Assembly (NCBI GenBank): GCA_016193285.1
Contig: JACPSL010000008.1
Span: forward strand, 1-64,000
Reading direction: 5' to 3'
From: Candidatus Melainabacteria bacterium
GTDB taxonomy: Bacteria > Cyanobacteriota > Vampirovibrionia > 2-02-FULL-35-15
Length of the DNA stretch: 64,000 nt
Position numbers and translations under genes: made by a program
Part shown: piece after piece, positions 1-64,000 of the stretch
Position numbering within the stretch: position 1 is the stretch's first letter
Layout: each line of letters opens with the position of its first letter
The notes under the pieces: generated by a model
Databases searched by the model: none
What the model was told of the DNA's origin: nothing
What the model saw: only the letters and a program-made list of their open reading frames with translations

Positions 1-111
1 AATGGAGATGAGAAAGCAGTAAGAAAATATGTACAAGAACAGGTTAGAGAGATGGATAGGGAGGAAAAAGCAGCAAGGCAATTAGGATTGTTTAGTGGGG
101 AAAGGTTCTAA
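1..111 (+). CDS. C-terminal fragment, IS200/IS605-type transposase-like (5' end outside window)
   Basis: The window opens inside a reading frame of 36 residues that ends at a TAA at 109-111. The peptide is charged and helical (AVRKYVQEQ, then REEKAARQLGLF). This matches the usual tail of Y1 (IS200/IS605) transposases, where a [I/V]xKY[I/V]xxQ helix is followed by a charged stretch ending in QLxLF. A GC-rich perfect hairpin follows directly, as at the right end of such elements. The catalytic HUH and Tyr residues lie outside the window, so the call rests on the tail pattern alone. It could be another small helical protein. Confidence 0.4.
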   Translation, partial: NGDEKAVRKYVQEQVREMDREEKAARQLGLFSGERF

Positions 112-112
112 T

Positions 113-132
113 CTCGGGGGCTTGCCCCCGAG
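113..132 (+). terminator. GC-rich hairpin: terminator or IS200-type right-end hairpin
   Basis: A perfect 8-bp stem (CTCGGGGG / CCCCCGAG) with a CTTG loop lies one base after the stop at 111. There is no strong T-run behind it. It could therefore be a transcription terminator or the subterminal hairpin recognised by an IS200/IS605 transposase. It is one of the few G+C-rich stretches in this part of the window. Confidence 0.6.
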
Positions 133-242
133 TAGTTAAATTAAAAGAATGTAAAGACCTCATCAATTATTTTATTGTTCTTAAATTAATTTGAGAAAAA
201 ATATATTAATTTAATTGCTTAGGAAAAATTGCGGATATGTGA

Positions 243-2555
243 TTATTGTAGTAAAGCTTTTATCTTGTTTAAATTAATAGAGTTGTCTTTTGCATACTTA
301 AGAGCTTCTTGAGCATATGCTGTTGCAATTTGCAGATCGCCCTGTTTTAAATATAGGTATGCAAGTGTATAACTTATGTTAAATGAGAGTTGTAAATCTT
401 TTTGATTATTTTTAATAAGTGTGTAAGCTTGATTTAATTCTTGCAAGGCTTTATCTAGTTCATTCGTTTTTATGTAATAACTGCTTGATAGATAAAAAGT
501 ACGAGGGTCATTTTGGTCAAGTAGCATTAATTTTTTAATTATTTTTTTGGCAATATTAAGCTGATTTAATGTTAAAAATCCAACTAGTGCTTCATGATAA
601 TGAAATTTATTATGTGTTCGTAGTGCATATAAATAAGAATGTTTGGCATAGTCTGGTAAATTGTTTTCTCTCTGAAACAAACTTAAGGATTCAAATAATA
701 TTCTTTTTGAATATGGATATAGTTTCATTCCTTCTATTAAGTACTTTTTTGCTTTAGGTAAATTATTTTCTATATCTTTTTCAAATCTAATAAGCGAGAC
801 TAATATAAAAGGGCTTGTTGGGAATTTTTTATATGCGTATTCAAATATTTTTTTTGATTTCTTGACTTTGTTGTTCTTAATTAATAAATTTGCATAAAGT
901 TCAAGACTTTGAGGATCTAATTCATTTATATTATTAATGTGATCCTTAAAAAACTTAAGATAGTATTTATAATTATCGTTTTCTTCAAATGCTTTATAAC
1001 ATATATAATAAGCACTCTTAGCTATTAATGAATCAGGAGCTAATCCGTATGATTGTAGTATTAAAGGTATTTTAGAATATTTAATTTTCTCCTTCTTAAA
1101 TAATTTTATTGCTTTAAGAAAGTAATTGTACGAAGCCAGTGAGTATTTTTTTGCTTCACTTGTATTTTGAGGATCATTTTGTAAAATAATCTCAGGGAGT
1201 AGACTTGTACGAAGTCCTTTATATAATAAATTTGTACTGGTATTAATAGTTGAGTTTATTAGTGACTTGTTGTCTTTCCAGTCTTGTATTCTGAGGGTAG
1301 TTCTTATGGTAAGTAATAAAAGGCTTATAGACAAGAAAGCTATGAAACATTGTTTGTAAGGAAAGATTTTTGTAATCCAGTTGGTTATTAACTTCGTAAT
1401 GCAAAATATAATTATAAAGACGGGAGTATATAAATATCTTTCCGCGGCTAAGCAATATGTAGGTGTTAATATTTGACAGAAAGGAATAAGACTTATAAAA
1501 GATAAACCTGAAAATAACAATAAATTATGAGTATCTTTTTTGAACTTAAAAATTACAAATGGTACAAATAACCAGGAAAATAAGAATAACAAACAAAATA
1601 CAGCATATCCATCAAACAACCAGTTTCCTAATGTTATATGTGATGATTGATCTAATGAAAGCAATTCAGGGTAAAAAATTAAGCTTAAATAATGAATAAA
1701 AATCTGTGGAGATAACCAAAAGATTCTCTCAAGAAATAAAATCATAGGACTGGATGATGAAACCTGAAATGAATTAAATTGTGAAAACAGAATATATATT
1801 AAGAAAATACCAAGCCCTATAAAATAAGGTTTTGTTTCTGTAAATGTATCTTTAAGTGCAACTTGCCATTGACCTTTTGCTAACTTGTTTTCAATCAATG
1901 AGTATGTGAGTAAAATTAATGGCAAAGCAATAATATATTCATTTAATAACATTGGCATTAAAAAAAGAATTGATAAAAATAATGTTCTTGATTTTAGATA
2001 ATTCCTTTTTCTGTTTTTAATAAAGTCTAAAAACAAGCTGAAGAAAACTATATAGCTTAATGTTGCCCCAATATTTGTGGACAAAAGAATTGATTCAACA
2101 TGTACAGGATGTAACGCCCAGATTAACGTTATTAAAGTAGTGATAGAGACTGTGTATAAAGATCTTGTAGGAAAAATTGTTGAGATTATTAAATAAACAA
2201 TAACAGTATTAATTACATGAAATAGCAAATTTAGTACATGATATAAAAAAGGATTTAATTTAAAAAGATAACCAACAGTTAGTAAAAATGGTATACCAAG
2301 TAGATTACTTCTATTAACGGAGTTTGAAGTGTATAGAAAATTACTTGAGTTGAAGTTATTAACAAGGCCAAAATTATTTATTATTTCAAATATTTCAGTA
2401 AATGTTGTGGGAATTTGAGAAAAATCTTCATTATAAATAACTCTCTCATCATAAAAAACCCATGGACGACTCAAAGTAGGAATATAGATACTTAGCGCTG
2501 CTATTACACAAACAAGAAGTCCTATAATTAAACAATAATTGTTTTTCTTGTTCAT
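243..2555 (-). CDS. TMTC-like membrane glycosyltransferase with TPR tail, paralog 1
   Basis: A 770-residue polytopic membrane protein, last in transcription order of the tandem family. Residues 1-430 hold about ten hydrophobic segments. A short first external loop carries the Asp-Glu pair D36-E37 (FYDERVIYNE), as in GT-C enzymes of the PMT/TMTC type. Other family landmarks are HVINT, LIWALHPVHVESIL, LSPQIFIHY, LSLDQS, AERYLYTP and RIQDWKD. Residues about 440-770 are TPR-like helical pairs. TMTC proteins transfer mannose from a lipid-linked donor to Ser/Thr of exported proteins. By inference this one O-glycosylates secreted protein, but donor and acceptor are unknown. It starts 3 bases after the stop of the next paralog, so the two are probably cotranscribed. 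Confidence 0.75.
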   Translation of the reverse strand: MNKKNNYCLIIGLLVCVIAALSIYIPTLSRPWVFYDERVIYNEDFSQIPTTFTEIFEIINNFGLVNNFNSSNFLYTSNSVNRSNLLGIPFLLTVGYLFKLNPFLYHVLNLLFHVINTVIVYLIISTIFPTRSLYTVSITTLITLIWALHPVHVESILLSTNIGATLSYIVFFSLFLDFIKNRKRNYLKSRTLFLSILFLMPMLLNEYIIALPLILLTYSLIENKLAKGQWQVALKDTFTETKPYFIGLGIFLIYILFSQFNSFQVSSSSPMILFLERIFWLSPQIFIHYLSLIFYPELLSLDQSSHITLGNWLFDGYAVFCLLFLFSWLFVPFVIFKFKKDTHNLLLFSGLSFISLIPFCQILTPTYCLAAERYLYTPVFIIIFCITKLITNWITKIFPYKQCFIAFLSISLLLLTIRTTLRIQDWKDNKSLINSTINTSTNLLYKGLRTSLLPEIILQNDPQNTSEAKKYSLASYNYFLKAIKLFKKEKIKYSKIPLILQSYGLAPDSLIAKSAYYICYKAFEENDNYKYYLKFFKDHINNINELDPQSLELYANLLIKNNKVKKSKKIFEYAYKKFPTSPFILVSLIRFEKDIENNLPKAKKYLIEGMKLYPYSKRILFESLSLFQRENNLPDYAKHSYLYALRTHNKFHYHEALVGFLTLNQLNIAKKIIKKLMLLDQNDPRTFYLSSSYYIKTNELDKALQELNQAYTLIKNNQKDLQLSFNISYTLAYLYLKQGDLQIATAYAQEALKYAKDNSINLNKIKALLQ

Positions 2556-2558
2556 CTG

Positions 2559-4988
2559 TTATCCTGTATTATTCTGTAGATTGAAAATTTCTTTTATGCA
2601 ATAGTTAAAATATTCAGTCAGGTTTAATGATTTATATAATCTTGCAAGTTGATGAAGTGAATCAGAGTTTGTTCTAGCAAATCGTAAGGCGTCTTGTGAA
2701 AATCGAATTGCTTCGTCTTTATTTCCCAGATGAATGTACAATCTGCTTAATGCGTAAGTTATGCTGAAGGCTAACTTAGTATCTGAGCTTGAAATTGTAT
2801 TGTATGCTCTTAAAAGAAATTCTAGTGCTTTTTGAAGATCATTAACTTTATAATAATAATTACTTACAAGATATAAGGTTTGGGGATCTTGTGAGTCTAT
2901 TTTTAGAAGTTTGTTGACTGTTTTTTTTGCATTGCTAAGATCTCCTAAGTCTAGAAATATAGATAGTGCTTGGTTGTAAGCAAGTTTTGATTGGGCTCTT
3001 AGTCCATAGAGATATGCATACTTAGCTGTAAGGCTTGGTGAGTTAATTAATTGATAAAACTCTATTGCTTTTAATAAAACAGCTTTGTCGTAAGGATGGA
3101 ATTTTAATGCTTGCATTAGATACTTCTCTGCTTTTTCTTTGTTGTTTTCATATTTTATAAAGTAATCAATTAATCTAAGCAATGTAAAAGGAGTATTAGG
3201 GTAGGTTTCATTAGCTTTTAATAAAATTTTTTTTGCCAAGCCGTATTTCTTATCACTTATTAATAAATGTGCATAAAGTTCTGAGACTCTTGGCTCAGTT
3301 TTACCCATAATTTTTACATAAGGTTTTAGTAATTCTAGACCAATTTTGTAACCTTCATTTAATTCAAGACACCTTGACGAAGCTTCTAAAAAGGCAACTT
3401 TAGAAAGAAGGGAATCATAGTCTAGTCCATAGACTTTAATTACAAGAGGTAATTTTTCTTGGAATTTTATTCTTTCTTTTGTTAAGTTGTCCCTGGCTTC
3501 TCTTAGTAAATCCAGAGTTTGAAAAAAGTAATTTTTTATTTCTTCTTTTTTTTCTCCTTCAAATACAGCCATAGCTTTTCCAAGCATCCCAAGTCTCATG
3601 GCTTTAAATAATGGATTAGAACTCATTTTATATGAAGAATTTATAAAAGAATAATTATCTTTCCAGTCAAAAGTTCTATAGAGGGCTCTTGTAAAAAGTA
3701 AAATTAATATAACAGATAGTACTGTTGATATTGTTAATTGGAGTTGTTTGGTTTTTGTTAAATTGCTTAATGTTTTCCCTGCTCCTAGGACTAAGAACAT
3801 AATAGAGGTGTATAGGTACCTATCAGCTGCAAGAGTATATGATGGCATTAAGATATGAAGAAATGGCAGTAGAGCCAGAAAGAATGTCCAGGTTGTAAAA
3901 CATAAATTTTCGAGCTTTCTTTTTAAGATGTAAAAAGCTAATGGAATAAAAAGCCAACAAACCAGAAAAATGATACAAAACAATGAATATGGATCAAACA
4001 ATGTTTTCCCAAGGCTGACAAAGACAGTTTGATCAATAGAAAGCTTTAGGGGTAGAAATGTTACTTTCAGTAAGTGGAAAAATATTTGTGGTGAAAGCCA
4101 AAACACTCTTTCTAAAAAAACCACGAATTCATTTTCAGCTGCCAGGTGACTTGCTTGGTAATTGGTAGTAAAGAAAAAATATAATACATAACAAAGTAGA
4201 CCTATTAAGTATGGAGCAGTTTCTTGGAAAGCTTTTTTAAATGCAGCTTTTAGTGAACTTGTTTTATATGCTGAGTGTGTTGAGATAAAAAATAGGATTA
4301 CAGGAAGTGCAGCAATGTATTCATTTATAAGCATTGGAATGAAAAATATAATAGGAATGATTAATCTTCTTATAAAGGAAGTGTTCTTGTCTCTGTTTAG
4401 TAAAAAATCAAGGAGTAAGGAAAAAAAGAAAATGTAACTAAAAGTTGCTCCGCAGTTAATTGATAGTAATATTGATTCTGTAAGAGCGGGATGAGTAGCC
4501 CATATTAGGGTCAAAAGTATTACCGGTAGTCTACTAAGATTGTTTGTTGATTTAAAAGTTAATTTTAAGATATAAAATACAAGTACAGTGTTTATTAAAT
4601 GTAGAACCAGATTAAATATATGATATAAAACTGCTTCTTTCTTTAGGAAAAAGTTTATAAGCATTCCAAATATTTGGGCAAGCGGACATGTCCTAGTTAA
4701 GTAGTTTGAGCTATAAATTGTATTGGAAGAAAGCACATTAAAATTTAGACCAAAATTATTTATTATTTCAAATATTTCACCAAGTGATAATGGGGTTGCA
4801 AAGTATGTTCCATCTACAATTATTCTCTCGTCATACAAAAGCCATTCACGGTTTATAGTAGGGATATATAGGATACAAATTATAGTTAAACATATGAACA
4901 AGTCAATGTTAAGTGACCAAGACCAATTTTTTTTATGTTGCTTTGCTTGTTTACTTTTAGGCACAGTCTCCAATTTATTTTTTTCCAT
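2559..4988 (-). CDS. TMTC-like membrane glycosyltransferase with TPR tail, paralog 2
   Basis: An 809-residue member of the family. Its charged N-terminal extension (about 28 residues, many Lys) precedes the first membrane segment. The Asp-Glu pair is D53-E54 (LYDERIIVDG). Further matches are LIWATHPALTESILL, LSPQIFFHLLKV, LSIDQTVFV, LAADRYLYTS and RTFDWKDNYS. The C-terminal half is TPR-like and carries the family block VYGLDYDSLLSK and then YLYGLRAQS. It heads a two-gene unit with paralog 1 and is divergent from the hydrolase at 5016 with only 27 bases between starts, so the promoters must reach into coding sequence. Membrane O-glycosyltransferase is inferred from family landmarks. Confidence 0.75.
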   Translation of the reverse strand: MEKNKLETVPKSKQAKQHKKNWSWSLNIDLFICLTIICILYIPTINREWLLYDERIIVDGTYFATPLSLGEIFEIINNFGLNFNVLSSNTIYSSNYLTRTCPLAQIFGMLINFFLKKEAVLYHIFNLVLHLINTVLVFYILKLTFKSTNNLSRLPVILLTLIWATHPALTESILLSINCGATFSYIFFFSLLLDFLLNRDKNTSFIRRLIIPIIFFIPMLINEYIAALPVILFFISTHSAYKTSSLKAAFKKAFQETAPYLIGLLCYVLYFFFTTNYQASHLAAENEFVVFLERVFWLSPQIFFHLLKVTFLPLKLSIDQTVFVSLGKTLFDPYSLFCIIFLVCWLFIPLAFYILKRKLENLCFTTWTFFLALLPFLHILMPSYTLAADRYLYTSIMFLVLGAGKTLSNLTKTKQLQLTISTVLSVILILLFTRALYRTFDWKDNYSFINSSYKMSSNPLFKAMRLGMLGKAMAVFEGEKKEEIKNYFFQTLDLLREARDNLTKERIKFQEKLPLVIKVYGLDYDSLLSKVAFLEASSRCLELNEGYKIGLELLKPYVKIMGKTEPRVSELYAHLLISDKKYGLAKKILLKANETYPNTPFTLLRLIDYFIKYENNKEKAEKYLMQALKFHPYDKAVLLKAIEFYQLINSPSLTAKYAYLYGLRAQSKLAYNQALSIFLDLGDLSNAKKTVNKLLKIDSQDPQTLYLVSNYYYKVNDLQKALEFLLRAYNTISSSDTKLAFSITYALSRLYIHLGNKDEAIRFSQDALRFARTNSDSLHQLARLYKSLNLTEYFNYCIKEIFNLQNNTG

Positions 4989-5015
4989 GAATTTAAGTAT
5001 AATAGGCCAGTAGGT

Positions 5016-5840
5016 ATGAAAAGCTTGCTTATTATTAAAGGGCTTACAACATTAACTTTGTTTTTTTTACTTACGTTTGTTGTAACTAATCCTATAAGTG
5101 CTAAGGTAACTCATATTTTAATCCACACAGCAAAAGAGAATCTATCAACTGTTGGAGAACATAATAATAACAATAAGCCTGTAGATTTAGTGTTTTACTT
5201 AAATGGAGGAGGTTCTGCAGAAACACTTTTACTGGCAGATTTTCCATTTGGCGGGTTAAATATTCCTGATCTTAATAATGTATATAGAAAAGATTTAGTA
5301 TTTGTTAGTTTTGCATATGACCCACGATTTCATTGGTCAAATCCTGAAATAGTTAGAGATGTAGTTGAAAATATTCATGAAATATCAAGCAAATTTAATA
5401 CAAGAAAAATATTTATTGTAGGCATCTCTGTAGGAGGAGCCTTAGCATTAAATATTTTAAGTAATGCGGATCGGGATCTAAAAGATAAAATTACAAATGT
5501 GTTAGCGATGTTTCCAATTATTGATTATGATTATACTTTTTCTACAACAAAAAGAGAAAACATTTATACCTTGCTAAAAGAATATTTTGATAAGTTTGAA
5601 AACCCGAAAGAACAAATGAAGCTATCTTCTCCTGTAAACTACATAAGTGGCATTCCTAGCCATACTGAAATAACTCTTATAGAAGGTACAAATGATACTC
5701 ATATACCACCAGAACAAATTGAAGATTATTATAATAAACTAAAAGAACTTAAGAGAAATGTTAAACTTCTAAAGTTTAATACAGATCATTTATCACCAGG
5801 CAAAGAATTTGGAGAAGTAATTCAAGCTTTATTAAAATAG
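5016..5840 (+). CDS. Secreted alpha/beta hydrolase (esterase-like), copy 1
   Basis: 274 residues from the ATG at 5016, which follows AGTAGGT. This is preferred over an upstream in-frame start because it gives a clean signal peptide or signal anchor (MKSLLIIKG, a hydrophobic run, then NPISA). The nucleophile elbow GISVGGALAL, an acid in the EGTNDTHIP segment and a histidine in NTDHLSPG form a credible Ser-Asp-His triad. An early VDLVFYLNGGG strand-turn fits the oxyanion-hole region. It acts outside the cytoplasmic membrane; the substrate is unknown. The next gene is a close paralog. Both sit on the opposite strand inside the glycosyltransferase cluster, so a role in deacylating glycans, lipids or the surface layer is possible but unproven. 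Confidence 0.7.
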   Translation: MKSLLIIKGLTTLTLFFLLTFVVTNPISAKVTHILIHTAKENLSTVGEHNNNNKPVDLVFYLNGGGSAETLLLADFPFGGLNIPDLNNVYRKDLVFVSFAYDPRFHWSNPEIVRDVVENIHEISSKFNTRKIFIVGISVGGALALNILSNADRDLKDKITNVLAMFPIIDYDYTFSTTKRENIYTLLKEYFDKFENPKEQMKLSSPVNYISGIPSHTEITLIEGTNDTHIPPEQIEDYYNKLKELKRNVKLLKFNTDHLSPGKEFGEVIQALLK

Positions 5841-5851
5841 AATATTGAGTG

Positions 5852-6673
5852 ATGAAAAAAAAAGCTTTATTAATATTTTTTGGTCTTTTACTTCTGTTAA
5901 GTTTGGTTATGTTTCCTCCTTTTTGGAAACGATATCCATTAGAAGCAAAAATTATAAATGTTTTAATTCATACACCAATTGAAAGGCAATATCCTGCAAA
6001 TATAAATCAGCCTGTAGATTTAGTTTTTTATTTTCAAGGAGCTGGTAATGATGAATCTCTTCTGCTTGGTCCATATGATTTAGGTGGTTTTTTTCTTTCT
6101 ATGCTGGGAGATATTTATAGAAAAGATTTGGTGTTTGTAAGTTTTGGCTACGATACTTATTGGTTATGGCCATCTCCTAAGTTAATTAATGAGACATTAC
6201 AAGAGGTCCATACCATAGTAAATAAATTTAATACTAGAAGGATTAAATTTGCAGGAGTATCTTTAGGTGGCTCAGTAGCTTTAAATTTGTTAAGTCAGGC
6301 AGATCAAAATATTAAATCTAAAGTTTCTGAAGTACTAGCAATATTTCCTATTACTGATTTTAAATATAATTTCTTAAATACAAAAAGAGACAATGTTAAA
6401 TCCTTATTTAAAAAACATTTCTTTAAGTTTAAAGACCCCTATGAACAGATGAGACTTTCATCACCACTAAGCTATATAAATGGAATCCCTGATGATGCAA
6501 AAATAACATTAGTTGAAGGTGCTTTAGATACCCATGTACCAAAAGAGCAAATTGAGTTTTATTTTAATAAACTAAAAACTTTAAACAAACAAGTAAAACT
6601 TGTTACATTTAATAGTGATCATAAACCAGTAGAACAAGACTTTTTAAATCTTATTAAAGCATTTCTTAAATAG
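5852..6673 (+). CDS. Secreted alpha/beta hydrolase (esterase-like), copy 2
   Basis: 273 residues from the ATG at 5852; a GTG sits one codon earlier. It is clearly a duplicate of the preceding hydrolase: the same VDLVFYFQGAG, YRKDLVFVSFGYD, RIKFAGVSLGGSVALNLLS, SSPLSYINGIPDDAKITLVEGALDTHVP and FNSDHKP landmarks appear in order. A basic N-terminus and hydrophobic helix suggest export or membrane anchoring. It starts 11 bases after copy 1, so the two form an operon. Its 3' end overlaps the convergent paralog-3 glycosyltransferase by 8 bases. The substrate is unknown. Confidence 0.7.
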   Translation: MKKKALLIFFGLLLLLSLVMFPPFWKRYPLEAKIINVLIHTPIERQYPANINQPVDLVFYFQGAGNDESLLLGPYDLGGFFLSMLGDIYRKDLVFVSFGYDTYWLWPSPKLINETLQEVHTIVNKFNTRRIKFAGVSLGGSVALNLLSQADQNIKSKVSEVLAIFPITDFKYNFLNTKRDNVKSLFKKHFFKFKDPYEQMRLSSPLSYINGIPDDAKITLVEGALDTHVPKEQIEFYFNKLKTLNKQVKLVTFNSDHKPVEQDFLNLIKAFLK

Positions 6674-8759
6674 AATTATTTTCTATTAGTTCAATATTTT
6701 TTAGTGATTTTTCAATCATCTCTTTATCATTGAGTTTTGTGTATATGTTGTATGCATTATATAAACTCTCCAATGAATGCATCCTTATTCCAAGTAAATA
6801 TGAATAATAAGCAAATTCTCTGGCTTTGTTTGTTTCCAGATAAAATCTTTTAAGGCCTGACAGGGTTTGTAAATCGTACGGGAAATACTTAAAAGATTTT
6901 TTTAAACTTTCTTCAGCAGATTTATAATCATTGTATTTTGCTTTATAAAGCTCTGAATAAATAACTAATAAGGTCGGACTAAGTTTTTTCTCTAAGGCAT
7001 GTTTTAATATCGTTTCTACTTTATCATAACTTTTCCTTGCAAAAAGAAGCCCTAGATATAAATCAAGTATTTGAGTATCAGTAATTTGTAGATTGCTTAG
7101 ATATTTGTCAATTATTTTAAAGGCTAAGTCTGAATCTTTTAAAAGTCCTATTTTGGTAAATGCTAACAGATAGGCTGCTTTAGCCTGCAAGGTCTTAGGA
7201 TCTAAACCGTAGGATTTTATAACTTCTGGTATTGAGTTTCCAAATTGTTTATCTATAGCCTTTTGCTCTTTAATATATTCTTCAAGCAAATTAATTGATT
7301 TATTTATATAGTTTTTTCCTGTTTGTTGAGATTCTTCATCTTTATAATAATCAAGTAAGATGCTTCCAAGAAATTCATATCTAATAGCTTTGAACAAGTT
7401 GTTGGGTGCTGTATTTAGAGCAGATGTGAATAATGAGACACTATTTTCCCAGTCAAGTGTTCTTGTATAGCTTTTAATGCTTAGTGGAATCAGTAGAAAT
7501 ATTGAAGCAATGGTAAGAATTATTATTTGCTTATGTGTAATTCTTGATATTAAATAAAATACAAAATGTGATATGCCAAACATGAGCATGAACATGGGGA
7601 AATATAAATATCTTTCACTAGCTATGCAGTAAGAAGGTGAGAGTATGTGTAAAAAAGGAGAAATTGTAATTGAAAAATAGAACAAAGTGCTAAACATTAA
7701 GTAAAATATTTTCTTTTTACAAAAGAAGAGTGACAGCAATAAAATGATTATTATAGTAAGAAATAAAGTACTACAGAATATTGAATATGAAGAGAACAAA
7801 GTTTTTGAAAAAGAAACCATTGCTGTTTGGTCTATTGAAAGATTTAGCGGAAAGAAAATTAATTTTATGAGATGAAAAAATATTTGAGGAGAAAGCCAAA
7901 AGAATCTTTGAATCGTTTCATGTAGATAAAGCGAATTTGTTAAGTGCAAATTTGACTTGGTTGGTGATGATAAAAAGAAAATAATAAATAATCCTAATGA
8001 AATGAGCAGTGGTAATGTTTCTACGAAGGTACTGTATAAAGACTGGTTGATGTTTTTAGTTCTATAGATAGTGTTTGTAAGCAGATAAAAAAATATTACT
8101 GGCGCTAAAGTTACTGAGTATTCTGAATTAAATAAAGGAATTAAACTGAGTATAAAAACAGTTATAAACTTTACGACCGGATTTATCTTATTGTTTTCTA
8201 GTCCAAAATTAACAAAATAAAATATAAGGATTGTACAGAGGCTATAGGTTAATATTGCAGACCAATTACATGCAAATAGTATTGATTCGATATTTGCAGG
8301 ATGTAATGACCACATTAGTGTGAGTATTGATGTTAAAAGTAGTCGTAAAGACTGGAATTGATTTTGATTATTTATAAATGTAATTGAGATTTTTTTTATT
8401 ATTAAAAAAAGCAAGGCAGTATTAAAGAGGTGCAGAAAGAGTGAAAGGAGATGATATAAAAAGTATGATTTTTTAAAAATTAGGTAAACAAAAAGAGTAA
8501 TAAAATTATTAACAGGATCACATCTTAGATTTGAGACTGATGAATAAAATGGATTTGAAGCTTCAAAAAAATTATTAATTCCAAAATGTCTTAGATATTC
8601 AATGAGTTGTGAAAAAGAATATGGTACAGGTAACACCGTTTCGTTATATATAATTTGTTCATCAAAATGTTTCCAGGGATAACCTAATGTATGAGCATAG
8701 AATAAAAAGACAATTATTAGTGTAGTTAAAAGAAAAAAGTAAGTCCTTATTTTTTGCAT
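6666..8759 (-). CDS. TMTC-like membrane glycosyltransferase with TPR tail, paralog 3
   Basis: 697 residues. The Asp-Glu pair is D33-E34 in WKHFDEQIIYNE. Family landmarks run in order: YHLLSLFLHLFNTALL, LMWSLHPANIESIL, FFWLSPQIFFHLIKL, LSIDQTAMV, IASERYLYFP, and the conserved Arg/Asp/Trp of RTLDWEN. The C-terminal helical-repeat half has SYGLDPKTLQAKAAYLL and LLGIRMHS. It is shorter than paralogs 1, 2 and 7 because it has fewer C-terminal repeats. It resembles paralog 4 most closely (shared PWKHxDE and NFFEAxNPFYS segments), which suggests a recent duplication. It follows paralog 4 by 14 bases on the same strand. Confidence 0.75.
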   Translation of the reverse strand: MQKIRTYFFLLTTLIIVFLFYAHTLGYPWKHFDEQIIYNETVLPVPYSFSQLIEYLRHFGINNFFEASNPFYSSVSNLRCDPVNNFITLFVYLIFKKSYFLYHLLSLFLHLFNTALLFLIIKKISITFINNQNQFQSLRLLLTSILTLMWSLHPANIESILFACNWSAILTYSLCTILIFYFVNFGLENNKINPVVKFITVFILSLIPLFNSEYSVTLAPVIFFYLLTNTIYRTKNINQSLYSTFVETLPLLISLGLFIIFFLSSPTKSNLHLTNSLYLHETIQRFFWLSPQIFFHLIKLIFFPLNLSIDQTAMVSFSKTLFSSYSIFCSTLFLTIIIILLLSLFFCKKKIFYLMFSTLFYFSITISPFLHILSPSYCIASERYLYFPMFMLMFGISHFVFYLISRITHKQIIILTIASIFLLIPLSIKSYTRTLDWENSVSLFTSALNTAPNNLFKAIRYEFLGSILLDYYKDEESQQTGKNYINKSINLLEEYIKEQKAIDKQFGNSIPEVIKSYGLDPKTLQAKAAYLLAFTKIGLLKDSDLAFKIIDKYLSNLQITDTQILDLYLGLLFARKSYDKVETILKHALEKKLSPTLLVIYSELYKAKYNDYKSAEESLKKSFKYFPYDLQTLSGLKRFYLETNKAREFAYYSYLLGIRMHSLESLYNAYNIYTKLNDKEMIEKSLKNIELIENNSI

Positions 8760-8773
8760 AGCTAAATTATAAA

Positions 8774-10900
8774 TTAGATAGGTCCAAATCTATCTTTAAA
8801 CATGGTTTTGATATTGATTATTTGACTATCGATCTTGTAATAAGCCAGCAATTTTTTTAACAACTTTTCAGCTCTTTCCTTGTTATTTAGGGTGATGTAT
8901 ACAACTGTTGATTCCTTAAGGCTACTAGGATCATGCATCCTAAGTCCATATAAGTAAGAGTAATATGCAAATAATTCAAGATTATTTAGTTTTTTGTACA
9001 ATCTTTTTAGCCCAAATAAAGTTAGTGGATCATAAGGGAAATACTTAAATGATTCTTTTAAATAATATTCAGTTAGTTTTAAATCATTTGATTTGTATTC
9101 ATAAAGATCAGAAAGAGCGATATATAATATAGGACTTATTCTTTTTTTGTTTAGAGAATCTAAGAGAATTAATTCTGCTTTTTCTGAGTTTTTAGTTAGA
9201 AAAAGAATTCTATAATAAAAATCAAGAATAGTAGTATCTAAAACTTTTAAGTTTTTAGCATATGGAGAAAATGTTTTTAATGCTTTTTCAGAGTCTCCAT
9301 CTAAACTGTAATTTAAAAGAGCAAGCAGAAAATAAGATTTAGCAAGTAATGTGTTCTTGTCCAATCCATAGAATTTAATAATCTTTGGTGTCTTATCATT
9401 TTGCTTTGCCTTTTGTGTTTTTAGATTTTTAATTTCTTTTTCTAAATAACTTTTAGCTTGAGTTATGTATTTTTTTGCTTCTAAGTAAGAAATACTTTGG
9501 TTGGATATTTGTAGTGAGTTTAAGAGAGTAAATAATCTAAGACCTTTATATAAATTATTTGGTGCAGTCTTTATAGCAGAACTTAAAAATGTATCATTAT
9601 TTTGCCACTCAAATATTCTATTTAAAGTTCTTATACTATATGTAAGAACAATGAAAAAAATGATCACTGTAATTAATATTGTTTTGTTGCTTGACTTAAG
9701 ATGCTCAAATATAATGTGTGATAATCCAAATATAAAAAAGAACAGTGGTAAGTATAAATATCTCTCACTTGCTAGTGTGTATATTGGAGAAAGAATGTGA
9801 AGAAAGGGGATTAATGTAATTAAAGATGGCAGAAATATTAAAAAATAAAAACAAGTTTTTTTTCTTGCATTAAATATGGATATAGCTGTTGCAGAAAATA
9901 ATATAAGTGTAATTAGAAAACATATCATGCTATAGATTCCAAAAATCGAGTTTGATAGTTGTACATGTGCACTTTGATCTACAGATAGATTTATAGGAAG
10001 GACAGCTAACTTAAAGAAATGTATAAGTATCTGTGGTGCAAGCCAAAATATACGCTCAAAATTAACAAGCAAGTTACTTTCAGCCAAAATCCTTTTTGGT
10101 GAAAAAATAAAATAATAAATAAAAAATATAATTAGTGAGAACATTAAAGGCAAAATATCTTTTAATGCTTTTATTAATGATTGGCCAAGTGGTTTTTTGT
10201 TTTTAAAAGTATCTGTGGCAAAAAAATAAAAAAATAGTGCAACAGGTAATGTAACTGAATATTCATTTAAGAGCAAAGGGAAAAGATAAATAATAAAAAG
10301 AATTATTGAATCTTGTAAGTTAAATCCTACAGTGTTTTTATTCTTGTGAGTTATAAATATCCAGAATATAAGTAAGCACATGAAATAAGTTACAAGTGAG
10401 CCTATGTTTGTAACTAGCAGTATTGATTCTATATTTGTTGGGTGAAGTGACCAAAGGAGTGTTAATAGAGAAATAATTGTATATTTTATGGAGCTTGAAG
10501 TTTTATTGTTATAAGTGCTTACAACTTGACTTAGCAGATAAAAACAAAGGACAGTGTTAGCAAGATGTAAAATAAGTGAAAACAAATGATAAGCAAATGT
10601 AGATTTTTTAAATATAAAGAAGATGAACAAGAAAAACAATACATCAACAGGTGTTCCTCTTAAGTTTGAAATATTTGAATAGAAAGGGTTTGCAGCTTCA
10701 AAGAAATTAATTACCCCGAATTCTCTTATAAGTTCAAATATTTCTAAAAATGAACATGGGATAGGAAGCAAGGCTTCGTCAAAAACAATCTTTTCATCAT
10801 AGTGTTTCCATGGATAGTTTAAAGTGTGAAAATAAAATCCAAACACAATTAAACATGTAAAAAAAAGAAATACAAGTGGTGATTTTTTGTTGATTTGCAT
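8774..10900 (-). CDS. TMTC-like membrane glycosyltransferase with TPR tail, paralog 4
   Basis: 708 residues with D35-E36 in WKHYDEKIVFDE. The landmarks are YHLFSLILHLANTVL, LLWSLHPTNIESILL, IFWLAPQILIHFFKL, LSVDQSAHV, LASERYLYLP and RIFEWQN. The C-terminal half carries FYGLDKNTLLAKS and YLYGLRMHD inside TPR-like repeats. The nearest sibling is paralog 3. Its start lies 1 base after the stop of paralog 5, so translation is probably coupled. GT-C-type transferase activity is inferred; the sugar and acceptor cannot be read from the sequence. Confidence 0.75.
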   Translation of the reverse strand: MQINKKSPLVFLFFTCLIVFGFYFHTLNYPWKHYDEKIVFDEALLPIPCSFLEIFELIREFGVINFFEAANPFYSNISNLRGTPVDVLFFLFIFFIFKKSTFAYHLFSLILHLANTVLCFYLLSQVVSTYNNKTSSSIKYTIISLLTLLWSLHPTNIESILLVTNIGSLVTYFMCLLIFWIFITHKNKNTVGFNLQDSIILFIIYLFPLLLNEYSVTLPVALFFYFFATDTFKNKKPLGQSLIKALKDILPLMFSLIIFFIYYFIFSPKRILAESNLLVNFERIFWLAPQILIHFFKLAVLPINLSVDQSAHVQLSNSIFGIYSMICFLITLILFSATAISIFNARKKTCFYFLIFLPSLITLIPFLHILSPIYTLASERYLYLPLFFFIFGLSHIIFEHLKSSNKTILITVIIFFIVLTYSIRTLNRIFEWQNNDTFLSSAIKTAPNNLYKGLRLFTLLNSLQISNQSISYLEAKKYITQAKSYLEKEIKNLKTQKAKQNDKTPKIIKFYGLDKNTLLAKSYFLLALLNYSLDGDSEKALKTFSPYAKNLKVLDTTILDFYYRILFLTKNSEKAELILLDSLNKKRISPILYIALSDLYEYKSNDLKLTEYYLKESFKYFPYDPLTLFGLKRLYKKLNNLELFAYYSYLYGLRMHDPSSLKESTVVYITLNNKERAEKLLKKLLAYYKIDSQIINIKTMFKDRFGPI

Positions 10901-10901
10901 A

Positions 10902-13004
10902 CTAGGTGATTTTTAATTTCTTTTCTAAAAATCTAATTTTATTTAGTGATTTCTTAGCCCAGTCTTTTTTATTTGTCAGTGTAAATAAACTATATGAGGT
11001 TTTAAGATCATCAATAGAATGATGCCTTAAGCCATATACATAGGAAAAATAAGCAAGCTTGTCGTAATCCCTTTTTAATTCATATATTTTTTTCATTACA
11101 AGTAGAGTAAATGTATCGTATGGATAATATTTAAATGCATGTAAAGTTAACTTTTCAACTTCGTCTAAGGTTCCATATTTTTGTTGGATTAAATCACATA
11201 ATGGAAAAATAATGTATGTTGCATATGGATCTTTTTTATGTGCAAATCTAAGGACATTTTCAGCTTCGTTTAGCTGGTTATTATAAAAGAGTAATGAACC
11301 GTAAAATGACAAATTTGCAATACTGAATAAATTTAGATTAGATGTATATGGAGCTATGATTGTAAGTGCTCTTTTAAGATTGTTGTTTAGTGTAAAATCT
11401 ACCTGACTTAGTGTACAGGCTGCTTTAGAAAGAAGTGATGCAGGATTAAGTCCATAAACTTTTAAGATATTAGGAGTTGACGAGTCATACTCTTGTGTTT
11501 CTTTACTTAAAATTTTTATTGCTTTTTTTAAATTTAAATAAGCAAGTTTTATATATTTGGGCTCTACTTCTCTTTCTATGTATTTTGAGAATATTTTGTT
11601 TTGTGGTGTTAGTCCTTTTAGTCTAAATGCTTTATACAATGGGTTATCTGTTGCCTTAGCTGCAGAGTAATAAAGAGTAAAACTATCTCTCCAGTCTAAA
11701 GTTCTAAAGTAAGCTCTAATTGTATATGGGGCAATTATTATAAAGACTAGAATTACAGCTTTTGCAAATGTTTTATTGTTATTTGTTACTTGGAATAACC
11801 AGTGTGAAATACCAAAGGTTAGTACGAGGGTAGGGAGATATAAATATCTTTCACTACAGAGATTATATAAAGGTGCTAGCATTTGTGAAAAAGGTACCAG
11901 TGATAGAAGAAATAAAAAGAAAAATATAAAGAATGAAGGAAACGTTTTCTTTGCCTTAGATAAAGAAATCATTGCTAAAGTTACAAGAAGAAATATAAAT
12001 AATACACAAAAGATACTATAAGGATCAAAATACGACCTGCCTAAGTTAACTAAAAGGCTTTGATCAATTGAGAGCTTTATTGGCAGGAAGACTAGTTTTA
12101 TAAGATGAAATATGATTTGTGGTGCAAGCCAAAGGATTCTTTCTAAAATAAGACTAAGATTTGATTGAATACTAATATTCTTGCTGGTGTGTGAGAACAA
12201 AAAAGAGATTATAAAAATTATTACACCTAAAACAAATGGCATTGCACTTAGAAGTGATTGCTTAAAGGAGCTTAATAAGGATTTTTTATTGAAGAAATAG
12301 TTTATGGCAGTTGTGTAGCTAATAAGTATGAATGGTAACAAAAAATGGAATTCTGCAGTAAAGAGTCCTAACAAGTATAAAATAAAAATGACACTTGATC
12401 TTGGTAGTGAAAGCTTAACTAGCTTAAAGTCATTTGGGATAGCACTTAAATACAAGTAAGTGGCTAAGAGACAAAATGTGTAGCTTAAAACTATATTAGC
12501 ATTTGTAAGAAGTAAAACTGACTCTATATTTGCTGGGTGTGTAGACCAAAATATAGTAAGCAAGGATATTAAAAGCAATCTGTAAAAATTCTGTGATTGA
12601 TTTGAATTTGTGCTTTTAAAAATATTGGACGCTCTGGTAATTAATTGGAAAAGAATAACAGTGTTTATAAGGTGCAAGACAAGGCTGTATAGATGGTAGT
12701 TGAAAGGATTTTTCTTAAAGAAACACTGGATTAGCATTTGCAGGAGATTACCGAGTGGATTACAGCGTAGTGAAACAATGTTTGAGTACATTGTGTTTGT
12801 GGCCTCAAAATGATTATGTAAACCTAGAAGTGAAATTAATTCAAAAATCTCGGATAGCGAAAAGCAACTTGGAAGAAGAACTTCTTTAAATGGGATTAGT
12901 TCATCATATGCTTTAACCTTGTAAAACAATGTAGGATAAAAGAATAAAAATATAAGACCAAGGGTTAAAAATAGAAACATTAAACTTAATTTTAAATTTT
13001 TCAT
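10902..13004 (-). CDS. TMTC-like membrane glycosyltransferase with TPR tail, paralog 5
   Basis: 700 residues. The early acidic pair is present as D34-E35 (KAYDELIPFKE), but the Arg/Lys/Gln that follows it in the other paralogs is a Leu here, and the aromatic residue before it sits in a different context. The other landmarks are intact: YHLYSLVLHLINTVILF, IFWSTHPANIESVLLL, LWLAPQIIFHLIKL, LSIDQSLLV, LCSERYLYLP, RTLDWRDSF, VYGLNPASLLSKAA and YVYGLRHHS. It may therefore differ in donor or acceptor preference from its siblings, which is inference. It is part of the minus-strand cluster and follows paralog 6 by 40 bases. Confidence 0.75.
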   Translation of the reverse strand: MKNLKLSLMFLFLTLGLIFLFFYPTLFYKVKAYDELIPFKEVLLPSCFSLSEIFELISLLGLHNHFEATNTMYSNIVSLRCNPLGNLLQMLIQCFFKKNPFNYHLYSLVLHLINTVILFQLITRASNIFKSTNSNQSQNFYRLLLISLLTIFWSTHPANIESVLLLTNANIVLSYTFCLLATYLYLSAIPNDFKLVKLSLPRSSVIFILYLLGLFTAEFHFLLPFILISYTTAINYFFNKKSLLSSFKQSLLSAMPFVLGVIIFIISFLFSHTSKNISIQSNLSLILERILWLAPQIIFHLIKLVFLPIKLSIDQSLLVNLGRSYFDPYSIFCVLFIFLLVTLAMISLSKAKKTFPSFFIFFFLFLLSLVPFSQMLAPLYNLCSERYLYLPTLVLTFGISHWLFQVTNNNKTFAKAVILVFIIIAPYTIRAYFRTLDWRDSFTLYYSAAKATDNPLYKAFRLKGLTPQNKIFSKYIEREVEPKYIKLAYLNLKKAIKILSKETQEYDSSTPNILKVYGLNPASLLSKAACTLSQVDFTLNNNLKRALTIIAPYTSNLNLFSIANLSFYGSLLFYNNQLNEAENVLRFAHKKDPYATYIIFPLCDLIQQKYGTLDEVEKLTLHAFKYYPYDTFTLLVMKKIYELKRDYDKLAYFSYVYGLRHHSIDDLKTSYSLFTLTNKKDWAKKSLNKIRFLEKKLKIT

Positions 13005-13044
13005 CAGCTTACGTTCAGTTTTGATTTTAATGATTCAATATATT

Positions 13045-15135
13045 TTATATTTTTTTTTGATGAAAATATTTGCTGAGCAAAAGTAATGTTATTACATTGC
13101 CTTTATCTAAAGTCAATAATTTATCAATAATGAACTTTGCTTCATTAGGCCTATTTAAAAAGAGATATATTTGAGCAGCTCTCTGATAGGCAACTTGTGA
13201 ATGAGTCCTAAGCCCTAATAAGTATTCATATTTAGCTAGATTCAACTGATCATTTTTTAATTCACAAAGTTTTATCATTCTAAGTAGCATTCTTTTATTT
13301 GATGGATATAAGAGATAACCTTCACTGATAATTCTTTCAGCATTAATTATGTCCTTATTCTTTAAGTATAAATTACTTAGAGTGTAAATTAAAAAGGGAC
13401 TTGTAGGATACCTTTTTCTTGCAGACTCTAAAATATTAATTGCTTTTTTCTCTTGACTAGTGGCAATTAACAGTTTTGAGTATAAATTGAGCTGTGAATT
13501 GCCAGTACTTTCTAAGCTTTGATTTAAATAAGGCTCATAGAAATCTAAAATTTCTTGTGGTGATTCTTTAAAATCTTCAAATTTTATTGAAGCAATGGTA
13601 AAAGCAGCAGTGGTTATTAATGACTCTCTATCTAAGCCATAGAGTTTCAATATGTTTGAAACCCTTCCATTTTTATTAGTGTCTAATTCTGCAATAGCAT
13701 CTTTTAAGTATTTTATGCTTAACTTCATGTGTTTGTTCATTTTTTTCTTATCTATTGAGGTAAAGTAATAACCAAGAACTGAATGTACCTGCCCTTTATA
13801 CAATTTTTTTTCACTAGCGTGTAGAGCAGAGTTATATAAGGTGTAAGAGTCTTTCCAATCAAGGATTCTATAGGTAGTTCTAATACCAAAAATTAAAATA
13901 ATAACAGAAAAAATCAAAATGATGACTTTATTTTGTTTTGATATTAGTTGACAAACAGTTAAGAGCAAAATAAACAATGGAAAATAACAATATCTCTCTG
14001 CTATTAAGCAGTAGCCTGGAGAAATGATTTGTAAGAATGGAAAGAGTGAAAAGAGTAAACCATAAACGAAAATGACAGGAATGAATCTTCTATTTAGGAA
14101 CACTAAAGCAGCTGGAAAGGCAATGAGCAAAATAAGTAAGGAAAGAGCAAGAATAGGGTAAAAAGAAGATAGCTCTAATAAAATTGACTGAAATATAGAA
14201 AGTGCTTTAGGGAAGAAAAATAACTTTATAAAGTGTAAAAAAATCTGTGGTGAAATCCATAAGATTCTTTCAAGTGAAGTGCTAAATGAACCTTGACTTA
14301 AATAACTTTCTATGCCAAGTGTAAAAGCTCTGAAAATATAGTAAGAAACAAATAATACTAGTCCAAGTATATATGGAAATACTAACTCTAGAGAAGAAAC
14401 AAATGCTTTTCTTGCTGAACTTTGCTTAGGACAGATCAATGCTAGTGAAATAAAAAACAATATTGCAAAAATGATATAGCAATATTCGCTGATAAGCATG
14501 GCTATAAAAGAAAGTAGAGTAAGTAATGTTCCTTCCTTTATAGAGTTTTTGTAACTTCCATTTTCTATTTTTGTTATGATATGTAGTAAGAAACTAAAGC
14601 AGAACGTATATGTAAAAAGTGAAGGCCAATTAGTTACAAGTAATACTGTTTCAACATTAGCTGGGTGTAATGCCCACAGTAGGGAGAGAAAAGTTGCTGT
14701 AAAAGAACATATTGAAGAGTTCAAATTTTTAAGTTTGAGTAGTTTATATAGAATTAACCAGGCAAATAATGTATTAGTTAAGTGAATTAAAACTTGAAGT
14801 ATATGGTAAAAAAAATTATTTTTATTAAATAAGTAAGAAATAATGATATTTAATATTGCTCCAAATAAATTTGAGCGCAAAGTAATAATATTTGAAAACA
14901 ATGCATTCTGTGAGTCAAGGTTATAAGTAAAGGTATAAGTTTTTATTATTTCAAATAAATCGTGCAGGCTATGTGGGACAGGAAAAAGTCCTTCATTATA
15001 GACAATTCTTTCATCAAAATATTGCCAATCTCTTTTTAGTGATAAAGAATATATTAAAAATACAATTGCTACTGCTAAGGTACAAAACCAATTAGGCTTT
15101 ACTTTATTTAATTCCAAGTTTAGTTTTGAACTCAT
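13045..15135 (-). CDS. TMTC-like membrane glycosyltransferase with TPR tail, paralog 6
   Basis: 696 residues with D41-E42 in WQYFDERIVYNE. Landmarks are FYHILQVLIHLTNTLFAW, LLWALHPANVETVLLVTNW, ILWISPQIFLHFIKLFFFP, a divergent LSIFQSILL in place of LSxDQS, LIAERYCYFP and RILDWKDSY. The helical C-terminal half has LYGLDRESLITTAA and YLLGLRTHS. The start lies inside the end of paralog 7: 32 bases overlap, so the pair is probably translationally coupled. It shares AERYCYFP-type and NW segments with paralog 7, its closest relative. Confidence 0.75.
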   Translation of the reverse strand: MSSKLNLELNKVKPNWFCTLAVAIVFLIYSLSLKRDWQYFDERIVYNEGLFPVPHSLHDLFEIIKTYTFTYNLDSQNALFSNIITLRSNLFGAILNIIISYLFNKNNFFYHILQVLIHLTNTLFAWLILYKLLKLKNLNSSICSFTATFLSLLWALHPANVETVLLVTNWPSLFTYTFCFSFLLHIITKIENGSYKNSIKEGTLLTLLSFIAMLISEYCYIIFAILFFISLALICPKQSSARKAFVSSLELVFPYILGLVLFVSYYIFRAFTLGIESYLSQGSFSTSLERILWISPQIFLHFIKLFFFPKALSIFQSILLELSSFYPILALSLLILLIAFPAALVFLNRRFIPVIFVYGLLFSLFPFLQIISPGYCLIAERYCYFPLFILLLTVCQLISKQNKVIILIFSVIILIFGIRTTYRILDWKDSYTLYNSALHASEKKLYKGQVHSVLGYYFTSIDKKKMNKHMKLSIKYLKDAIAELDTNKNGRVSNILKLYGLDRESLITTAAFTIASIKFEDFKESPQEILDFYEPYLNQSLESTGNSQLNLYSKLLIATSQEKKAINILESARKRYPTSPFLIYTLSNLYLKNKDIINAERIISEGYLLYPSNKRMLLRMIKLCELKNDQLNLAKYEYLLGLRTHSQVAYQRAAQIYLFLNRPNEAKFIIDKLLTLDKGNVITLLLLSKYFHQKKI

Positions 15136-17575
15136 TAATTTTATTTTTATCCTCAGTAGTTAAGTCTTTCATTGCCTGAAACTCTTTTAAGTATTTTTTG
15201 GAATCATCAAGTTTTCCTACATGAGAGTTTACGTTTATTAAACTTAGTAAAATACTTTTAGTAACAGTTGGATCAGTATTTTTTTGGCTTTTTGCAAGAA
15301 AATATGCACTGGTTAAAGTTTGTAAGATATTCTCTCTCTTTCCTACTAAATCAAGATATCTACTTGTAAGTAAAAAAGTTATAGGATCAGCATTTCTTAG
15401 TCTTGCAAGCTTTTTTAATGCTTTATATGCAAGAGGTAGTTGGTTTAGATCTAGATAAATCTGAACTGCTCTTTGATAGCTTGATGCTGAGTGCTCCCTA
15501 AGTCCTAAAAGATAAGCAAACTTTGCTTGGTTTGGAAGATCATTTGTTTTTTCATAATATTTAAAAAGCTTATAAAGTGTTAGTACATTGTTTGGATAAA
15601 GCTTGTAAGCTCTTTGAAGAAGCTGTAGAGATTTATCGAGATTGTTTTCATAAAGTAAATAGTAATCTGCTAATGAATATATTACTGATGATGAATACGG
15701 ATATTTTTTATATGCATACTCTAAAATCTCTTTTGCTTTGTTCTGGTTATTTGTCTTAGAAAGTAAATCTGCATATAAGTTGAACTGATTCACACTTGCA
15801 AGGTGCAGCTTATTTTTTATAAATTTTTCAAAGTATTTAAGTGTTTTTTCTGCTGGTTCCTGAAAGTTGTCATGTTTAATTGTTGCAATTCCATATGCAG
15901 CTTTCATAAGGAGTGTATCGTAGTCCAAGCCGTATAGTTTTAATGTAATTGGTTGTCGTGGATATTTCTTTCTTAGTTTTTTTAATTCTTTAATTGATGT
16001 TTTAAGTTTAGTAAAAGCTTCGTTTAAAGATTTTTCCATTTGTAGTTGATTACCCATTGCACCAATGTAATCTGCAAATATTATTAATCTTTGCCCTTTA
16101 TACAATGGATTTTTTTCAACTTTTAGTGCTGATTGATATAAGGAGTATGAATTATTCCATTCTTGACTTCTGACTAATGTTCTAATTCCTAATAAAACTA
16201 GTACACAAGATAAAGTTATGGTGATATGTTTTGAATTATAAGAGACTTGGTTTTTTATTTTGAGAAAAAGTATAGAAAAAAGTATTAAAAATAGTACTGA
16301 AGAAGGGAAATAACAATATCTGTCTGCAGCCAAGCAATAAGTAGGAAGAATTACATGCAAAAATGGAAAAACCGAAAAGAAAAAAGCATAGATTAAAGGA
16401 CAGATAAAAGAGCCCCTTGTTTTTCTAAAAATTAAAAATAGAATTATCGGTGAGGTTAAAAACAAGAAATATATAGCCATACAAAGTATTGAGATTGGTT
16501 CTATTAAAGTTTTTGCTAGTGGAATTAGGTTTGATTGATATGTCGAAAGAGTAATCGGGAAAAACAATATTTTCAATAAATGAGTAAAAATTTGTGGAAC
16601 AAGCCATAAATTTCTTTCAGTAAAAACATTAAAAGCATAAAGAAAGGAAGAAGAGTTATTACTTCCGGGGAAGTTAGCTTGAAATATATTTACTAAAGGA
16701 GAATCCTCCTTACTTAAGGAAGTAATGATGTAAAAAATTATTCCTAAAAAATATGGATTTGTTTTTTTTACTGAAATCAAAAGAGCACTTTTTATGTCGT
16801 TTAGATTTTTGTAAGTGAATGAGAAAATAATGAAAAATAAGATTAAAGGTAGTGTATAAGCATACTCGGTAAAGAGCATGGTAAGAAAAAAAAGTATACT
16901 AATACCAAAAGTACTAAGCTTTGAAACGGTAAATCTGTTGCTTTCAATTAGTGAAACTTCATAGAGAATAAAACTAAAACAAAAAGTATATGTCAGCAAA
17001 GTATCCCAATTTGTTACAAGAAGAATTGCTTCAGTATTAGCACTGTGTAAGCTCCATAATAAGGTAAACAAAGAGACAAATAAATAACTGGTTTTAGAAG
17101 GGATTTCTTGTGCAATTAATTTTGCAATCTTCTTGAATATAAACCATACTAAAATTACATTTAAAAGATGTATGCTCAGTTGAAGAAGGTGATATAAGAA
17201 AGCGTTCTTTTTTAAGAAGAAAGATGTTATTAGAACCAGGATTGAAGCTAATGTATTGGAGCGTACTGTGAGATTATTTGAAAAAAAGGTATTGGTTGAC
17301 TCTATATGATAGTTTAATACAAATGATTTTATAAGCTCACTAATTTCGTCGAGTCTTGTAGGTATAGGGAATATTGTTTCATTATAGAAGACCCTTTCAT
17401 CAAAAGCTTGCCATTCTCTAAATAAAGAAAAGAAGTAAATAAATAAAGTGATAGCTATGGTAGAAAGAAGATAAATTGAATTTGTTAGATTTAAGGCTTT
17501 CCTCTTTTTGTTATTGAGAAGTTCTTTTTTTGTAAGTGATTTAGATTTTATTTGTTGCACTTTTACTAAAGACAC
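15104..17575 (-). CDS. TMTC-like membrane glycosyltransferase with TPR tail, paralog 7 (first in transcription order)
   Basis: The largest copy, 823 residues, starting with GTG at 17575; the overlapping ATG is in another frame. A Lys-rich cytoplasmic N-terminus of about 30 residues precedes the first membrane segment. The Asp-Glu pair is D59-E60 (WQAFDERVFYNE). Landmarks are YHLLQLSIHLLNVILVW, LLWSLHSANTEAILLVTNW, LWLVPQIFTHLLKI, LSTYQS, LAADRYCYFP and RSQEWNNSY, then LYGLDYDTLLMKAA and YLLGLREHS. The long TPR tail ends in a charged helix. It faces the divergent 401-base region shared with the giant secreted-protein gene, so its promoter should lie there. Confidence 0.75.
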   Translation of the reverse strand: MSLVKVQQIKSKSLTKKELLNNKKRKALNLTNSIYLLSTIAITLFIYFFSLFREWQAFDERVFYNETIFPIPTRLDEISELIKSFVLNYHIESTNTFFSNNLTVRSNTLASILVLITSFFLKKNAFLYHLLQLSIHLLNVILVWFIFKKIAKLIAQEIPSKTSYLFVSLFTLLWSLHSANTEAILLVTNWDTLLTYTFCFSFILYEVSLIESNRFTVSKLSTFGISILFFLTMLFTEYAYTLPLILFFIIFSFTYKNLNDIKSALLISVKKTNPYFLGIIFYIITSLSKEDSPLVNIFQANFPGSNNSSSFLYAFNVFTERNLWLVPQIFTHLLKILFFPITLSTYQSNLIPLAKTLIEPISILCMAIYFLFLTSPIILFLIFRKTRGSFICPLIYAFFFSVFPFLHVILPTYCLAADRYCYFPSSVLFLILFSILFLKIKNQVSYNSKHITITLSCVLVLLGIRTLVRSQEWNNSYSLYQSALKVEKNPLYKGQRLIIFADYIGAMGNQLQMEKSLNEAFTKLKTSIKELKKLRKKYPRQPITLKLYGLDYDTLLMKAAYGIATIKHDNFQEPAEKTLKYFEKFIKNKLHLASVNQFNLYADLLSKTNNQNKAKEILEYAYKKYPYSSSVIYSLADYYLLYENNLDKSLQLLQRAYKLYPNNVLTLYKLFKYYEKTNDLPNQAKFAYLLGLREHSASSYQRAVQIYLDLNQLPLAYKALKKLARLRNADPITFLLTSRYLDLVGKRENILQTLTSAYFLAKSQKNTDPTVTKSILLSLINVNSHVGKLDDSKKYLKEFQAMKDLTTEDKNKINEFKTKLGIK

Positions 17576-17607
17576 ATTAATTTTAAAACATTAGATTTTT
17601 TTGAACT

Positions 17608-17636
17608 TTGACAAATTGTTTTGAGCGGTATATCTT
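17608..17636 (+). promoter_or_regulatory. Sigma-70/SigA-type promoter for the giant secreted protein
   Basis: A perfect -35 TTGACA at 17608-17613 and a -10-like TATCTT at 17631-17636 are separated by exactly 17 bases. Initiation would be near 17643, giving a leader of about 330 bases before the ATG at 17977. It is inferred from consensus match and spacing only. Confidence 0.55.
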
Positions 17637-17642
17637 TTTTCA

Positions 17643-17660
17643 TTTAGGATTTCTCCTAAA
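17643..17660 (+). promoter_or_regulatory. 5'-terminal mRNA hairpin of the surface-protein transcript
   Basis: A perfect 7-bp stem (TTTAGGA / TCCTAAA) with a four-base loop falls where the predicted transcript would begin. A hairpin at the extreme 5' end, combined with a long leader, is a known way to stabilise abundant outer-surface mRNAs. That role is inferred here. Confidence 0.45.
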
Positions 17661-17976
17661 AGTTCTCAAAATAATATAACCCAAGTTTTTAGGAAGATTT
17701 TTTGAATCTTGAAATTCCACAAGGCATTGGCTGAAACTATTAACCCAATATAAACCGGTAATACTTTTTTGTATAAATATTTTGTGTTAAGAGGAACTTT
17801 ATGATTGTGTTTAAGTTCAAACAGACTGGTGTATTCTTAACCCTGGTGTAATTAGGTTTAAAAATTTTTGAGGTTTGATACTTAAGAATTTCAAAAATGT
17901 TTTGGCCTGAATACGAAGTTATGTATAAGTTAAGAAATTTAATTCAAAGTAAAGAAAAAAAAAGGAGTAGAAATTA

Positions 17977-20900
17977 ATGAAATTGATTTCATCGAAAAGG
18001 ACTAAGCGTAGAATTGCGCTCATGTTTGTTTTCGCGTTTGTGTTTTCAAATTTACTGTCGCTTGTTGGGCCAAGTGCTCAAGCAGCGATAACTACTACTG
18101 CACCTACAGCAGGTACTTGTTTTCAACATTCAGGTACTACTTCAACTGGTGCATTAGTGACGGTATATAACATTGGTACGATACAAATCACGCTAACAGC
18201 TGCTGAACTTTCACCAGCACAGGACGCCGCACCTTCAGGATCAGCAAATGGTGCAACTGCAAATGCAACTACAGGAGGCGACATCTCGGCAGCTAGTAAT
18301 GTTACAGGTAATGTATTTTCATTTGTTCCACCTACTGGTACAAACTTTGTTGTAGTTCCAGGCTTCCAGGATACAACAGCTGGAAATTCAAATGAAATAC
18401 TTCCTGCAAATGCGACAATTTCAAATGCACTATCAAGCGACAATACAACTGGTACGCCAGATAGCAACCTAGCAATTAGTGTAGGTGTTGTAACTACTGG
18501 TACAGCAGGAATTGGGAGAGCAATTGTTGCAATTGCAAGAGATGGTGATACTACTGGTGGTGCAGGTGTTGAAACATATCCTAAAACAAATACGGGCAGT
18601 AACACAGCTACCATTTCAATTACAGGTTTAGGTATTGCAGTTCCACCATCTGGAGATGTTTCTCTGAGTGGGACACTGACAGCAACTATTGAGGCAAATC
18701 CACCATCAGGAATTGGTGCAATAGCTACAACGACTACAGCTGGTGGTGCAGGGACAACAACAGCAGCAGCAGCAATACCAGGTATTTCCGGAACGATTAA
18801 TTTATGTACAATAACATCACCAGCAGGACAGCTTGAAGCTGTATTAGATGCTGATGATGACTCGACAGATTTATACGATAAACATGCAGCAAGTGCAAAT
18901 CTAGTAGCATTAGGTCAGGTAGGTGCAAATACAACAGTAAATGTATTTGATACTACAACCTCTGCTGCAGGAGCTTCACTTGACTTAGAACCCATCTTAA
19001 TTCGTGGTACAGCAGGGACTGGTTCTTCTACTAAAGACCAGGTGTTTGCAACAGGTGAATTATTAAGTGATATTGATTCAGCAGCAGAAGTGCCGTCTGG
19101 ATCAGCGCTTGACTTAACTGCTACATTTGGTAACTCAGTGGCAGCGCCTATTACTGTTACATTCTCGGATGATAATGCTGCAGCAACTACTACACTTAGT
19201 GCAGTAGATATCATTCTTAGTAGTTCAACTCCAGGAGCTGCTCCATCAGCAGCAGGACATGCAGCAGGACAAACTTCAAGACATGGTTATCTTGGTGCAC
19301 TTAGAGCAGCGCTATTTGATTCAGCAACTAGCTCTGTATCAACTGCTGCTTTTGCAGCTGGTGGTACATGGGGAATTGCATCAGTAACAGGTGGCCCTGG
19401 TCTTGCAGTACAAGAGTCAAGAATTGCAGGTACTACTGATACAAATGGTGCTAATTTATTAACGGGCTCTTTTGGTAATGGTAATGTACCTGGTACATTA
19501 GCTGCAGAACCATATAATCCAGCGTTTGTTGACTTACACCTCTATTGTGGAACTAGCACAAATCCAGTTGCTGGGTGGTTTGCAATTGTAAGTAGCGCAG
19601 TCAATGCAGCTGGTACTGCAGTTGACTTTGGAACAACTACCAGCTCACAACAAAGACTTGCTGCTTCACAAGCTGGGACAAGGTTCCTTGTTAGCAGTGC
19701 AACAAACTTCTTTACTCAATCACTGACGAATATCTTTGGTACTACTCCAGGAGCAACAACTACAAACCCGACCTTCCTGGCTGGTGGTATTCTTGGTACA
19801 ACAATGGTGGCTGACTCACAAACTCTTGATAATGCCATCTTATATGCGTCTTGTACCAATAACACTTTGACAATCTTACCGATACAAAATGGCTTTGATG
19901 CTACAAGAGATATTATTGCAATCACTCCAAGATTAGCTGTAACTAATGTCAGCAATACTTTCAGTTCAGATGTAAACCTTATTGCTCAAGTATCTGGTAA
20001 CAACTTAATAGGAACAACCACGTTAAATCTTGCTAAGTTAGTTGGTGTACCAGCAACTGGACAAACTAGTATACTTGCATCTGCTCAGGGTGTGGCAGTA
20101 TCAGAAAGCAGCCAGCTTGGGATTAGCTGTTCAAGTGGCGGACAGTCAAGTGTAGTATTAAGCGCAATTACAAGTGGAACAGTTGATACAGCTGTAATGA
20201 GTGCTTGTTCAGGAGGTACTATAGCTCCAGCTCCAGCATTCTTTACTGGTGGTGCTAGTAGTAGTGTTTCTGGTACTACAGTAATTGCTGGTTCTCCAAC
20301 TGTTCAAGGCGAATCAAGAGGTATCTTGGTTAGTGAACTTAATGCTACCGGGTTTAGTGAACTGCTTAATCAGGTTGGTGGAGGAAGTCAAGGTACTGTA
20401 TTTGAAGTGCAACTTCCTAGTGGTTGTGATGTCATTGATGATAGAGATGACAACAATACAGCATCATCCTCATCAGCTACAGCAGGCTCACTTGGCGGTA
20501 ATGACGTTGCACGATATACAATAACTCAAACAGGTGGTGTGACAGCTACATTTGCAGCAAGTGGTACTGGTGATGCAGCAATCACAAATGCAAACGTAGT
20601 AGTTCCAGCAGCGGGTACTACACCAGCTAAGTTGCACTTTGGAATTGTATCAGCTCTTGGTACAGGTACAGATGCAGTGACAACTGATGCGGTCTTAATA
20701 AGAATTGATGCTCAAGACTTGTTCTGTCCTATTGCAGTTACTGGCAATCTTGAAGCATCAGTAATTGCACAAAACAAAGTCAACAGCCCAAGCATTGTTG
20801 CTAATCTTGGCAAGGCCATGCTTGGTGCAGCAACACAAGCGCTAGGCTTTGCATTTGCTGATGATGTTGCTACCTCAACTAAAGGTGAAACATCTACCAA

Positions 20901-22095
20901 TGCGATGATTGGTGCAACGCCAAGGTTATCTACTGGTGGAGTAACAACTTCACATCCAGTTAAGATTACTGAGCTTGATGCAAGAGCAATTCCAATTGGC
21001 GGGAGAGTATCTCCACGTAATTTGGACCCAGAAAATTCCTTGCTTTCAACAGTATTGTCAAGAGGTCAAATCTGGTTAATCCCAGCCGCAGGTACTGCAT
21101 TCTCTGCTGCTCCAGCAACAGCTGATGTCAGCTTCTCGGATGACTCGCTTGTAATTGATGGGACACCAACACTTGTTACAAGTGCCACAGTAGATCCAAA
21201 TCCACCGATTGGTACTGTAGTAATAGGTGTCAAGAAAAATACAGCAAGTGGTGCTGCTAATCCAATGGAATCGACTACGACAATTACAGTGAAGAATCTT
21301 AAGTTTACTGCTGCAAGCAGTACTACGACTGATCTCATTGCATCTGCTGTGTTCTTTGTACAAGATGCTGGTATAGTTGTTAATACTCCAGGAGCTGCAT
21401 CTGGAAATAATGCATCGACTCCAACAGTATTCACACCATATGTACAAGCTTCGGCAAAAGCACTTACTCAGCTTGAAGCCGCAGGTGTTCAACTTGGAAC
21501 TGGTAGCTTAGCAAATCAATTGCTTACTTCCAGGCTAACAGCGCAAAGTACTCCACAAATAAATCCATTTGCTAAGGTAGTAACCTCAGCAATGAATGCA
21601 GATGCAAGCAAGATCACAGTATCTTCACTAGCAGCAACTGCATCCTCAAGTGGAGCTGCTACTACTGATATTGTTGTTACTGTAACAGGTACAGCAGGAG
21701 CAGTAGATGGTGGTGCTGAAGTTGTAGTAACAACTGGTGGCACAACCACATATGATTCAGTTACAGTAGTGGCCTCAGAAGACGGCTCATTTACTGCAAA
21801 ACTTAGAGGTGATTGTGCAGCTTCAGCAACAAGCGTATCAGTTTCTGTAGCTGAATCAGTTAGTGGAACTAAGACTACCTCAGTAACGAAGACAGCTCTT
21901 TGTGCTGGCGGTGGTGGTGGCCAAACTGCTGATGACGTGTTCAACGCAATAGCAGGATCAGATGGTTCAGTAACTTTGTCAGAACTGACAACTTACATCA
22001 CAGCTCAAGGTGGTCTTGGAGCAATTATTACTTCAGGTGGTTCAAAACTACAAGGCGTAATTAAAGCTGCCAAGTCTGCACTTGGTCTAAGCTAA
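17977..22095 (+). CDS. Giant secreted Ala/Thr/Ser/Gly-rich surface protein (S-layer-like)
   Basis: 1372 residues behind an AAAGGAG ribosome site. Residues 1-36 form a long Sec signal peptide (basic MKLISSKRTKRR, then a hydrophobic stretch ending in SAQA). The mature part is dominated by Ala, Thr, Ser, Gly and Val, with few Lys, almost no Trp and scattered Cys pairs, as in S-layer or adhesin-like proteins. No SLH domain or LPXTG motif is visible. A pentaglycine-like linker (GGGGG) precedes a C-terminal segment of about 55 residues with a degenerate EF-hand/dockerin-like stretch (GSDGSVTLSEL). Very high Thr/Ser makes it a natural acceptor for the O-glycosyltransferase-like cluster divergent from it. 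Function is inferred from composition and context; no family is recognised. Confidence 0.7.
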   Translation: MKLISSKRTKRRIALMFVFAFVFSNLLSLVGPSAQAAITTTAPTAGTCFQHSGTTSTGALVTVYNIGTIQITLTAAELSPAQDAAPSGSANGATANATTGGDISAASNVTGNVFSFVPPTGTNFVVVPGFQDTTAGNSNEILPANATISNALSSDNTTGTPDSNLAISVGVVTTGTAGIGRAIVAIARDGDTTGGAGVETYPKTNTGSNTATISITGLGIAVPPSGDVSLSGTLTATIEANPPSGIGAIATTTTAGGAGTTTAAAAIPGISGTINLCTITSPAGQLEAVLDADDDSTDLYDKHAASANLVALGQVGANTTVNVFDTTTSAAGASLDLEPILIRGTAGTGSSTKDQVFATGELLSDIDSAAEVPSGSALDLTATFGNSVAAPITVTFSDDNAAATTTLSAVDIILSSSTPGAAPSAAGHAAGQTSRHGYLGALRAALFDSATSSVSTAAFAAGGTWGIASVTGGPGLAVQESRIAGTTDTNGANLLTGSFGNGNVPGTLAAEPYNPAFVDLHLYCGTSTNPVAGWFAIVSSAVNAAGTAVDFGTTTSSQQRLAASQAGTRFLVSSATNFFTQSLTNIFGTTPGATTTNPTFLAGGILGTTMVADSQTLDNAILYASCTNNTLTILPIQNGFDATRDIIAITPRLAVTNVSNTFSSDVNLIAQVSGNNLIGTTTLNLAKLVGVPATGQTSILASAQGVAVSESSQLGISCSSGGQSSVVLSAITSGTVDTAVMSACSGGTIAPAPAFFTGGASSSVSGTTVIAGSPTVQGESRGILVSELNATGFSELLNQVGGGSQGTVFEVQLPSGCDVIDDRDDNNTASSSSATAGSLGGNDVARYTITQTGGVTATFAASGTGDAAITNANVVVPAAGTTPAKLHFGIVSALGTGTDAVTTDAVLIRIDAQDLFCPIAVTGNLEASVIAQNKVNSPSIVANLGKAMLGAATQALGFAFADDVATSTKGETSTNAMIGATPRLSTGGVTTSHPVKITELDARAIPIGGRVSPRNLDPENSLLSTVLSRGQIWLIPAAGTAFSAAPATADVSFSDDSLVIDGTPTLVTSATVDPNPPIGTVVIGVKKNTASGAANPMESTTTITVKNLKFTAASSTTTDLIASAVFFVQDAGIVVNTPGAASGNNASTPTVFTPYVQASAKALTQLEAAGVQLGTGSLANQLLTSRLTAQSTPQINPFAKVVTSAMNADASKITVSSLAATASSSGAATTDIVVTVTGTAGAVDGGAEVVVTTGGTTTYDSVTVVASEDGSFTAKLRGDCAASATSVSVSVAESVSGTKTTSVTKTALCAGGGGGQTADDVFNAIAGSDGSVTLSELTTYITAQGGLGAIITSGGSKLQGVIKAAKSALGLS

Positions 22096-22111
22096 GAAGC
22101 TCGTAAACATT

Positions 22112-22135
22112 GAGGCCCCCATCTTTGGGGGCCTC
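22112..22135 (+). terminator. Rho-independent terminator of the surface-protein gene
   Basis: A 10-bp perfect stem (GAGGCCCCCA / TGGGGGCCTC) with a TCTT loop and a following TCTTTT tract lies 16 bases after the stop codon. It separates the giant gene from the downstream secreted-protein genes. Confidence 0.9.
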
Positions 22136-22264
22136 TCTTTTAAATTAAATTAATTTTTATAGTTCTATAGAAAAAAATAATAAGTCAATAAAGAAATAAG
22201 CTATAGGGAATCAAGGAGTCATTTAGAGTTTTAAAGGTTATTGGAAAGGGTGGAGGAAAATAAA

Positions 22265-23647
22265 ATGGTTAAAAAAGCAACTTCGTGTATGTTGGCAGTG
22301 TTAATTTTGAGTGGTCTATTTGGTTTTAATTGGCCAACTGCAAAAGCACAAACAGCATCACCATCACAAGCAGTAATATCAGTAAGTGGTGTACCTGGCA
22401 GTACACAAGGACTTGCTGTAGAGGTAACGGTAGATACTAGTATTATAACTTTAGGATCAGCAACATCCAGTGTAAGTCCTGCCCTGGTTTTAACTGGAGG
22501 TATGTCAGAAGGTGTTGGTATCATAAGTGAAACAGCGCTTCCTGCTAGTTTTACAATTACAGTTCCATTGACTGGGGTAATGGCAGGCACTTCAATGTTT
22601 GCTGTTGGAAATGTTTTAGACATGCTTGGTGGTACTGCAATAACTGGAGCAATGGCATCAGCAGATGTTAGTTCAGTAACAGTTGCTAGCAGCTCAACAA
22701 CAAGTTCAACAACAAGCAGCAGCACTAGTAGTGGAGGTGCTGGAATGCTTAGTGCAGATACAATTACAATTACAATAAATGGTCAAGCAGTTAATGATAC
22801 CATTGCTGTAAATGTTACATTAAACTTCAGCACTCCAAATGTAGTAACTGTTGATAGTGGGGTAACATTTATGGGAACTGGTGCAACTCAACTTTTAACT
22901 GAAGTTATGGGAAGTGTTTTAAGTGCAGCATGGGATGGTACTATCACAGATAGTAAGGCAGTGCTTACTGCAATGTTGAAACCAGGTACAGCTCTTGGTG
23001 CAACAATGATTAGTGTAAGCAAAGTTGAAGCAGCTGGAGGTACTGATGTTACAAGCAGTGTGGTAGCTACAGTTAGCCCAGATAGTGTAACTAACTCAGC
23101 AGCATCAACAACTGCTGGAACATTTGCATTACTTGGCCCTACTTCAGTAGTTGGTCCAGGAAAAGCAGCAGTAGCATTGTCTGTTGAAAATCTAGCAATG
23201 GGAGCAACTGCTACACTTAATGGTTCAAAAGTAGAATTTGTAGGCAATAATACAGCTGGAGTAGCTATTATTGATGTGTCTATGTCAGGTACATTGCCAC
23301 TTTCACTAGTAGTAAGTGGTGAAACAATAGCTCTTGGCGATATTACAGTTACAGCAGGAGAGGGCAAAGCTCCAAAAGTAACAAATGCAGTAAGTGTAAA
23401 TAAAGCATCTGGAACAAAACTTACAATCACTGGTAAGAAATTTGTAAAAAATGACACTACTGTATCAATAGTGCCTACTGACAGAGAAGCTTCTAGCACA
23501 AAGGTAAAGAGTAACCAAATAAAAGCAAGTTACTCCGCAGATGAATGTATACCTAACGGTAGCTATGTGAATGTTTCTACCGGAGGTGGTACAAGTGCTA
23601 AGAAGATTAAAGCTAGAGGTGCTTGTTCGAATTCTCTCGTTGAGTAA
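22265..23647 (+). CDS. Secreted beta-rich surface protein, cohesin-like modules
   Basis: 460 residues from the ATG at 22265, chosen for the strong GGAGG eight bases upstream. A TTG in frame at 22241 would give a longer form. The signal peptide ends at TAKAQ. Two modules of about 115 residues follow (roughly 28-145 and 165-285), each of short beta strands (AVISVSGVPG, LAVEVTVDTS, ASFTITVPLTG), separated by a Ser/Thr-only linker (STTSSTTSSSTSSGG). The C-terminal part looks like an IPT/Ig-type fold (ASGTKLTITGKKF). The strand pattern recalls cohesin-like carbohydrate-module folds, but no diagnostic motif is present. It is a likely surface partner of the giant protein and a possible glycosylation target through its linker. 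Confidence 0.6.
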   Translation: MVKKATSCMLAVLILSGLFGFNWPTAKAQTASPSQAVISVSGVPGSTQGLAVEVTVDTSIITLGSATSSVSPALVLTGGMSEGVGIISETALPASFTITVPLTGVMAGTSMFAVGNVLDMLGGTAITGAMASADVSSVTVASSSTTSSTTSSSTSSGGAGMLSADTITITINGQAVNDTIAVNVTLNFSTPNVVTVDSGVTFMGTGATQLLTEVMGSVLSAAWDGTITDSKAVLTAMLKPGTALGATMISVSKVEAAGGTDVTSSVVATVSPDSVTNSAASTTAGTFALLGPTSVVGPGKAAVALSVENLAMGATATLNGSKVEFVGNNTAGVAIIDVSMSGTLPLSLVVSGETIALGDITVTAGEGKAPKVTNAVSVNKASGTKLTITGKKFVKNDTTVSIVPTDREASSTKVKSNQIKASYSADECIPNGSYVNVSTGGGTSAKKIKARGACSNSLVE

Positions 23648-23660
23648 AGCCAAGCTTTAC
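23644..23660 (+). terminator. Small hairpin at stop codon
   Basis: GTAAAGC and GCTTTAC form a perfect 7-bp stem around CAA, overlapping the stop codon region of the preceding gene. It lies directly before a longer terminator, giving a double-hairpin 3' end. Confidence 0.5.
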
Positions 23661-23665
23661 AGATT

Positions 23666-23698
23666 AAAAGAGAGACATCAATTTGATGTCTCTCTTTT
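23666..23698 (+). terminator. Strong Rho-independent terminator
   Basis: A perfect 15-bp stem (AAAAGAGAGACATCA / TGATGTCTCTCTTTT) with a three-base loop and a T-run. It ends the 22265 gene, so the following small secreted-protein gene needs its own promoter or read-through. Confidence 0.9.
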
Positions 23699-23726
23699 TT
23701 TTATTATGATATAAAATAAAAACGAT

Positions 23727-24593
23727 ATGAAAAATTATATAGCCATAATATTTTTTGTAGTTTTGTTTTGTACAAATAGTGTACTTGCAAAAGGTGAGCA
23801 TGATAAGTATTCAATTGATGTTTCCATTAACAATATTCCAAAAGATCAACAAACACTTTTTATTCCAATTATGATAGATACAATGGTATTAGATTTTGAT
23901 AAAGTATCTTTAGAAGGATTAGCAACAAGTAATATTCTTGCTGTTGCCTCAAGCTCCAAGGATAAGGTAGGTCCTGGAGTTGGTTTAATAAAGCTTGATG
24001 AAAGTGGTTTGCCAGAAGCGTTGACACTAAAGGTTTTGCTTAAACAAATTGGTAGAGGAGAAACCTTAGTTTCATTGATTAAAGTAGCAGATGAACCTGC
24101 TCTTCCTTCAAAAGGGACAGTGTTAAATGAAGAAGTAAAAGTAAATTTTAAATCAAGTAATGAAGTAGAAATCTCTGAAAATACTGATGGAAGCAAAAAA
24201 AAGTTTAAGATGAGTCAAAATAAAATTACTTTAGAAATACAAAGGCCTTCTCAAAAAGAAGAATCTATTTTCATACCAATAATTTTTGATAAAAAAGTAG
24301 TAGATCTAGATGAAACTTTTGGACATGCAATATTAGCGCCAGGTATTTCTGCAAAATCATTTAGTTCTAGTTCTTTATATGAAGGAGGGCCAGGAGTAGA
24401 AATATTGCTTACTGAAGTTGCAGATAAAGACTTTAGTGTTGATGTTGATTTAATTTCAAGAGGTGTAGGGACATCAAAACTTGTTGTAGCTTTTCCTCAA
24501 AAAGGCCATACTGAAATAGTAAAAGGCCCGATAGTTAATATTAATCCAAGTAGCATTTCAGTTCTAAATAATCCTGTTGTTATAGCTGAGTAG
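23727..24593 (+). CDS. Secreted two-module beta-rich protein
   Basis: 288 residues with a signal peptide (MKNYIAIIFFVVLFCTNSVLA). Two internally repeated modules occur at about 25-135 and 160-275. Each opens with a strand FIPIMIDTMVLDFD or FIPIIFDKKVVDLD, followed by an acid/Gly loop with GPGV. The modules match those of the preceding gene in layout (strand, VxFD-like acidic strand, GPGV loop, long beta hairpin), so the two genes probably arose by duplication. The lack of Ser/Thr linkers makes this one more acidic and less surface-like. Function is unknown; an envelope or periplasmic role next to the giant surface protein is inferred. Confidence 0.6.
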   Translation: MKNYIAIIFFVVLFCTNSVLAKGEHDKYSIDVSINNIPKDQQTLFIPIMIDTMVLDFDKVSLEGLATSNILAVASSSKDKVGPGVGLIKLDESGLPEALTLKVLLKQIGRGETLVSLIKVADEPALPSKGTVLNEEVKVNFKSSNEVEISENTDGSKKKFKMSQNKITLEIQRPSQKEESIFIPIIFDKKVVDLDETFGHAILAPGISAKSFSSSSLYEGGPGVEILLTEVADKDFSVDVDLISRGVGTSKLVVAFPQKGHTEIVKGPIVNINPSSISVLNNPVVIAE

Positions 24594-24607
24594 AGGTAAG
24601 TAAAAAT

Positions 24608-24700
24608 ATGAAATTAAAACAACAAAAAGGTATGAAGAGAGCTTTAAAAGTCTTGAAAAGGAAAAGGAAAAAACAAGCTCTCTCTCACAAGAAAAAATAA
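24608..24700 (+). CDS. 30-residue highly basic peptide
   Basis: A short ORF with a reasonable ribosome site (GAGGTAAG, 8 bases before the ATG), 14 bases after the previous stop. The peptide MKLKQQKGMKRALKVLKRKR continues with a Lys/Arg tail. About half of the residues are Lys or Arg and there is no acidic residue. Such composition is seen in tiny ribosomal accessory proteins (bTHX or bS22 types) and nucleic-acid-binding peptides, but I do not recognise the family. Supporting points are the ribosome site and tight spacing; against it is chance in A-rich DNA. Confidence 0.4.
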   Translation: MKLKQQKGMKRALKVLKRKRKKQALSHKKK

Positions 24701-24714
24701 AAGCTTTAGCTAAC

Positions 24715-25845
24715 GTGAATCTAATTACAAAAAAAATTCCAATAGTTAATCTTACACAACAATATGCTTTAATTCAAAATGAAATTAAGGAAGCAGTTTT
24801 AAATGTACTTAGTTCAGGACATTATATACTTGGAAAAAATGTAGAAGCATTTGAAAAAGAACTAGCTGAATATCTGGACTGTAAGTTTGTAGTCTCGTGC
24901 GCTAATGGTACTGATGCAATTTATTTAGCCTTAAGAGCCTTAGAAATAGGACATGGTGATGAAGTAATTACTGTAGCTAATAGTTTTTTTGCTACTAGTG
25001 AAGCTATTGCACTAGCATCTGCAAAACCAGTGTTTGTCGATATTAAAGAAGATGATTATAATATTAACCCACAAAAAATTGAAGAAAGGATTACAAAAAA
25101 AACAAAAGCAATTTTACCGGTACATTTGTATGGAGGTCCTTGTGAAATTGCCTCTGTAGTTGAGATTGCAAAAAAATATGAGCTTTATGTAATTGAAGAT
25201 TGCGCTCAAGCAATTGGAGCAAAGCTTAATAATAAGTTTGTTGGTACTTTTGGAGATATAGGAACAGTAAGTTTTTTCCCAACAAAAAATTTAGGGGCAT
25301 GTGGTGATGGCGGTGCAATTTTTACAAACAATGAAGATGTTGCTAAGAAAATAAAGCAACTGCGAGTTCATGGTTCACCAAAAAGATATGTTCATGATTA
25401 CATTGGCTTAAATAGCAGGTTAGATGAAATACAAGCCGCAATTTTAAGAATAAAATTAAAATATTTAGATGATTGGAATTTAAAAAGAACTCAAGCCGCA
25501 AAACATTATGATATCTTATTTGAAGATTTAGACATAATCTTACCTACTGTAAAACCCTCTTGCCAGCATGTTTTTCATCAATATACAGTTAGAACTAAAC
25601 ATAGAGATCTCCTGTATGAAAAGTTAAATGAGCATGGCATAGAAACATTAATTTATTATCTTATTCCAATACATCTTCAAAAAGCTTTTAGCTCTTTAAA
25701 TTATAAGAAAGGAGATCTGCCTGTTACTGAAAAGGTTTGCAATGAAATTCTATCTTTGCCTATGTATCCAGAAATTACAAAAGAGATCCAAGGTTTAGTT
25801 GTGGAAAAAATTAAACAGATCTTATTAAGTTGTGCTAGTTGCTAA
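24715..25845 (+). CDS. DegT/DnrJ/EryC1-family sugar aminotransferase
   Basis: 376 residues from a GTG start; the N-terminus KKIPIVNLTQQY is where the family normally begins. PLP-dependent transfer of an amino group to a nucleotide-linked keto-sugar. The PLP-binding lysine is K191 in FFPTKNLGACGDGG. Other family blocks are CANGTDAIYLALRAL, PVHLYG, EDCAQAIGA and RLDEIQAAILRIKL. It is convergent with and overlaps by 21 bases a FlaA1/PglF-type dehydratase gene, whose 4-keto product is the typical substrate of such an enzyme. Together they would make an amino-deoxy sugar for surface glycan, and perhaps for the neighbouring surface protein, which is inference. Confidence 0.9.
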   Translation: MNLITKKIPIVNLTQQYALIQNEIKEAVLNVLSSGHYILGKNVEAFEKELAEYLDCKFVVSCANGTDAIYLALRALEIGHGDEVITVANSFFATSEAIALASAKPVFVDIKEDDYNINPQKIEERITKKTKAILPVHLYGGPCEIASVVEIAKKYELYVIEDCAQAIGAKLNNKFVGTFGDIGTVSFFPTKNLGACGDGGAIFTNNEDVAKKIKQLRVHGSPKRYVHDYIGLNSRLDEIQAAILRIKLKYLDDWNLKRTQAAKHYDILFEDLDIILPTVKPSCQHVFHQYTVRTKHRDLLYEKLNEHGIETLIYYLIPIHLQKAFSSLNYKKGDLPVTEKVCNEILSLPMYPEITKEIQGLVVEKIKQILLSCASC

Positions 25846-27750
25846 ACTTACCGTTGTTTTACTTTCATTTAGTAATTTTGTTTCTGTTAATAACTTATTT
25901 TTAAAGGTTTCATGATCAGCTTCAAGATTAAGTAACTCATTAATTGTTGACTTAATAAGGCTTGGTAAGCGAGCTTGTGGTTTAATTACTAATATTTTTT
26001 TATGCTTTGTTGAAATGGCTCCTTCATAGTAACCCACAAGATCTTCTCGTAACTTTTCTCCAGCTCTAAGTCCAGTAAAAATAATTTTGATATTTTCAAT
26101 ATCATGTCCTGATAATCTCATAAAATCTTTTGCTAAATTATAGATATTTACTTCACTACCCATGTCTAGCACCATTATTTCAGATGAATTACCTGTAGCA
26201 CTTGCTTTAATGACTAATTGTGCAGCTTCAGACATTGTCATAAAATATCTGTAAGCTTCTTTATCTGTAATAGTTATTGGCAGATTATTTTTTAATTGTG
26301 ATTCCCAAATTGGAATTACACTTCCTCTGCTTCCTATTACATTACCAAATCTAACTGAGATGTATTTTGTATCAGTGAATTCTTTTGCATATGCATTTAC
26401 TACAAGCTCAGCAAGCCTTTTTGTACAACCCATTATGTTAATTGGGTTTACAGCTTTATCTGTTGAAATATTTACAAATGTTTCTATTTTTAAAGCACCA
26501 GAAATTTTTGCAACGTTGTCTGTTCCAATAACATTGTTTTCAAATGCTTCATGTGGATGATCTTCCATTAGAGGAACATGTTTATGTGCTGCAGCATGAA
26601 AAATTACATCTGGAATTATTTTTTGAATGTGATTGCATAGTTGTTTGTAATTTCTTATGTCACAAATAATAGGCATGATTTTTGTATTAGTCAAATTCAA
26701 ATTAGCTAGTTCTTGTAGCAGTTGGAATATACTATTTTCTCCTCTACCTAAAATATATATTTTTTGAGGTAAAAAGTTTTTTACTAGTTGCTTTGTTAGT
26801 TCGCTACCTATTGAACCACCAGCTCCTGTTATTAAGATAGTTTTATTATTTATAAAATTAGAAACTTCAGGTATTGAAAGATCTACTGGTTCTCTCCCAA
26901 GTAAGTCTTCAAGACTTACTTTTCTAATTTGTTCAATAGTTACTTTACCTTCTGCTAGTTGATCAACACCAGGAATTATTTTTATCTCTAATTTTGTTTT
27001 CTGGCAGAGCTCTATGATTTCTCTAATTTGTTTTGGTAAAGCTGAAGGTATAGCAATAATAATTTCTTCTATTTCATGTTCACTTACTGCTTTTTGTAAA
27101 TCTTTTATTTGACCAACAACTCTAACATTATTTGTAATTTTTATGTTTTGTTTTCTTTCAGCATCATCTAGTGCACAAATTATTTCAATATCAAGTTCTG
27201 GGTGTTGTAATACTTTCCTGGCTAGCTCTTGAGCTGCTTGTCCAGCACCTATTAAGATAGTTCTTTTTTTCTTTATTTTGTTTAAACGGGACTTTTTTCT
27301 TTTTTTTATTTCCCTATTTAAAATTTGCCATTTTCTAATAAGCCTTGCAGAAGAAAGTAAAATTAAACTAATACATGAATCAATAATAATCACACTAACT
27401 GGAATTACAAAAATATGATTAATTGCAGCAAGACCAATCATTCTTGGAATAGCTAAAATTACAGAGGATAAAAAAATTGGTTTTGTAAGTTCTAGTATTT
27501 CTCCAATTTCTGTATAACGCCACATTTTGCTGTAGATTTGGAATATGTACAAAAAGACTAACCTTATAGAGACTACAAAGCCTAAAACAAATGGTAATTG
27601 TGTTGTCCAATACCAGTTTTGTATATTTGAGGATAAATTATGTTCTAGTCTAAGTTTGTAAGAGATTATTAATGACAAAGCAAAAAGAAAACAATCAATA
27701 ATTATTCTTGCTGATTTTTTAAAGGAGTAAATCTTGTTTTTAAAAGACAT
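25825..27750 (-). CDS. Membrane nucleotide-sugar 4,6-dehydratase (FlaA1/PglF/WbpM type)
   Basis: 641 residues from the ATG at 27750, which has GGAG eight bases upstream. An in-frame TTG at 27762 is less likely. The N-terminal third has four membrane helices, then a first Rossmann-like domain (ILIGAGQAAQELARKV) and the catalytic short-chain-dehydrogenase domain (ILITGAGGSIGSELTKQL). Large family members use Ser-Met-Lys in place of the usual Tyr-x-x-x-Lys; here NIMGCTKRLAEL gives the Met and Lys. It converts UDP-HexNAc to the 4-keto-6-deoxy sugar at the membrane. It follows rpmG by 13 bases on the same strand and overlaps the aminotransferase gene end by 21 bases. Confidence 0.9.
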   Translation of the reverse strand: MSFKNKIYSFKKSARIIIDCFLFALSLIISYKLRLEHNLSSNIQNWYWTTQLPFVLGFVVSIRLVFLYIFQIYSKMWRYTEIGEILELTKPIFLSSVILAIPRMIGLAAINHIFVIPVSVIIIDSCISLILLSSARLIRKWQILNREIKKRKKSRLNKIKKKRTILIGAGQAAQELARKVLQHPELDIEIICALDDAERKQNIKITNNVRVVGQIKDLQKAVSEHEIEEIIIAIPSALPKQIREIIELCQKTKLEIKIIPGVDQLAEGKVTIEQIRKVSLEDLLGREPVDLSIPEVSNFINNKTILITGAGGSIGSELTKQLVKNFLPQKIYILGRGENSIFQLLQELANLNLTNTKIMPIICDIRNYKQLCNHIQKIIPDVIFHAAAHKHVPLMEDHPHEAFENNVIGTDNVAKISGALKIETFVNISTDKAVNPINIMGCTKRLAELVVNAYAKEFTDTKYISVRFGNVIGSRGSVIPIWESQLKNNLPITITDKEAYRYFMTMSEAAQLVIKASATGNSSEIMVLDMGSEVNIYNLAKDFMRLSGHDIENIKIIFTGLRAGEKLREDLVGYYEGAISTKHKKILVIKPQARLPSLIKSTINELLNLEADHETFKNKLLTETKLLNESKTTVSLATSTT

Positions 27751-27763
27751 CTGATTCTCCAAC

Positions 27764-27943
27764 TTATTTAATTTCTTTGTGGAGTGTATATCTTTTTAAA
27801 TATGGATTATATTTTTTTAACTCTAGTCTTTCAGTTTGCTTTCTTTTGTTTTTTGTAGTAGTGTACCTTGAGGGAGTTTTTCCTTCTTTTTTTGCCTCAG
27901 TACATTCTAAAGTTATTATTACCCGATCACCTTTTTTTGCCAT
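27764..27943 (-). CDS. rpmG: Ribosomal protein bL33, zinc-free form
   Basis: 59 residues. The sequence carries the full L33 pattern: [35 protein letters not shown] and YTLHKEIK. Only the first of the four zinc-ligand cysteines survives (C14): the CxxC pairs read CTEA and NPYL, so this is a C-minus type that cannot hold zinc. The ribosome site GAGGAC lies ahead of the ATG. It forms an unusual pair with the sugar dehydratase gene, 13 bases downstream. Confidence 0.93.
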
Positions 27944-28009
27944 GATTATGTCCTCTAAATTAGATTTTAATTATATAAAAGATATGAAAGAATTTCAAAG
28001 AATTCACAA

Positions 28010-28201
28010 TTAAAACGTATTTCGTAAGAGTTCTATAGCTTTATGTAAGTCATTATTTGATAAATTATTTTCTTTTAAGTATTTCTTTATTAATTGGCTA
28101 TCTGGCGGCCAACCAACTTTTAAAAGATGTTTTAAGTGATCAAACGAATCATACGTTTTATTTCTAGTTACACTTTCAGCGTCTAAATTAAGTTCATCCA
28201 T
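28010..28201 (-). CDS. Small hypothetical protein
   Basis: 63 residues, starting inside the last codons of the histidine phosphatase gene (8-base overlap, ATGGATGA), which is typical of a coupled second gene. The peptide is soluble, helical and slightly basic, with a SFDHLKHLLKVGWPP segment and a C-terminal helix. No family is recognised. The coupled overlap is the main reason to believe in it. Confidence 0.55.
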   Translation of the reverse strand: MDELNLDAESVTRNKTYDSFDHLKHLLKVGWPPDSQLIKKYLKENNLSNNDLHKAIELLRNTF

Positions 28202-28811
28202 TTTTAATTACTTCTTTATTATAATAAATTAACTTTCCTTTTTCATATTGTGTTGTAGGATTAAATTCTACTGAAGTTAAACTACCATTTTTTATTGTAA
28301 GTCTTGAAAGTTCTTCTCCTTTAAGCTTTTGAAAATAAGCTAGTTGTGTTTTTATAGAACCCCCATGTGTAAATATTGCAATTCTTTCGTTAGATTTATG
28401 AATTTGTAAAATATTTTTTATTGCTTTTTTTATTCTTTTAAAGTGAGAATCAAAGCTTTCAAACCAACCAGGTCTTACGTAGTAATTTTTATACCATGCT
28501 GAATATTCAACTTTGTATTTTTCTTTTACTCCTTCATAAGTTAAGCCTTCCCATATTCCAAAGCTTGCTTCACGAAAATTAGGATCTATTTTTATTTTAA
28601 TATTTAATTTTCTTGCAGTAGGCCTAGCAGTTTCTGTTGCTCTTTTTAGATCACTTGAATATATTGCATTTAGATCTCCAGCCTTAAAACAATCTGATAA
28701 TTCTGTAGCTTGTTTTTTCCCAAGCTTAGAGAGTCCTTCATCAGTTTGTCCCTGAACAGTAGAAGTTTCATTTCCTTTGCTTTGCCCATGTCTTATTAAC
28801 AAAATTTCCAT
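28194..28811 (-). CDS. Histidine phosphatase superfamily (phosphoglycerate-mutase-like)
   Basis: 205 residues from the ATG at 28811; a TTG four codons upstream exists but the family starts right before the RHG motif. The phosphohistidine motif is LLIRHGQSKGNE, with the second Arg in YSSDLKRATETA, Glu in FREASFGIWEGL and the second catalytic His in IFTHGGSIK. This is the full constellation of an active broad-specificity phosphatase (GpmB/CobC-like). The substrate is unknown. It is divergent from gatA with 46 bases between starts. Confidence 0.88.
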   Translation of the reverse strand: MEILLIRHGQSKGNETSTVQGQTDEGLSKLGKKQATELSDCFKAGDLNAIYSSDLKRATETARPTARKLNIKIKIDPNFREASFGIWEGLTYEGVKEKYKVEYSAWYKNYYVRPGWFESFDSHFKRIKKAIKNILQIHKSNERIAIFTHGGSIKTQLAYFQKLKGEELSRLTIKNGSLTSVEFNPTTQYEKGKLIYYNKEVIKNG

Positions 28812-28857
28812 CCTAGTAACCAACCAACTTAAAATATATTAGAATACTTTAGCATTA

Positions 28858-30330
28858 ATGCTCGAACTCATTAATAAATCAGCTAAAGAAATAAACAAAC
28901 TTTTTTTAAATAAAGAAGTTTCTGCTAAAGAGATCGTAAATGCGTTTTATAAACATATTGATCAAGTAGAGCCAAAAATACAGGCTTTAAATACTATAAC
29001 TAAAGATCTTGCTTATAAACAAGCAGAAGAGTTAGATAAAAAAATTACAAAAGGTGAAAAGCTTGGATGGGTTGCAGGTGTACCAATAATTGTAAAAGAT
29101 GTAATTTGTGTTAAAAACTATACTGCAACTTGTAGTTCTAAAATACTTGAAAATTTCATAGCACCTTATGAATCTACAGCTACATCAAAATTATGGGAAG
29201 CAGGTGCAATTTGCCTTGCAAAATCAAACATGGATGAATTTGCAATGGGTAGTTCTACAGAGAATTCTGCTTTTAAAAAAACAAAAAATCCCTGGAATTT
29301 AAATACTGTTCCAGGTGGAAGTTCAGGAGGCTCGGCAGCAAGTGTTGCAGCAATGGAAACACCTGTAAGCATTGGTACTGATACAGGTGGCTCTGTAAGA
29401 CAGCCAGCAAGTTTTTGTGGTGTTGTTGGATTAAAACCAACTTATGGAAGAGTATCAAGGTTTGGATTAATTGCATTTGCAAGCAGCCTGGATCAAATTG
29501 GGCCTTTTGGCAGGAATATTTATGACACAGCTTTAGTTCTACAATATATGAGCGGCTATGATCCAAAAGATAGTACTTCTTTAAATATTGATGTTCCAGA
29601 CTATTTAAAATATTTAAATGTAGGCACGGTTAAAGGTAAAAAAATTGGTCTTATTAAAGAGTTAATGGATGAAGGAATAGATGTTGAAATAAAAAAATCA
29701 ATTAAAGATGCTGTCAAAAGTTTTAGTGACCTTGGGGCTGAAGTTATTGAAGTATCATTGCCAAATGTAAAATATTCAGTTCCTGTTTATTATATTATTG
29801 CTACTGCAGAAGCAAGTTCAAATCTAGCTAGGTATGATGGTGTTAAGTATGGTTTAAGAACTCCTGGTTCAAAAGATATCCTAGCAATGTACAACAGCAC
29901 TAGAGAAGAAGGTTTTGGGCAGGAAGTAAAAAGAAGAATTATGCTAGGAACTTATGCGCTAAGTTCTGGATATTACGATGCTTATTATAAAAAAGCACAA
30001 CAAGTTAGAAAATTAGTTACACAAGACTTCTTAAATGCGTTTGAAAAATTAGATCTTTTAGTTTCACCTACTTCTCCAACTACTGCTTTTGAGCTTGGTT
30101 CTAAAACTGACGATCCACTTAGCATGTACCTCTCTGACATTGCAACAATTCCTGCTAACTTGGCAGGCTTGCCAGCAATTTCTGTCCCGTGTGGTTTTGA
30201 TTCTAAAGGTTTACCAATTGGATTACAAATAATTGCCCCTGCATTAAGTGAAGAGTTATTGTTAAATGCAGCTTATGCTTTTGAATCAGTGTGTAAAGTT
30301 GATAAAAAAATAGCTGTAGGGATTTACTAA
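28858..30330 (+). CDS. gatA: Asp-tRNA(Asn)/Glu-tRNA(Gln) amidotransferase subunit A
   Basis: 490 residues, normal for GatA. It releases ammonia from glutamine for transamidation of mischarged tRNA. The amidase-signature triad is complete: Lys80 (VPIIVKDV), cis-Ser155 (GGSSGGSAA) and Ser179 (GTDTGGSVRQPA). GatA-specific segments such as GLKPTYGRVSRFG and IGPFGRN are present. gatB and gatC are not in the window. The stop overlaps the start of the next gene (TAATG). Confidence 0.97.
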   Translation: MLELINKSAKEINKLFLNKEVSAKEIVNAFYKHIDQVEPKIQALNTITKDLAYKQAEELDKKITKGEKLGWVAGVPIIVKDVICVKNYTATCSSKILENFIAPYESTATSKLWEAGAICLAKSNMDEFAMGSSTENSAFKKTKNPWNLNTVPGGSSGGSAASVAAMETPVSIGTDTGGSVRQPASFCGVVGLKPTYGRVSRFGLIAFASSLDQIGPFGRNIYDTALVLQYMSGYDPKDSTSLNIDVPDYLKYLNVGTVKGKKIGLIKELMDEGIDVEIKKSIKDAVKSFSDLGAEVIEVSLPNVKYSVPVYYIIATAEASSNLARYDGVKYGLRTPGSKDILAMYNSTREEGFGQEVKRRIMLGTYALSSGYYDAYYKKAQQVRKLVTQDFLNAFEKLDLLVSPTSPTTAFELGSKTDDPLSMYLSDIATIPANLAGLPAISVPCGFDSKGLPIGLQIIAPALSEELLLNAAYAFESVCKVDKKIAVGIY

Positions 30331-30671
30331 TGAAAAAAGTAGTTCTCTTTTTAATCTTATTTTTGTATACAACAAGTTATTCTTTTGCTGGTATTTTTTC
30401 AATGAGTTCTCCACCTGCTGCAAATCAAGAAGTTAAACAAGAAGCAATATCAGTACTTGATGAGGTTGATAAAATTTTTAATAAAAGGCTACAAGAAGCA
30501 AGGAAGTTAATTACTGAAGGAAACAAGCTAATTAAAAAAGGAGAAAAGAAAAAAAAGGGAGATCTAATTATAAAAGGGAAAATAAAAAAAGAGATTGGTG
30601 AAAACCAAATTCAGTCCTTAAAAGAACAAATTGAGAATAAAAAAACACGAGATGAAAGAAGTAACTGGTAG
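30330..30671 (+). CDS. Small secreted Lys-rich coiled-coil protein
   Basis: 113 residues with a clear signal peptide (MKKVVLFLILFLYTTSYSFA). The mature part is a long charged helix rich in Lys and Glu, with a direct internal repeat of KLI[T/K]xG/KKGxK units (about 55-85), consistent with a coiled coil. Translation is coupled to gatA through the TAATG overlap. No family is recognised; an envelope role is inferred from the signal peptide. Confidence 0.65.
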   Translation: MKKVVLFLILFLYTTSYSFAGIFSMSSPPAANQEVKQEAISVLDEVDKIFNKRLQEARKLITEGNKLIKKGEKKKKGDLIIKGKIKKEIGENQIQSLKEQIENKKTRDERSNW

Positions 30672-31239
30672 TATGATCTCTAAAAAAAGACATCCAAATC
30701 TTTTTACTAAGGAAAACTCAGTAGTTTTACTTATAGACTATCAAGAAAGATTTGTTCCTCATTTATATAACAATGAAGAAACTATTAAAAATATTAAATT
30801 GCTTTTATCAGGTGCAAATATATATAAAGTACCAATAATTGTCTCTGAACAAGTCCCAGAAAAATTAGGACCTACAATTGGTGAATTAAAAGAACTTTTA
30901 AAAGATGCAAAATTTTTCTCTAAGAAATCAATGAGTTGTTGTGGAAAGCCTGATTTTGTTGAAGACTTAAAAAAAAATAAAATTGAAAAGGTTGCTATTT
31001 GTGGGATTGAAGCTCATGTTTGTGTTTTACAAACTTCTTTAGATCTTATACATAATAGCTTTCAGGTACATCTAGCATCAGATGCAATTTCAACAATGGT
31101 ACCTCATAATAAAGAAATTGCATTAGAAAAAATTAAAAGTGCTGGAGGAATTATAAGTTCAGTTGAAACTATACTTTTTGAAATAGCCTATGAAGCAGGA
31201 AGTGAGGAGTTTAAAAGATTGCAACACTTGTTTAAGTAA
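30652..31239 (+). CDS. Isochorismatase-family cysteine hydrolase
   Basis: 195 residues from the ATG at 30652; another ATG at 30673 is equally possible and would remove seven residues. The Asp-Lys-Cys triad is visible: Asp in VVLLIDYQERF, Lys in FFSKKSMSCC and Cys in GIEAHVCVLQT. The layout fits the YcaC/nicotinamidase-like branch rather than true isochorismatase. The substrate is unknown. The start overlaps the end of the preceding gene, so it is probably the third gene of a gatA operon. Confidence 0.85.
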   Translation: MKEVTGSMISKKRHPNLFTKENSVVLLIDYQERFVPHLYNNEETIKNIKLLLSGANIYKVPIIVSEQVPEKLGPTIGELKELLKDAKFFSKKSMSCCGKPDFVEDLKKNKIEKVAICGIEAHVCVLQTSLDLIHNSFQVHLASDAISTMVPHNKEIALEKIKSAGGIISSVETILFEIAYEAGSEEFKRLQHLFK

Positions 31240-31270
31240 GGATATAATTTAATCAGATAAGGAGAAATAT

Positions 31271-32239
31271 ATGAATATAGCAAACGATATTACAGAACTG
31301 GTTGGCAACACGCCACTTGTAAGATTAAATAAGTTAAATAAACAATATGGCTTAGATCCTTCAACAATTATTGCATGTAAATTAGAAAGTCAAAATCCAC
31401 TTGGATCGGTAAAAGATAGAATTGGTGTGAGTATGATACGTGAGGCAGAAAAAGAAGGGAAAATAAAACCCGGGCAAACGGTTTTAGTTGAACCAACAAG
31501 TGGAAATACTGGAATTGCACTTGCATTTGTAGCTAGTGCAAAAGGCTATAAACTTATTCTTACAATGCCAGATACTATGAGCATAGAAAGAAGAATGCTA
31601 TTAAAAGTTTTTGGTGCTGAACTTGTTTTAACTCCAGGTGCACTTGGCATGAAAGGAGCAGTTGCAAAAGCAGAAGAAATTGTAAAGGAAACGCCAAATG
31701 CTTTTATGCCTCAACAATTTAAAAATCCTGCTAACCCTTTAATTCATAGACAAACAACAGCAGAAGAAATCTGGAAGGATACTGACGGCAAGGTAGACAT
31801 TATTATTAGTGGTATAGGTACTGGTGGAACTATAACTGGTTGTGGGCAAGTTTTAAAACCAAGAAAACCATCTTTAAAGCTTATTGCTCTTGAACCAAAA
31901 GAATCTCCTGTACTTGCTGGTGGTCAACCATCTCCTCATAAGATCCAAGGTATTGGAGCTGGTTTTGTTCCTGATATTTTAGACAGATCAGTTATTGATG
32001 AAATTTTTCATGTAAGTAGCGATCAAGCTATTGAGTTTGGTCGTAAGCTTGCAAGAGAAGAAGGAATTTTAGCTGGTATTAGTTCAGGGGCTGCTGTTTA
32101 TGCAGCTTTAGAAATTGGTAAGAGATCTGAGAATAAGGGTAAACTAATAGTAACAATATTGCCAAGTACTGGTGAAAGATATTTATCAACTGCACTTTTT
32201 GCTAATTTATTAGAACCAGCAATGGCAGTAGCTAAGTAG
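31271..32239 (+). CDS. cysK: Cysteine synthase (O-acetylserine sulfhydrylase)
   Basis: 322 residues after an AAGGAGA ribosome site. It makes cysteine from O-acetylserine and sulfide. PLP lysine K48 lies in [11 protein letters not shown]; the substrate loop [14 protein letters not shown] and the PLP-phosphate loop GTGGTITG are both present. cysE follows after 7 bases, the classic pair whose products form the cysteine synthase complex. Confidence 0.96.
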
Positions 32240-32246
32240 GGATGTT

Positions 32247-33023
32247 GTGTTATTCTGGCTAAATGAAGAAATAAAAAATATCCAAAAAAAAGATCCAGCA
32301 AGTACTTCCTGGATTGAGGTTTTGTTTTGTTATCCTGGTTTACATGCTCTTATTTCTCATAAGGCTGCACATTTTCTTTACAAGACTAGAATTCCAATTT
32401 TACCGAGGTTTATTTCCCATGTTTCAAGATGGCTTACAGGAATTGAGATTCATCCAGGAGCAAAATTAGGAAAAAGATTTTTTATAGATCATGGAAAAGG
32501 AGTTGTAATTGGTGAAACTAGTGAAGTTGGTAATGATGTAGTTATTTATCAAGGAGTTACATTAGGCGGGACTAGTACAAAAAAAGTAAAAAGACATCCA
32601 ACTTTAGGAAACAATATTGTAGTTGGTTGTGGTGCAAAAATCTTAGGGAATATAAAGATAGGAGATAATTGTCAAATTGGTGCGAACTCAGTTGTCATAA
32701 GAGATGTTCCAGCAAACTCAACTGTAGTAGGTATTCCAGCAAGGATTGTAGTTTATGAAGGTAGAAAAATTTCAGAACGAGATCCTTTAAACCACAATTT
32801 GTTACCAGATCCAGAAGCAGATGCAATTAAGTGTTTAGTTACAAAAATAAAAGAACTTGAAGAAGCAGTAAAACTTCTTTCAAAAGAAACAAATACATCA
32901 AGCCAAGTAGATAAGATTCTAGACCAGCAACCATTGCCAAAGTTCTTAGAAGATAATGGCAGAGAACCAAAGAAAGATACCATTCAAAATATTGATGATT
33001 ATATCCATGGGATGGGAATATAA
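32247..33023 (+). CDS. cysE: Serine O-acetyltransferase
   Basis: 258 residues from a GTG preceded by AGGG. An N-terminal helical domain (DPAS, CYPGLHALISHK) is followed by left-handed beta-helix hexapeptide repeats with the catalytic landmarks DHGKGVVIGETSEVGNDVVIYQGVTLGG. The C-terminal tail of about 80 residues is charged and longer than in minimal forms, but ends DDYIHGMGI, compatible with the Ile-ended tail that docks in CysK. Coupled to cysK. Confidence 0.95.
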   Translation: MLFWLNEEIKNIQKKDPASTSWIEVLFCYPGLHALISHKAAHFLYKTRIPILPRFISHVSRWLTGIEIHPGAKLGKRFFIDHGKGVVIGETSEVGNDVVIYQGVTLGGTSTKKVKRHPTLGNNIVVGCGAKILGNIKIGDNCQIGANSVVIRDVPANSTVVGIPARIVVYEGRKISERDPLNHNLLPDPEADAIKCLVTKIKELEEAVKLLSKETNTSSQVDKILDQQPLPKFLEDNGREPKKDTIQNIDDYIHGMGI

Positions 33024-33036
33024 ATCGATTTTCGAT

Positions 33037-34635
33037 TTACAATTCTACTTCCTGCGGCACCACAAATAAATATCTTTCGAACTCAGTATTTAAGAGAATT
33101 TCACCAAGCTCATTTTTTGTGTCTTTGATGTAAGACGATAGTTTTTTAACTTTTTTGTCAGAGGTATAGATAGTAATTTCATCTTTGTCAGTATGATATG
33201 GTTTTGATGTAGTTTCTTCATAAGTAAAGTAATAATCAGTTATTAATTCTTTAGAGTAAAAAGAAATATCCACATTTAGTTCGTTGTTTACTTTATCTTT
33301 TATATGATCAATTAATTCTTTATTTGGTTTTACAGGCTTGTTGTTTTTTTCACAAGAATATGACAAGAAGAAATTATGTGCTGTAAATCTAAGAGTTAGA
33401 TCATGCAGTATTGGATCGTTTGTATATTTCCCCCACTTTCGGATTTGATTAAACACGAGCTGATCATCTAACTCTATAAATTCTGCTTCTGTATGGTTCC
33501 CAAAAAGCCATGTTTGAACAAGCAAGTCTGTTTTGCCTAAAGAATCCAGTTGATTATTTCTAACAAGATATTGTGCACGTAAAAGAATTTTTTCTAGTAA
33601 ATTGTTTGCTGCTTCGCGGCGATAATGTTTTAAAAGGTAGTACCTAATTATATGCCTGTCAAGTAAGTAATGAATGACAGGATTTACTGCATCTTCATGA
33701 ATAGCAATTTCATCTTTTCCTATTACTACAAAATTATTAATTATACGTTTTATGTTTTCTATTGTTTCATTTGTCGTACTTAAAAGTTTGATTGTTTCTT
33801 CGTCTTTTATGTCCTTTTCTTCTAAAATCGCATTTACTACAATCCTGTCACCAAGATAGTTTGACAGTCTATCTAAATCAATCTGGCTAGAAAGCAGCCG
33901 GGAAAAAATGATTTTATCTTCTTTAGAAATAATTTCCTTAGCTTTTGAAAATACCTCAAGTTTCTCTTTTTCTTCTTTGTTTGTTTTTTTATTTAAATAT
34001 GGATTATTGTTTGTGTCAAATAATTGATCTTGAAGTTCGTTTAAAAGTATTCTTGTCCAATATTCATGGTCATATTCCTTTGGTATTTTTCCACTTCTAC
34101 CTTTTGGTTTTTTAAAAGCTCTTTCAGTTAAATGGCTAAATGGTCCGTGACCTATATCATGAATTAAAAAACAAAGTTTGGTTGCTTGTAGTTCTATGTC
34201 ATTTAAATTTAATGTAGGCCGGAGCTTATTTATAATATGATCTCCAAATACATAAGTTAGGCAAGAGTGAGTATATCTTGTAAACCAAGGTACTTGTTTA
34301 AATGCAAAAGGTAATAACTCAACTTGACTTACACCTTTTAATCTTCTAAAAATTTCTGTACCAGCAATTATTTCTTTTATTAATGGTTTTGTCTCATTTA
34401 ATTGGATTCCAATTTTATCTATGTGTGGAAGAAAGCTTTCAAGGATGATGCTTAATTCTCTTAAATCCTCATTAAGCAAGTTGACTGCTCCATGTAACAT
34501 GAAGCGTGGATAATGTCCTTCAACATTGGTTGGTTTTATGCTTGGTATTTCATTCTTACTATGATCAGTGTTTCCATTATGCTTTACAACAGAAAAATCA
34601 TTGATTTGAGTTAAATTTTCTTTTTTGTGTTTCAT
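33037..34635 (-). CDS. HD-domain phosphohydrolase (dGTPase/SAMHD1-like)
   Basis: 532 residues. The HD metal site is spread over TRYTHSCLTYVFGDH, LCFLIHDIGHGPFSHLTE and the later SSQIDLDRLSNYL, the order seen in dNTP triphosphohydrolase-like HD proteins. The C-terminal 250 residues are helical with no named domain. It may hydrolyse a (deoxy)nucleoside triphosphate or act as a regulator; substrate is unknown. It is divergent from mnmG with 43 bases between starts. Confidence 0.82.
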   Translation of the reverse strand: MKHKKENLTQINDFSVVKHNGNTDHSKNEIPSIKPTNVEGHYPRFMLHGAVNLLNEDLRELSIILESFLPHIDKIGIQLNETKPLIKEIIAGTEIFRRLKGVSQVELLPFAFKQVPWFTRYTHSCLTYVFGDHIINKLRPTLNLNDIELQATKLCFLIHDIGHGPFSHLTERAFKKPKGRSGKIPKEYDHEYWTRILLNELQDQLFDTNNNPYLNKKTNKEEKEKLEVFSKAKEIISKEDKIIFSRLLSSQIDLDRLSNYLGDRIVVNAILEEKDIKDEETIKLLSTTNETIENIKRIINNFVVIGKDEIAIHEDAVNPVIHYLLDRHIIRYYLLKHYRREAANNLLEKILLRAQYLVRNNQLDSLGKTDLLVQTWLFGNHTEAEFIELDDQLVFNQIRKWGKYTNDPILHDLTLRFTAHNFFLSYSCEKNNKPVKPNKELIDHIKDKVNNELNVDISFYSKELITDYYFTYEETTSKPYHTDKDEITIYTSDKKVKKLSSYIKDTKNELGEILLNTEFERYLFVVPQEVEL

Positions 34636-34678
34636 GTTTCAGGTTGATCCTGTACAATAATTTTAGATCTTAAATCAT

Positions 34679-36562
34679 ATGGATAGATTTTACGATGTAG
34701 TTATTATTGGAGCAGGGCATTCAGGATGTGAAGCAGCACATGCTTGTGCAAAACTTGGGGTTAAAACTCTTTTACTTGCTTTAAATTTAGATACCATTGC
34801 TATGATGCCTTGTAATCCTGCTATTGGTGGACCAGCAAAATCTCATCTTGTTAAAGAAATTGATGCTCTAGGCGGACTAATGGGTATTGCAGCTGATGCT
34901 ACTTATCTTCAGCTAAAGACTTTAAATCTAAGCAAAGGACCAGCAGTTAGATCACTTAGAGCTCAATCAGATAAGAAAGAATATTCAATGTGGGTTAAAC
35001 ACCACCTTGAAAATATACCCAACCTAGATATTTATCAAGCAATGGTAACTAAAGTTTTTGTTGAAGAAACTTTACAATCAAGAAAAGTTACAGGAATAGA
35101 GACTTCACTTGGAGAAATTATCTATGCAAAAGCAGTAATAGTAACTACTGGTACATTCTTGGCAGGAAAAGTCCACATAGGTTTAAAATCCAGTTCTAGT
35201 GGGCGTGCAGGAGAGTTTGCATCATATGGTTTAACAGAGTCACTTGTATCTTTAGGCTTTAAATCCAAAAGACTTAAAACAGGAACTCCACCAAGGCTTG
35301 ATGATAGATCAATTAATTTTTCAATTTTAGAAAAACACTGGGGAGATAAAACACCATCGTTCTTTTCTTTCTTACCAAACAAAATAATTAGAGAACAAGT
35401 CCCTTGTTATTTGACAAGAACAAATGAAAAAACACATGAAATTATAAGAGCAAATTTAAATAAGTCTCCAATTTATGCTGGCATTATAAAGTGTGTTGGA
35501 CCACGTTATTGTCCTTCTATTGAAGATAAAGTAGTTAGATTTAAAGACAAACCATCACACCATTTATTTTTAGAACCTGAAGGAAGAAATACAAAAGAAA
35601 TTTATTTGCAAGGCTGCTCTACAAGTCTGCCCATTGAGATTCAATGGGATATTGTACATTCTTTGCCTGGACTTGAAAATGCAAAAATTATAAGACCAGC
35701 TTATGCTGTTGAGTATGATTATTTTCCTGGTACTCAGTTTAATCATGGACTTATGGCAAAAGAGGTAGAAGGTTTGTTTATAGCAGGTCAGGTGCTTGGC
35801 ACTAGTGGATATGAAGAAGCTGCTGCTCAAGGCATAGTAGCTGGTATTAATGCAGCAAGATATATAAAAAATTTAGACTTGATTATTTTTGACAGAGAGT
35901 CAAGTTATATAGGGACATTAATTGATGATTTAGTTACAAAAGAAATGGATGAACCTTATAGAATGCTTACTTCAAGATCTGAATACAGACTTCTTTTACG
36001 CCAAGATAATGCTGATCAAAGATTGACTCCACTAGGAAGAGAAATTGGCTTGGTTGATGACTTTAGATGGAAAATCTTTAATGAAAAAATAAAAATTATT
36101 AAAGAAGAAAAAATTAGACTTGAGAAAACAAAGATCCAACCAACAAAAGAAAACAATGAGATTTTAGCTAAGTATGATCAAACTATTGATGAACCAATTT
36201 CATTAATTGACTTATTGAAGAGGCCAGGTGTTACATATGAGTGTACAGAAAAGCTGTCAGCTATCAGCTGTCAGCCGTCAGCTCATCAGTATGAAATAGA
36301 AACCGAAATCAAATACGAAGGTTATATTACAAGACAGCTTTATCAAGTTTCACAAGCTAATAAATTTGAAAAAATAAAAATACCACAAGATCTTGATTTT
36401 AAATCAATGAAGCACCTTTCAAATGAAGCAAAAGAAAAGCTAAACAAAATTAAACCAATTACTATTGGTCAGGCATCAAGAATAGGTGGTATTTCACCAG
36501 CAGATATTACTGTGTTATTAACAAGTGTCTTAAATAAAGTTACCTTGACCTCTGCCTGCTAA
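34679..36562 (+). CDS. mnmG: tRNA uridine-34 carboxymethylaminomethyl modification enzyme, FAD subunit
   Basis: 627 residues, typical for MnmG (GidA), which works with MnmE to modify wobble uridines. The N-terminal FAD motif is VVIIGAGHSGCEAA, then NPAIGGPAKSHLVKEIDALGG, the flavin loop GTFLAGKVHIG, and the C-terminal helical tail TIGQASRIGGISPADIT. Around residues 526-537 a short in-frame insertion encoded by 7-base tandem repeats interrupts the C-terminal linker without breaking the frame. The 3' end overlaps a convergent small gene by 33 bases. Confidence 0.97.
   Translation: MDRFYDVVIIGAGHSGCEAAHACAKLGVKTLLLALNLDTIAMMPCNPAIGGPAKSHLVKEIDALGGLMGIAADATYLQLKTLNLSKGPAVRSLRAQSDKKEYSMWVKHHLENIPNLDIYQAMVTKVFVEETLQSRKVTGIETSLGEIIYAKAVIVTTGTFLAGKVHIGLKSSSSGRAGEFASYGLTESLVSLGFKSKRLKTGTPPRLDDRSINFSILEKHWGDKTPSFFSFLPNKIIREQVPCYLTRTNEKTHEIIRANLNKSPIYAGIIKCVGPRYCPSIEDKVVRFKDKPSHHLFLEPEGRNTKEIYLQGCSTSLPIEIQWDIVHSLPGLENAKIIRPAYAVEYDYFPGTQFNHGLMAKEVEGLFIAGQVLGTSGYEEAAAQGIVAGINAARYIKNLDLIIFDRESSYIGTLIDDLVTKEMDEPYRMLTSRSEYRLLLRQDNADQRLTPLGREIGLVDDFRWKIFNEKIKIIKEEKIRLEKTKIQPTKENNEILAKYDQTIDEPISLIDLLKRPGVTYECTEKLSAISCQPSAHQYEIETEIKYEGYITRQLYQVSQANKFEKIKIPQDLDFKSMKHLSNEAKEKLNKIKPITIGQASRIGGISPADITVLLTSVLNKVTLTSAC
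36255..36289 (+). repeat. Heptanucleotide tandem repeat inside mnmG
   Basis: Four consecutive NNTCAGC units (tgtcagc, tatcagc, tgtcagc, cgtcagc) and a degenerate fifth. The block encodes about 12 residues (LSAISCQPSAH) that MnmG proteins normally lack at this spot. It resembles similar repeat blocks in two other genes in this window. Confidence 0.75.
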
Positions 36563-36733
36563 AGCAGTTTCTAAGAGTTGATTAAATCTTTCTTCCCCCA
36601 TCTCTTTGGTTAACCTTTTCTGGTTGTTTATTAGTGCTTGCCAATTCATTTTTCCTGCTGTTGCCGAACGAATTAGAGTATCCCACCTTCTTCCTGAGGG
36701 TTTACAAGTCGCGTCAGTTATTGTTGTTGTCAT
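36530..36733 (-). CDS. Small hypothetical protein
   Basis: 67 residues with a strong AAGGAG ribosome site seven bases before the ATG, which makes it a real gene candidate despite the 33-base overlap with the end of mnmG. The peptide is soluble and polar; segments RRWDTLIRSATAGKMNW and RFNQLLETALAGRG look helical. No family is recognised. Confidence 0.6.
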   Translation of the reverse strand: MTTTITDATCKPSGRRWDTLIRSATAGKMNWQALINNQKRLTKEMGEERFNQLLETALAGRGQGNFI

Positions 36734-36823
36734 GATATTCTCCTTTTTATTTTTTATAATTTGAACTTAATCGATAATGGTACATGATTTAACAAAAAAA
36801 TATAATCAGGTAAAATCTCTGAT

Positions 36824-36849
36824 TTGGTTAAGAAGAAAATCTTAACCAA
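36824..36849 (+). terminator. Hairpin with T-run, probable mnmG terminator
   Basis: A perfect 10-bp stem (TTGGTTAAGA / TCTTAACCAA) with a six-base A-rich loop is followed a few bases later by TTTTTT. A smaller inverted repeat (AATCAG / CTGATT) precedes it. For mnmG this would leave a 3' tail antisense to the small gene at 36530-36733. Confidence 0.65.
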
Positions 36850-36930
36850 GTTGTCTTTTTTAGAATTTTTAATATATTTTTATCTTAACTTGAATAAGTG
36901 TTTCAAATGATTTACTAATTATTACTAGTT

Positions 36931-37143
36931 ATGGCAAATACTATTAGACAAGTAATAAATCATCTAGCTAAGAATCCAGCTTGGCCTAGGAACAAAGAAA
37001 TAGAAGTTGCAAATCCTCATAGAAAAATATTTGAACAATCTCAACATCCAGGTTCTCAATGGCTTAAAGCAACAAGTCCTAAACAAAAGGAAAATGTTTT
37101 AATGGAACTTATGAAAAAAAGATTATATGAACTTGAAAGTTAA
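36931..37143 (+). CDS. Small hypothetical protein
   Basis: 70 residues, basic, with polar helical composition (MANTIRQVINHLAKNPAWPR ... ENVLMELMKKRLYELES). There is no clear ribosome site ahead of the ATG. It lies just upstream of prfB (30 bases to its GTG) on the same strand. No family is recognised; it is kept because its composition is protein-like and nothing else explains the interval. Confidence 0.5.
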   Translation: MANTIRQVINHLAKNPAWPRNKEIEVANPHRKIFEQSQHPGSQWLKATSPKQKENVLMELMKKRLYELES

Positions 37144-37173
37144 AAAGATAGCAAGTGTGATATATTTTTCCTC

Positions 37174-38281
37174 GTGGATATAACTGAATTACAAATAAAA
37201 TTAAATAACCTAAATGAAACATGGCAATCCATAAGGGGGTTGCTTTGATTTAAATGATCTTAATTCTGAAATAAGGAAACTTGAAGAAGAACTTGCAAAG
37301 CCAGATATCTGGAGTGATCAAGATAAAGCAAGAAAATTAAGTAGTAATTTTAGTTATTTAAAAAATAAAAAAGAAAAGTTTTTAAAGTGGTCTACTAGGC
37401 TTTCTGAAGTAAATGATTTATTTACTCTTGCAGTAAAAGAAAATGAAAATAATATCTTAAAAGAAATTGAAACTGAAGTCTCTAAATTAAGGAAAGAACT
37501 TGAGTCTTATAAAATAGAACAGCTTTTAAGTGAAGAATATGATAACTCAGATGCAATTGTTTCAATTAATGCAGGAGCTGGTGGGACAGATGCACAAGAT
37601 TGGGCAGAGATGTTACTTCGTATGTATCAAAGGTGGGCAGAGATTTTTCATGGTTATAAGTTTGAAATGCTTGAAAGATCTGATGGAGAACAAGCAGGAA
37701 TAAAAAGTGCTACTTTTAAAATTTCTGGTCCTTTTGCATTTGGTTATTTAAGATCTGAAAAAGGCGTACATAGATTAGTTAGAAAGTCACCGTATAAAGC
37801 TGGGAAAGACAGTCGTCAAACAAGTTTTGCAGGACTTGAAGTTACACCAGTAATTCCAGAATTAAACTCAAAAGTAGAAATCAAACCAGAAGATATTGAA
37901 ATAGACACAATGAGATCAGGAGGAGCTGGTGGTCAAAATGTAAACAAAGTAGAAACAGCAGTTAGGATAAAACACATTTCCAGTGGAATTGTTGTACGTT
38001 GTGATCAAGAAAGAAGCCAACTCCAAAACAAAGAACGAGCAATGGAAATCTTACGAAGTAAATTATTTGCAAAACGTGAGGAAGAACACGAGGCAAAGAT
38101 TCAAGAAATAAAAGGAGAAACAGTTTCTGCTACCTTTGGAAATGCAATTAGATCTTATGTTTTAGATGAAGGCCGTGTAAAAGATGCCCGTACAAAACAT
38201 GAAACACGTGATGTTCAAAGGGTTTTAGATGGAGACTTGGATGATTTTGTGCAAGAGTATTTAAGCCGCCTTCACCTGTGA
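37174..38281 (+). CDS. prfB: Peptide chain release factor 2, programmed +1 frameshift
   Basis: Made by joining 37174-37245 and 37247-38281; 368 residues, normal for RF2. Zero-frame translation from GTG runs 24 codons to an in-frame UGA at 37246-37248. CUU-UGA is preceded, three bases upstream, by the Shine-Dalgarno-like AGGGGG, matching the E. coli frameshift arrangement. After the shift the protein continues [16 protein letters not shown]. The catalytic GGQ is present in [17 protein letters not shown]. The stop-recognition tripeptide reads SPY instead of the usual SPF. The 3' end overlaps the convergent rplT by 21 bases. Confidence 0.95.
37234..37248 (+). promoter_or_regulatory. RF2 autoregulatory frameshift site
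   Basis: AGGGGG at 37234-37239, TTG, slippery CTT at 37243-37245 and TGA at 37246-37248. Low RF2 makes ribosomes pause at UGA and slip +1, so RF2 controls its own synthesis. Spacing is identical to the classical site. Confidence 0.95.
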
Positions 38282-38608
38282 AACCAATTGTTTAAAGGCA
38301 TCTTTGTCAGTTACTGCTAAATCAGCGAGAATTTTTCTGTTTAGTTTTATATTTGATTTATTTAATGCGTTTATAAATTTGCTGTAAGTTAAACCGTGTT
38401 CTCTGCATGCAGCATTGATTCTTGTAATCCACAGTGCTCTAAAATCTCTTTTCTTTTGACGTCTATGCTTGTATGCATATCTCCAAGCTTTCATTACAGC
38501 TTGTTTTGCTGATTTAAAAAGTTTGCTTTTAGAACCTACATAACCTTTTGCAGCTTCCAAAACTGCTTTATGCTTTTTTCTTGTAGCTCTGCCTCTTTTA
38601 ACTCTCAC
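38261..38608 (-). CDS. rplT: Ribosomal protein bL20
   Basis: 115 residues, standard length. The N-terminus [23 protein letters not shown] and the core [28 protein letters not shown] are diagnostic. It follows rpmI by 6 bases in the usual rpmI-rplT order. infC, the common third partner, is not adjacent. Confidence 0.98.
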
Positions 38609-38614
38609 TATTTC

Positions 38615-38827
38615 TTACCTCGCATAATTTTTGTATGGTAACTGTCTCATCACATGATCAACTAATGTTTCATGTACTTGAAGCTTTGGTGTTTTTATTT
38701 GTCTTTTTTTCTTGCTGGACATATGCTCATTTAAGTGTTGCTTGCCTGAGCTTTTGGCCAAGACTTTACCACTAGCTGTAATTTTAAAGCGTTTCTTAGC
38801 AGCATGGTTTGTGTGTAATTTTGGCAT
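38615..38827 (-). CDS. rpmI: Ribosomal protein bL35
   Basis: 70 residues, a few longer than usual at the C-terminus. [22 protein letters not shown] and [12 protein letters not shown] are typical L35 blocks. It is first gene of the rpmI-rplT pair. Upstream lies a short AT-rich stretch with a GTATAC-C-GTATAC palindrome, possibly promoter-proximal. Confidence 0.97.
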
Positions 38828-38956
38828 GAAGAATAGTATACCGTATACCTTTGGTGTAAGACGAGTTCACTTCATGTTGCAATAGACTTTAATTCCTAGA
38901 AGTAAAAGCATCAATATTAGCTTGGGAAAATGCAAGCTTATGATGTAAACATTAAA

Positions 38957-40153
38957 CTACTTCCCCATCCCTAACTTCTGAGCTTTTTGAAATGTTTTTC
39001 CTTCAGTAAGAATTGATGGAGCAATGACAACTTCTACTTGTTGCATTTCTTTTATATTTTGAGCACCAAGTGTTGCCATGGATGTTTTTAGTGCACCCAC
39101 TAAATTTTGTGAACCATCATCAAACTTTGCAGGTCCAAGTAAGATTTCTTTTAGTGTCCCTATTGATCCTACTTTAATTCTTGTTCCACGTGGAAGTACA
39201 GGGCTTGGTGTTGCCATACCCCAATGAAACTCTTGTCCTGGAGCTTCTTTTGCTCTTGCAAGTGGAGAACCTATCATAACTGCATCAGCTCCACATGCAA
39301 TTGCTTTACAAATATCTCCACCTACAGACATTCCACCATCTGCAATTACATGAACATAACGTCCTGTTTTTGAAAAATAATCATCACGAGCGGCTGCTGA
39401 GTCAGCTATTGCTGTTGCCATTGGAACACCAATACCTAAAACACTACGGCTTGTACAAGCTGCACCAGGACCAATTCCTACAAGGATTGCACTTGCTCCT
39501 GATTTCATATGTTCAAGTGCTACTTCATAAGTAACACAGTTACCAACAATAACTGGGATTTTCATTTTTTGAATAAAATCTTTTAAGTTAAAAGAAGATG
39601 ATTTCTCGGTTGACTTATGTTCTATGGAAACAACTGTACTTTGCACTACAAAAATGTCAGCACCTGCTTCTTGTGAAAGAAGCCCATAATGACTTGCAAG
39701 ATTGGGAGTGCATGACACTGCACAAACTGCTCCACTTGATTTTATTTCTTTAATTCTTTTTTTAATTAGATCTTCTTTTACTAGCTCTTGATAAAGTTCT
39801 TGCATAAGTGGAACAAAACCATTATTGTCAATCTCAGTAATTTTTTTTATAACTTCAGAATAATTTTCATATCTTGTATAAAGTCCTTGTAAATTTAAAA
39901 CACCAAGGCCTCCTAGTTTATTTATTTCAATTGCTGTTTGTGGACTAATTACACTATCCATTGCTGATGCAATAATTGGAAAATCAAATTTATGTTTTCC
40001 TAAAATAAAACTTGTGTCACAAAGCTCAATATCAAGTGTAATTTTTCCAGGAACTAAGGATACTTCATCAAAACCAAATGTTCTGCGTACAATCTTTTTT
40101 CCACCTAATGTAATTTTACTTTGGCTTAATTGTATTTCATCCTTGTAAATCAT
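38957..40153 (-). CDS. IMP dehydrogenase-family protein, GuaB3 type
   Basis: 398 residues, a (beta/alpha)8 barrel without the CBS pair of regular IMPDH. The active-site Cys loop is VGIGPGAACTSRSVLGIG, preceded by the phosphate/NAD region VPVIVGNCVTYEVALEH and followed by HVIADGGMSVGGDICKAIACGADAVMIGSPLA. The length, missing CBS domains and N-terminal FGFDEVSLVPG fit the GuaB3 branch known from cyanobacteria and actinobacteria, where the enzyme serves purine metabolism. It could act as an IMPDH or GMP reductase-like enzyme; the exact reaction cannot be told. Confidence 0.85.
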   Translation of the reverse strand: MIYKDEIQLSQSKITLGGKKIVRRTFGFDEVSLVPGKITLDIELCDTSFILGKHKFDFPIIASAMDSVISPQTAIEINKLGGLGVLNLQGLYTRYENYSEVIKKITEIDNNGFVPLMQELYQELVKEDLIKKRIKEIKSSGAVCAVSCTPNLASHYGLLSQEAGADIFVVQSTVVSIEHKSTEKSSSFNLKDFIQKMKIPVIVGNCVTYEVALEHMKSGASAILVGIGPGAACTSRSVLGIGVPMATAIADSAAARDDYFSKTGRYVHVIADGGMSVGGDICKAIACGADAVMIGSPLARAKEAPGQEFHWGMATPSPVLPRGTRIKVGSIGTLKEILLGPAKFDDGSQNLVGALKTSMATLGAQNIKEMQQVEVVIAPSILTEGKTFQKAQKLGMGK

Positions 40154-40234
40154 ATTAGTGAAATATGGTACAACTAAAAAAATAAAAATTACAGGAATTA
40201 TAGAATTAATTTATATTCTAAGAACACGTAAGTA

Positions 40235-40435
40235 CTAAGCAGCTTTCAGTCTAGTAAACATACTTGCTAAAACTTCATACACTTCACCGGTTGGATAAGC
40301 ACCATAGATTTTTTTATACAAAAAATACATATAGTTTAATGCCATATCAGACTGAACTGTTTCAAGCATTTTTAAATCATCTGGTCCTATTCGCTTAATA
40401 AAATCATTTACCAATTTTTGAATTGAATAGTTCAT
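40235..40435 (-). CDS. Small hypothetical helical protein
   Basis: 66 residues, probably all-helical (IQKLVNDFIKRIGPDD, MLETVQSDMALNYMYFLYKKIYG). An AAGGAG lies about 13 bases upstream of the ATG, a little far but usable. It sits between the GuaB3-like gene and the sigma factor gene on the same strand. No family is recognised. Confidence 0.55.
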   Translation of the reverse strand: MNYSIQKLVNDFIKRIGPDDLKMLETVQSDMALNYMYFLYKKIYGAYPTGEVYEVLASMFTRLKAA

Positions 40436-40549
40436 TTAACTTTCAACTTCTCCTTGTTAATAATGAAACTATATTAAGATAAAGGACTTATTAAGATAAT
40501 AAAAGTGCCCTGTTTAGGTTAATGTTCTGTTACAAATGTCACGAGGTCT

Positions 40550-41563
40550 TTAATGCGTCAAATAACCTTCAAGCTTTGTACATCTGTCAGGCTGTCTAAG
40601 TTTTCTCATAGCTTTAAATTCTATTTGTCTAACACGCTCACGAGTTATACCAAATAGCTGGCCAACCTCTTCTAAAGTCCTTTCCCGTCCATCATCCAAG
40701 CCATAGCGAAGTCTGATTACTTCACGTTCTCTTGGTAAAAGCGAGTTTAAGACTTGTTCAATATCACCACGAAGAAGCTCATCAGTTGCTGAGCTGTCAG
40801 GCCTAGCTGATTCAGCATCTGCAATAAAATCACCTAGCCTGCTATCTTCTTCCTTGCCAAGCGGTGTTTCAAGAGAAACTGGGGTTCTGTTTGCAGATAC
40901 AATTTCTTTTACCTTTGTAACAGAAACATCCAGGGCTGCTGCTAACTCATGTTCTGTTGGCCTTCGATTTAATCCTTGTGAAAGCTCTCTGGTAATTTTC
41001 TTAAACTTATTTATAGTTTCTACCATATGTACAGGGACTCGAATTGTTCTTGATTTATCAGCAAGTGCTCTTGTAATACCTTGTCTTATCCACCAAGTTG
41101 CATAAGTAGAAAACTTATAGCCACGTTCTGGATCAAATTTTTCAGCAGCACGAATTAAACCAAGATTCCCTTCTTGAATTAAATCAAGAAATGGTAAACC
41201 TCTGTTTAAATATTTTTTAGCAATTGAAACTACAAGTCTTAAGTTAGCTTGGACCAATTGCCTTTTTGCAACAATACCATCGTATCCACCTTTTGCAATC
41301 CTTCTTGCTAAATCTATTTCTTCTTCAGCACGTAAAAGTGGTATTCTTCCAATTTCTCTTAAGTACAATCGTATTGAGTCATCAGTTCCTAGCTCAAGCC
41401 TTGGATCAAAAAGATCTTCTTCTATAGTTCCTAAATCTAAATCATCATCCAGAAGTGCATCTTCAAATCCAGAATCAATTTCAATTTGTTCAAGTTGTTC
41501 TGCTTCAGGTAATCCACTGTCAACTATTAAATTAGCAATTGCTCCTTTTCCAATATCTGCCAT
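40550..41563 (-). CDS. sigA: Primary-type sigma-70 factor (SigA/RpoD)
   Basis: 337 residues from the ATG at 41563, chosen because AAGGAG lies six bases upstream; a longer in-frame start at 41599 lacks such a site. Region 1.2 ([22 protein letters not shown]), region 2 with [19 protein letters not shown] for core binding and -10 recognition, region 3 and region 4.2 ([27 protein letters not shown]) are all present. Short region 1.1 and the HPNR-like end (RQPDR) resemble cyanobacterial group 1/2 sigmas. It would direct housekeeping transcription at TTGACA/TATAAT-type promoters such as those noted here. Confidence 0.93.
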
Positions 41564-41880
41564 GCCTGCTCCTTTTTTCCACATTGAAGTACACTCCATG
41601 CTTTGCTTTAACCGAACAAAACACCTACCAAATTCATAAAATGTTTCTCAATCCAAATTCTTTTATTCAATGTCCAATAGATTTGACTTTATATACCTTG
41701 ATTAATTTTATATTTTATTTTTATTTGCTTATTCAGCTTAAATCAGGTACAAGCTTTAGAAATCAAATTAGACATCTATATAAAATATAACCTCTAACTG
41801 TTAAATAGAGAAGGAAAATTTATTAAATGATTGTTAATTTTTAGCTAGAAAGACTTCTTAACTTAGGTTATGAAGATAAA
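41564..41880. other. AT-rich intergenic region upstream of the sigma factor gene
   Basis: 317 bases between sigA and rlpA. It is strongly AT-rich and surely holds the sigA promoter and leader. Several TATAAT-like strings occur on both strands, but none has a -35 box at convincing spacing, so none is called. An 83-codon plus-strand frame in it overlaps the sigA start and has no ribosome site; it is treated as chance. Confidence 0.6.
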
Positions 41881-42333
41881 CTATTTGCTTGGCATTAAAA
41901 CCTGAAGTTTTACGTAAGCAATTCCTTCTTTCTTTGAATCAATTCTTTCTGCTGCTTTTTCAGACAAATCAATTATTCTATCCCTAATAAATGGACCTCT
42001 ATCATTTATTCTGACCATTACTGACTTATTGTTTTTTAAATTTGTAACTAGAACCATTGTATTAAAAGGAAGTGTCTTATGTGCAGCTGTTAATTTATTT
42101 TTGCTAAACTTTTCACCACTTGATGTCCTTTTACCATGCCATTTTGAACCATACCAAGATGCATGCCCATACCAAATTTCTCCACGAAGAGGTGTTTCAC
42201 CTCCATATTTCCATATTTGTTTAATTTCCTCTTTTAATAAAGCATTGGCCATTAAGCAAGAAAAAATCAGTAAACATTGAATAAAGATACAATGCACAAA
42301 AAACTTATAAATATTTCTAAAACATATAGTCAT
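41881..42333 (-). CDS. rlpA: RlpA-like double-psi beta-barrel lipoprotein/secreted protein
   Basis: 150 residues with an N-terminal hydrophobic export signal. The RlpA barrel motifs run in order: GHASWYGSKWHGKRTSSGE, LTAAHKTLPF, MVLVTNLKNNKSVMVRINDRGPF and RIIDLSEKAAERI. The catalytic-type Asp of NDRGPF and His of AAHKTLP are kept, so it could be a lytic transglycosylase acting on denuded peptidoglycan. The SPOR domain is absent. The signal peptide contains Cys (FSCLMA), but a lipobox is not certain. Confidence 0.88.
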   Translation of the reverse strand: MTICFRNIYKFFVHCIFIQCLLIFSCLMANALLKEEIKQIWKYGGETPLRGEIWYGHASWYGSKWHGKRTSSGEKFSKNKLTAAHKTLPFNTMVLVTNLKNNKSVMVRINDRGPFIRDRIIDLSEKAAERIDSKKEGIAYVKLQVLMPSK

Positions 42334-42408
42334 AACTTACATATCTTTTACAACAAAGTTTAATTGAAATACGAAATTGATAAAGATAAATTAACCAATT
42401 ATCAAAAA

Positions 42409-44355
42409 TTAAATGGATTTTAAGTTAATTTCTTTAATTAATTGTTCTGTAAACTCATTAAGTAACATTGAACCTAGATCACCTTTTTTCCTTGCACGAA
42501 CTGAAATTATATTTTCTCTTACTTCTTTATCACCAACTATTATCATGTAAGGAATTTTCTCAAGTTCTGCATCACGAATTTTTGCATTGACTGACTCTGC
42601 TCTCTCATCTACTTCAACCCTTATACCTTTTTCTTTTAAAGTAGCTTGTACTTTTTTTGCATATTCAAAATGGCGATCGCTAATTGGTAAAACAATAATT
42701 TGCTTATATGATAACCAAAGTGGAAAAGCACCTGCAAAATGTTCAATAACAATAGCTGCAAATCTTTCAAGTGCTCCATAAATTGCACGGTGAATCATAA
42801 CTGGTTGCTGCTGACTTCCATCTTTATCTATATAAAACAATTTAAATCTTTCAGGTAAATTAAAATCAAGCTGGATTGTTGCTCCTTGCCAAATTCTTCC
42901 AAGTGTGTCTTTTAATTTAAAATCAATTTTAGGCCCGTAAAAAGCACCATCCCCTGGATTAACTTTATAATTTAAACCATATTCTTTTAAAGCTTTTTCA
43001 AGTCCTGCTTCAGCAAAATCCCAAATCTCTTTTAACCCAATCGAATCTTTTGGTTTTGTAGAAAGTTCTACCTCATAACTTAATTTAAATGTTTCATAAA
43101 TAAGAGCAACTAACTTAATAACTCCTTTTATTTCTTCTACATATTGATCTCGCCTGCAAAAAATATGAGCATCATCTTGTGTAAACCCTCTTACTCTTGC
43201 TAAGCCATGCATTACACCAGAACGTTCATATCTATAAACTGTTCCTAGTTCAGCAAGTCTAATTGGCAGTTCCCTGTAACTATGTCTAGTTGAATTATAA
43301 ATAAGTACATGAAAAGGACAATTCATTGGTTTTAAAACATAATCCTGTTCATCAATAGTCATATAAAACATATTTTCTTTATAAAATTCATTGTGTCCAG
43401 AAATATTCCATAATTCATTTCTTGCAATATGTGGTGTGTAAACTAATTCATAACCGTTGCTTTGGTGTAAATCTTTCCAATAATTTTCAATTTGATTTCT
43501 TGCATATGCAAGCTTAGGATGCCAAAGAATTAAGCCAGGACCAGTTTCTTCATGCATTGTATAGAGATTAAGCTGCCTGCCAAGTTTTCTGTGATCTCTT
43601 TTTTCTGCTTCTTCTATCTTGTTTAGGTAATCATCTAACTCTTTTTTTGACCACCAAGATGTTCCATAAATTCTTTGTAAAGATTCTTTTTTTTCATCAG
43701 CCCGCCAATATGCACCAGAAATTGATAGTAGTTTAAATGCTTTAATTTGACTAGAACTTACAACATGTGGTCCCCTGCATAAATCATTCCAAACTGGTTT
43801 TCCATTTTTATCTTCTAAAACATATAAGATGGGATTTTCATTTCTATATTGTTCTAAAAGTTCAGCTTTAAATTTTTCTCCTTGACTTTTAAATTCTTTT
43901 AATTGTTTATCTACATCTTTTATATTAACTCTTACAAATTTTTGATCCTCATTAATAATCCTTTGCATTTCTTTTTCAATTTTAACTAGATCGTCTGGTG
44001 TTAACTTATGATCAGGGATTTCAAAATCATAGTAAAATCCATCTTCTATAACAGGACCAATTGCAATCTTTGCACTTTTAAATAAGTTTTGTACAGCTTC
44101 AGCAAGAATATGTGCTGTGCTGTGTCTTAAGAATTCATAGCTTCTTAGATCATCCTGGGTAATAATCTCTACTTTATCACCATCTTTTAAAACAGTGACC
44201 AAATCTTTTAACTCGCCATTTAACAAAAGACCAACACTTTTTTTAGCAAGGCTGTTGCTAATTGATCTGGATAGATCAAGTCCAGTGCTACCTGCTGGAA
44301 TTTCTTTTTTAGAGCCATCCTTTAAGATTACAGAAATTGTTGTTGCAGTTGGCAT
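42409..44355 (-). CDS. thrS: Threonyl-tRNA synthetase
   Basis: 648 residues, class II. An N-terminal TGS domain (1-62), the editing domain with HSTAHILAEAV, the zinc-binding core (MNCPFHVLIY, TQDDAHIFC) and motif 2/3 residues (GVMHGLARVRGFTQDD, LPLWLSYKQIIVLP) are complete, followed by the anticodon-binding domain. The downstream end is 75 bases from rlpA; pyrE precedes it by 12 bases. No T-box leader is seen. Confidence 0.97.
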   Translation of the reverse strand: MPTATTISVILKDGSKKEIPAGSTGLDLSRSISNSLAKKSVGLLLNGELKDLVTVLKDGDKVEIITQDDLRSYEFLRHSTAHILAEAVQNLFKSAKIAIGPVIEDGFYYDFEIPDHKLTPDDLVKIEKEMQRIINEDQKFVRVNIKDVDKQLKEFKSQGEKFKAELLEQYRNENPILYVLEDKNGKPVWNDLCRGPHVVSSSQIKAFKLLSISGAYWRADEKKESLQRIYGTSWWSKKELDDYLNKIEEAEKRDHRKLGRQLNLYTMHEETGPGLILWHPKLAYARNQIENYWKDLHQSNGYELVYTPHIARNELWNISGHNEFYKENMFYMTIDEQDYVLKPMNCPFHVLIYNSTRHSYRELPIRLAELGTVYRYERSGVMHGLARVRGFTQDDAHIFCRRDQYVEEIKGVIKLVALIYETFKLSYEVELSTKPKDSIGLKEIWDFAEAGLEKALKEYGLNYKVNPGDGAFYGPKIDFKLKDTLGRIWQGATIQLDFNLPERFKLFYIDKDGSQQQPVMIHRAIYGALERFAAIVIEHFAGAFPLWLSYKQIIVLPISDRHFEYAKKVQATLKEKGIRVEVDERAESVNAKIRDAELEKIPYMIIVGDKEVRENIISVRARKKGDLGSMLLNEFTEQLIKEINLKSI

Positions 44356-44367
44356 AGGTAGAACATA

Positions 44368-44970
44368 TTAACGTGAAATCTTTGATCTCTCAATAACTTC
44401 TTGTATATCAAACAAGTAATTGTAATCTAAGCCTTGTCGTTTAAATACTTCTCTGCCACCTTCATTTCTATCTACCATTGAAATTACTTGTTCAACAGTA
44501 CAACCAAATTCTTTAACTCTTTCAACTGCTTTTAAAGAAGAGATCCCTGTAGTTACTACATCTTCTAAAATTGCAACTTTATCAAATGGTTTTATTGGGC
44601 CTTCAATCCATTTCATGGTTCCATGTTTTTTAGGTTCTTTTCTAATATAAAAAGCATTTAATTTCTTTCCAAGTAAATAACTAATTTGTGAAATCCCACT
44701 GCTTAAAGGACAAGCTCCAACGCTTATACCACCAATTGCAGTAACACTTTCTTTTAACATTCTTAATAGCAAAATTGAAACTAATGTACCTCCTTCTGCA
44801 TCAAGGGTAGTTAACTTCCCATCAATGTAATAATTACTTTCTTTGCCAGAAACTAAAGTAACTTTTCCTTCTTTATAACTTTGTTTAGCAAGTATAGTTA
44901 AAAGTTTGGATTTTAATAATTTAGTATCTTGCTGCAAAATGGTACCAATTGATTGGTTTGTTGCTAACAT
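44368..44970 (-). CDS. pyrE: Orotate phosphoribosyltransferase
   Basis: 200 residues. The PRPP-binding signature is VAILEDVVTTGISSLKAVERV, and GGISVGACPLSSGI and AFYIRKEPKKHGT fit PyrE. It makes OMP from orotate in pyrimidine synthesis. The pair with thrS on the same strand (12 bases) is unusual. Divergent from the alkyltransferase-like gene with 17 bases between starts. Confidence 0.93.
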   Translation of the reverse strand: MLATNQSIGTILQQDTKLLKSKLLTILAKQSYKEGKVTLVSGKESNYYIDGKLTTLDAEGGTLVSILLLRMLKESVTAIGGISVGACPLSSGISQISYLLGKKLNAFYIRKEPKKHGTMKWIEGPIKPFDKVAILEDVVTTGISSLKAVERVKEFGCTVEQVISMVDRNEGGREVFKRQGLDYNYLFDIQEVIERSKISR

Positions 44971-44987
44971 GGTTTAATTATTTTACT

Positions 44988-45353
44988 ATGAAAACCTATC
45001 GGAAAGTTTACAATCTTGTTAAAAAAATTCCAAAAGGAAAAGTTTCTACTTATGGACAAATAGGACAATTTTTAAATCTTGACCCAAGAGTTGTTGGATG
45101 GGCATTGAATAGACTAGCGAATGGGCGTAAGAAAAAATTGGCTTGTCAAGTCACCATCTCGCCGTCTCGCCGTCTCGCCCAGTCGTCCTCAGTCCCTTGG
45201 CAACGAGTAATAAACTCAAAAGGTGGAATAAGCACAAACAGACTAATAAACATTCCTCTTGATCTGCAAAAAAAGCTTCTTGAAAAAGAAGGAATAAAAT
45301 TTAATAAAAAAGAAAAAATAGATCTAAAAAAATATTTATGGAGAAAGAGTTAA
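44988..45353 (+). CDS. Alkyltransferase-like protein (ATL, MGMT relative)
   Basis: 121 residues from the ATG at 44988. The MGMT DNA-binding core is present (FRKVY-type start, IPKGKVSTYGQIGQFL, RVVGWALNRL), but the alkyl-accepting Cys in PCHR is replaced by Trp in VPWQRVIN, the hallmark of ATL proteins. These bind O6-alkylguanine and hand it to nucleotide excision repair. About 16 residues encoded by CCGTCTCG repeats are inserted between helix and PWQR, a place where the family is normally short. Confidence 0.85.
   Translation: MKTYRKVYNLVKKIPKGKVSTYGQIGQFLNLDPRVVGWALNRLANGRKKKLACQVTISPSRRLAQSSSVPWQRVINSKGGISTNRLINIPLDLQKKLLEKEGIKFNKKEKIDLKKYLWRKS
45154..45185 (+). repeat. CCGTCTCG tandem repeat inside the ATL gene
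   Basis: CCATCTCG, CCGTCTCG, CCGTCTCG and then CCCAGTCG follow one another. This is an 8-base unit that encodes Arg/Ser/Leu-rich residues inserted right before the PWQR active-site motif. Base composition is far more GC-rich than its surroundings. Confidence 0.75.
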
Positions 45354-45459
45354 GATAATCAAACAGCTTTCTTAAAATATAAGGTTCAAGGGTTTCTTTC
45401 TTTGCTTAGTGCGATACAATATATTTGTTTTATCCATTTCTAAAGTTAAGGAGGATCAA

Positions 45460-46092
45460 ATGTTCAAAAGATTATTATTTTCTTTATTTATTTTCATGGC
45501 ATGCTCAATTTTTTGCAGTACTTATACTTTTGCACAAGACGAAGGGATTGAAGTTGAGCTTATAACTGGTGGACAGGCAAATTGTAGATTTAATGGTAAA
45601 GTACCTTTCCGAAGAATAAAAGCTAGCAATAACAACATTGTAACTGATGCATCTACAGGTAGAACTGAAGTCTCTATTAATTCAGAGCTGGATACAGAAA
45701 AGAACACCATTAATGCAAATATATTCACTGTAGTTGAAGCATTATCAAATCCAGCTACCCTTTTAAGTGGTGAGTCAGTAACTTTTGAAAGCACTGATTT
45801 TGAGTTTTCTATCTCTAAAGAAAGAAAAAGCGATGGGAAGATCATTGAAGTTACAAATGAAACTCCAGAAGGAGAAAGGACACAAGGTACTGTCACAATC
45901 TTAGTAGATACTTTTGTTGACAATAAAGCTAGTGGTACATTTCAAACCACTTTTACCAACACATTTAGAACTATTGAAAAGTTAGAAGAAGATGTTGAAA
46001 CGGATGAAAACGGTAGAGTAATTGTAAAATGTACATTTAAAAATGTGCCTGTGAATTTTTCTGGTGCTGGTCTGCCAGATTTGCCGTTTTAG
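45460..46092 (+). CDS. Secreted protein of unknown function
   Basis: 210 residues from the ATG at 45460, set by a strong AAGGAGGATC ribosome site; an upstream GTG would spoil the signal peptide. The signal peptide ends at STYTFA. The mature protein is beta-rich and acidic/polar, with two Cys that could pair (GGQANCRF and VIVKCTF). No family is recognised. Confidence 0.7.
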   Translation: MFKRLLFSLFIFMACSIFCSTYTFAQDEGIEVELITGGQANCRFNGKVPFRRIKASNNNIVTDASTGRTEVSINSELDTEKNTINANIFTVVEALSNPATLLSGESVTFESTDFEFSISKERKSDGKIIEVTNETPEGERTQGTVTILVDTFVDNKASGTFQTTFTNTFRTIEKLEEDVETDENGRVIVKCTFKNVPVNFSGAGLPDLPF

Positions 46093-46177
46093 TTTTGTTG
46101 ATGAAAGAAAGCCTGATGACCACATTACCTTCCAGGCCCTCTTTGAGCGTAATAAAGCATTCGACACTCTTAACTAA
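46091..46177 (+). pseudogene. Possible protein-coding remnant
   Basis: Directly after the previous stop, one frame stays open for 28 codons with no start and reads FVDERKPDDHITFQALFERN followed by KAFDTLN and stop. Codon use (CTC, GCC, GAC, CAC, CAG) is much more GC-rich than in the adjacent genes. It looks like the 3' end of a foreign or decayed gene, but the length is too small to identify it. Confidence 0.25.
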
Positions 46178-48549
46178 TTAACATTTCTTGTTCTCATATA
46201 ATTTAAAAGTACTTTTATTTGATCTAGATAGCTATTAATGTACATTGCTCTTTGTTCTCTATTTAAATATTTTTCTAAACCAAGCCAATTTTTAACTTTA
46301 AATTGTAAATCAAGCAATTTTTTTTCTATCTCAGGAGCTTTGTCAGAAGTGTAATTCCTGAAATCATTTCTTAATCCCTGACTTAAAAAATATACTTCTT
46401 TCTCAGTTTCAATATCTGCCAGCACTGACTGAGCTTGCCTAAAAGTAATTTTTTCAACAATAGTTGTAAACTCATCTAAAAGCCTTTGAGATGCTTGCAA
46501 GGGATCGTTATAAGGTATAAAAAGAGTTTGTTCTCTAAAAGGACCTCTTTTTAATAGATCTTTCTTTGAAGGACCAAGATGCTCTGTTGCAAACAATGCA
46601 ATTCCAAGCGTACCTAGATTTTTTGCAGTAGTAATCCTTTCTGCTAGTTCACCAACACTTAATGCTCTTAAATTAAAGGCTGGTACTATAATTGCTTTTT
46701 CGTTGACATTTTTTTTAGCACGTTCGTATTTTTCTTTGATTTCTTCTTTTGTAAATGAATAATAAAATGGATAAACTGCATCAATCCAATTATTTATAAG
46801 CCATGTTTCCCAATCTTGTTGAATTAATTGCATCCTAGTTAAATGATCAAAAGCAAATACAGCAGCAGAAATTTTTAATTTAGGTCTTACTTTTCTTAGC
46901 TTCATGCTTGTATCTTTTACAAAGTCACTTACAAGCATTGCTTTCCACTCCATCCAAATCTTGTTTTCTATTTCTTCAGTTTTTGGTAATTTATTTTTTT
47001 CGTTTCTATATGAATTTTTAGTTATAAAATCATAACCAACCTGTGTATATTTCTTTTGAAATGGGAACCGAATATAATCAAACTGTAATCCATCTACATC
47101 ATAGTTACTAACAATCTCGGCAAATAATTCCTGTAAAAACACACAAGCTTTTTTATTTGCTGGACTTACCCAAAACTCTGGCTGCATTTCAACCCTTAAT
47201 TTTCCATCTACCCCGGATAAAATCCAGCTTCTCCCATATTTTTCAATTATAGGTCCTGGATAATTTACTTCCTTACTAATTAAAAGATTGTGTCTTGTGT
47301 TGCCTACAGAAAATGTCCACACCCATGCATGTAACTCAACTCCGGCTGTATGAGCAGCATCAATAGCTACTTGTAAAGGATCCCATCCCTCTATAAGTGG
47401 ATTTTGTGACAAAAGTTTTGAAGGATAAATTGGAAATCCTGCATTAACTGTTTCGAAAAAAATAACATTAAAACCTACAGCTGCAAGATCTTTAATTAAT
47501 TTTCTAAGTTCAAGAGGATTTTTTGAACCAACTATGGTTCCACGATCTAACCATATTGCACGAATTTCTATATCTCTTGCAGGTACACCTGACGAGTAAG
47601 TAATTGCAAATTCACTTTTTGCAGCCTCAGCATATTCTCTTGCTAGTTTGTAATTATTAAACAAGTAATTAGAATTAAAACTATGTAAAAGATCAAGACC
47701 ATCATCATAGTGTTTTTTAAGCTTATACCTTGGTAATGGCAGTCCTAGTTGTTCTGCTATTTGAATAACTGAAGAAGCTTGCTCTTTAAGAAGTACAATA
47801 TCTTTTAAAATTGTTGCATACTCATCTCTTGTAATAGGTTTCACAAGCCTAGTAAGTAAATCTATACTAAAGTTTTCAATGGTTAAATAAAGAACATTGA
47901 CATCAATATTTTTATCTATATCCTGCCCCCAGCTATAACCAATATAAGCAATATTTTTTGTACTTCCAATTGCAAGCTGATTGTTTTCTCTCCACCTGGC
48001 TATTACTTTTCTTACTGAGCCACTTAAAGAAAATTCAGAATAAAAATCATCTGCTGGTAATTCAACGAATGAGTCATTAATTTTGTATGTTAGGGTTAAA
48101 GTACTTTTTGCAATTAGGTTTTGTTTTAAATCAATTCCATTTTCAGACAAAAAAAGTTTTAGAGTATCAGAAACAGGCCCTATACCACTTGAAATAATTA
48201 ATTTTCCACCAGAATTTATAAAATTAGCCAGAAAAGTTTGTTCATCTTCATCGATATCATTTGCAAGCGGGAAATAAATTACGTTTACACCAACATCTTC
48301 AATTTTTGTCTCTTTTGTAATGTTACATAAAAATTGGTAATCTAAATAGGTTTTCTCAAATGTTTCAAGAAACAATTCCCAAACTTTTTCAAACCCAATA
48401 ATGTTGTTAGTCTTATATGAATCTTCATTTTTATAGCTGTATAAAACCCCAACCTTTTCACTAGCTTGAACACTTGCTAAACTACACTTGTAGCCAAAAA
48501 GCAAAAAGATGAGAAAAACAAAACATTTAATTTTAAAAAAATTTGACAA
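46174..48549 (-). CDS. GHL10-type glycoside hydrolase-like secreted protein (YddW/COG1649)
   Basis: 791 residues from a TTG at 48549. This start gives a clean signal peptide (SNFFKIKCFVFLIFLLFG, then SLASVQA); an ATG at 48594 is possible but would create an odd extra hydrophobic segment. Residues 20-290 form an N-terminal domain of alpha/beta type resembling glutamine-amidotransferase-like modules. From about 340 a TIM-barrel of the COG1649 type is evident: IRAIWLDRGTIVGS, FFETVNAGFPIYPS, AHTAGVELHAWVWTFSVG, YDVDGLQFDYIRFP. It probably acts on cell-wall or exopolysaccharide glycans. Its 5' end overlaps the divergent PNP gene. Confidence 0.82.
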   Translation of the reverse strand: MSNFFKIKCFVFLIFLLFGYKCSLASVQASEKVGVLYSYKNEDSYKTNNIIGFEKVWELFLETFEKTYLDYQFLCNITKETKIEDVGVNVIYFPLANDIDEDEQTFLANFINSGGKLIISSGIGPVSDTLKLFLSENGIDLKQNLIAKSTLTLTYKINDSFVELPADDFYSEFSLSGSVRKVIARWRENNQLAIGSTKNIAYIGYSWGQDIDKNIDVNVLYLTIENFSIDLLTRLVKPITRDEYATILKDIVLLKEQASSVIQIAEQLGLPLPRYKLKKHYDDGLDLLHSFNSNYLFNNYKLAREYAEAAKSEFAITYSSGVPARDIEIRAIWLDRGTIVGSKNPLELRKLIKDLAAVGFNVIFFETVNAGFPIYPSKLLSQNPLIEGWDPLQVAIDAAHTAGVELHAWVWTFSVGNTRHNLLISKEVNYPGPIIEKYGRSWILSGVDGKLRVEMQPEFWVSPANKKACVFLQELFAEIVSNYDVDGLQFDYIRFPFQKKYTQVGYDFITKNSYRNEKNKLPKTEEIENKIWMEWKAMLVSDFVKDTSMKLRKVRPKLKISAAVFAFDHLTRMQLIQQDWETWLINNWIDAVYPFYYSFTKEEIKEKYERAKKNVNEKAIIVPAFNLRALSVGELAERITTAKNLGTLGIALFATEHLGPSKKDLLKRGPFREQTLFIPYNDPLQASQRLLDEFTTIVEKITFRQAQSVLADIETEKEVYFLSQGLRNDFRNYTSDKAPEIEKKLLDLQFKVKNWLGLEKYLNREQRAMYINSYLDQIKVLLNYMRTRNVN

Positions 48550-49273
48550 TATAAAAATTATCCCCCAGATTGCAATTATAACTGGCTCAGGCATAAAACT
48601 TTTTGAAGATAAAAGGACAGCTTTCAGCTCTAATATAAAAGGACACGAACATTCCCTAAAGTTATATAAAATAAAAGGCAAATATATTCTTGTTTTTTCT
48701 GGCAGGCATCATTTGTATGAAGGTTTAAGCATTACTGATGTAGCAGCAAATATAAGACTTATCTATGAACTTGGCATTAAAAAAGTTTTAATTACAAATG
48801 CAGCTGGAGGAATAAATAAAAAATTTAAAGTAGGAGATCTAATGCTAATCACAGGATTTATAGATTTAATGCAACCAACTGAAAGAGGAATTTTAAATGG
48901 AATAACACAACCACCTTATGGCTTTAAAACAAAATTGAGCTCTCAGCTCTATCTAAAACAAGGAATCTATGCAGGTGTTTTAGGTCCAACATATGAGACA
49001 TATTCTGAAATTAAATTATTACAATCATTAGGAGCAAGTGCAGTTGGTATGTCAACTGTTCCAGAAATTATATGTGCAAAAAGTCTTGGATTAGACTTTG
49101 CAGCAATATCTGTAATAAGCAATGTTTGGAATAAAAATCACAAACCATCACACGAAGAAGTTTTAAAAAATGTTAAAAAAGCAAATAAGAAATTAGAAAA
49201 GCTTATTTTAGATATCCTTAAACTATACTGTCTGTTAATTTTTTCTACTGGTGGTTTTGACTTGGTTTTGTGA
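48509..49273 (+). CDS. Purine nucleoside phosphorylase (trimeric type)
   Basis: 254 residues. Phosphate and purine-site landmarks are IITGSGIKLFE, FSGRHHLYEG, ITNAAGGINKKFKVGDLMLI, GPTYET, GASAVGMSTVPE and ISVISNVWN. It cleaves purine nucleosides with phosphate, in salvage. The segment before YAGVLGPTYET is about ten residues shorter than usual. The start at 48509 lies within the divergent glycoside hydrolase 5' region, so the two genes overlap by about 40 bases head to head. Confidence 0.9.
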   Translation: MRKTKHLILKKFDNIKIIPQIAIITGSGIKLFEDKRTAFSSNIKGHEHSLKLYKIKGKYILVFSGRHHLYEGLSITDVAANIRLIYELGIKKVLITNAAGGINKKFKVGDLMLITGFIDLMQPTERGILNGITQPPYGFKTKLSSQLYLKQGIYAGVLGPTYETYSEIKLLQSLGASAVGMSTVPEIICAKSLGLDFAAISVISNVWNKNHKPSHEEVLKNVKKANKKLEKLILDILKLYCLLIFSTGGFDLVL

Positions 49274-49340
49274 AAATAAAATCATCAATATAGAGACGCA
49301 TAACTACTTAATTTTATTCGAGGTAGGGATATCCTAAATC

Positions 49341-51029
49341 TCACAAGTGACGAAGAATGTTCTCTGCTACACGAAATGAATTTGCATAAATCGTCCATGT
49401 ATAAGGAACACTACCTCCTGTAGGCATAAAGCTACCATCAGTTATATATAAATTATCACACTCATGTGCTAGGCAATTTTTATCAAGGACAGAATGTTTT
49501 GGATCTTTTCCAAAACGACAACCACCAACAACTAAATTTGGTTGTGGTGAACCACTAATATTAGAAACAATATTTTTAGCCCCAAGTTTATAGAGTACCT
49601 CTTTTGCTTTGTTTGCTAGATAATTCCCAATTTTAAGATCATGTTTGTGAGATCCAACACGGACACGAGCAACTGGTGTTCCCCATGTGTCTTTAACGTG
49701 TGGATCTAAGGTAACAAAACAATCATCATTTGGTAGCCAATCACAATATACTTCAAACATAAGATGCCTTGCTTCAGTAAAGTAAGATTTTAAACGTTTT
49801 TTTAGTTTGGATCCCCAAATCAACTGCTCATGGTCATCTTGTTCTAACCATTTTAGTCTTTGTGCTTGTAAGATTGGATTTGGATGACGAAAAAGAAAAT
49901 TAATCACGCCACCTTTTATTTTTTTATTTGGCACAAGATCTTCAATAAAATACCAATCTTGTAGTGCTCTATTTATAAAAGGTCTTTGAGCCTTTAAATC
50001 ATCTGCTTGTTCTTTATCAAAATCACTGTAAAATAAATCACCACTACCAGTGCCACCACCTGAAAAAATTAAATTTTTTCCTACCTGACCATAATTATTT
50101 CCTAAACCATTTGGATGTCTAGGCCCTATTGAAGAAAGCAACAGTCTACAAGTTTCAATTGCCTGACAAGCAACTACAAAGATCTTTGCACTAACTTTTT
50201 GTCTTTTGCTTGCTTTATCGTAGTACTCAGCAAATATTACTCTACCTTGCTCATTGCTTGCTAGTTTATAAACTTTAGAATGAGGTCTTATTTCTAAGTG
50301 ACCGGATCTAACTGCATGATCTAGTAATGCTGCTCTAGATGAGCCTTTTGCACCAGTTGGACATCCGTAGCTGCCACAATAATCAGAATAACTGCAGCCA
50401 TTTCTATTAAGTGTTGAGTAAGGCAAAATAGCCCTTGGAACTGGTAGAGGACTTAGTCCAAGCATATGACACGCATGATCAATTTGTTTAGCTAAAGGAT
50501 GTTCTTGTGTTGGTGGATATGGAAAATTTTTTGTTGAGCGAGGTTCTAAGTATTTATGAGAAACAACTTGACCTGATATCCCAACTTGTGATTCTACTTT
50601 AGTGTAATATGATTCCAGATCTTCATAAGAAATAGGCCAGTCTGCAACATTTGCACCCTCAATAGGCCCAAAACTAGATAGCAAGTGAAAATCTTCAGGC
50701 TTTAGTCTATGGAAAAAACCACTCATAAAATTTGAAGAACCTCCTACACAATTTCCATTCCAAAAGCTTTCACCTGAAATAGATGTAGGAATTGCTTCCC
50801 ACTTGCCATCGTCATCTAGTTCTTCAATTACATGTTGTTCATCTTTAAGAAGTGGGGTATAAACATCCCGCCTACAACAAGCTAATTCATCCTTAAAAAA
50901 ATCTTTACTAGAAAAGTATGGCCCCTTTTCGAGGACTACTATAGAATAACCACTTTGTGCAACTGTCCATGCAACAGGACCAGCACCAGCACCACTTCCT
51001 ATAATACATACATCAAAATCTCTTGTCAT
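49341..51029 (-). CDS. GMC-family FAD oxidoreductase (gluconate dehydrogenase large-subunit type)
   Basis: 562 residues. The N-terminal FAD fold is CIIGSGAGAGPVAWTVA; the GMC signature region GNCVGGSSNFMSGFFHR, the GCSYSDYCGSYGCP cluster and the C-terminal LYITDGSFMPTGGSVPYTWTIYANSFR are present. With the small subunit gene just upstream (4-base overlap) it forms the two-subunit membrane alcohol/sugar-acid dehydrogenase type. A cytochrome partner is not in the window. The substrate is unknown. Confidence 0.88.
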   Translation of the reverse strand: MTRDFDVCIIGSGAGAGPVAWTVAQSGYSIVVLEKGPYFSSKDFFKDELACCRRDVYTPLLKDEQHVIEELDDDGKWEAIPTSISGESFWNGNCVGGSSNFMSGFFHRLKPEDFHLLSSFGPIEGANVADWPISYEDLESYYTKVESQVGISGQVVSHKYLEPRSTKNFPYPPTQEHPLAKQIDHACHMLGLSPLPVPRAILPYSTLNRNGCSYSDYCGSYGCPTGAKGSSRAALLDHAVRSGHLEIRPHSKVYKLASNEQGRVIFAEYYDKASKRQKVSAKIFVVACQAIETCRLLLSSIGPRHPNGLGNNYGQVGKNLIFSGGGTGSGDLFYSDFDKEQADDLKAQRPFINRALQDWYFIEDLVPNKKIKGGVINFLFRHPNPILQAQRLKWLEQDDHEQLIWGSKLKKRLKSYFTEARHLMFEVYCDWLPNDDCFVTLDPHVKDTWGTPVARVRVGSHKHDLKIGNYLANKAKEVLYKLGAKNIVSNISGSPQPNLVVGGCRFGKDPKHSVLDKNCLAHECDNLYITDGSFMPTGGSVPYTWTIYANSFRVAENILRHL

Positions 51030-51586
51030 AATTTTTTTAGTTCAAAATAACGTTTGTTCTTTGGAGGGCGTGGGTAAGGTGGTTTATATCCAATCCACTT
51101 CCATCCAATGCTATCGGGATTACCTCCATAAACAGGATCACTAAACAAAGCCTCGAAGATGTAAGTAATTAAAGTAGATAACCATTCTTCACCATCTTTA
51201 GTTTCAGAAAAGTTGCCGAGCAATTTTTCACGTTTATTCCATGTTAACTGGACAAATTGTTTTTTATGACTTTTCATTGCTGTTTCATTTAATTGATGAA
51301 TACCAGAAAGAATTATTTTTTTTTCTTCCTTTTCAATAAACGGATCAGAAAGGACAAATTGTAAATAGCTTGTTGCATTAATCTCTTTTGCTCCTGGAGA
51401 ATCTGTATCAGATGGAAATAAATGCTCCTGGACTACTCTTAAAGTTAACCAATCAATATCAAGAATCTTTTTTTTGAATTGATTTAAGTAATAAAACAAC
51501 GGCACAGCTGATAAAATGCCAGGTAATGCAAGAACTCGGATTAGAAAATCACGCCTGTTCATATTAAATTTTTTTACACGTTGCAT
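51026..51586 (-). CDS. Gluconate 2-dehydrogenase subunit 3-family protein with Tat-type signal
   Basis: 186 residues. The N-terminus has a twin-arginine motif (NRRDFLIRV) followed by a hydrophobic stretch, so export of the folded complex is expected. The body contains the subunit-3 pattern (HLFPSDTDSPGAKEINATSYL, GNPDSIGWKWIGYKPP). It overlaps the GMC gene by 4 bases and probably escorts it through Tat. Confidence 0.87.
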   Translation of the reverse strand: MQRVKKFNMNRRDFLIRVLALPGILSAVPLFYYLNQFKKKILDIDWLTLRVVQEHLFPSDTDSPGAKEINATSYLQFVLSDPFIEKEEKKIILSGIHQLNETAMKSHKKQFVQLTWNKREKLLGNFSETKDGEEWLSTLITYIFEALFSDPVYGGNPDSIGWKWIGYKPPYPRPPKNKRYFELKKL

Positions 51587-51746
51587 TTTTAATAGAACTT
51601 ACTTAGGGGTATCCAAGCTGTTATATATAGTCTCACTCTAAAGGAAGAGTTATATAATATTATAGTTATTTATAAATGACGTGAATAAAATATTTATTTA
51701 TTACGTCTCCAGGTCAGAAGGTAATAAATGATAAAAGGAGAAAATT

Positions 51747-52007
51747 ATGAAAAATATAGCTAAAATTGCAACAATAACAGCTTTAGCCATTGCAATAGGG
51801 ACATGGGTACCAACTATTTCAGTTGCACAAGAAGGCAAATGTGGTGAAGGTAAATGTGGTGAAGGAAAATGCGGTGCCAAAAAAATGATGAAGAAAATGT
51901 TTAAAAAGGATAAAAAAGCAAAGAAAGAAACCACTACTAAAGCTAAATCAACTGAAGGAAAATGTGGCGAAGGAATGTGTGGTTCTGGTAAAGAAAAGAA
52001 AGAATAA
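51747..52007 (+). CDS. HvfA-like secreted precursor with EG[K/M]CG repeats
   Basis: 86 residues with a good AAAGGAG ribosome site. Residues 1-26 are a Sec signal peptide ending TISVA. EGKCG occurs at 29-33, 34-38, 39-43 and 70-74, and EGMCG at 75-79; between them lies a Met/Lys/Thr-rich stretch. EGKCG is the motif of HvfA-type RiPP precursors, whose Cys are converted to copper-binding oxazolone/thioamide groups by a DUF692 (MNIO) enzyme and a partner. Neither modifying gene is in this window. The function (copper or other metal sequestration outside the cell) is therefore inferred from the motif. Confidence 0.7.
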   Translation: MKNIAKIATITALAIAIGTWVPTISVAQEGKCGEGKCGEGKCGAKKMMKKMFKKDKKAKKETTTKAKSTEGKCGEGMCGSGKEKKE

Positions 52008-52066
52008 ATTAGTAGCTTATGATGCTTATGCAAACGCTAAATAGAATCCTACAATTTTAACTATAC

Positions 52067-52092
52067 TTTAAAATTTAGTACTAAATTTTAAA
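52067..52092. repeat. 26-bp perfect palindrome
   Basis: TTTAAAATTTAG-TA-CTAAATTTTAAA is perfectly symmetric with a central TA (13+13). It lies 60 bases after the EGKCG-peptide gene and 88 before the BrnA ORF. No T-run follows. It could be a regulator site or a weak bidirectional terminator. Confidence 0.6.
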
Positions 52093-52156
52093 CTTGGGGG
52101 AGGCTTAGTGTAAGAGTTTCCCACTTTGTTAATCTTAACCCATAGTTGGTACAATA

Positions 52157-52173
52157 TATACAGATTGTGTATA
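52157..52173. promoter_or_regulatory. Candidate BrnA operator
   Basis: TATACA-N5-TGTATA inverted repeat just upstream of the brnA-like start. BrnA antitoxins are DNA-binding and repress their own promoter, so an operator is expected here. It is called from symmetry and position only. Confidence 0.45.
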
Positions 52174-52179
52174 CAATAA

Positions 52180-52464
52180 ATGAAATTTGAATGGGATAAA
52201 AAGAAAGGACATTATATTATGAGTATCTCAAAAAAAAGAGCTAAAGCAATACAATCAATTAAGGATGAAGATATAAATTATTCAGATATTCCAGAACTAA
52301 GTGAAAGTTTTTTTAAAAGTGCAAGTCTTGAAATGCCCAGAACCAAAACCGCAATATCATTTAGAATAGATAGTGATGTACTAGAATGGTTTAAGTCTCA
52401 GGGAGAAAAGTATCAAACCAAGATGAATGCTGTCTTAAAAGCATTTGTGAATGCACGTAAGTAG
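52180..52464 (+). CDS. brnA: BrnA-family antitoxin carrying an N-terminal BrnT remnant (no toxin)
   Basis: 94 residues. The body from about 34 to 94 is a BrnA antitoxin: DIPELSESFFKSASLEMPR, then AISFRIDSDVLEWFKSQGEKYQTKMNAVLKAFV (ribbon-helix-helix DNA-binding end). The first residues MKFEWDKKKGHYI are the characteristic start of the BrnT toxin (MxFEWDxxK). An internal ATG at 52219 with AAAGGAC upstream is the likely native BrnA start. It is thus a deletion derivative in which the toxin body was lost, leaving an orphan antitoxin. Confidence 0.8.
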   Translation: MKFEWDKKKGHYIMSISKKRAKAIQSIKDEDINYSDIPELSESFFKSASLEMPRTKTAISFRIDSDVLEWFKSQGEKYQTKMNAVLKAFVNARK

Positions 52465-52480
52465 CATTGAATTTTTTATT

Positions 52481-53698
52481 ATGGACCAACTAACAATAAA
52501 AGATATTCCACAAAAAGAATTAGAAAATAAAAGTATTCTTGTACGAGTAGATTTTAATGTTCCAATAGAAAAAAAAGATGGCCAGATTCTTATTACAAAT
52601 GACTTAAGAATTAAAGCTTCACTGCCAACAATAAAATACTTAATAAATTCAAAAGCAAAAGTTATACTTGCTTCACACTTAGGCAGACCAAAAGGATTTG
52701 ATGAAGATCTTAAGATGGATCCAATAGCTAAAAGACTTTCAGATTTACTTGATAAAAAAGTATTAAAACTAAATGATTCAATTGGACCTGAGGTTGAAAA
52801 AGAAATTAAAAACTTAAAACCAGGTGATGTTTGTTTACTTGAAAATATTAGGTTTTATAAAGAAGAAGAAAAAAACGATTCAGAATTCGCAAGAAAATTA
52901 GCTAAACCTTTTGAAATATATGTAAACGATGCCTTTGGAACTAGTCATAGAGCACATGCAAGCACTGCGGGTGTTTGTGCTTATTTAAACCCTAGTCTTG
53001 GCGGGCTTCTTTTACAAAAAGAAGTTGACTCTTTAAATAAAGTACTTTCAAATCCAATCAGACCATTTACTACAATTCTTGGCGGAAGCAAAATCTCAGG
53101 TAAAATTGAAGTAATAAAACAATTAATCCCTAAAGTAGATACCTTATTAATTGGTGGAGCAATGGCATTTACTTTTATAAAAACAAAAGGTGGTGAAATT
53201 GGAGACTCATTATATGAAGAAAACCGCATTCCATTAATTAAAGAAATTGAAAATCTAAGAGAAGAACATGCAGTTGCTTTAATACTGCCGGAAGATATGA
53301 TCTGTACTGAGCTCTCAACTCTTCACACTTTCCCAATAGACAAAATTCCAAAAGGCTATAAAGGTTTAGATATTGGTCCAAAAACAATTGAAAAGTTTTC
53401 AAAACTAATCAGCCAGTCAAAGACAATATTCTGGAATGGCCCAATGGGTATGTTTGAAGATGACAGATTTTTAAAAGGTACTAAAGCTGTTGCAGAAGCA
53501 CTTGTAGAAGCTACAAAAAAGAAGTCTGTTACAGTAGTTGGCGGTGGGGATTCAGTTTCAGCACTTGAAAAATTAAAAATATCTTTTGATGCATTCACTC
53601 ATGTAAGCACTGGTGGTGGTGCATCGATGGAGTTTATTGAAGGAAAAACATTGCCTGGGATTTCATGTTTGGATAAGAAGGTTACACTGGTAAAATAA
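52481..53698 (+). CDS. pgk: Phosphoglycerate kinase
   Basis: 405 residues from the ATG at 52481, the start that matches the family (TIKDIPQKELENKSILVRVDFNVP). An upstream in-frame start would overlap the brnA-like gene. LASHLGRPKG, VCLLENIRFYKEEE, VYVNDAFGTSHRAHAST, the nucleotide loop GGGDSVSALEKL and C-terminal VSTGGGASMEFIEGKTLPGI are complete. It ends in a 17-base overlap with the convergent mutL. Confidence 0.97.
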   Translation: MDQLTIKDIPQKELENKSILVRVDFNVPIEKKDGQILITNDLRIKASLPTIKYLINSKAKVILASHLGRPKGFDEDLKMDPIAKRLSDLLDKKVLKLNDSIGPEVEKEIKNLKPGDVCLLENIRFYKEEEKNDSEFARKLAKPFEIYVNDAFGTSHRAHASTAGVCAYLNPSLGGLLLQKEVDSLNKVLSNPIRPFTTILGGSKISGKIEVIKQLIPKVDTLLIGGAMAFTFIKTKGGEIGDSLYEENRIPLIKEIENLREEHAVALILPEDMICTELSTLHTFPIDKIPKGYKGLDIGPKTIEKFSKLISQSKTIFWNGPMGMFEDDRFLKGTKAVAEALVEATKKKSVTVVGGGDSVSALEKLKISFDAFTHVSTGGGASMEFIEGKTLPGISCLDKKVTLVK

Positions 53699-55559
53699 TT
53701 GACCCCGGGGTATTAAAACATAAGCTTGCTATTTCAAGTGGTTTATCCCAGCCATTCTGCCTATTTGGTTTCCAGGCATTTAATTCCATCGAATTTAATT
53801 TCTTTCTATTACACGCAATACAACAAGCAAATAAATTCTCTTCTTCAAAATTAAACTGAGGCAATTTGCTTACTGGTAAATAATGATCGTAAGATGCACT
53901 ATGTTCTTGCAAAATATGAACTGTAACTTTTTCACCATTATTATTTATATAACTTACAAAGGCATCTTTTGCTTTTGGAATAGCTTCTTTTACAACTTCT
54001 GGATCTAAAAGTTGTTTCCCGCAATAAACACAAGTCCAGTTATCTCTTTCCCAAATCTTGTAAAGAAGGGACTTTGGTGGTTTTTTTCTTTGTATCTCTT
54101 TTTGCTCATCTTCTTCTAAGTCAGGATTAATAAGTTTTTTTTGAATTATTTCTTCTTTACTAGAAACTGTTTTATAAATCTCTTCACTTATATCTGATAA
54201 AGAATTAAAAAAGCTCTTTTGATATGTTTCCTCTCCAATAATTTCTCCACTAAAAACAATTTGTAAATTATCATTGAATATCGAACCAACTTCAAAAATT
54301 GTTTTACTTCCAATTTTTGACATGTTGGCTATTGGTTTATCTGAGTAGATTAGGTTGCATTTTAAGTTAGATATATTAAGTAGAGATCTGACCATTGAGG
54401 CCAGACCTTCGAATTGTTCTTTTGACGGTTGTAGTTCATCAGTCTCTGGTCTCTGGTCTCTGGTCTCTAGTCTTTCTTCTTGTGGTCTATAAAAGTCAAA
54501 AGCTGCTTCTGTAAACTCTTTTGGCATAGCGACCTCTTCCAAAGTATAAACTGCCTTCTTCTTATATTCTTTTTTATAATATTCTGAAACAGCGTTTTGA
54601 ATACTATGCAAAACCAAGTTATAGACATCGTTTGGCTGCATGTACCTAACTTCTTTTTTAGTAGGATGTACATTAACATCTACAAATCCGGGTTTAAAAG
54701 TAAGATTTAAAACAACAATTGGATATTTACCGCCTGGCAAAAGGCCTTCAAATGCACTTGTAATAGCCTTTGAAATTATTTGACACTTAACAGGTCTCTT
54801 ATTTATGAAAATAAAAATTGATTTACGATCAGATCTAAAAATCTCCAAAGCGCTTACATAACCATTAAGATCTAAAAAATTATTCTTTGTAGATAGAGAA
54901 ATTAATCTGTCTTTTAAATCAGTACCTAATAATTCTATAGCCACTTGTTTCAAATCATTTGAACCGCTTGATTTTAAAAGAACAGTATCATTATTTAAAA
55001 GAGAAAAAGAAATCTCTGAATGAGAAAGAGCTTCTGAAATAACTACATCATAGATATGATTAACTTCTGTTGTTTCTGATTTTAAAAATTTCTGTCTGGC
55101 TGGAACATTATAAAACAAGTCATCTATCTCAAAAACAGTACCAATAGATATTGATGAGCTTTTTTTATTTACTTCCCCGTGAGCAAAAGTTATTTCAAAA
55201 CCACATTCTTGATTTTTATGTTTTGATCTACAAATAATTTTACTTACTGAACTAATTGAAGCAAGTGCTTCTCCACGAAATCCTAGTGTATTAATTTCCC
55301 AAAGTTCATTAAAATCATTTAACTTACTTGTTGCATGTCTTGAAAAAAGTAAAGGGACATCATCTGGCTCAATTCCATTTCCATTGTCAGAAACTTTAAT
55401 ATATTTCCCTGCTCTTTTAATTTCTATTTCTATTTTTGTAGCATTTGCATCTATAGAATTTTCAATAAGTTCTTTTACAACAGATGCAGGTCTTTCAATA
55501 ACTTCACCTGCTGAAATTTTTTTTATTAAATCTTCTGGAAGCTGTTTAATGTAACCCAT
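53682..55559 (-). CDS. mutL: MutL with HNH endonuclease in place of the C-terminal domain
   Basis: 625 residues. Residues 1-330 are a complete MutL GHKL ATPase and S5-like half (ELIENSIDANATKIEIEI, DNGNGIEPDD, TLGFRGEALASI, SIGTVFEIDDLFYNVPARQKFL, FINKRPVK, VNVHPTKKEVR). The usual C-terminal endonuclease/dimer domain with DQHAAxER is not found. Instead residues about 498-596 form a zinc-type HNH nuclease: C510-x-x-C513, D558-H559 in SYDHYLPVSKLP, C580-x-x-C583 and N584, then N589-type AWKP. A 7-base repeat encodes residues 363-372. It overlaps pgk by 17 bases. Confidence 0.92.
   Translation of the reverse strand: MGYIKQLPEDLIKKISAGEVIERPASVVKELIENSIDANATKIEIEIKRAGKYIKVSDNGNGIEPDDVPLLFSRHATSKLNDFNELWEINTLGFRGEALASISSVSKIICRSKHKNQECGFEITFAHGEVNKKSSSISIGTVFEIDDLFYNVPARQKFLKSETTEVNHIYDVVISEALSHSEISFSLLNNDTVLLKSSGSNDLKQVAIELLGTDLKDRLISLSTKNNFLDLNGYVSALEIFRSDRKSIFIFINKRPVKCQIISKAITSAFEGLLPGGKYPIVVLNLTFKPGFVDVNVHPTKKEVRYMQPNDVYNLVLHSIQNAVSEYYKKEYKKKAVYTLEEVAMPKEFTEAAFDFYRPQEERLETRDQRPETDELQPSKEQFEGLASMVRSLLNISNLKCNLIYSDKPIANMSKIGSKTIFEVGSIFNDNLQIVFSGEIIGEETYQKSFFNSLSDISEEIYKTVSSKEEIIQKKLINPDLEEDEQKEIQRKKPPKSLLYKIWERDNWTCVYCGKQLLDPEVVKEAIPKAKDAFVSYINNNGEKVTVHILQEHSASYDHYLPVSKLPQFNFEEENLFACCIACNRKKLNSMELNAWKPNRQNGWDKPLEIASLCFNTPGSIILPV
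54443..54470. repeat. TCTCTGG tandem repeat inside mutL
   Basis: TCTCTGG three times and TCTCTAG once, period 7, in the linker between the ATPase half and the nuclease half. It encodes RLETRDQRPE-type residues. Its frame is kept. Confidence 0.8.
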
Positions 55560-55574
55560 GGTTACTATTATAAG

Positions 55575-58223
55575 TTAGGCTTTTACTTTCTCCACTACCT
55601 TTGAAAAAGTCATTTTATCTCCATCATGATCAGCCTTTACTATATCACCGTCTCGAAACTTCCCGGCTAAAAGCTCTTTTGCAAGTTCATTTTCAAGTTC
55701 TTTTTGGATAAGTCTTTTTAATGGTCTGGCTCCAAATTTTGGATCATAGCCAATCCGTCCTAAATAATCTTTTGCATCATCTGTAAGTTCTAGCTTAATT
55801 TTTTTATCTTCAAGTCTTTTCTTTACTCTTTCTACCTGAATATCAACAATCTTTTTAAGTTCATCAGTTCTTAGTGGATTAAATACAACTATTTCATCAA
55901 CACGATTTAAAAATTCTGGTCTAAACCGTTCTTTTAAAAGTTCAAATGCTTGTTCTTTAATTTGATCATAAGCAATTTCTGAATTTACCTTATCAAGACT
56001 TAATCTCAGCTGGTGCTCAAGAATAATCTGACTTCCAATATTGCTTGTCATAATAATTATTGTATTTTTAAAATCAATTTTTCTTCCTTGTGAATCAGTT
56101 AGTCTTCCATCATCTAAAATTTGAAGCAAGAGATTAAAAACATCTGCATGAGCTTTTTCAACTTCATCAAACAAAATCACTGAATATGGTTTTCTTCTTA
56201 CTTGTTCTGTAAGTTGCCCACCTTCTTCATATCCAATATAACCAGGTGGTGCACCAATTAATCTGCTCACAGTATGTCTTTCTTGATATTCGCTCATATC
56301 AATTCTAATCATATTTTGCTCATCATCAAATAAAACATAAGCAAGAGATTTTGCAAGCTCAGTTTTTCCAACTCCAGTTGGTCCAAGGAATATAAATGAA
56401 CCAACAGGTTTATTAGGATCGCTTAAACCGGATCTAGATCTTCTAATTGCATTGCAAACAGCTATAACTGCTTCATCCTGACCAATTACACGTTTATGAA
56501 TTTCTTCTTCTAGTTTAATTAATTTTTGTTTTTCACTCTCAAGTAATTTGCTTAAAGGAATATGTGTCCATTTTGAAACTACTTCTGCAATGTCATCTTC
56601 ATCTATTTCTTCTTTTAAGAGGCGACCATTTGTAGAGATGCTTTGCTGGGACGCCTCTATTTGTTTTAATTTTTTTTCAAGTTCGTTGAGTTTTCCATAC
56701 TTAAGTTCTGCAGCACGAGCAAGATCTGTTTCTCTTTCTGCTTGTTCAATTTTTCTTTTTGTTTCTTCGATTTGTTCTTTAATTTGACGAATACTTGAAA
56801 TGCTTCCTTTTTCTTTTTGCCATTGAGTTTTTAAGACATTTGATTTACTTTCAATTTCAGAAAGTTCTTTTTCAAGTTTTTCAAGTCTATCTTTTGATGC
56901 AACATCTATTTCTTTTTTTAAAGCTTCTCTTTCAATGCTAAGCTGAATTCTTCTTCTTTCTAGTTCGTCTAATTCAACAGGCATTGAGTCAATTTCAATT
57001 CTTAGTTTTGCTGCTGCTTCATCTACAAGATCAATTGCTTTATCAGGCAAAAAACGATCTGAGATATATCTATGACTTAGTGCTGCTGCACTAACAAGTG
57101 CTGCATCTTTAATCCTTACTCCGTGATGAACTTCGTATCTTTCTCTTAGTCCTCTTAAAATTGAAATTGTTTCTTCAACAGTAGGTTCATCTACAAGAAC
57201 CGTCTGAAATCTTCTTTCAAGTGCTGCATCTTTTTCAATATGTTTTCTATATTCATCAAGCGTTGTAGCTCCAATACAATGAAGTTCTCCACGGGCAAGT
57301 GCAGGTTTTAAAAGATTACTTGCATCCATTGAGCTTTCACCTGTAGTGCCAGTACCTACTACAGTGTGCAGCTCGTCAATAAATAAAATAATTTCACCTT
57401 CATGAGATTGAACTTCTTTCAAGACTGCTTTTAATCTTTCTTCAAACTCACCACGAAACTTAGCTCCTGCAATTAATGCACCCATATCAAGTGCAATTAC
57501 TTTCTTATCTTTTAATCCTTCAGGTACATCACCCCGAATTATTCTCTGGGCAAGTCCTTCTACAATTGCTGTTTTACCAACACCTGGTTCACCAATTAAA
57601 ACAGGATTATTTTTTGTACGGCGCGATAAAACCTGAATGACTCTTCTAATTTCATCATCTCGTCCAATAACAGGATCAAGTTTCCCTTTTTTAGCAATAT
57701 CTGTTAAATCTCTGCCATATTTAGAAAGTGCATCATAAGTAGCTTCAGGAGTAGGGCTTGTAATTCTTTGGTGTCCCCTGATTTTACTTAATACTTTTAA
57801 TATTTGTTCTCTTGTAACTCCTTCATTTTTTAGTATCTGTTGACACTCACTTTTAATTTGAGGATCAAGCATAGCTAATATAATATGCTCAACACTAACA
57901 TAGTCATCTTTCATATTTTTTGCTTCTTCAAATGCTTTTTCAAGAAGTGAATTAGTTTTAAAACTAAGATAAAGCTGTTCATTACTACTAGTAGAAGCCC
58001 TGCCTTTTGGTTGCTTCGATAAGTAATCATGAAGCCTTTGTATAATTTTCTTTTTACTTACTCCTATTTCATCAAGGATTCTTGGAACAAGACCGTCACT
58101 TTGATCAATAAGTGAAATTAAGACATGTTCTGGCTCAAGTGCTGAATGTTCATATTTATCAAGCAGCGATTTAGATGCTGCAAGTGCTTGCTGGGAATTT
58201 AGTGTTAGTTTATTTAGATCCAT
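55575..58223 (-). CDS. clpB: ClpB disaggregase
   Basis: 882 residues. The N domain (1-150, [17 protein letters not shown]), first AAA domain with Walker A GEPGVGKT at 211-218 and Walker [10 protein letters not shown], the coiled-coil M domain (about 410-530) and second AAA domain ([25 protein letters not shown]) are all complete. It rescues aggregated proteins with DnaK. The gene begins 14 bases before the MNT gene ends, so its translation is coupled to the HEPN/MNT pair. Confidence 0.97.
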
Positions 58224-58542
58224 TAGAGTAAATTACCTCTCCATATTTTTTTATATATTCTATGAAAGAACCGTATTCAGGGTTTTCCCATTTTTCTAGC
58301 CTAAAGAAGTGTGGTTCAAATCTCCAGTCAATTTTATGTATTTTGTATAAAGCTTCTCTCACATTGTTATCTAATATACCTTTTGGCAAATCTTTTGCAA
58401 CAACTGCCAGATCAATATCACTATACTTATGTTGCTTACCAGTTAACTGAGAACCAAATAAAATCAAGTACTCTAATTTCACATGTTGTTTGAATATTGG
58501 TATTATAGTTTTTACATATTCTATAATTTTGCTTTTATCCAT
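58210..58542 (-). CDS. MNT-type nucleotidyltransferase (MntA-like antitoxin)
   Basis: 110 residues. The minimal-nucleotidyltransferase motif is complete: G30-S31 in [23 protein letters not shown], ten residues, then D42-x-D44. Such proteins pair with HEPN proteins; in active pairs the MNT AMPylates the HEPN toxin. The upstream HEPN gene overlaps by 22 bases; the downstream clpB overlaps by 14. Substrate and partner are inferred from context. Confidence 0.85.
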
Positions 58543-58904
58543 TCAATTAACCTCTCTGTCCTATTATATAATTCCATAAGATTTATACTTTCTAAGAATT
58601 CCTTTAGTTCATTAATACTTTGTGGATATCTTGATTCTGTGTAAACGAAATTTAAATCATCAAGTAATAATCTTTCTTCTTTGTTTAATTCAATACCTGA
58701 AATGCTTAAAAGTCCGATTAAGTTATGTATTTTTGGTGGCTCCTTATCTATGGATTCTTTTATGTAAGCTTTGAGGACCTTTTCTACTGCCTGTTGAAGA
58801 TGAAATGCAATCAATTCTGGGAAATCTTTACTATCAACATTTCTTTTTGCTAGTAATAAATCCTTCTCCGCATACTCAAGCCATAATTTTGTAATTTCTT
58901 TCAT
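58521..58904 (-). CDS. HEPN-domain protein (partner of MNT)
   Basis: 127 residues, all-helical, with the HEPN pattern: WLEYAEKDLLLAKR, IAFHLQQAVEKVLKAYI, PPKIHNLIGLL and VYTESRYPQ. The Rx4-6H motif of RNase HEPN toxins is not visible, so it belongs to the COG2250-like branch and may be non-toxic or act differently. It starts the small operon HEPN-MNT-clpB. Confidence 0.83.
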   Translation of the reverse strand: MKEITKLWLEYAEKDLLLAKRNVDSKDFPELIAFHLQQAVEKVLKAYIKESIDKEPPKIHNLIGLLSISGIELNKEERLLLDDLNFVYTESRYPQSINELKEFLESINLMELYNRTERLIEWIKAKL

Positions 58905-58951
58905 ATGAAAATTATAACTATAAGAAAAAATCTTACATATTATTTATTCCC

Positions 58952-58981
58952 AGTAGAGACACAGTTAACTGCGTCTCTACT
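58952..58981. repeat. Near-perfect 30-bp palindrome, GTAGAGAC type
   Basis: AGTAGAGACACAGTT / AACTGCGTCTCTACT is symmetric except for one base pair. Palindromes with GTAGAGACGC...GCGTCTCTAC ends are frequent dispersed repeats in cyanobacterial genomes. It lies 48 bases upstream of the HEPN gene. A shorter related piece (TAGAGACGCATAACTAC) occurs near 49290. Confidence 0.7.
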
Positions 58982-59062
58982 TAGGTTTACAGGAAAATAT
59001 AAAGAAATACTTAAGTATTAGAGGCAGGTTAAAGATAATTGAGATTTTGGATTTTTTAAGAA

Positions 59063-60352
59063 TTAACTTTCTAAGAGCCAATTAAGAAAAGGTCTGATGT
59101 TTATGTTTTTTCTTTTTTCTTCAATTTCATGACTGATTATATTTAAACTCCTAACATTTTTGTGTTGTTTTTTAAACTCTATCAAAGAATTAAACTCTCT
59201 TTCAGGAATAGAATTCGTATAACTTACATTAAATGCATGTAAAAATCCACTTGTGTCTTTTATGATAAAGTCCACCTCAGCATTATCTTTCCAGAAAAAA
59301 ACCTCTTCATATTTCCTAATTAAAGTTACACCAACTATATTTTCAACAAGCTTGCCTGTATCATCTGATGTTCTAAAACAAATCTTGTTTCTTAAACCAT
59401 TGTCTAATACAATTACTTTTTTAGGATTTACCCTCTGCTTTTTTAAGGAATAAGAAAATACCGGTAATAGAAATATATAAAAAGTCTCATGGATAAAATT
59501 TAAATATTGAATAATTGTCTCTCGTGATATAGAAAGACTTTGTTTAACAGTTTTGTAATAACGGTTAACTGAAAACTCTTTTGTAAAGTTAGTAAACAAG
59601 AATCTAAGTAATTCCTTTAAAAGATCTGTGTTTTTTAGATCATATCTATCCATTAAGTCTTTGTAGACCAGTGAGTCATAATATTCTTTTAAAATTTTTC
59701 TCTTAATTTCTTCGTCAGAAGTTAATGCAACTTCTGGGAACATCCCGTATTCTACGTATTCATTTAATAATTTTTTGACTTTAAATCTTTGTTTAGTATA
59801 TTTAAAATCTTTTTCAAGTTTTATACCTTTAAATATCAAGAACTCTCTGAAAGACAGAGGATACATTGCATAACTTAAGCATCTTCCTCTTAAAGAAGTA
59901 GCAATTTCTTTGCTGAGCAATTTTGTAGATAAACCAGTAATGAAAATTTTTGCATTTAATGTATCGAATATCCTTCTTAAAAAATATTCCCAGCCAGTTA
60001 TTAACTGAATCTCATCAAAAAAGAAATATAAAATATTTTCTGTATTAGCAGGGTACAGTTCATAATAAGCTTCTATTATTTCATTTAAATCTTTTACTTT
60101 TAAGTCTATTAATCTGTCATCCTCAAAGTTCAGGTAAACAATCTGTTCTTTTTTTATTCCTTTTTTTATCAAAAGGTTTATTTGGTTATATAAGCAAAAA
60201 GTTTTCCCGCTTCTTCTTGAACCATAAAGAACTATAATTTTTTTTGGATTTTCTTCTAGTTTTAATTCCCTTTCAAAGCAGTCTACTGAAAACTTTCTGT
60301 CATGAAACTCCTTAATCAAAAGCTTAAAGGTACTTTTATAGTCATTATTCAT
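59063..60352 (-). CDS. AAA-type ATPase with DUF4143 (C-terminal nuclease-like domain)
   Basis: 429 residues. Walker A is YGSRRSGKTF (about 41-50), Walker B FFFDEIQLITGW, then the DUF4143 segments (LTRGRCLSYAMYPLSFREFL-type, VIVLDNGLRNKI, FFWKDNAEVDFII). Members are common accessory ATPases with a restriction-nuclease-like fold and unknown role. Its promoter is flanked by two matching inverted repeats, so tight repression is likely. Confidence 0.85.
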   Translation of the reverse strand: MNNDYKSTFKLLIKEFHDRKFSVDCFERELKLEENPKKIIVLYGSRRSGKTFCLYNQINLLIKKGIKKEQIVYLNFEDDRLIDLKVKDLNEIIEAYYELYPANTENILYFFFDEIQLITGWEYFLRRIFDTLNAKIFITGLSTKLLSKEIATSLRGRCLSYAMYPLSFREFLIFKGIKLEKDFKYTKQRFKVKKLLNEYVEYGMFPEVALTSDEEIKRKILKEYYDSLVYKDLMDRYDLKNTDLLKELLRFLFTNFTKEFSVNRYYKTVKQSLSISRETIIQYLNFIHETFYIFLLPVFSYSLKKQRVNPKKVIVLDNGLRNKICFRTSDDTGKLVENIVGVTLIRKYEEVFFWKDNAEVDFIIKDTSGFLHAFNVSYTNSIPEREFNSLIEFKKQHKNVRSLNIISHEIEEKRKNINIRPFLNWLLES

Positions 60353-60361
60353 TTTTTAACC

Positions 60362-60381
60362 TTGTCTTTCAAAGAAGACAA
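60362..60381. promoter_or_regulatory. Operator A of the DUF4143 ATPase promoter
   Basis: TTGTCTT-N6-AAGACAA, a perfect 7-bp inverted repeat placed between the -10 and the start codon of the ATPase. Confidence 0.65.
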
Positions 60382-60385
60382 CTAT

Positions 60386-60415
60386 ATTATAATACTTGTC
60401 TTGTTTAAAAGACAA
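60386..60415 (-). promoter_or_regulatory. Promoter of the DUF4143 ATPase gene
   Basis: On the minus strand TTGTCT (-35, 60410-60415) and a perfect TATAAT (-10, 60386-60391) are 18 bases apart. The -35 lies inside operator B. Confidence 0.65.
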
Positions 60416-60416
60416 G
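60395..60416. promoter_or_regulatory. Operator B of the DUF4143 ATPase promoter
   Basis: CTTGTCTT-N6-AAGACAAG, a perfect 8-bp inverted repeat with the same core and spacer as operator A, 33 bases away centre to centre. It covers the -35 box. Confidence 0.65.
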
Positions 60417-60503
60417 ATGGATATAAATTCATTGCTAAAAAATTGCAGCTCTCAGTCCTGTTGGACTAAAGATAAAAGTCTTAGCTCACCGGCTTTTAAT
60501 TTA

Positions 60504-61979
60504 TTAAGTAACCACCTCAAACTCTTTTAACCATCTTATAAATTCTTTTGAGCGTTCACCATTTCCCCCTAAAAATTCTGTTAATCTAGTCTGAAGTAAA
60601 TTGCTACTTTCTTTTGACAAAGCTAAATATAATAAATCTCTTAAGTTTCTTCTCAATACTTCAGACTTTCCATGTATCATCCACGGTATGTATTTCTCTT
60701 CAAGCCCAATTTTTAAAACGATTTGAGATAAATGTGCACGCATAGTGTCATAGTCAAGCCATCTATCAACACAATCAAGCACACGCAATTTGCTCTCATG
60801 AATCCTTGAAAAAGAATCAATGAGATTTTCTTCAGTAGAAAGTACTCTCTTTAAAGCATCACAATAAGCTGAATTACATTCAGTTGACCAAGCTAAGGTA
60901 GCAAGTAATAGCAGTGGTTTTTCTCCTTGAATTTCTTTTTGAATCAAATTAATAACACTAGATTTCCCTTTCTCTCCACAGAAATTTATTAAAGCAGCAC
61001 ACCCCATTGAAGCTATAAAAGGATCAGTTGTATTTTCAGTTATTTTAGATACAGTTTGTACTTTATCTTGCCCAGGTAACTCAGCTAACTTGCAAATTGC
61101 AAGTCCTCTCAAAACATTATTTCCATCTAGATCATTTGCTATATAATTTAGTACTTCATGCGCTTTTTCCTTAAAGCGGGTTCTTAGAAGTTCTAATGAT
61201 ATGTAAGCAACTTCCATAGAAACAGCATAATTAAATTGTTCTAAAACTTCATTTAATCCTAAATCCTTTTTAAACCTCATACAAGCAAGTAGTATAAGTT
61301 GTTTATCTTCTTTCTTTTCCCTGCTTTCTTTCTTTTTTTTATTTAAGTCTGGATTTTCTCTAATACTCCTTTTCAAAACTCTAAGCACATAATTTTCATC
61401 TGCTAGTTCAAGTAATGACTTTCCTAAATTGTCTACTCTTTTATGATTATCAAGAGTAGCGTTATATAAAAATACTTCTAAGTCTGGCTCTGATAAGGAT
61501 TTTAAGAATTCTATACAAAGTTCATAATTGAAACCTTTTGAACCTTGTTCTAAAATTTTTCCAATAAAATTAGAATAGCCTCCTTCAAGAATTAATAGCA
61601 TTTGTAAGATTATTTTTTTTGTATCTTCAGAAGATAATCTAAATTCTTTAGCTAGAACATTTTCTAAATTTTGTCCTAATTCTTGAAATTCACTTTTTAA
61701 TTCATTAGTTATTTGTATAATTGAACTGTCATCTGCATTCAATTTAGCTAACAGAGGCTTTAAATGCTTTCTCTCTTCAACTCGTAATGTATTCAAAGGA
61801 CCTTGATTATCTAACGGAACTAAACTCATTAATTGACTTCTAAGGCCTATATCTCTAGGACATTCCAAAGGATAAATAGCTTTTTTAGGAGGCAGCTTCT
61901 CACCTGCCTTTTTTAAAGGCACATGACTTTTTTTATACTGAGAATCTCCAGTGTTATGTGTCTCAACTCTAAGTCTCAT
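60504..61979 (-). CDS. Helical-repeat (HEAT-like) protein, paralog A
   Basis: 491 residues from the ATG at 61979; a TTG at 62030 could extend it by 17. A polar N-terminus (PLKKAGEKLPPKKA) is followed by alpha-helical repeats of about 35-40 residues. Landmarks shared with the next gene are RVDNLGKSLLELADENYVLRVL and CKLAELPGQDKVQ ... INFCGEKGKSSV. No enzymatic motif or signal peptide is visible. A scaffold or binding role is inferred. Confidence 0.6.
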   Translation of the reverse strand: MRLRVETHNTGDSQYKKSHVPLKKAGEKLPPKKAIYPLECPRDIGLRSQLMSLVPLDNQGPLNTLRVEERKHLKPLLAKLNADDSSIIQITNELKSEFQELGQNLENVLAKEFRLSSEDTKKIILQMLLILEGGYSNFIGKILEQGSKGFNYELCIEFLKSLSEPDLEVFLYNATLDNHKRVDNLGKSLLELADENYVLRVLKRSIRENPDLNKKKKESREKKEDKQLILLACMRFKKDLGLNEVLEQFNYAVSMEVAYISLELLRTRFKEKAHEVLNYIANDLDGNNVLRGLAICKLAELPGQDKVQTVSKITENTTDPFIASMGCAALINFCGEKGKSSVINLIQKEIQGEKPLLLLATLAWSTECNSAYCDALKRVLSTEENLIDSFSRIHESKLRVLDCVDRWLDYDTMRAHLSQIVLKIGLEEKYIPWMIHGKSEVLRRNLRDLLYLALSKESSNLLQTRLTEFLGGNGERSKEFIRWLKEFEVVT

Positions 61980-62070
61980 TTTATAATTAAAAATATTATA
62001 ACCAACAAATCTTTTTAGAGCACAATTCAAAAAAAATATTTATGAAAAACTTACATTAGTCATACATATG

Positions 62071-63768
62071 TTAAAACCCCGTGTCAACCACTTCATTTGG
62101 TTTATTAGCTTGTTCAAAGCCAGCTAACTGTTTAATAAAGATTGCTGTTTTAGAATTTGGTTCATTTACTAGTGACCATGAGAAATATTCATAAATTCTT
62201 TCAGGGTTTAGCCTGCATGCTAAGTTTAACAATGATTGAGAATTTGCTTTCAGGGCTTTTTTGTCTTCGCTTTTAACATTTTCTATTGTTGCCCATTCAA
62301 GGAATTTTTCTAGCCCTACTTTTTCAATTAAATCAATTACTTGTTCAGGATCTGTTGCCATTTGTGGATCAAATGGCGGGCCATTTTTATCTTTTGAAAC
62401 TGGGCATAGTTCTACATCTTGAAGATCTACAAATGCCTCACTTAAACCTTCTGTTTTATCAAATGCAGTACTCAAAATTTCTAATAAAACTTTATAGTAT
62501 TGATCCTTATTTTCAGCAATATAAAGTAAATTTAAACATCCTAGCGGTAATGATGTAATATTATTTTTTACTTGTTCTACAATAGCTTGAACCAATGCTT
62601 TCTTACCTTCTTCACCTAAATCATTTGCAAGTTTACAAACAACATTTCCAGTTACATAAGGATCTTCTTCATTTAAAACAATTCTTTGTAGTAAGCCTAA
62701 AAGTTTATCTCTATCACAAATATGATTAGATAAGTGACTGGCAGCATAACTTCTTCTTCTTCTTCTGTTATCCTCACTTAAATCACTTGCTATTTCTCTA
62801 TTTAGCAATTGATCTAAAAATATTTCTTCAGCATTTTCTTTTCTGTACCTAGAAAGTAAAGTTGCAACATCATCACTAACTTTCTTACTTAAAGAGTTCT
62901 TATAGAGTGTTACTAAATAATATTCATAATCAATTTCTGACAATTCTTCTCTCGTACTTTCTTTCTGCAAAATAGTTAATGCTATTGTTTGAACTTTTTG
63001 CTTTGCTGCTATTTGATCATTTAAAGATAAATTCACATCTGGTTCATATTCTTTTAATAAGAGATCTAAAATAAGATTTGAATCTGAAACCTCAAGCAAT
63101 TTATAAGCAAGGTTATCAGCTCTTATAACATCTTTATATTCAAAACTAAGTAAAATATCTTTTAAATCTTTTTTATCCAAGGCTTGAAGAAACTGTAAAT
63201 AAAATCTATTGTTATTTTCAACAACTTGTTTTGTTCCTATATATTCTCTTTCTTCAAGATATGGGATCATAAGTTCAGAAAGAACCTCATCTTTTCTATC
63301 CAAACAAAATAACATCTTTAAAATTACAACTTGTTCTAAGGGATCTTCACTGGATGTAAGTCTGCTTTTAAACTCACTTCCAAAGTCATAAGGTACACTT
63401 CCTAATGCTCTGTTAACTTCTAAGGATAGCTCTTCATCAGGTTTTAACGAGTTCTTTAAGAGATTACCAATGTACTCTTCTAGGTTCCCACTTAAAGATT
63501 CGCGAACTTCTTGGACTTTATTCTTTATAAATCTAGTTACAAGCTCAGTTCCATTAACTGCTCCTCTTGATATAGCAAACAGAAGAGGAAAATCACAAGG
63601 ATTAACAGCACAAGCTACTTTGTCATTATTTTTTTGTTCATTTGTAGAAGTTTGTGCTCCAGTATCAACTATACCTTTAGCGCCTTTATATTTTAAAGGC
63701 GCATTTGTACTTTTATATGGATAAGAGCTACCACTCTCTCCGCCAAGACTTCTTACAACTTTACCCAT
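62071..63768 (-). CDS. Helical-repeat (HEAT-like) protein, paralog B
   Basis: 565 residues from the ATG at 63768. A Gly/Ser/Thr/Lys-rich disordered N-terminus (about 1-45, including SLGGESGSSYPYKSTN) leads into helical repeats. Matching blocks to paralog A are RADNLAYKLLEVSDSNLILDLL and VCKLANDLGEEGKKALVQAIVEQ. The two genes lie 91 bases apart on the same strand and arose by duplication. Function is unknown. Confidence 0.6.
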   Translation of the reverse strand: MGKVVRSLGGESGSSYPYKSTNAPLKYKGAKGIVDTGAQTSTNEQKNNDKVACAVNPCDFPLLFAISRGAVNGTELVTRFIKNKVQEVRESLSGNLEEYIGNLLKNSLKPDEELSLEVNRALGSVPYDFGSEFKSRLTSSEDPLEQVVILKMLFCLDRKDEVLSELMIPYLEEREYIGTKQVVENNNRFYLQFLQALDKKDLKDILLSFEYKDVIRADNLAYKLLEVSDSNLILDLLLKEYEPDVNLSLNDQIAAKQKVQTIALTILQKESTREELSEIDYEYYLVTLYKNSLSKKVSDDVATLLSRYRKENAEEIFLDQLLNREIASDLSEDNRRRRRSYAASHLSNHICDRDKLLGLLQRIVLNEEDPYVTGNVVCKLANDLGEEGKKALVQAIVEQVKNNITSLPLGCLNLLYIAENKDQYYKVLLEILSTAFDKTEGLSEAFVDLQDVELCPVSKDKNGPPFDPQMATDPEQVIDLIEKVGLEKFLEWATIENVKSEDKKALKANSQSLLNLACRLNPERIYEYFSWSLVNEPNSKTAIFIKQLAGFEQANKPNEVVDTGF

Positions 63769-63822
63769 TAAATTAAACAATATAGTACCTTACTTCAAGG
63801 AGAAATTGCAATAATTGGTAAG

Positions 63823-64000
63823 ATGTTGTTAATGATTATGCAATTAGACAAAGTTAAAACCGAAAGATTAAAGACAGACTTTTTAATCATTGGTGCAGGT
63901 GCAGCAGGATGTTTTGCAGCTTATGAAGCTAAAAGGTTAAATCCAAATATTGATGTTTTAATAGTTGAAAAAGCTCATATAGATAGAAGTGGCTGCCTTG
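63823..64000 (+). CDS. FAD flavoprotein subunit, AprA/FrdA-like (3' end outside window)
   Basis: 59 codons visible, beginning at the ATG at 63823; a second in-frame ATG at 63838 is as likely. The FAD-binding motif DFLIIGAGAAGCFAAYEA and the following DVLIVEKAHIDRSGCL match the N-terminus of adenylylsulfate reductase alpha subunit or the fumarate reductase flavoprotein family. The rest lies outside the window, so the specific enzyme cannot be named. It is divergent from paralog B with 54 bases between starts. Confidence 0.7.
   Translation, partial: MLLMIMQLDKVKTERLKTDFLIIGAGAAGCFAAYEAKRLNPNIDVLIVEKAHIDRSGCL

Follow-up and report, generated by a model that had tools for sequence, protein, structure and literature searches.

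The window, that is, the whole stretch of 64,000 nucleotides analysed here, carries a tandem array of seven paralogous genes, predicted to encode GT-C glycosyltransferases with a TPR-like tail, next to the gene of a giant secreted protein in a member of the Melainabacteria/Caenarcaniphilales family, a groundwater relative of cyanobacteria. The array probably (at a probability of about 0.6) serves to O-glycosylate the giant protein and its neighbours from polyprenyl-phosphate sugars, as a system dedicated to this task in which isoenzymes divide the labour. Enzymatic activity, acceptor, division of labour and the nature of the sugar, which may be a 6-deoxyhexose, are inferred.

In the proposed mechanism, each enzyme would draw one sugar from a polyprenyl-phosphate carrier on the outside of the inner membrane, with the Asp-Glu pair of the first extracytoplasmic loop as putative catalytic or metal site and the lipid phosphate held by conserved Arg/Tyr blocks. 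The sugar would be passed to Ser/Thr residues of secreted proteins leaving the Sec channel, which the TPR tail would recognise. As main acceptor we propose the 1372-residue product of the divergent gene, with the adjacent protein of 468 amino acids as second candidate. Labour would be divided among the seven types in that each acts on sites or domains of its own, much as human TMTC1-4 do on cadherin strands. If this is true, one locus would hold a multi-site glycosylation programme together with its acceptor.

The array, the giant gene and the region between them

The ORF map confirms the seven paralogs on one strand and the divergent giant gene of the first-pass annotation. The paralogs (696-823 aa), all on the minus strand within 243-17575 of the window, share 30-38% identity with one of their number over the full length. 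Counted from the giant gene, they are type A (15104-17575, 823 aa), which adjoins it, type B (13045-15135, 696 aa), type C (10902-13004, 700 aa), type D (8774-10900, 708 aa), type E (6666-8759, 697 aa), type F (2559-4988, 809 aa) and type G (243-2555, 770 aa) at the distal end, 242 bases from the contig end. The count of seven is bounded by the contig start, as window base 1 is contig base 1, and further copies beyond 243 are possible. Four more distant relatives, and no others, are encoded elsewhere in the host genome. Types E and F, the fifth and sixth copies, are separated by two plus-strand genes for secreted alpha/beta-hydrolases of the prolyl-oligopeptidase/BD-FAE type (4935-5840, 301 aa; 5849-6673, 274 aa), and the seven paralogs therefore cannot form one operon in the host genome, as had been claimed. 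This pair is absent from the E/F junction in relatives whose junction was readable, and promoter-like sites are not more frequent across the array region than expected by chance. That so large an array is unusual holds across the bacteria sampled, but not within the host family, where 4-12 copies per genome are normal.

The giant gene (17977-22095, plus strand) encodes the presumed main acceptor, an Ala/Thr/Ser/Gly-rich protein of 1372 aa with a Sec-type signal sequence, 25% Ser+Thr and 26% Ala+Gly; open reading frame, signal sequence and composition agree with its initial description. The C-terminus harbours an EF-hand-like stretch and an invariant LGLS. The protein is virtually family-specific: all 11 family genomes have it, and the other genomes among 194 sampled from the class give a single weak match. 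Comparison of the relatives found the array head to head with its ortholog in all nine family genomes in which the linkage was testable. The codon usage of the giant gene (rank 111 of 133) gives no sign of high expression or abundance. N-glycosylation as an evident design of the protein was rejected because its sequons are so few, with 10 per 1372 residues here and 11-21 in relatives. No PDB or family match supports a cohesin-like or S-layer identity of the giant protein and its neighbours, no S-layer domain was found in the giant protein and no cadherin-type Pfam domain in the presumed acceptors. An open frame of 25102 residues in genome G004 was likewise rejected as a giant gene, as it lacks residue composition and was read as withheld sequence (N).

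Downstream follows the gene for a second secreted Thr/Ser-rich protein (22241-23647, plus strand, 468 aa), a possible acceptor with a weak, sub-threshold TIG/IPT match close to its C-terminus, whose ortholog adjoins the giant gene in the relatives examined and is followed there, as here, by a third secreted protein (23727-24593, plus strand, 288 aa). The intergenic region between array and giant gene contains two conserved inverted repeats, each in single copy in the window, namely TTAGGATTTCTCCTAA (17644-17659) and GAACTT-N13-AAGTTC (17794-17818), the latter embedded in a longer conserved block shared by the genera under comparison. The 15-base ribosome-binding stretch AAGGAGTAGAAATTA (17962-17976, plus strand) is identical in nine family genomes.

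Fold, relatives and sugar-nucleotide genes

As the fold search with the full-length model of type C was swamped by TPR proteins, the membrane domain (residues 1-466) was modelled alone, with a pLDDT of 93. Foldseek matches near probability 1 are the GT-C enzymes CeDPY19, PglB, STT3 and ALG3 (7zlh, 6gxc, 8b6l, 9s6r), followed by ArnT (5f15) at 0.85, with EmbB also among the fold matches; E-values are modest (4e-3) and TM-scores low (0.3-0.4). As judged from this predicted structure, the array genes encode GT-C enzymes with a TPR-like tail. A PDB sequence search with the family profile retrieved TPR proteins nearly throughout, and with the membrane domain alone gave no matches.

The designation as TMTC-like or PMT-type stood with respect to profile-profile kinship, but not with respect to direct Pfam matches. 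By hhalign, the array proteins are homologous over their whole length (99.9%, E 1e-33) to bacterial TMTC/PMT_2-type proteins, an alignment with one member above the PMT_2 cut-off and one with a sub-cut-off TMTC_DUF1736 match, and DE/DD, HPxxxE, LSxDQ/LSxDY and ERYLYLP/DRFLYLP fall into the same register. DUF1736 (PF08409) is the TMTC-defining segment between TM7 and TM8. Its Pfam profile has no match in the window proteins, in their own genome or in 117 genomes of the phylum, in which the controls are equally silent, and none of the seven proteins matches PF02366 or PF13231 (PMT, GT39) up to an E-value of 0.1. As the P-x-x-LS-x-D-Q block aligns by profile-profile comparison at the place of DUF1736, the segment looks homologous but diverged.

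With respect to the donor, genes for GtrB/PgfS-like polyprenyl-phosphate glycosyltransferases are present in the host genome; one such protein, scoring below the PgfS equivalog cut-off, is encoded away from the array on contig C29 (40609-41586), which also carries distant GT-C relatives and an RmlA/RmlB block. Beyond the secreted proteins lie genes for a DegT-type sugar aminotransferase (24715-25845, plus strand), syntenic in most relatives and not seen at this place in G002, and for a FlaA1/PseB-type nucleotide-sugar 4,6-dehydratase with an N-terminal membrane region (25825-27762, minus strand), equally syntenic. At the far array end, relatives encode DUF2298-like membrane proteins, a TIGR00374 flippase-like protein and RmlA/RmlB homologs. 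The array-linked sugar-nucleotide genes of the relatives stand for dTDP-glucose and dTDP-4-keto-6-deoxyglucose synthesis, not for a mannose donor, and the linkage of RmlA/RmlB homologs suggests that the transferred sugar is possibly a 6-deoxyhexose.

Polysaccharide-type genes on both flanks of the locus would also fit enzymes that build a surface polysaccharide or lipid-linked glycan sequentially outside the membrane, one sugar each, with the giant gene as a neighbour or as a glycan-binding layer. Glycan-making GT-C enzymes with polyprenyl-phosphate donors (ArnT, EmbB, ALG3) are among the fold matches, and seven ordered types would match seven successive steps. This alternative is nevertheless unlikely, as the nearest annotated families found, TMTC and PMT_2, resemble protein O-mannosyltransferases, TPR tails typically serve to bind proteins, and what always lies next to the array is the gene of a secreted Thr/Ser-rich protein, with which it shares a conserved intergenic region.

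Conserved residues, tails and the seven types

The Asp-Glu pair and the HPxxxE, LS-x-x-Q and (E/D)RY(L/C)Y blocks that had been noticed by eye all align in one register. Type A deviates with HSxxxE, with LSTYQS, in which Tyr replaces the Asp of the LSxDQ block, and with DRYCY carrying Asp, the latter two in 10/10 typed type-A proteins. Among 63 homologs spanning all seven types, D34, E161, E218, R289, R386, Y387, Y389 and W438 are invariant and residue 35, like D34 in the first extracytoplasmic loop, is acidic in 62. The acidic site is present throughout. With it, the GT-C fold and the constant linkage to the giant gene in relatives, the first-pass annotation passed these refuting checks of its own. 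That every copy carries a TPR-like tail was borne out in part: TPR profiles score above the curated cut-off in four of the seven (the paralogs starting at 243, 2559, 13045 and 15104), while the other three have a marginal or no profile match. The AlphaFold model of one of these, type C, displays the same helical-repeat tail with TPR proteins as Foldseek matches.

The tails, together with the constant tie to one secreted protein and a group that is itself without an assayed homolog, could alternatively point to proteins that derive from GT-C enzymes but are not enzymes themselves and that, anchored in the membrane, help as TPR scaffolds or chaperones to secrete and assemble the giant protein. 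This is very improbable, as the 63 homologs keep the acidic site, the HPxxxE glutamate and the Arg/Tyr blocks with little or no change, and scaffolds would need none of them.

In the phylogenetic tree, the seven copies represent, with high support, seven orthologous types A-G, which keep the same order, giant gene outward, across the genomes of the host family, with tandem duplications confined to within types. Vertical descent alone can yield a fixed order; the one argument for different roles is that divergent types have been retained for so long. Identity within types is 49% in the membrane domain and 47% in the tail versus 35% and 29% between types, and tail lengths are type-typical. Recent within-type duplicates occur for types C and D in G002 and for type D in G009. 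Genome G003 retains only types C, D, D and F with the giant gene still present, and the full enzyme set is therefore not indispensable. The earlier proposal that each copy provides a different position or sugar may hold, as the seven ancient orthologous types lend it indirect support.

A dosage or variation device of redundant copies from one recently amplified gene, to which the tandem layout, the copy number differing among genomes and recent duplicates such as those in G002 and G009 might point, is hardly credible, as the tree contradicts recent amplification in the host genome and the seven copies of the window are ancient types common to other genera, closer to their orthologs than to their neighbours.

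Comparison with known glycosylation systems

A literature search found nothing relevant on the array or on an S-layer or glycosylated surface coat in the host lineage. In Streptococcus mutans, the adhesin Cnm is among the surface proteins modified by the four-gene Pgf operon (PgfS, PgfM1, PgfE, PgfM2; PMC5856776). The host genome likewise encodes a homolog of the PgfS-type glycosyltransferase, whereas the seven-enzyme array is linked to a different, family-specific protein. Actinobacterial Pmt enzymes (GT39), of which related members differ in acceptor choice (PMC11727336), are equally bacterial GT-C proteins and O-mannosylate exported proteins; the array proteins differ from them by the TPR tail, the many paralogs and the missing PF02366/PF13231 match.

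Bacterial TMTC/PMT_2-like TPR proteins of Acidobacteria, Desulfarculaceae, Elusimicrobia and others (L025-L037) share domain plan and motif register with the array proteins at about 20-30% identity; in nine genomes inspected, their genes lie dispersed, singly or as close pairs, without long arrays. G018, G037 and G074, which belong to other families of the class, carry relatives of this domain as four genes in tandem or nearly so. These are far more remote (E about 1e-15 to 1e-54) and fewer than in the host-family arrays, and no giant gene is found near them in the neighbourhoods read (G018, G037).

Closest in concept are human TMTC1-4 (CAZy GT105; motif analysis in PMC7801869), several isoenzymes for one acceptor class, for which a role of the TPRs as source of specificity in site choice is so far only proposed (PMC11292533). 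Both groups combine an N-terminal GT-C membrane domain with an acidic first extracytoplasmic loop and a C-terminal TPR domain. In contrast to the human enzymes, the array proteins are bacterial, PF08409 is undetected, the genes form one ordered tandem array, and the presumed acceptor is a Thr/Ser-rich bacterial secreted protein without detectable cadherin domain. By this analogy, the locus might tentatively be viewed as a bacterial counterpart of the TMTC1-4/cadherin pair, with seven TPR-specialised isoenzymes for different sites or domains of one family-specific surface protein encoded at a single locus. Its compact layout places seven naturally diverged isoenzymes next to the gene of their presumed acceptor, and with many species carrying 4-12 copies, gains and losses in nature, as in G003, could reveal what determines specificity. 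If the O-glycosylation reading is true, the locus would also suggest that a non-photosynthetic sister lineage of cyanobacteria has a glycosylated surface coat.

The array and its divergent giant gene

Seven paralogous genes of 696-823 codons occupy positions 243 to 17575 on the minus strand at the start of contig C8 (genome size 1.81 Mb, completeness 96%), divergent from the 1372-codon giant gene (17977-22095, plus strand) for a secreted protein rich in Ala, Thr, Ser and Gly. This arrangement had been reported in the first-pass annotation and is confirmed, with corrections, by open reading frames, a whole-length identity of 30-38% of the array copies to the type C copy and common Asp-Glu, HPxxxE, LSxxQ and (E/D)RYxY blocks, in which the seven copies align without trouble. 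The claim of one operon is refuted here, as two plus-strand alpha/beta-hydrolase genes with hydrophobic N-termini (4935-5840 and 5849-6673) interrupt the array between types E and F, leaving five genes on the giant-gene side and two distal, so that the array is not one transcription unit. Contig C29 of the genome carries homologs of these adjacent, secreted hydrolases (4935-6673).

Close relatives are MAGs called Candidatus Melainabacteria or Candidatus Caenarcanales, several with a groundwater label. The giant protein is present in all 11 family genomes (fragmentary in two), with 59-74% identity among complete copies, and has one weak partial match outside the family in a class sample of 194 genomes. 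The adjacency proposed earlier is constant, with array and giant gene head to head in 9/9 genomes whose contig allows the test and separated by 401-491 bases in the seven measured. Downstream of the giant gene follow two more secreted proteins, of 468 and 288 residues in the window, and the same pair is found in relatives.

Among the genera compared, the intergenic region (17576-17976) has kept two inverted repeats as well as a longer block. TTAGGA-N4-TCCTAA (17644-17659) and, within the longer block, GAACTT-N13-AAGTTC (17794-17818) each occur once in the window; the exact form of the former is degenerate in some genomes and undetected in the short fragment of genome G006. A 15-base ribosome-binding stretch, AAGGAGTAGAAATTA (17962-17976, plus strand), precedes the giant start codon and is identical in seven aligned genomes as well as in G005 and G006. 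These elements look like putative regulatory sites. Codon usage of the giant gene gives no sign of high expression.

At the C-terminus of the giant protein (21940-22095), an EF-hand-like stretch (in G005, DGDGDGSFTVDE) precedes a KAALGLS-like end that is conserved; this may be an anchoring or calcium-binding module. A 698-residue paralog on contig C38 has the C-terminal half in common with the giant protein. Family genome G004 possesses a second giant-protein gene (L104:3428-7360), about 22 kb off, not beside the array and without the conserved ribosome-binding stretch.

A GT-C fold with a conserved acidic site

Pfam and NCBIfam searches of the array proteins recognise essentially TPRs alone. 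The assignment to TMTC/PMT-type enzymes holds as kinship, but not as a match to TMTC_DUF1736 (PF08409), which is undetected in a search of the window's own genome; the enzymes are therefore called TMTC-like and not TMTC. The bridge is provided by remote homologs from Acidobacteria, Desulfarculaceae and Elusimicrobia: L031 exceeds the PMT_2 cut-off of 26 with 34 bits, and L025, at 23.7 bits, stays under the TMTC_DUF1736 cut-off of 27. When a profile of the seven window proteins is compared with one of such homologs, the alignment spans both the membrane domain and the tail (probability 99.9%, E 1e-33) and brings the acidic pair of the first loop, HPxxxE, LSxD(Q/Y) and (E/D)R(Y/F)LYLP into register.

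The structure prediction proposed earlier yields a GT-C fold: residues 1-466 of the type C protein (10902-13004), modelled from 59 family members with a mean pLDDT of 93, match in the PDB, with probabilities near 1, the GT-C enzymes CeDPY19, PglB, STT3 (from the translocon-OST complex) and ALG3, and ArnT with 0.85, at modest E-values (best 4e-3). D34, E161, E218, R289, R386, Y387, Y389 and W438 never vary across 63 homologs, 62 of which have an acidic residue at position 35. Because the acidic site and the Arg, Tyr and Trp residues are invariant or nearly so, the copies look, as a prediction, catalytically alive.

Seven ancient types in a fixed order

Among 11 family genomes from eight genera, ten have 5-13 array-profile matches; the remaining one, G010, has none, its contig ending within the giant gene. 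A maximum-likelihood tree resolves seven supported groups with one window gene in each. Outward from the giant gene the order is ABCDEFG in the window and G007, AAABCCDDEFFG in G009, AABCCDDEFG in G002, AABCCDE plus a partial F at the contig's end in G001 (the next contig bearing partial F, F and G), and ABCDE with an F-like start, cut short by withheld sequence, in G004; a G008 fragment reads CDEFF and G003 keeps CDDF, its third gene being D by tree and E by BLAST. The order is violated in none of the typed genomes, and type A neighbours the giant gene in 8/9. For the membrane domain, identity between genomes averages 49% within a type, against 35% between types; for the tail the figures are 47% and 29%. 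Tail length is characteristic of the type (245-254 residues in C, 241-249 in E, for example), and in the LSxDQ block type A has Tyr where C-G have Asp. Conserved order by itself can be mere descent; that diverged types were retained side by side throughout the radiation of the family argues for different roles. A second insertion, independent of the hydrolases, lies between types F and G of the G002 array: an opposite-strand gene (L065:10244-11638) with a LamG-type lectin domain.

The large array, noted earlier as unusual, is so relative to nine genomes of other groups, in which TMTC-like genes are dispersed or in close pairs, but not within the family. In other families of the class, tandem runs reach four copies at most, and their members are far more remotely related; such sets of four occur at L105 (G018), L107 (G037) and G074:C120 in two other families, and in the two genomes inspected for neighbouring genes no giant gene lies close by. 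Among the genomes compared, arrays of 7-12 linked to a single surface gene belong to this family only.

Candidate donor sugars and proposed parallels to human O-mannosyltransferases

Distal to the array, relatives encode one to three membrane proteins of 730-785 residues (one passing the DUF2298 cut-off), a radical SAM/SPASM protein, a TIGR00374 flippase-like protein, a methyltransferase, RmlA and RmlB homologs and, in most, a diverged GT-C/TPR relative; at L074:10471-17433 and L061/L062 the DUF2298-like proteins adjoin the radical SAM/SPASM and flippase-like genes. In the window's genome, whose RmlA and RmlB exceed NCBIfam cut-offs, the distal-type block is located on contig C29 together with a GtrB/PgfS-like polyprenyl-phosphate glycosyltransferase matching 5eke/5ekp. 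The pathway components that a polyprenyl-phosphate-sugar system would need are therefore present, and deoxyhexose and mannose are equally plausible as the transferred sugar.

The first-pass interpretation of a dedicated surface glycosylation system is in part supported, by fold, conserved site, linkage to the giant gene and ancient paralog types; the giant protein as acceptor, the identity of the sugar and a division of labour among the types are candidate readings, the best that the analysis suggests. On the extracytoplasmic side, the enzymes would take single sugars from polyprenyl phosphate and attach them to Ser/Thr residues in the giant protein, at sites that the TPR tails may pick. This model is taken from human TMTC1-4: these enzymes O-mannosylate cadherin domains on two beta-strands, and a role of their TPRs in acceptor recruitment has been proposed (PMC11292533); the TMTC catalytic loops are analysed in PMC7801869. 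TMEM260, another human O-mannosyltransferase, has IPT domains as acceptors (PMC11292533); a weak TIG/IPT match of the 468-residue neighbour of the giant protein, which scores 17.3 bits and so falls below the cut-off, may serve as no more than a lead.
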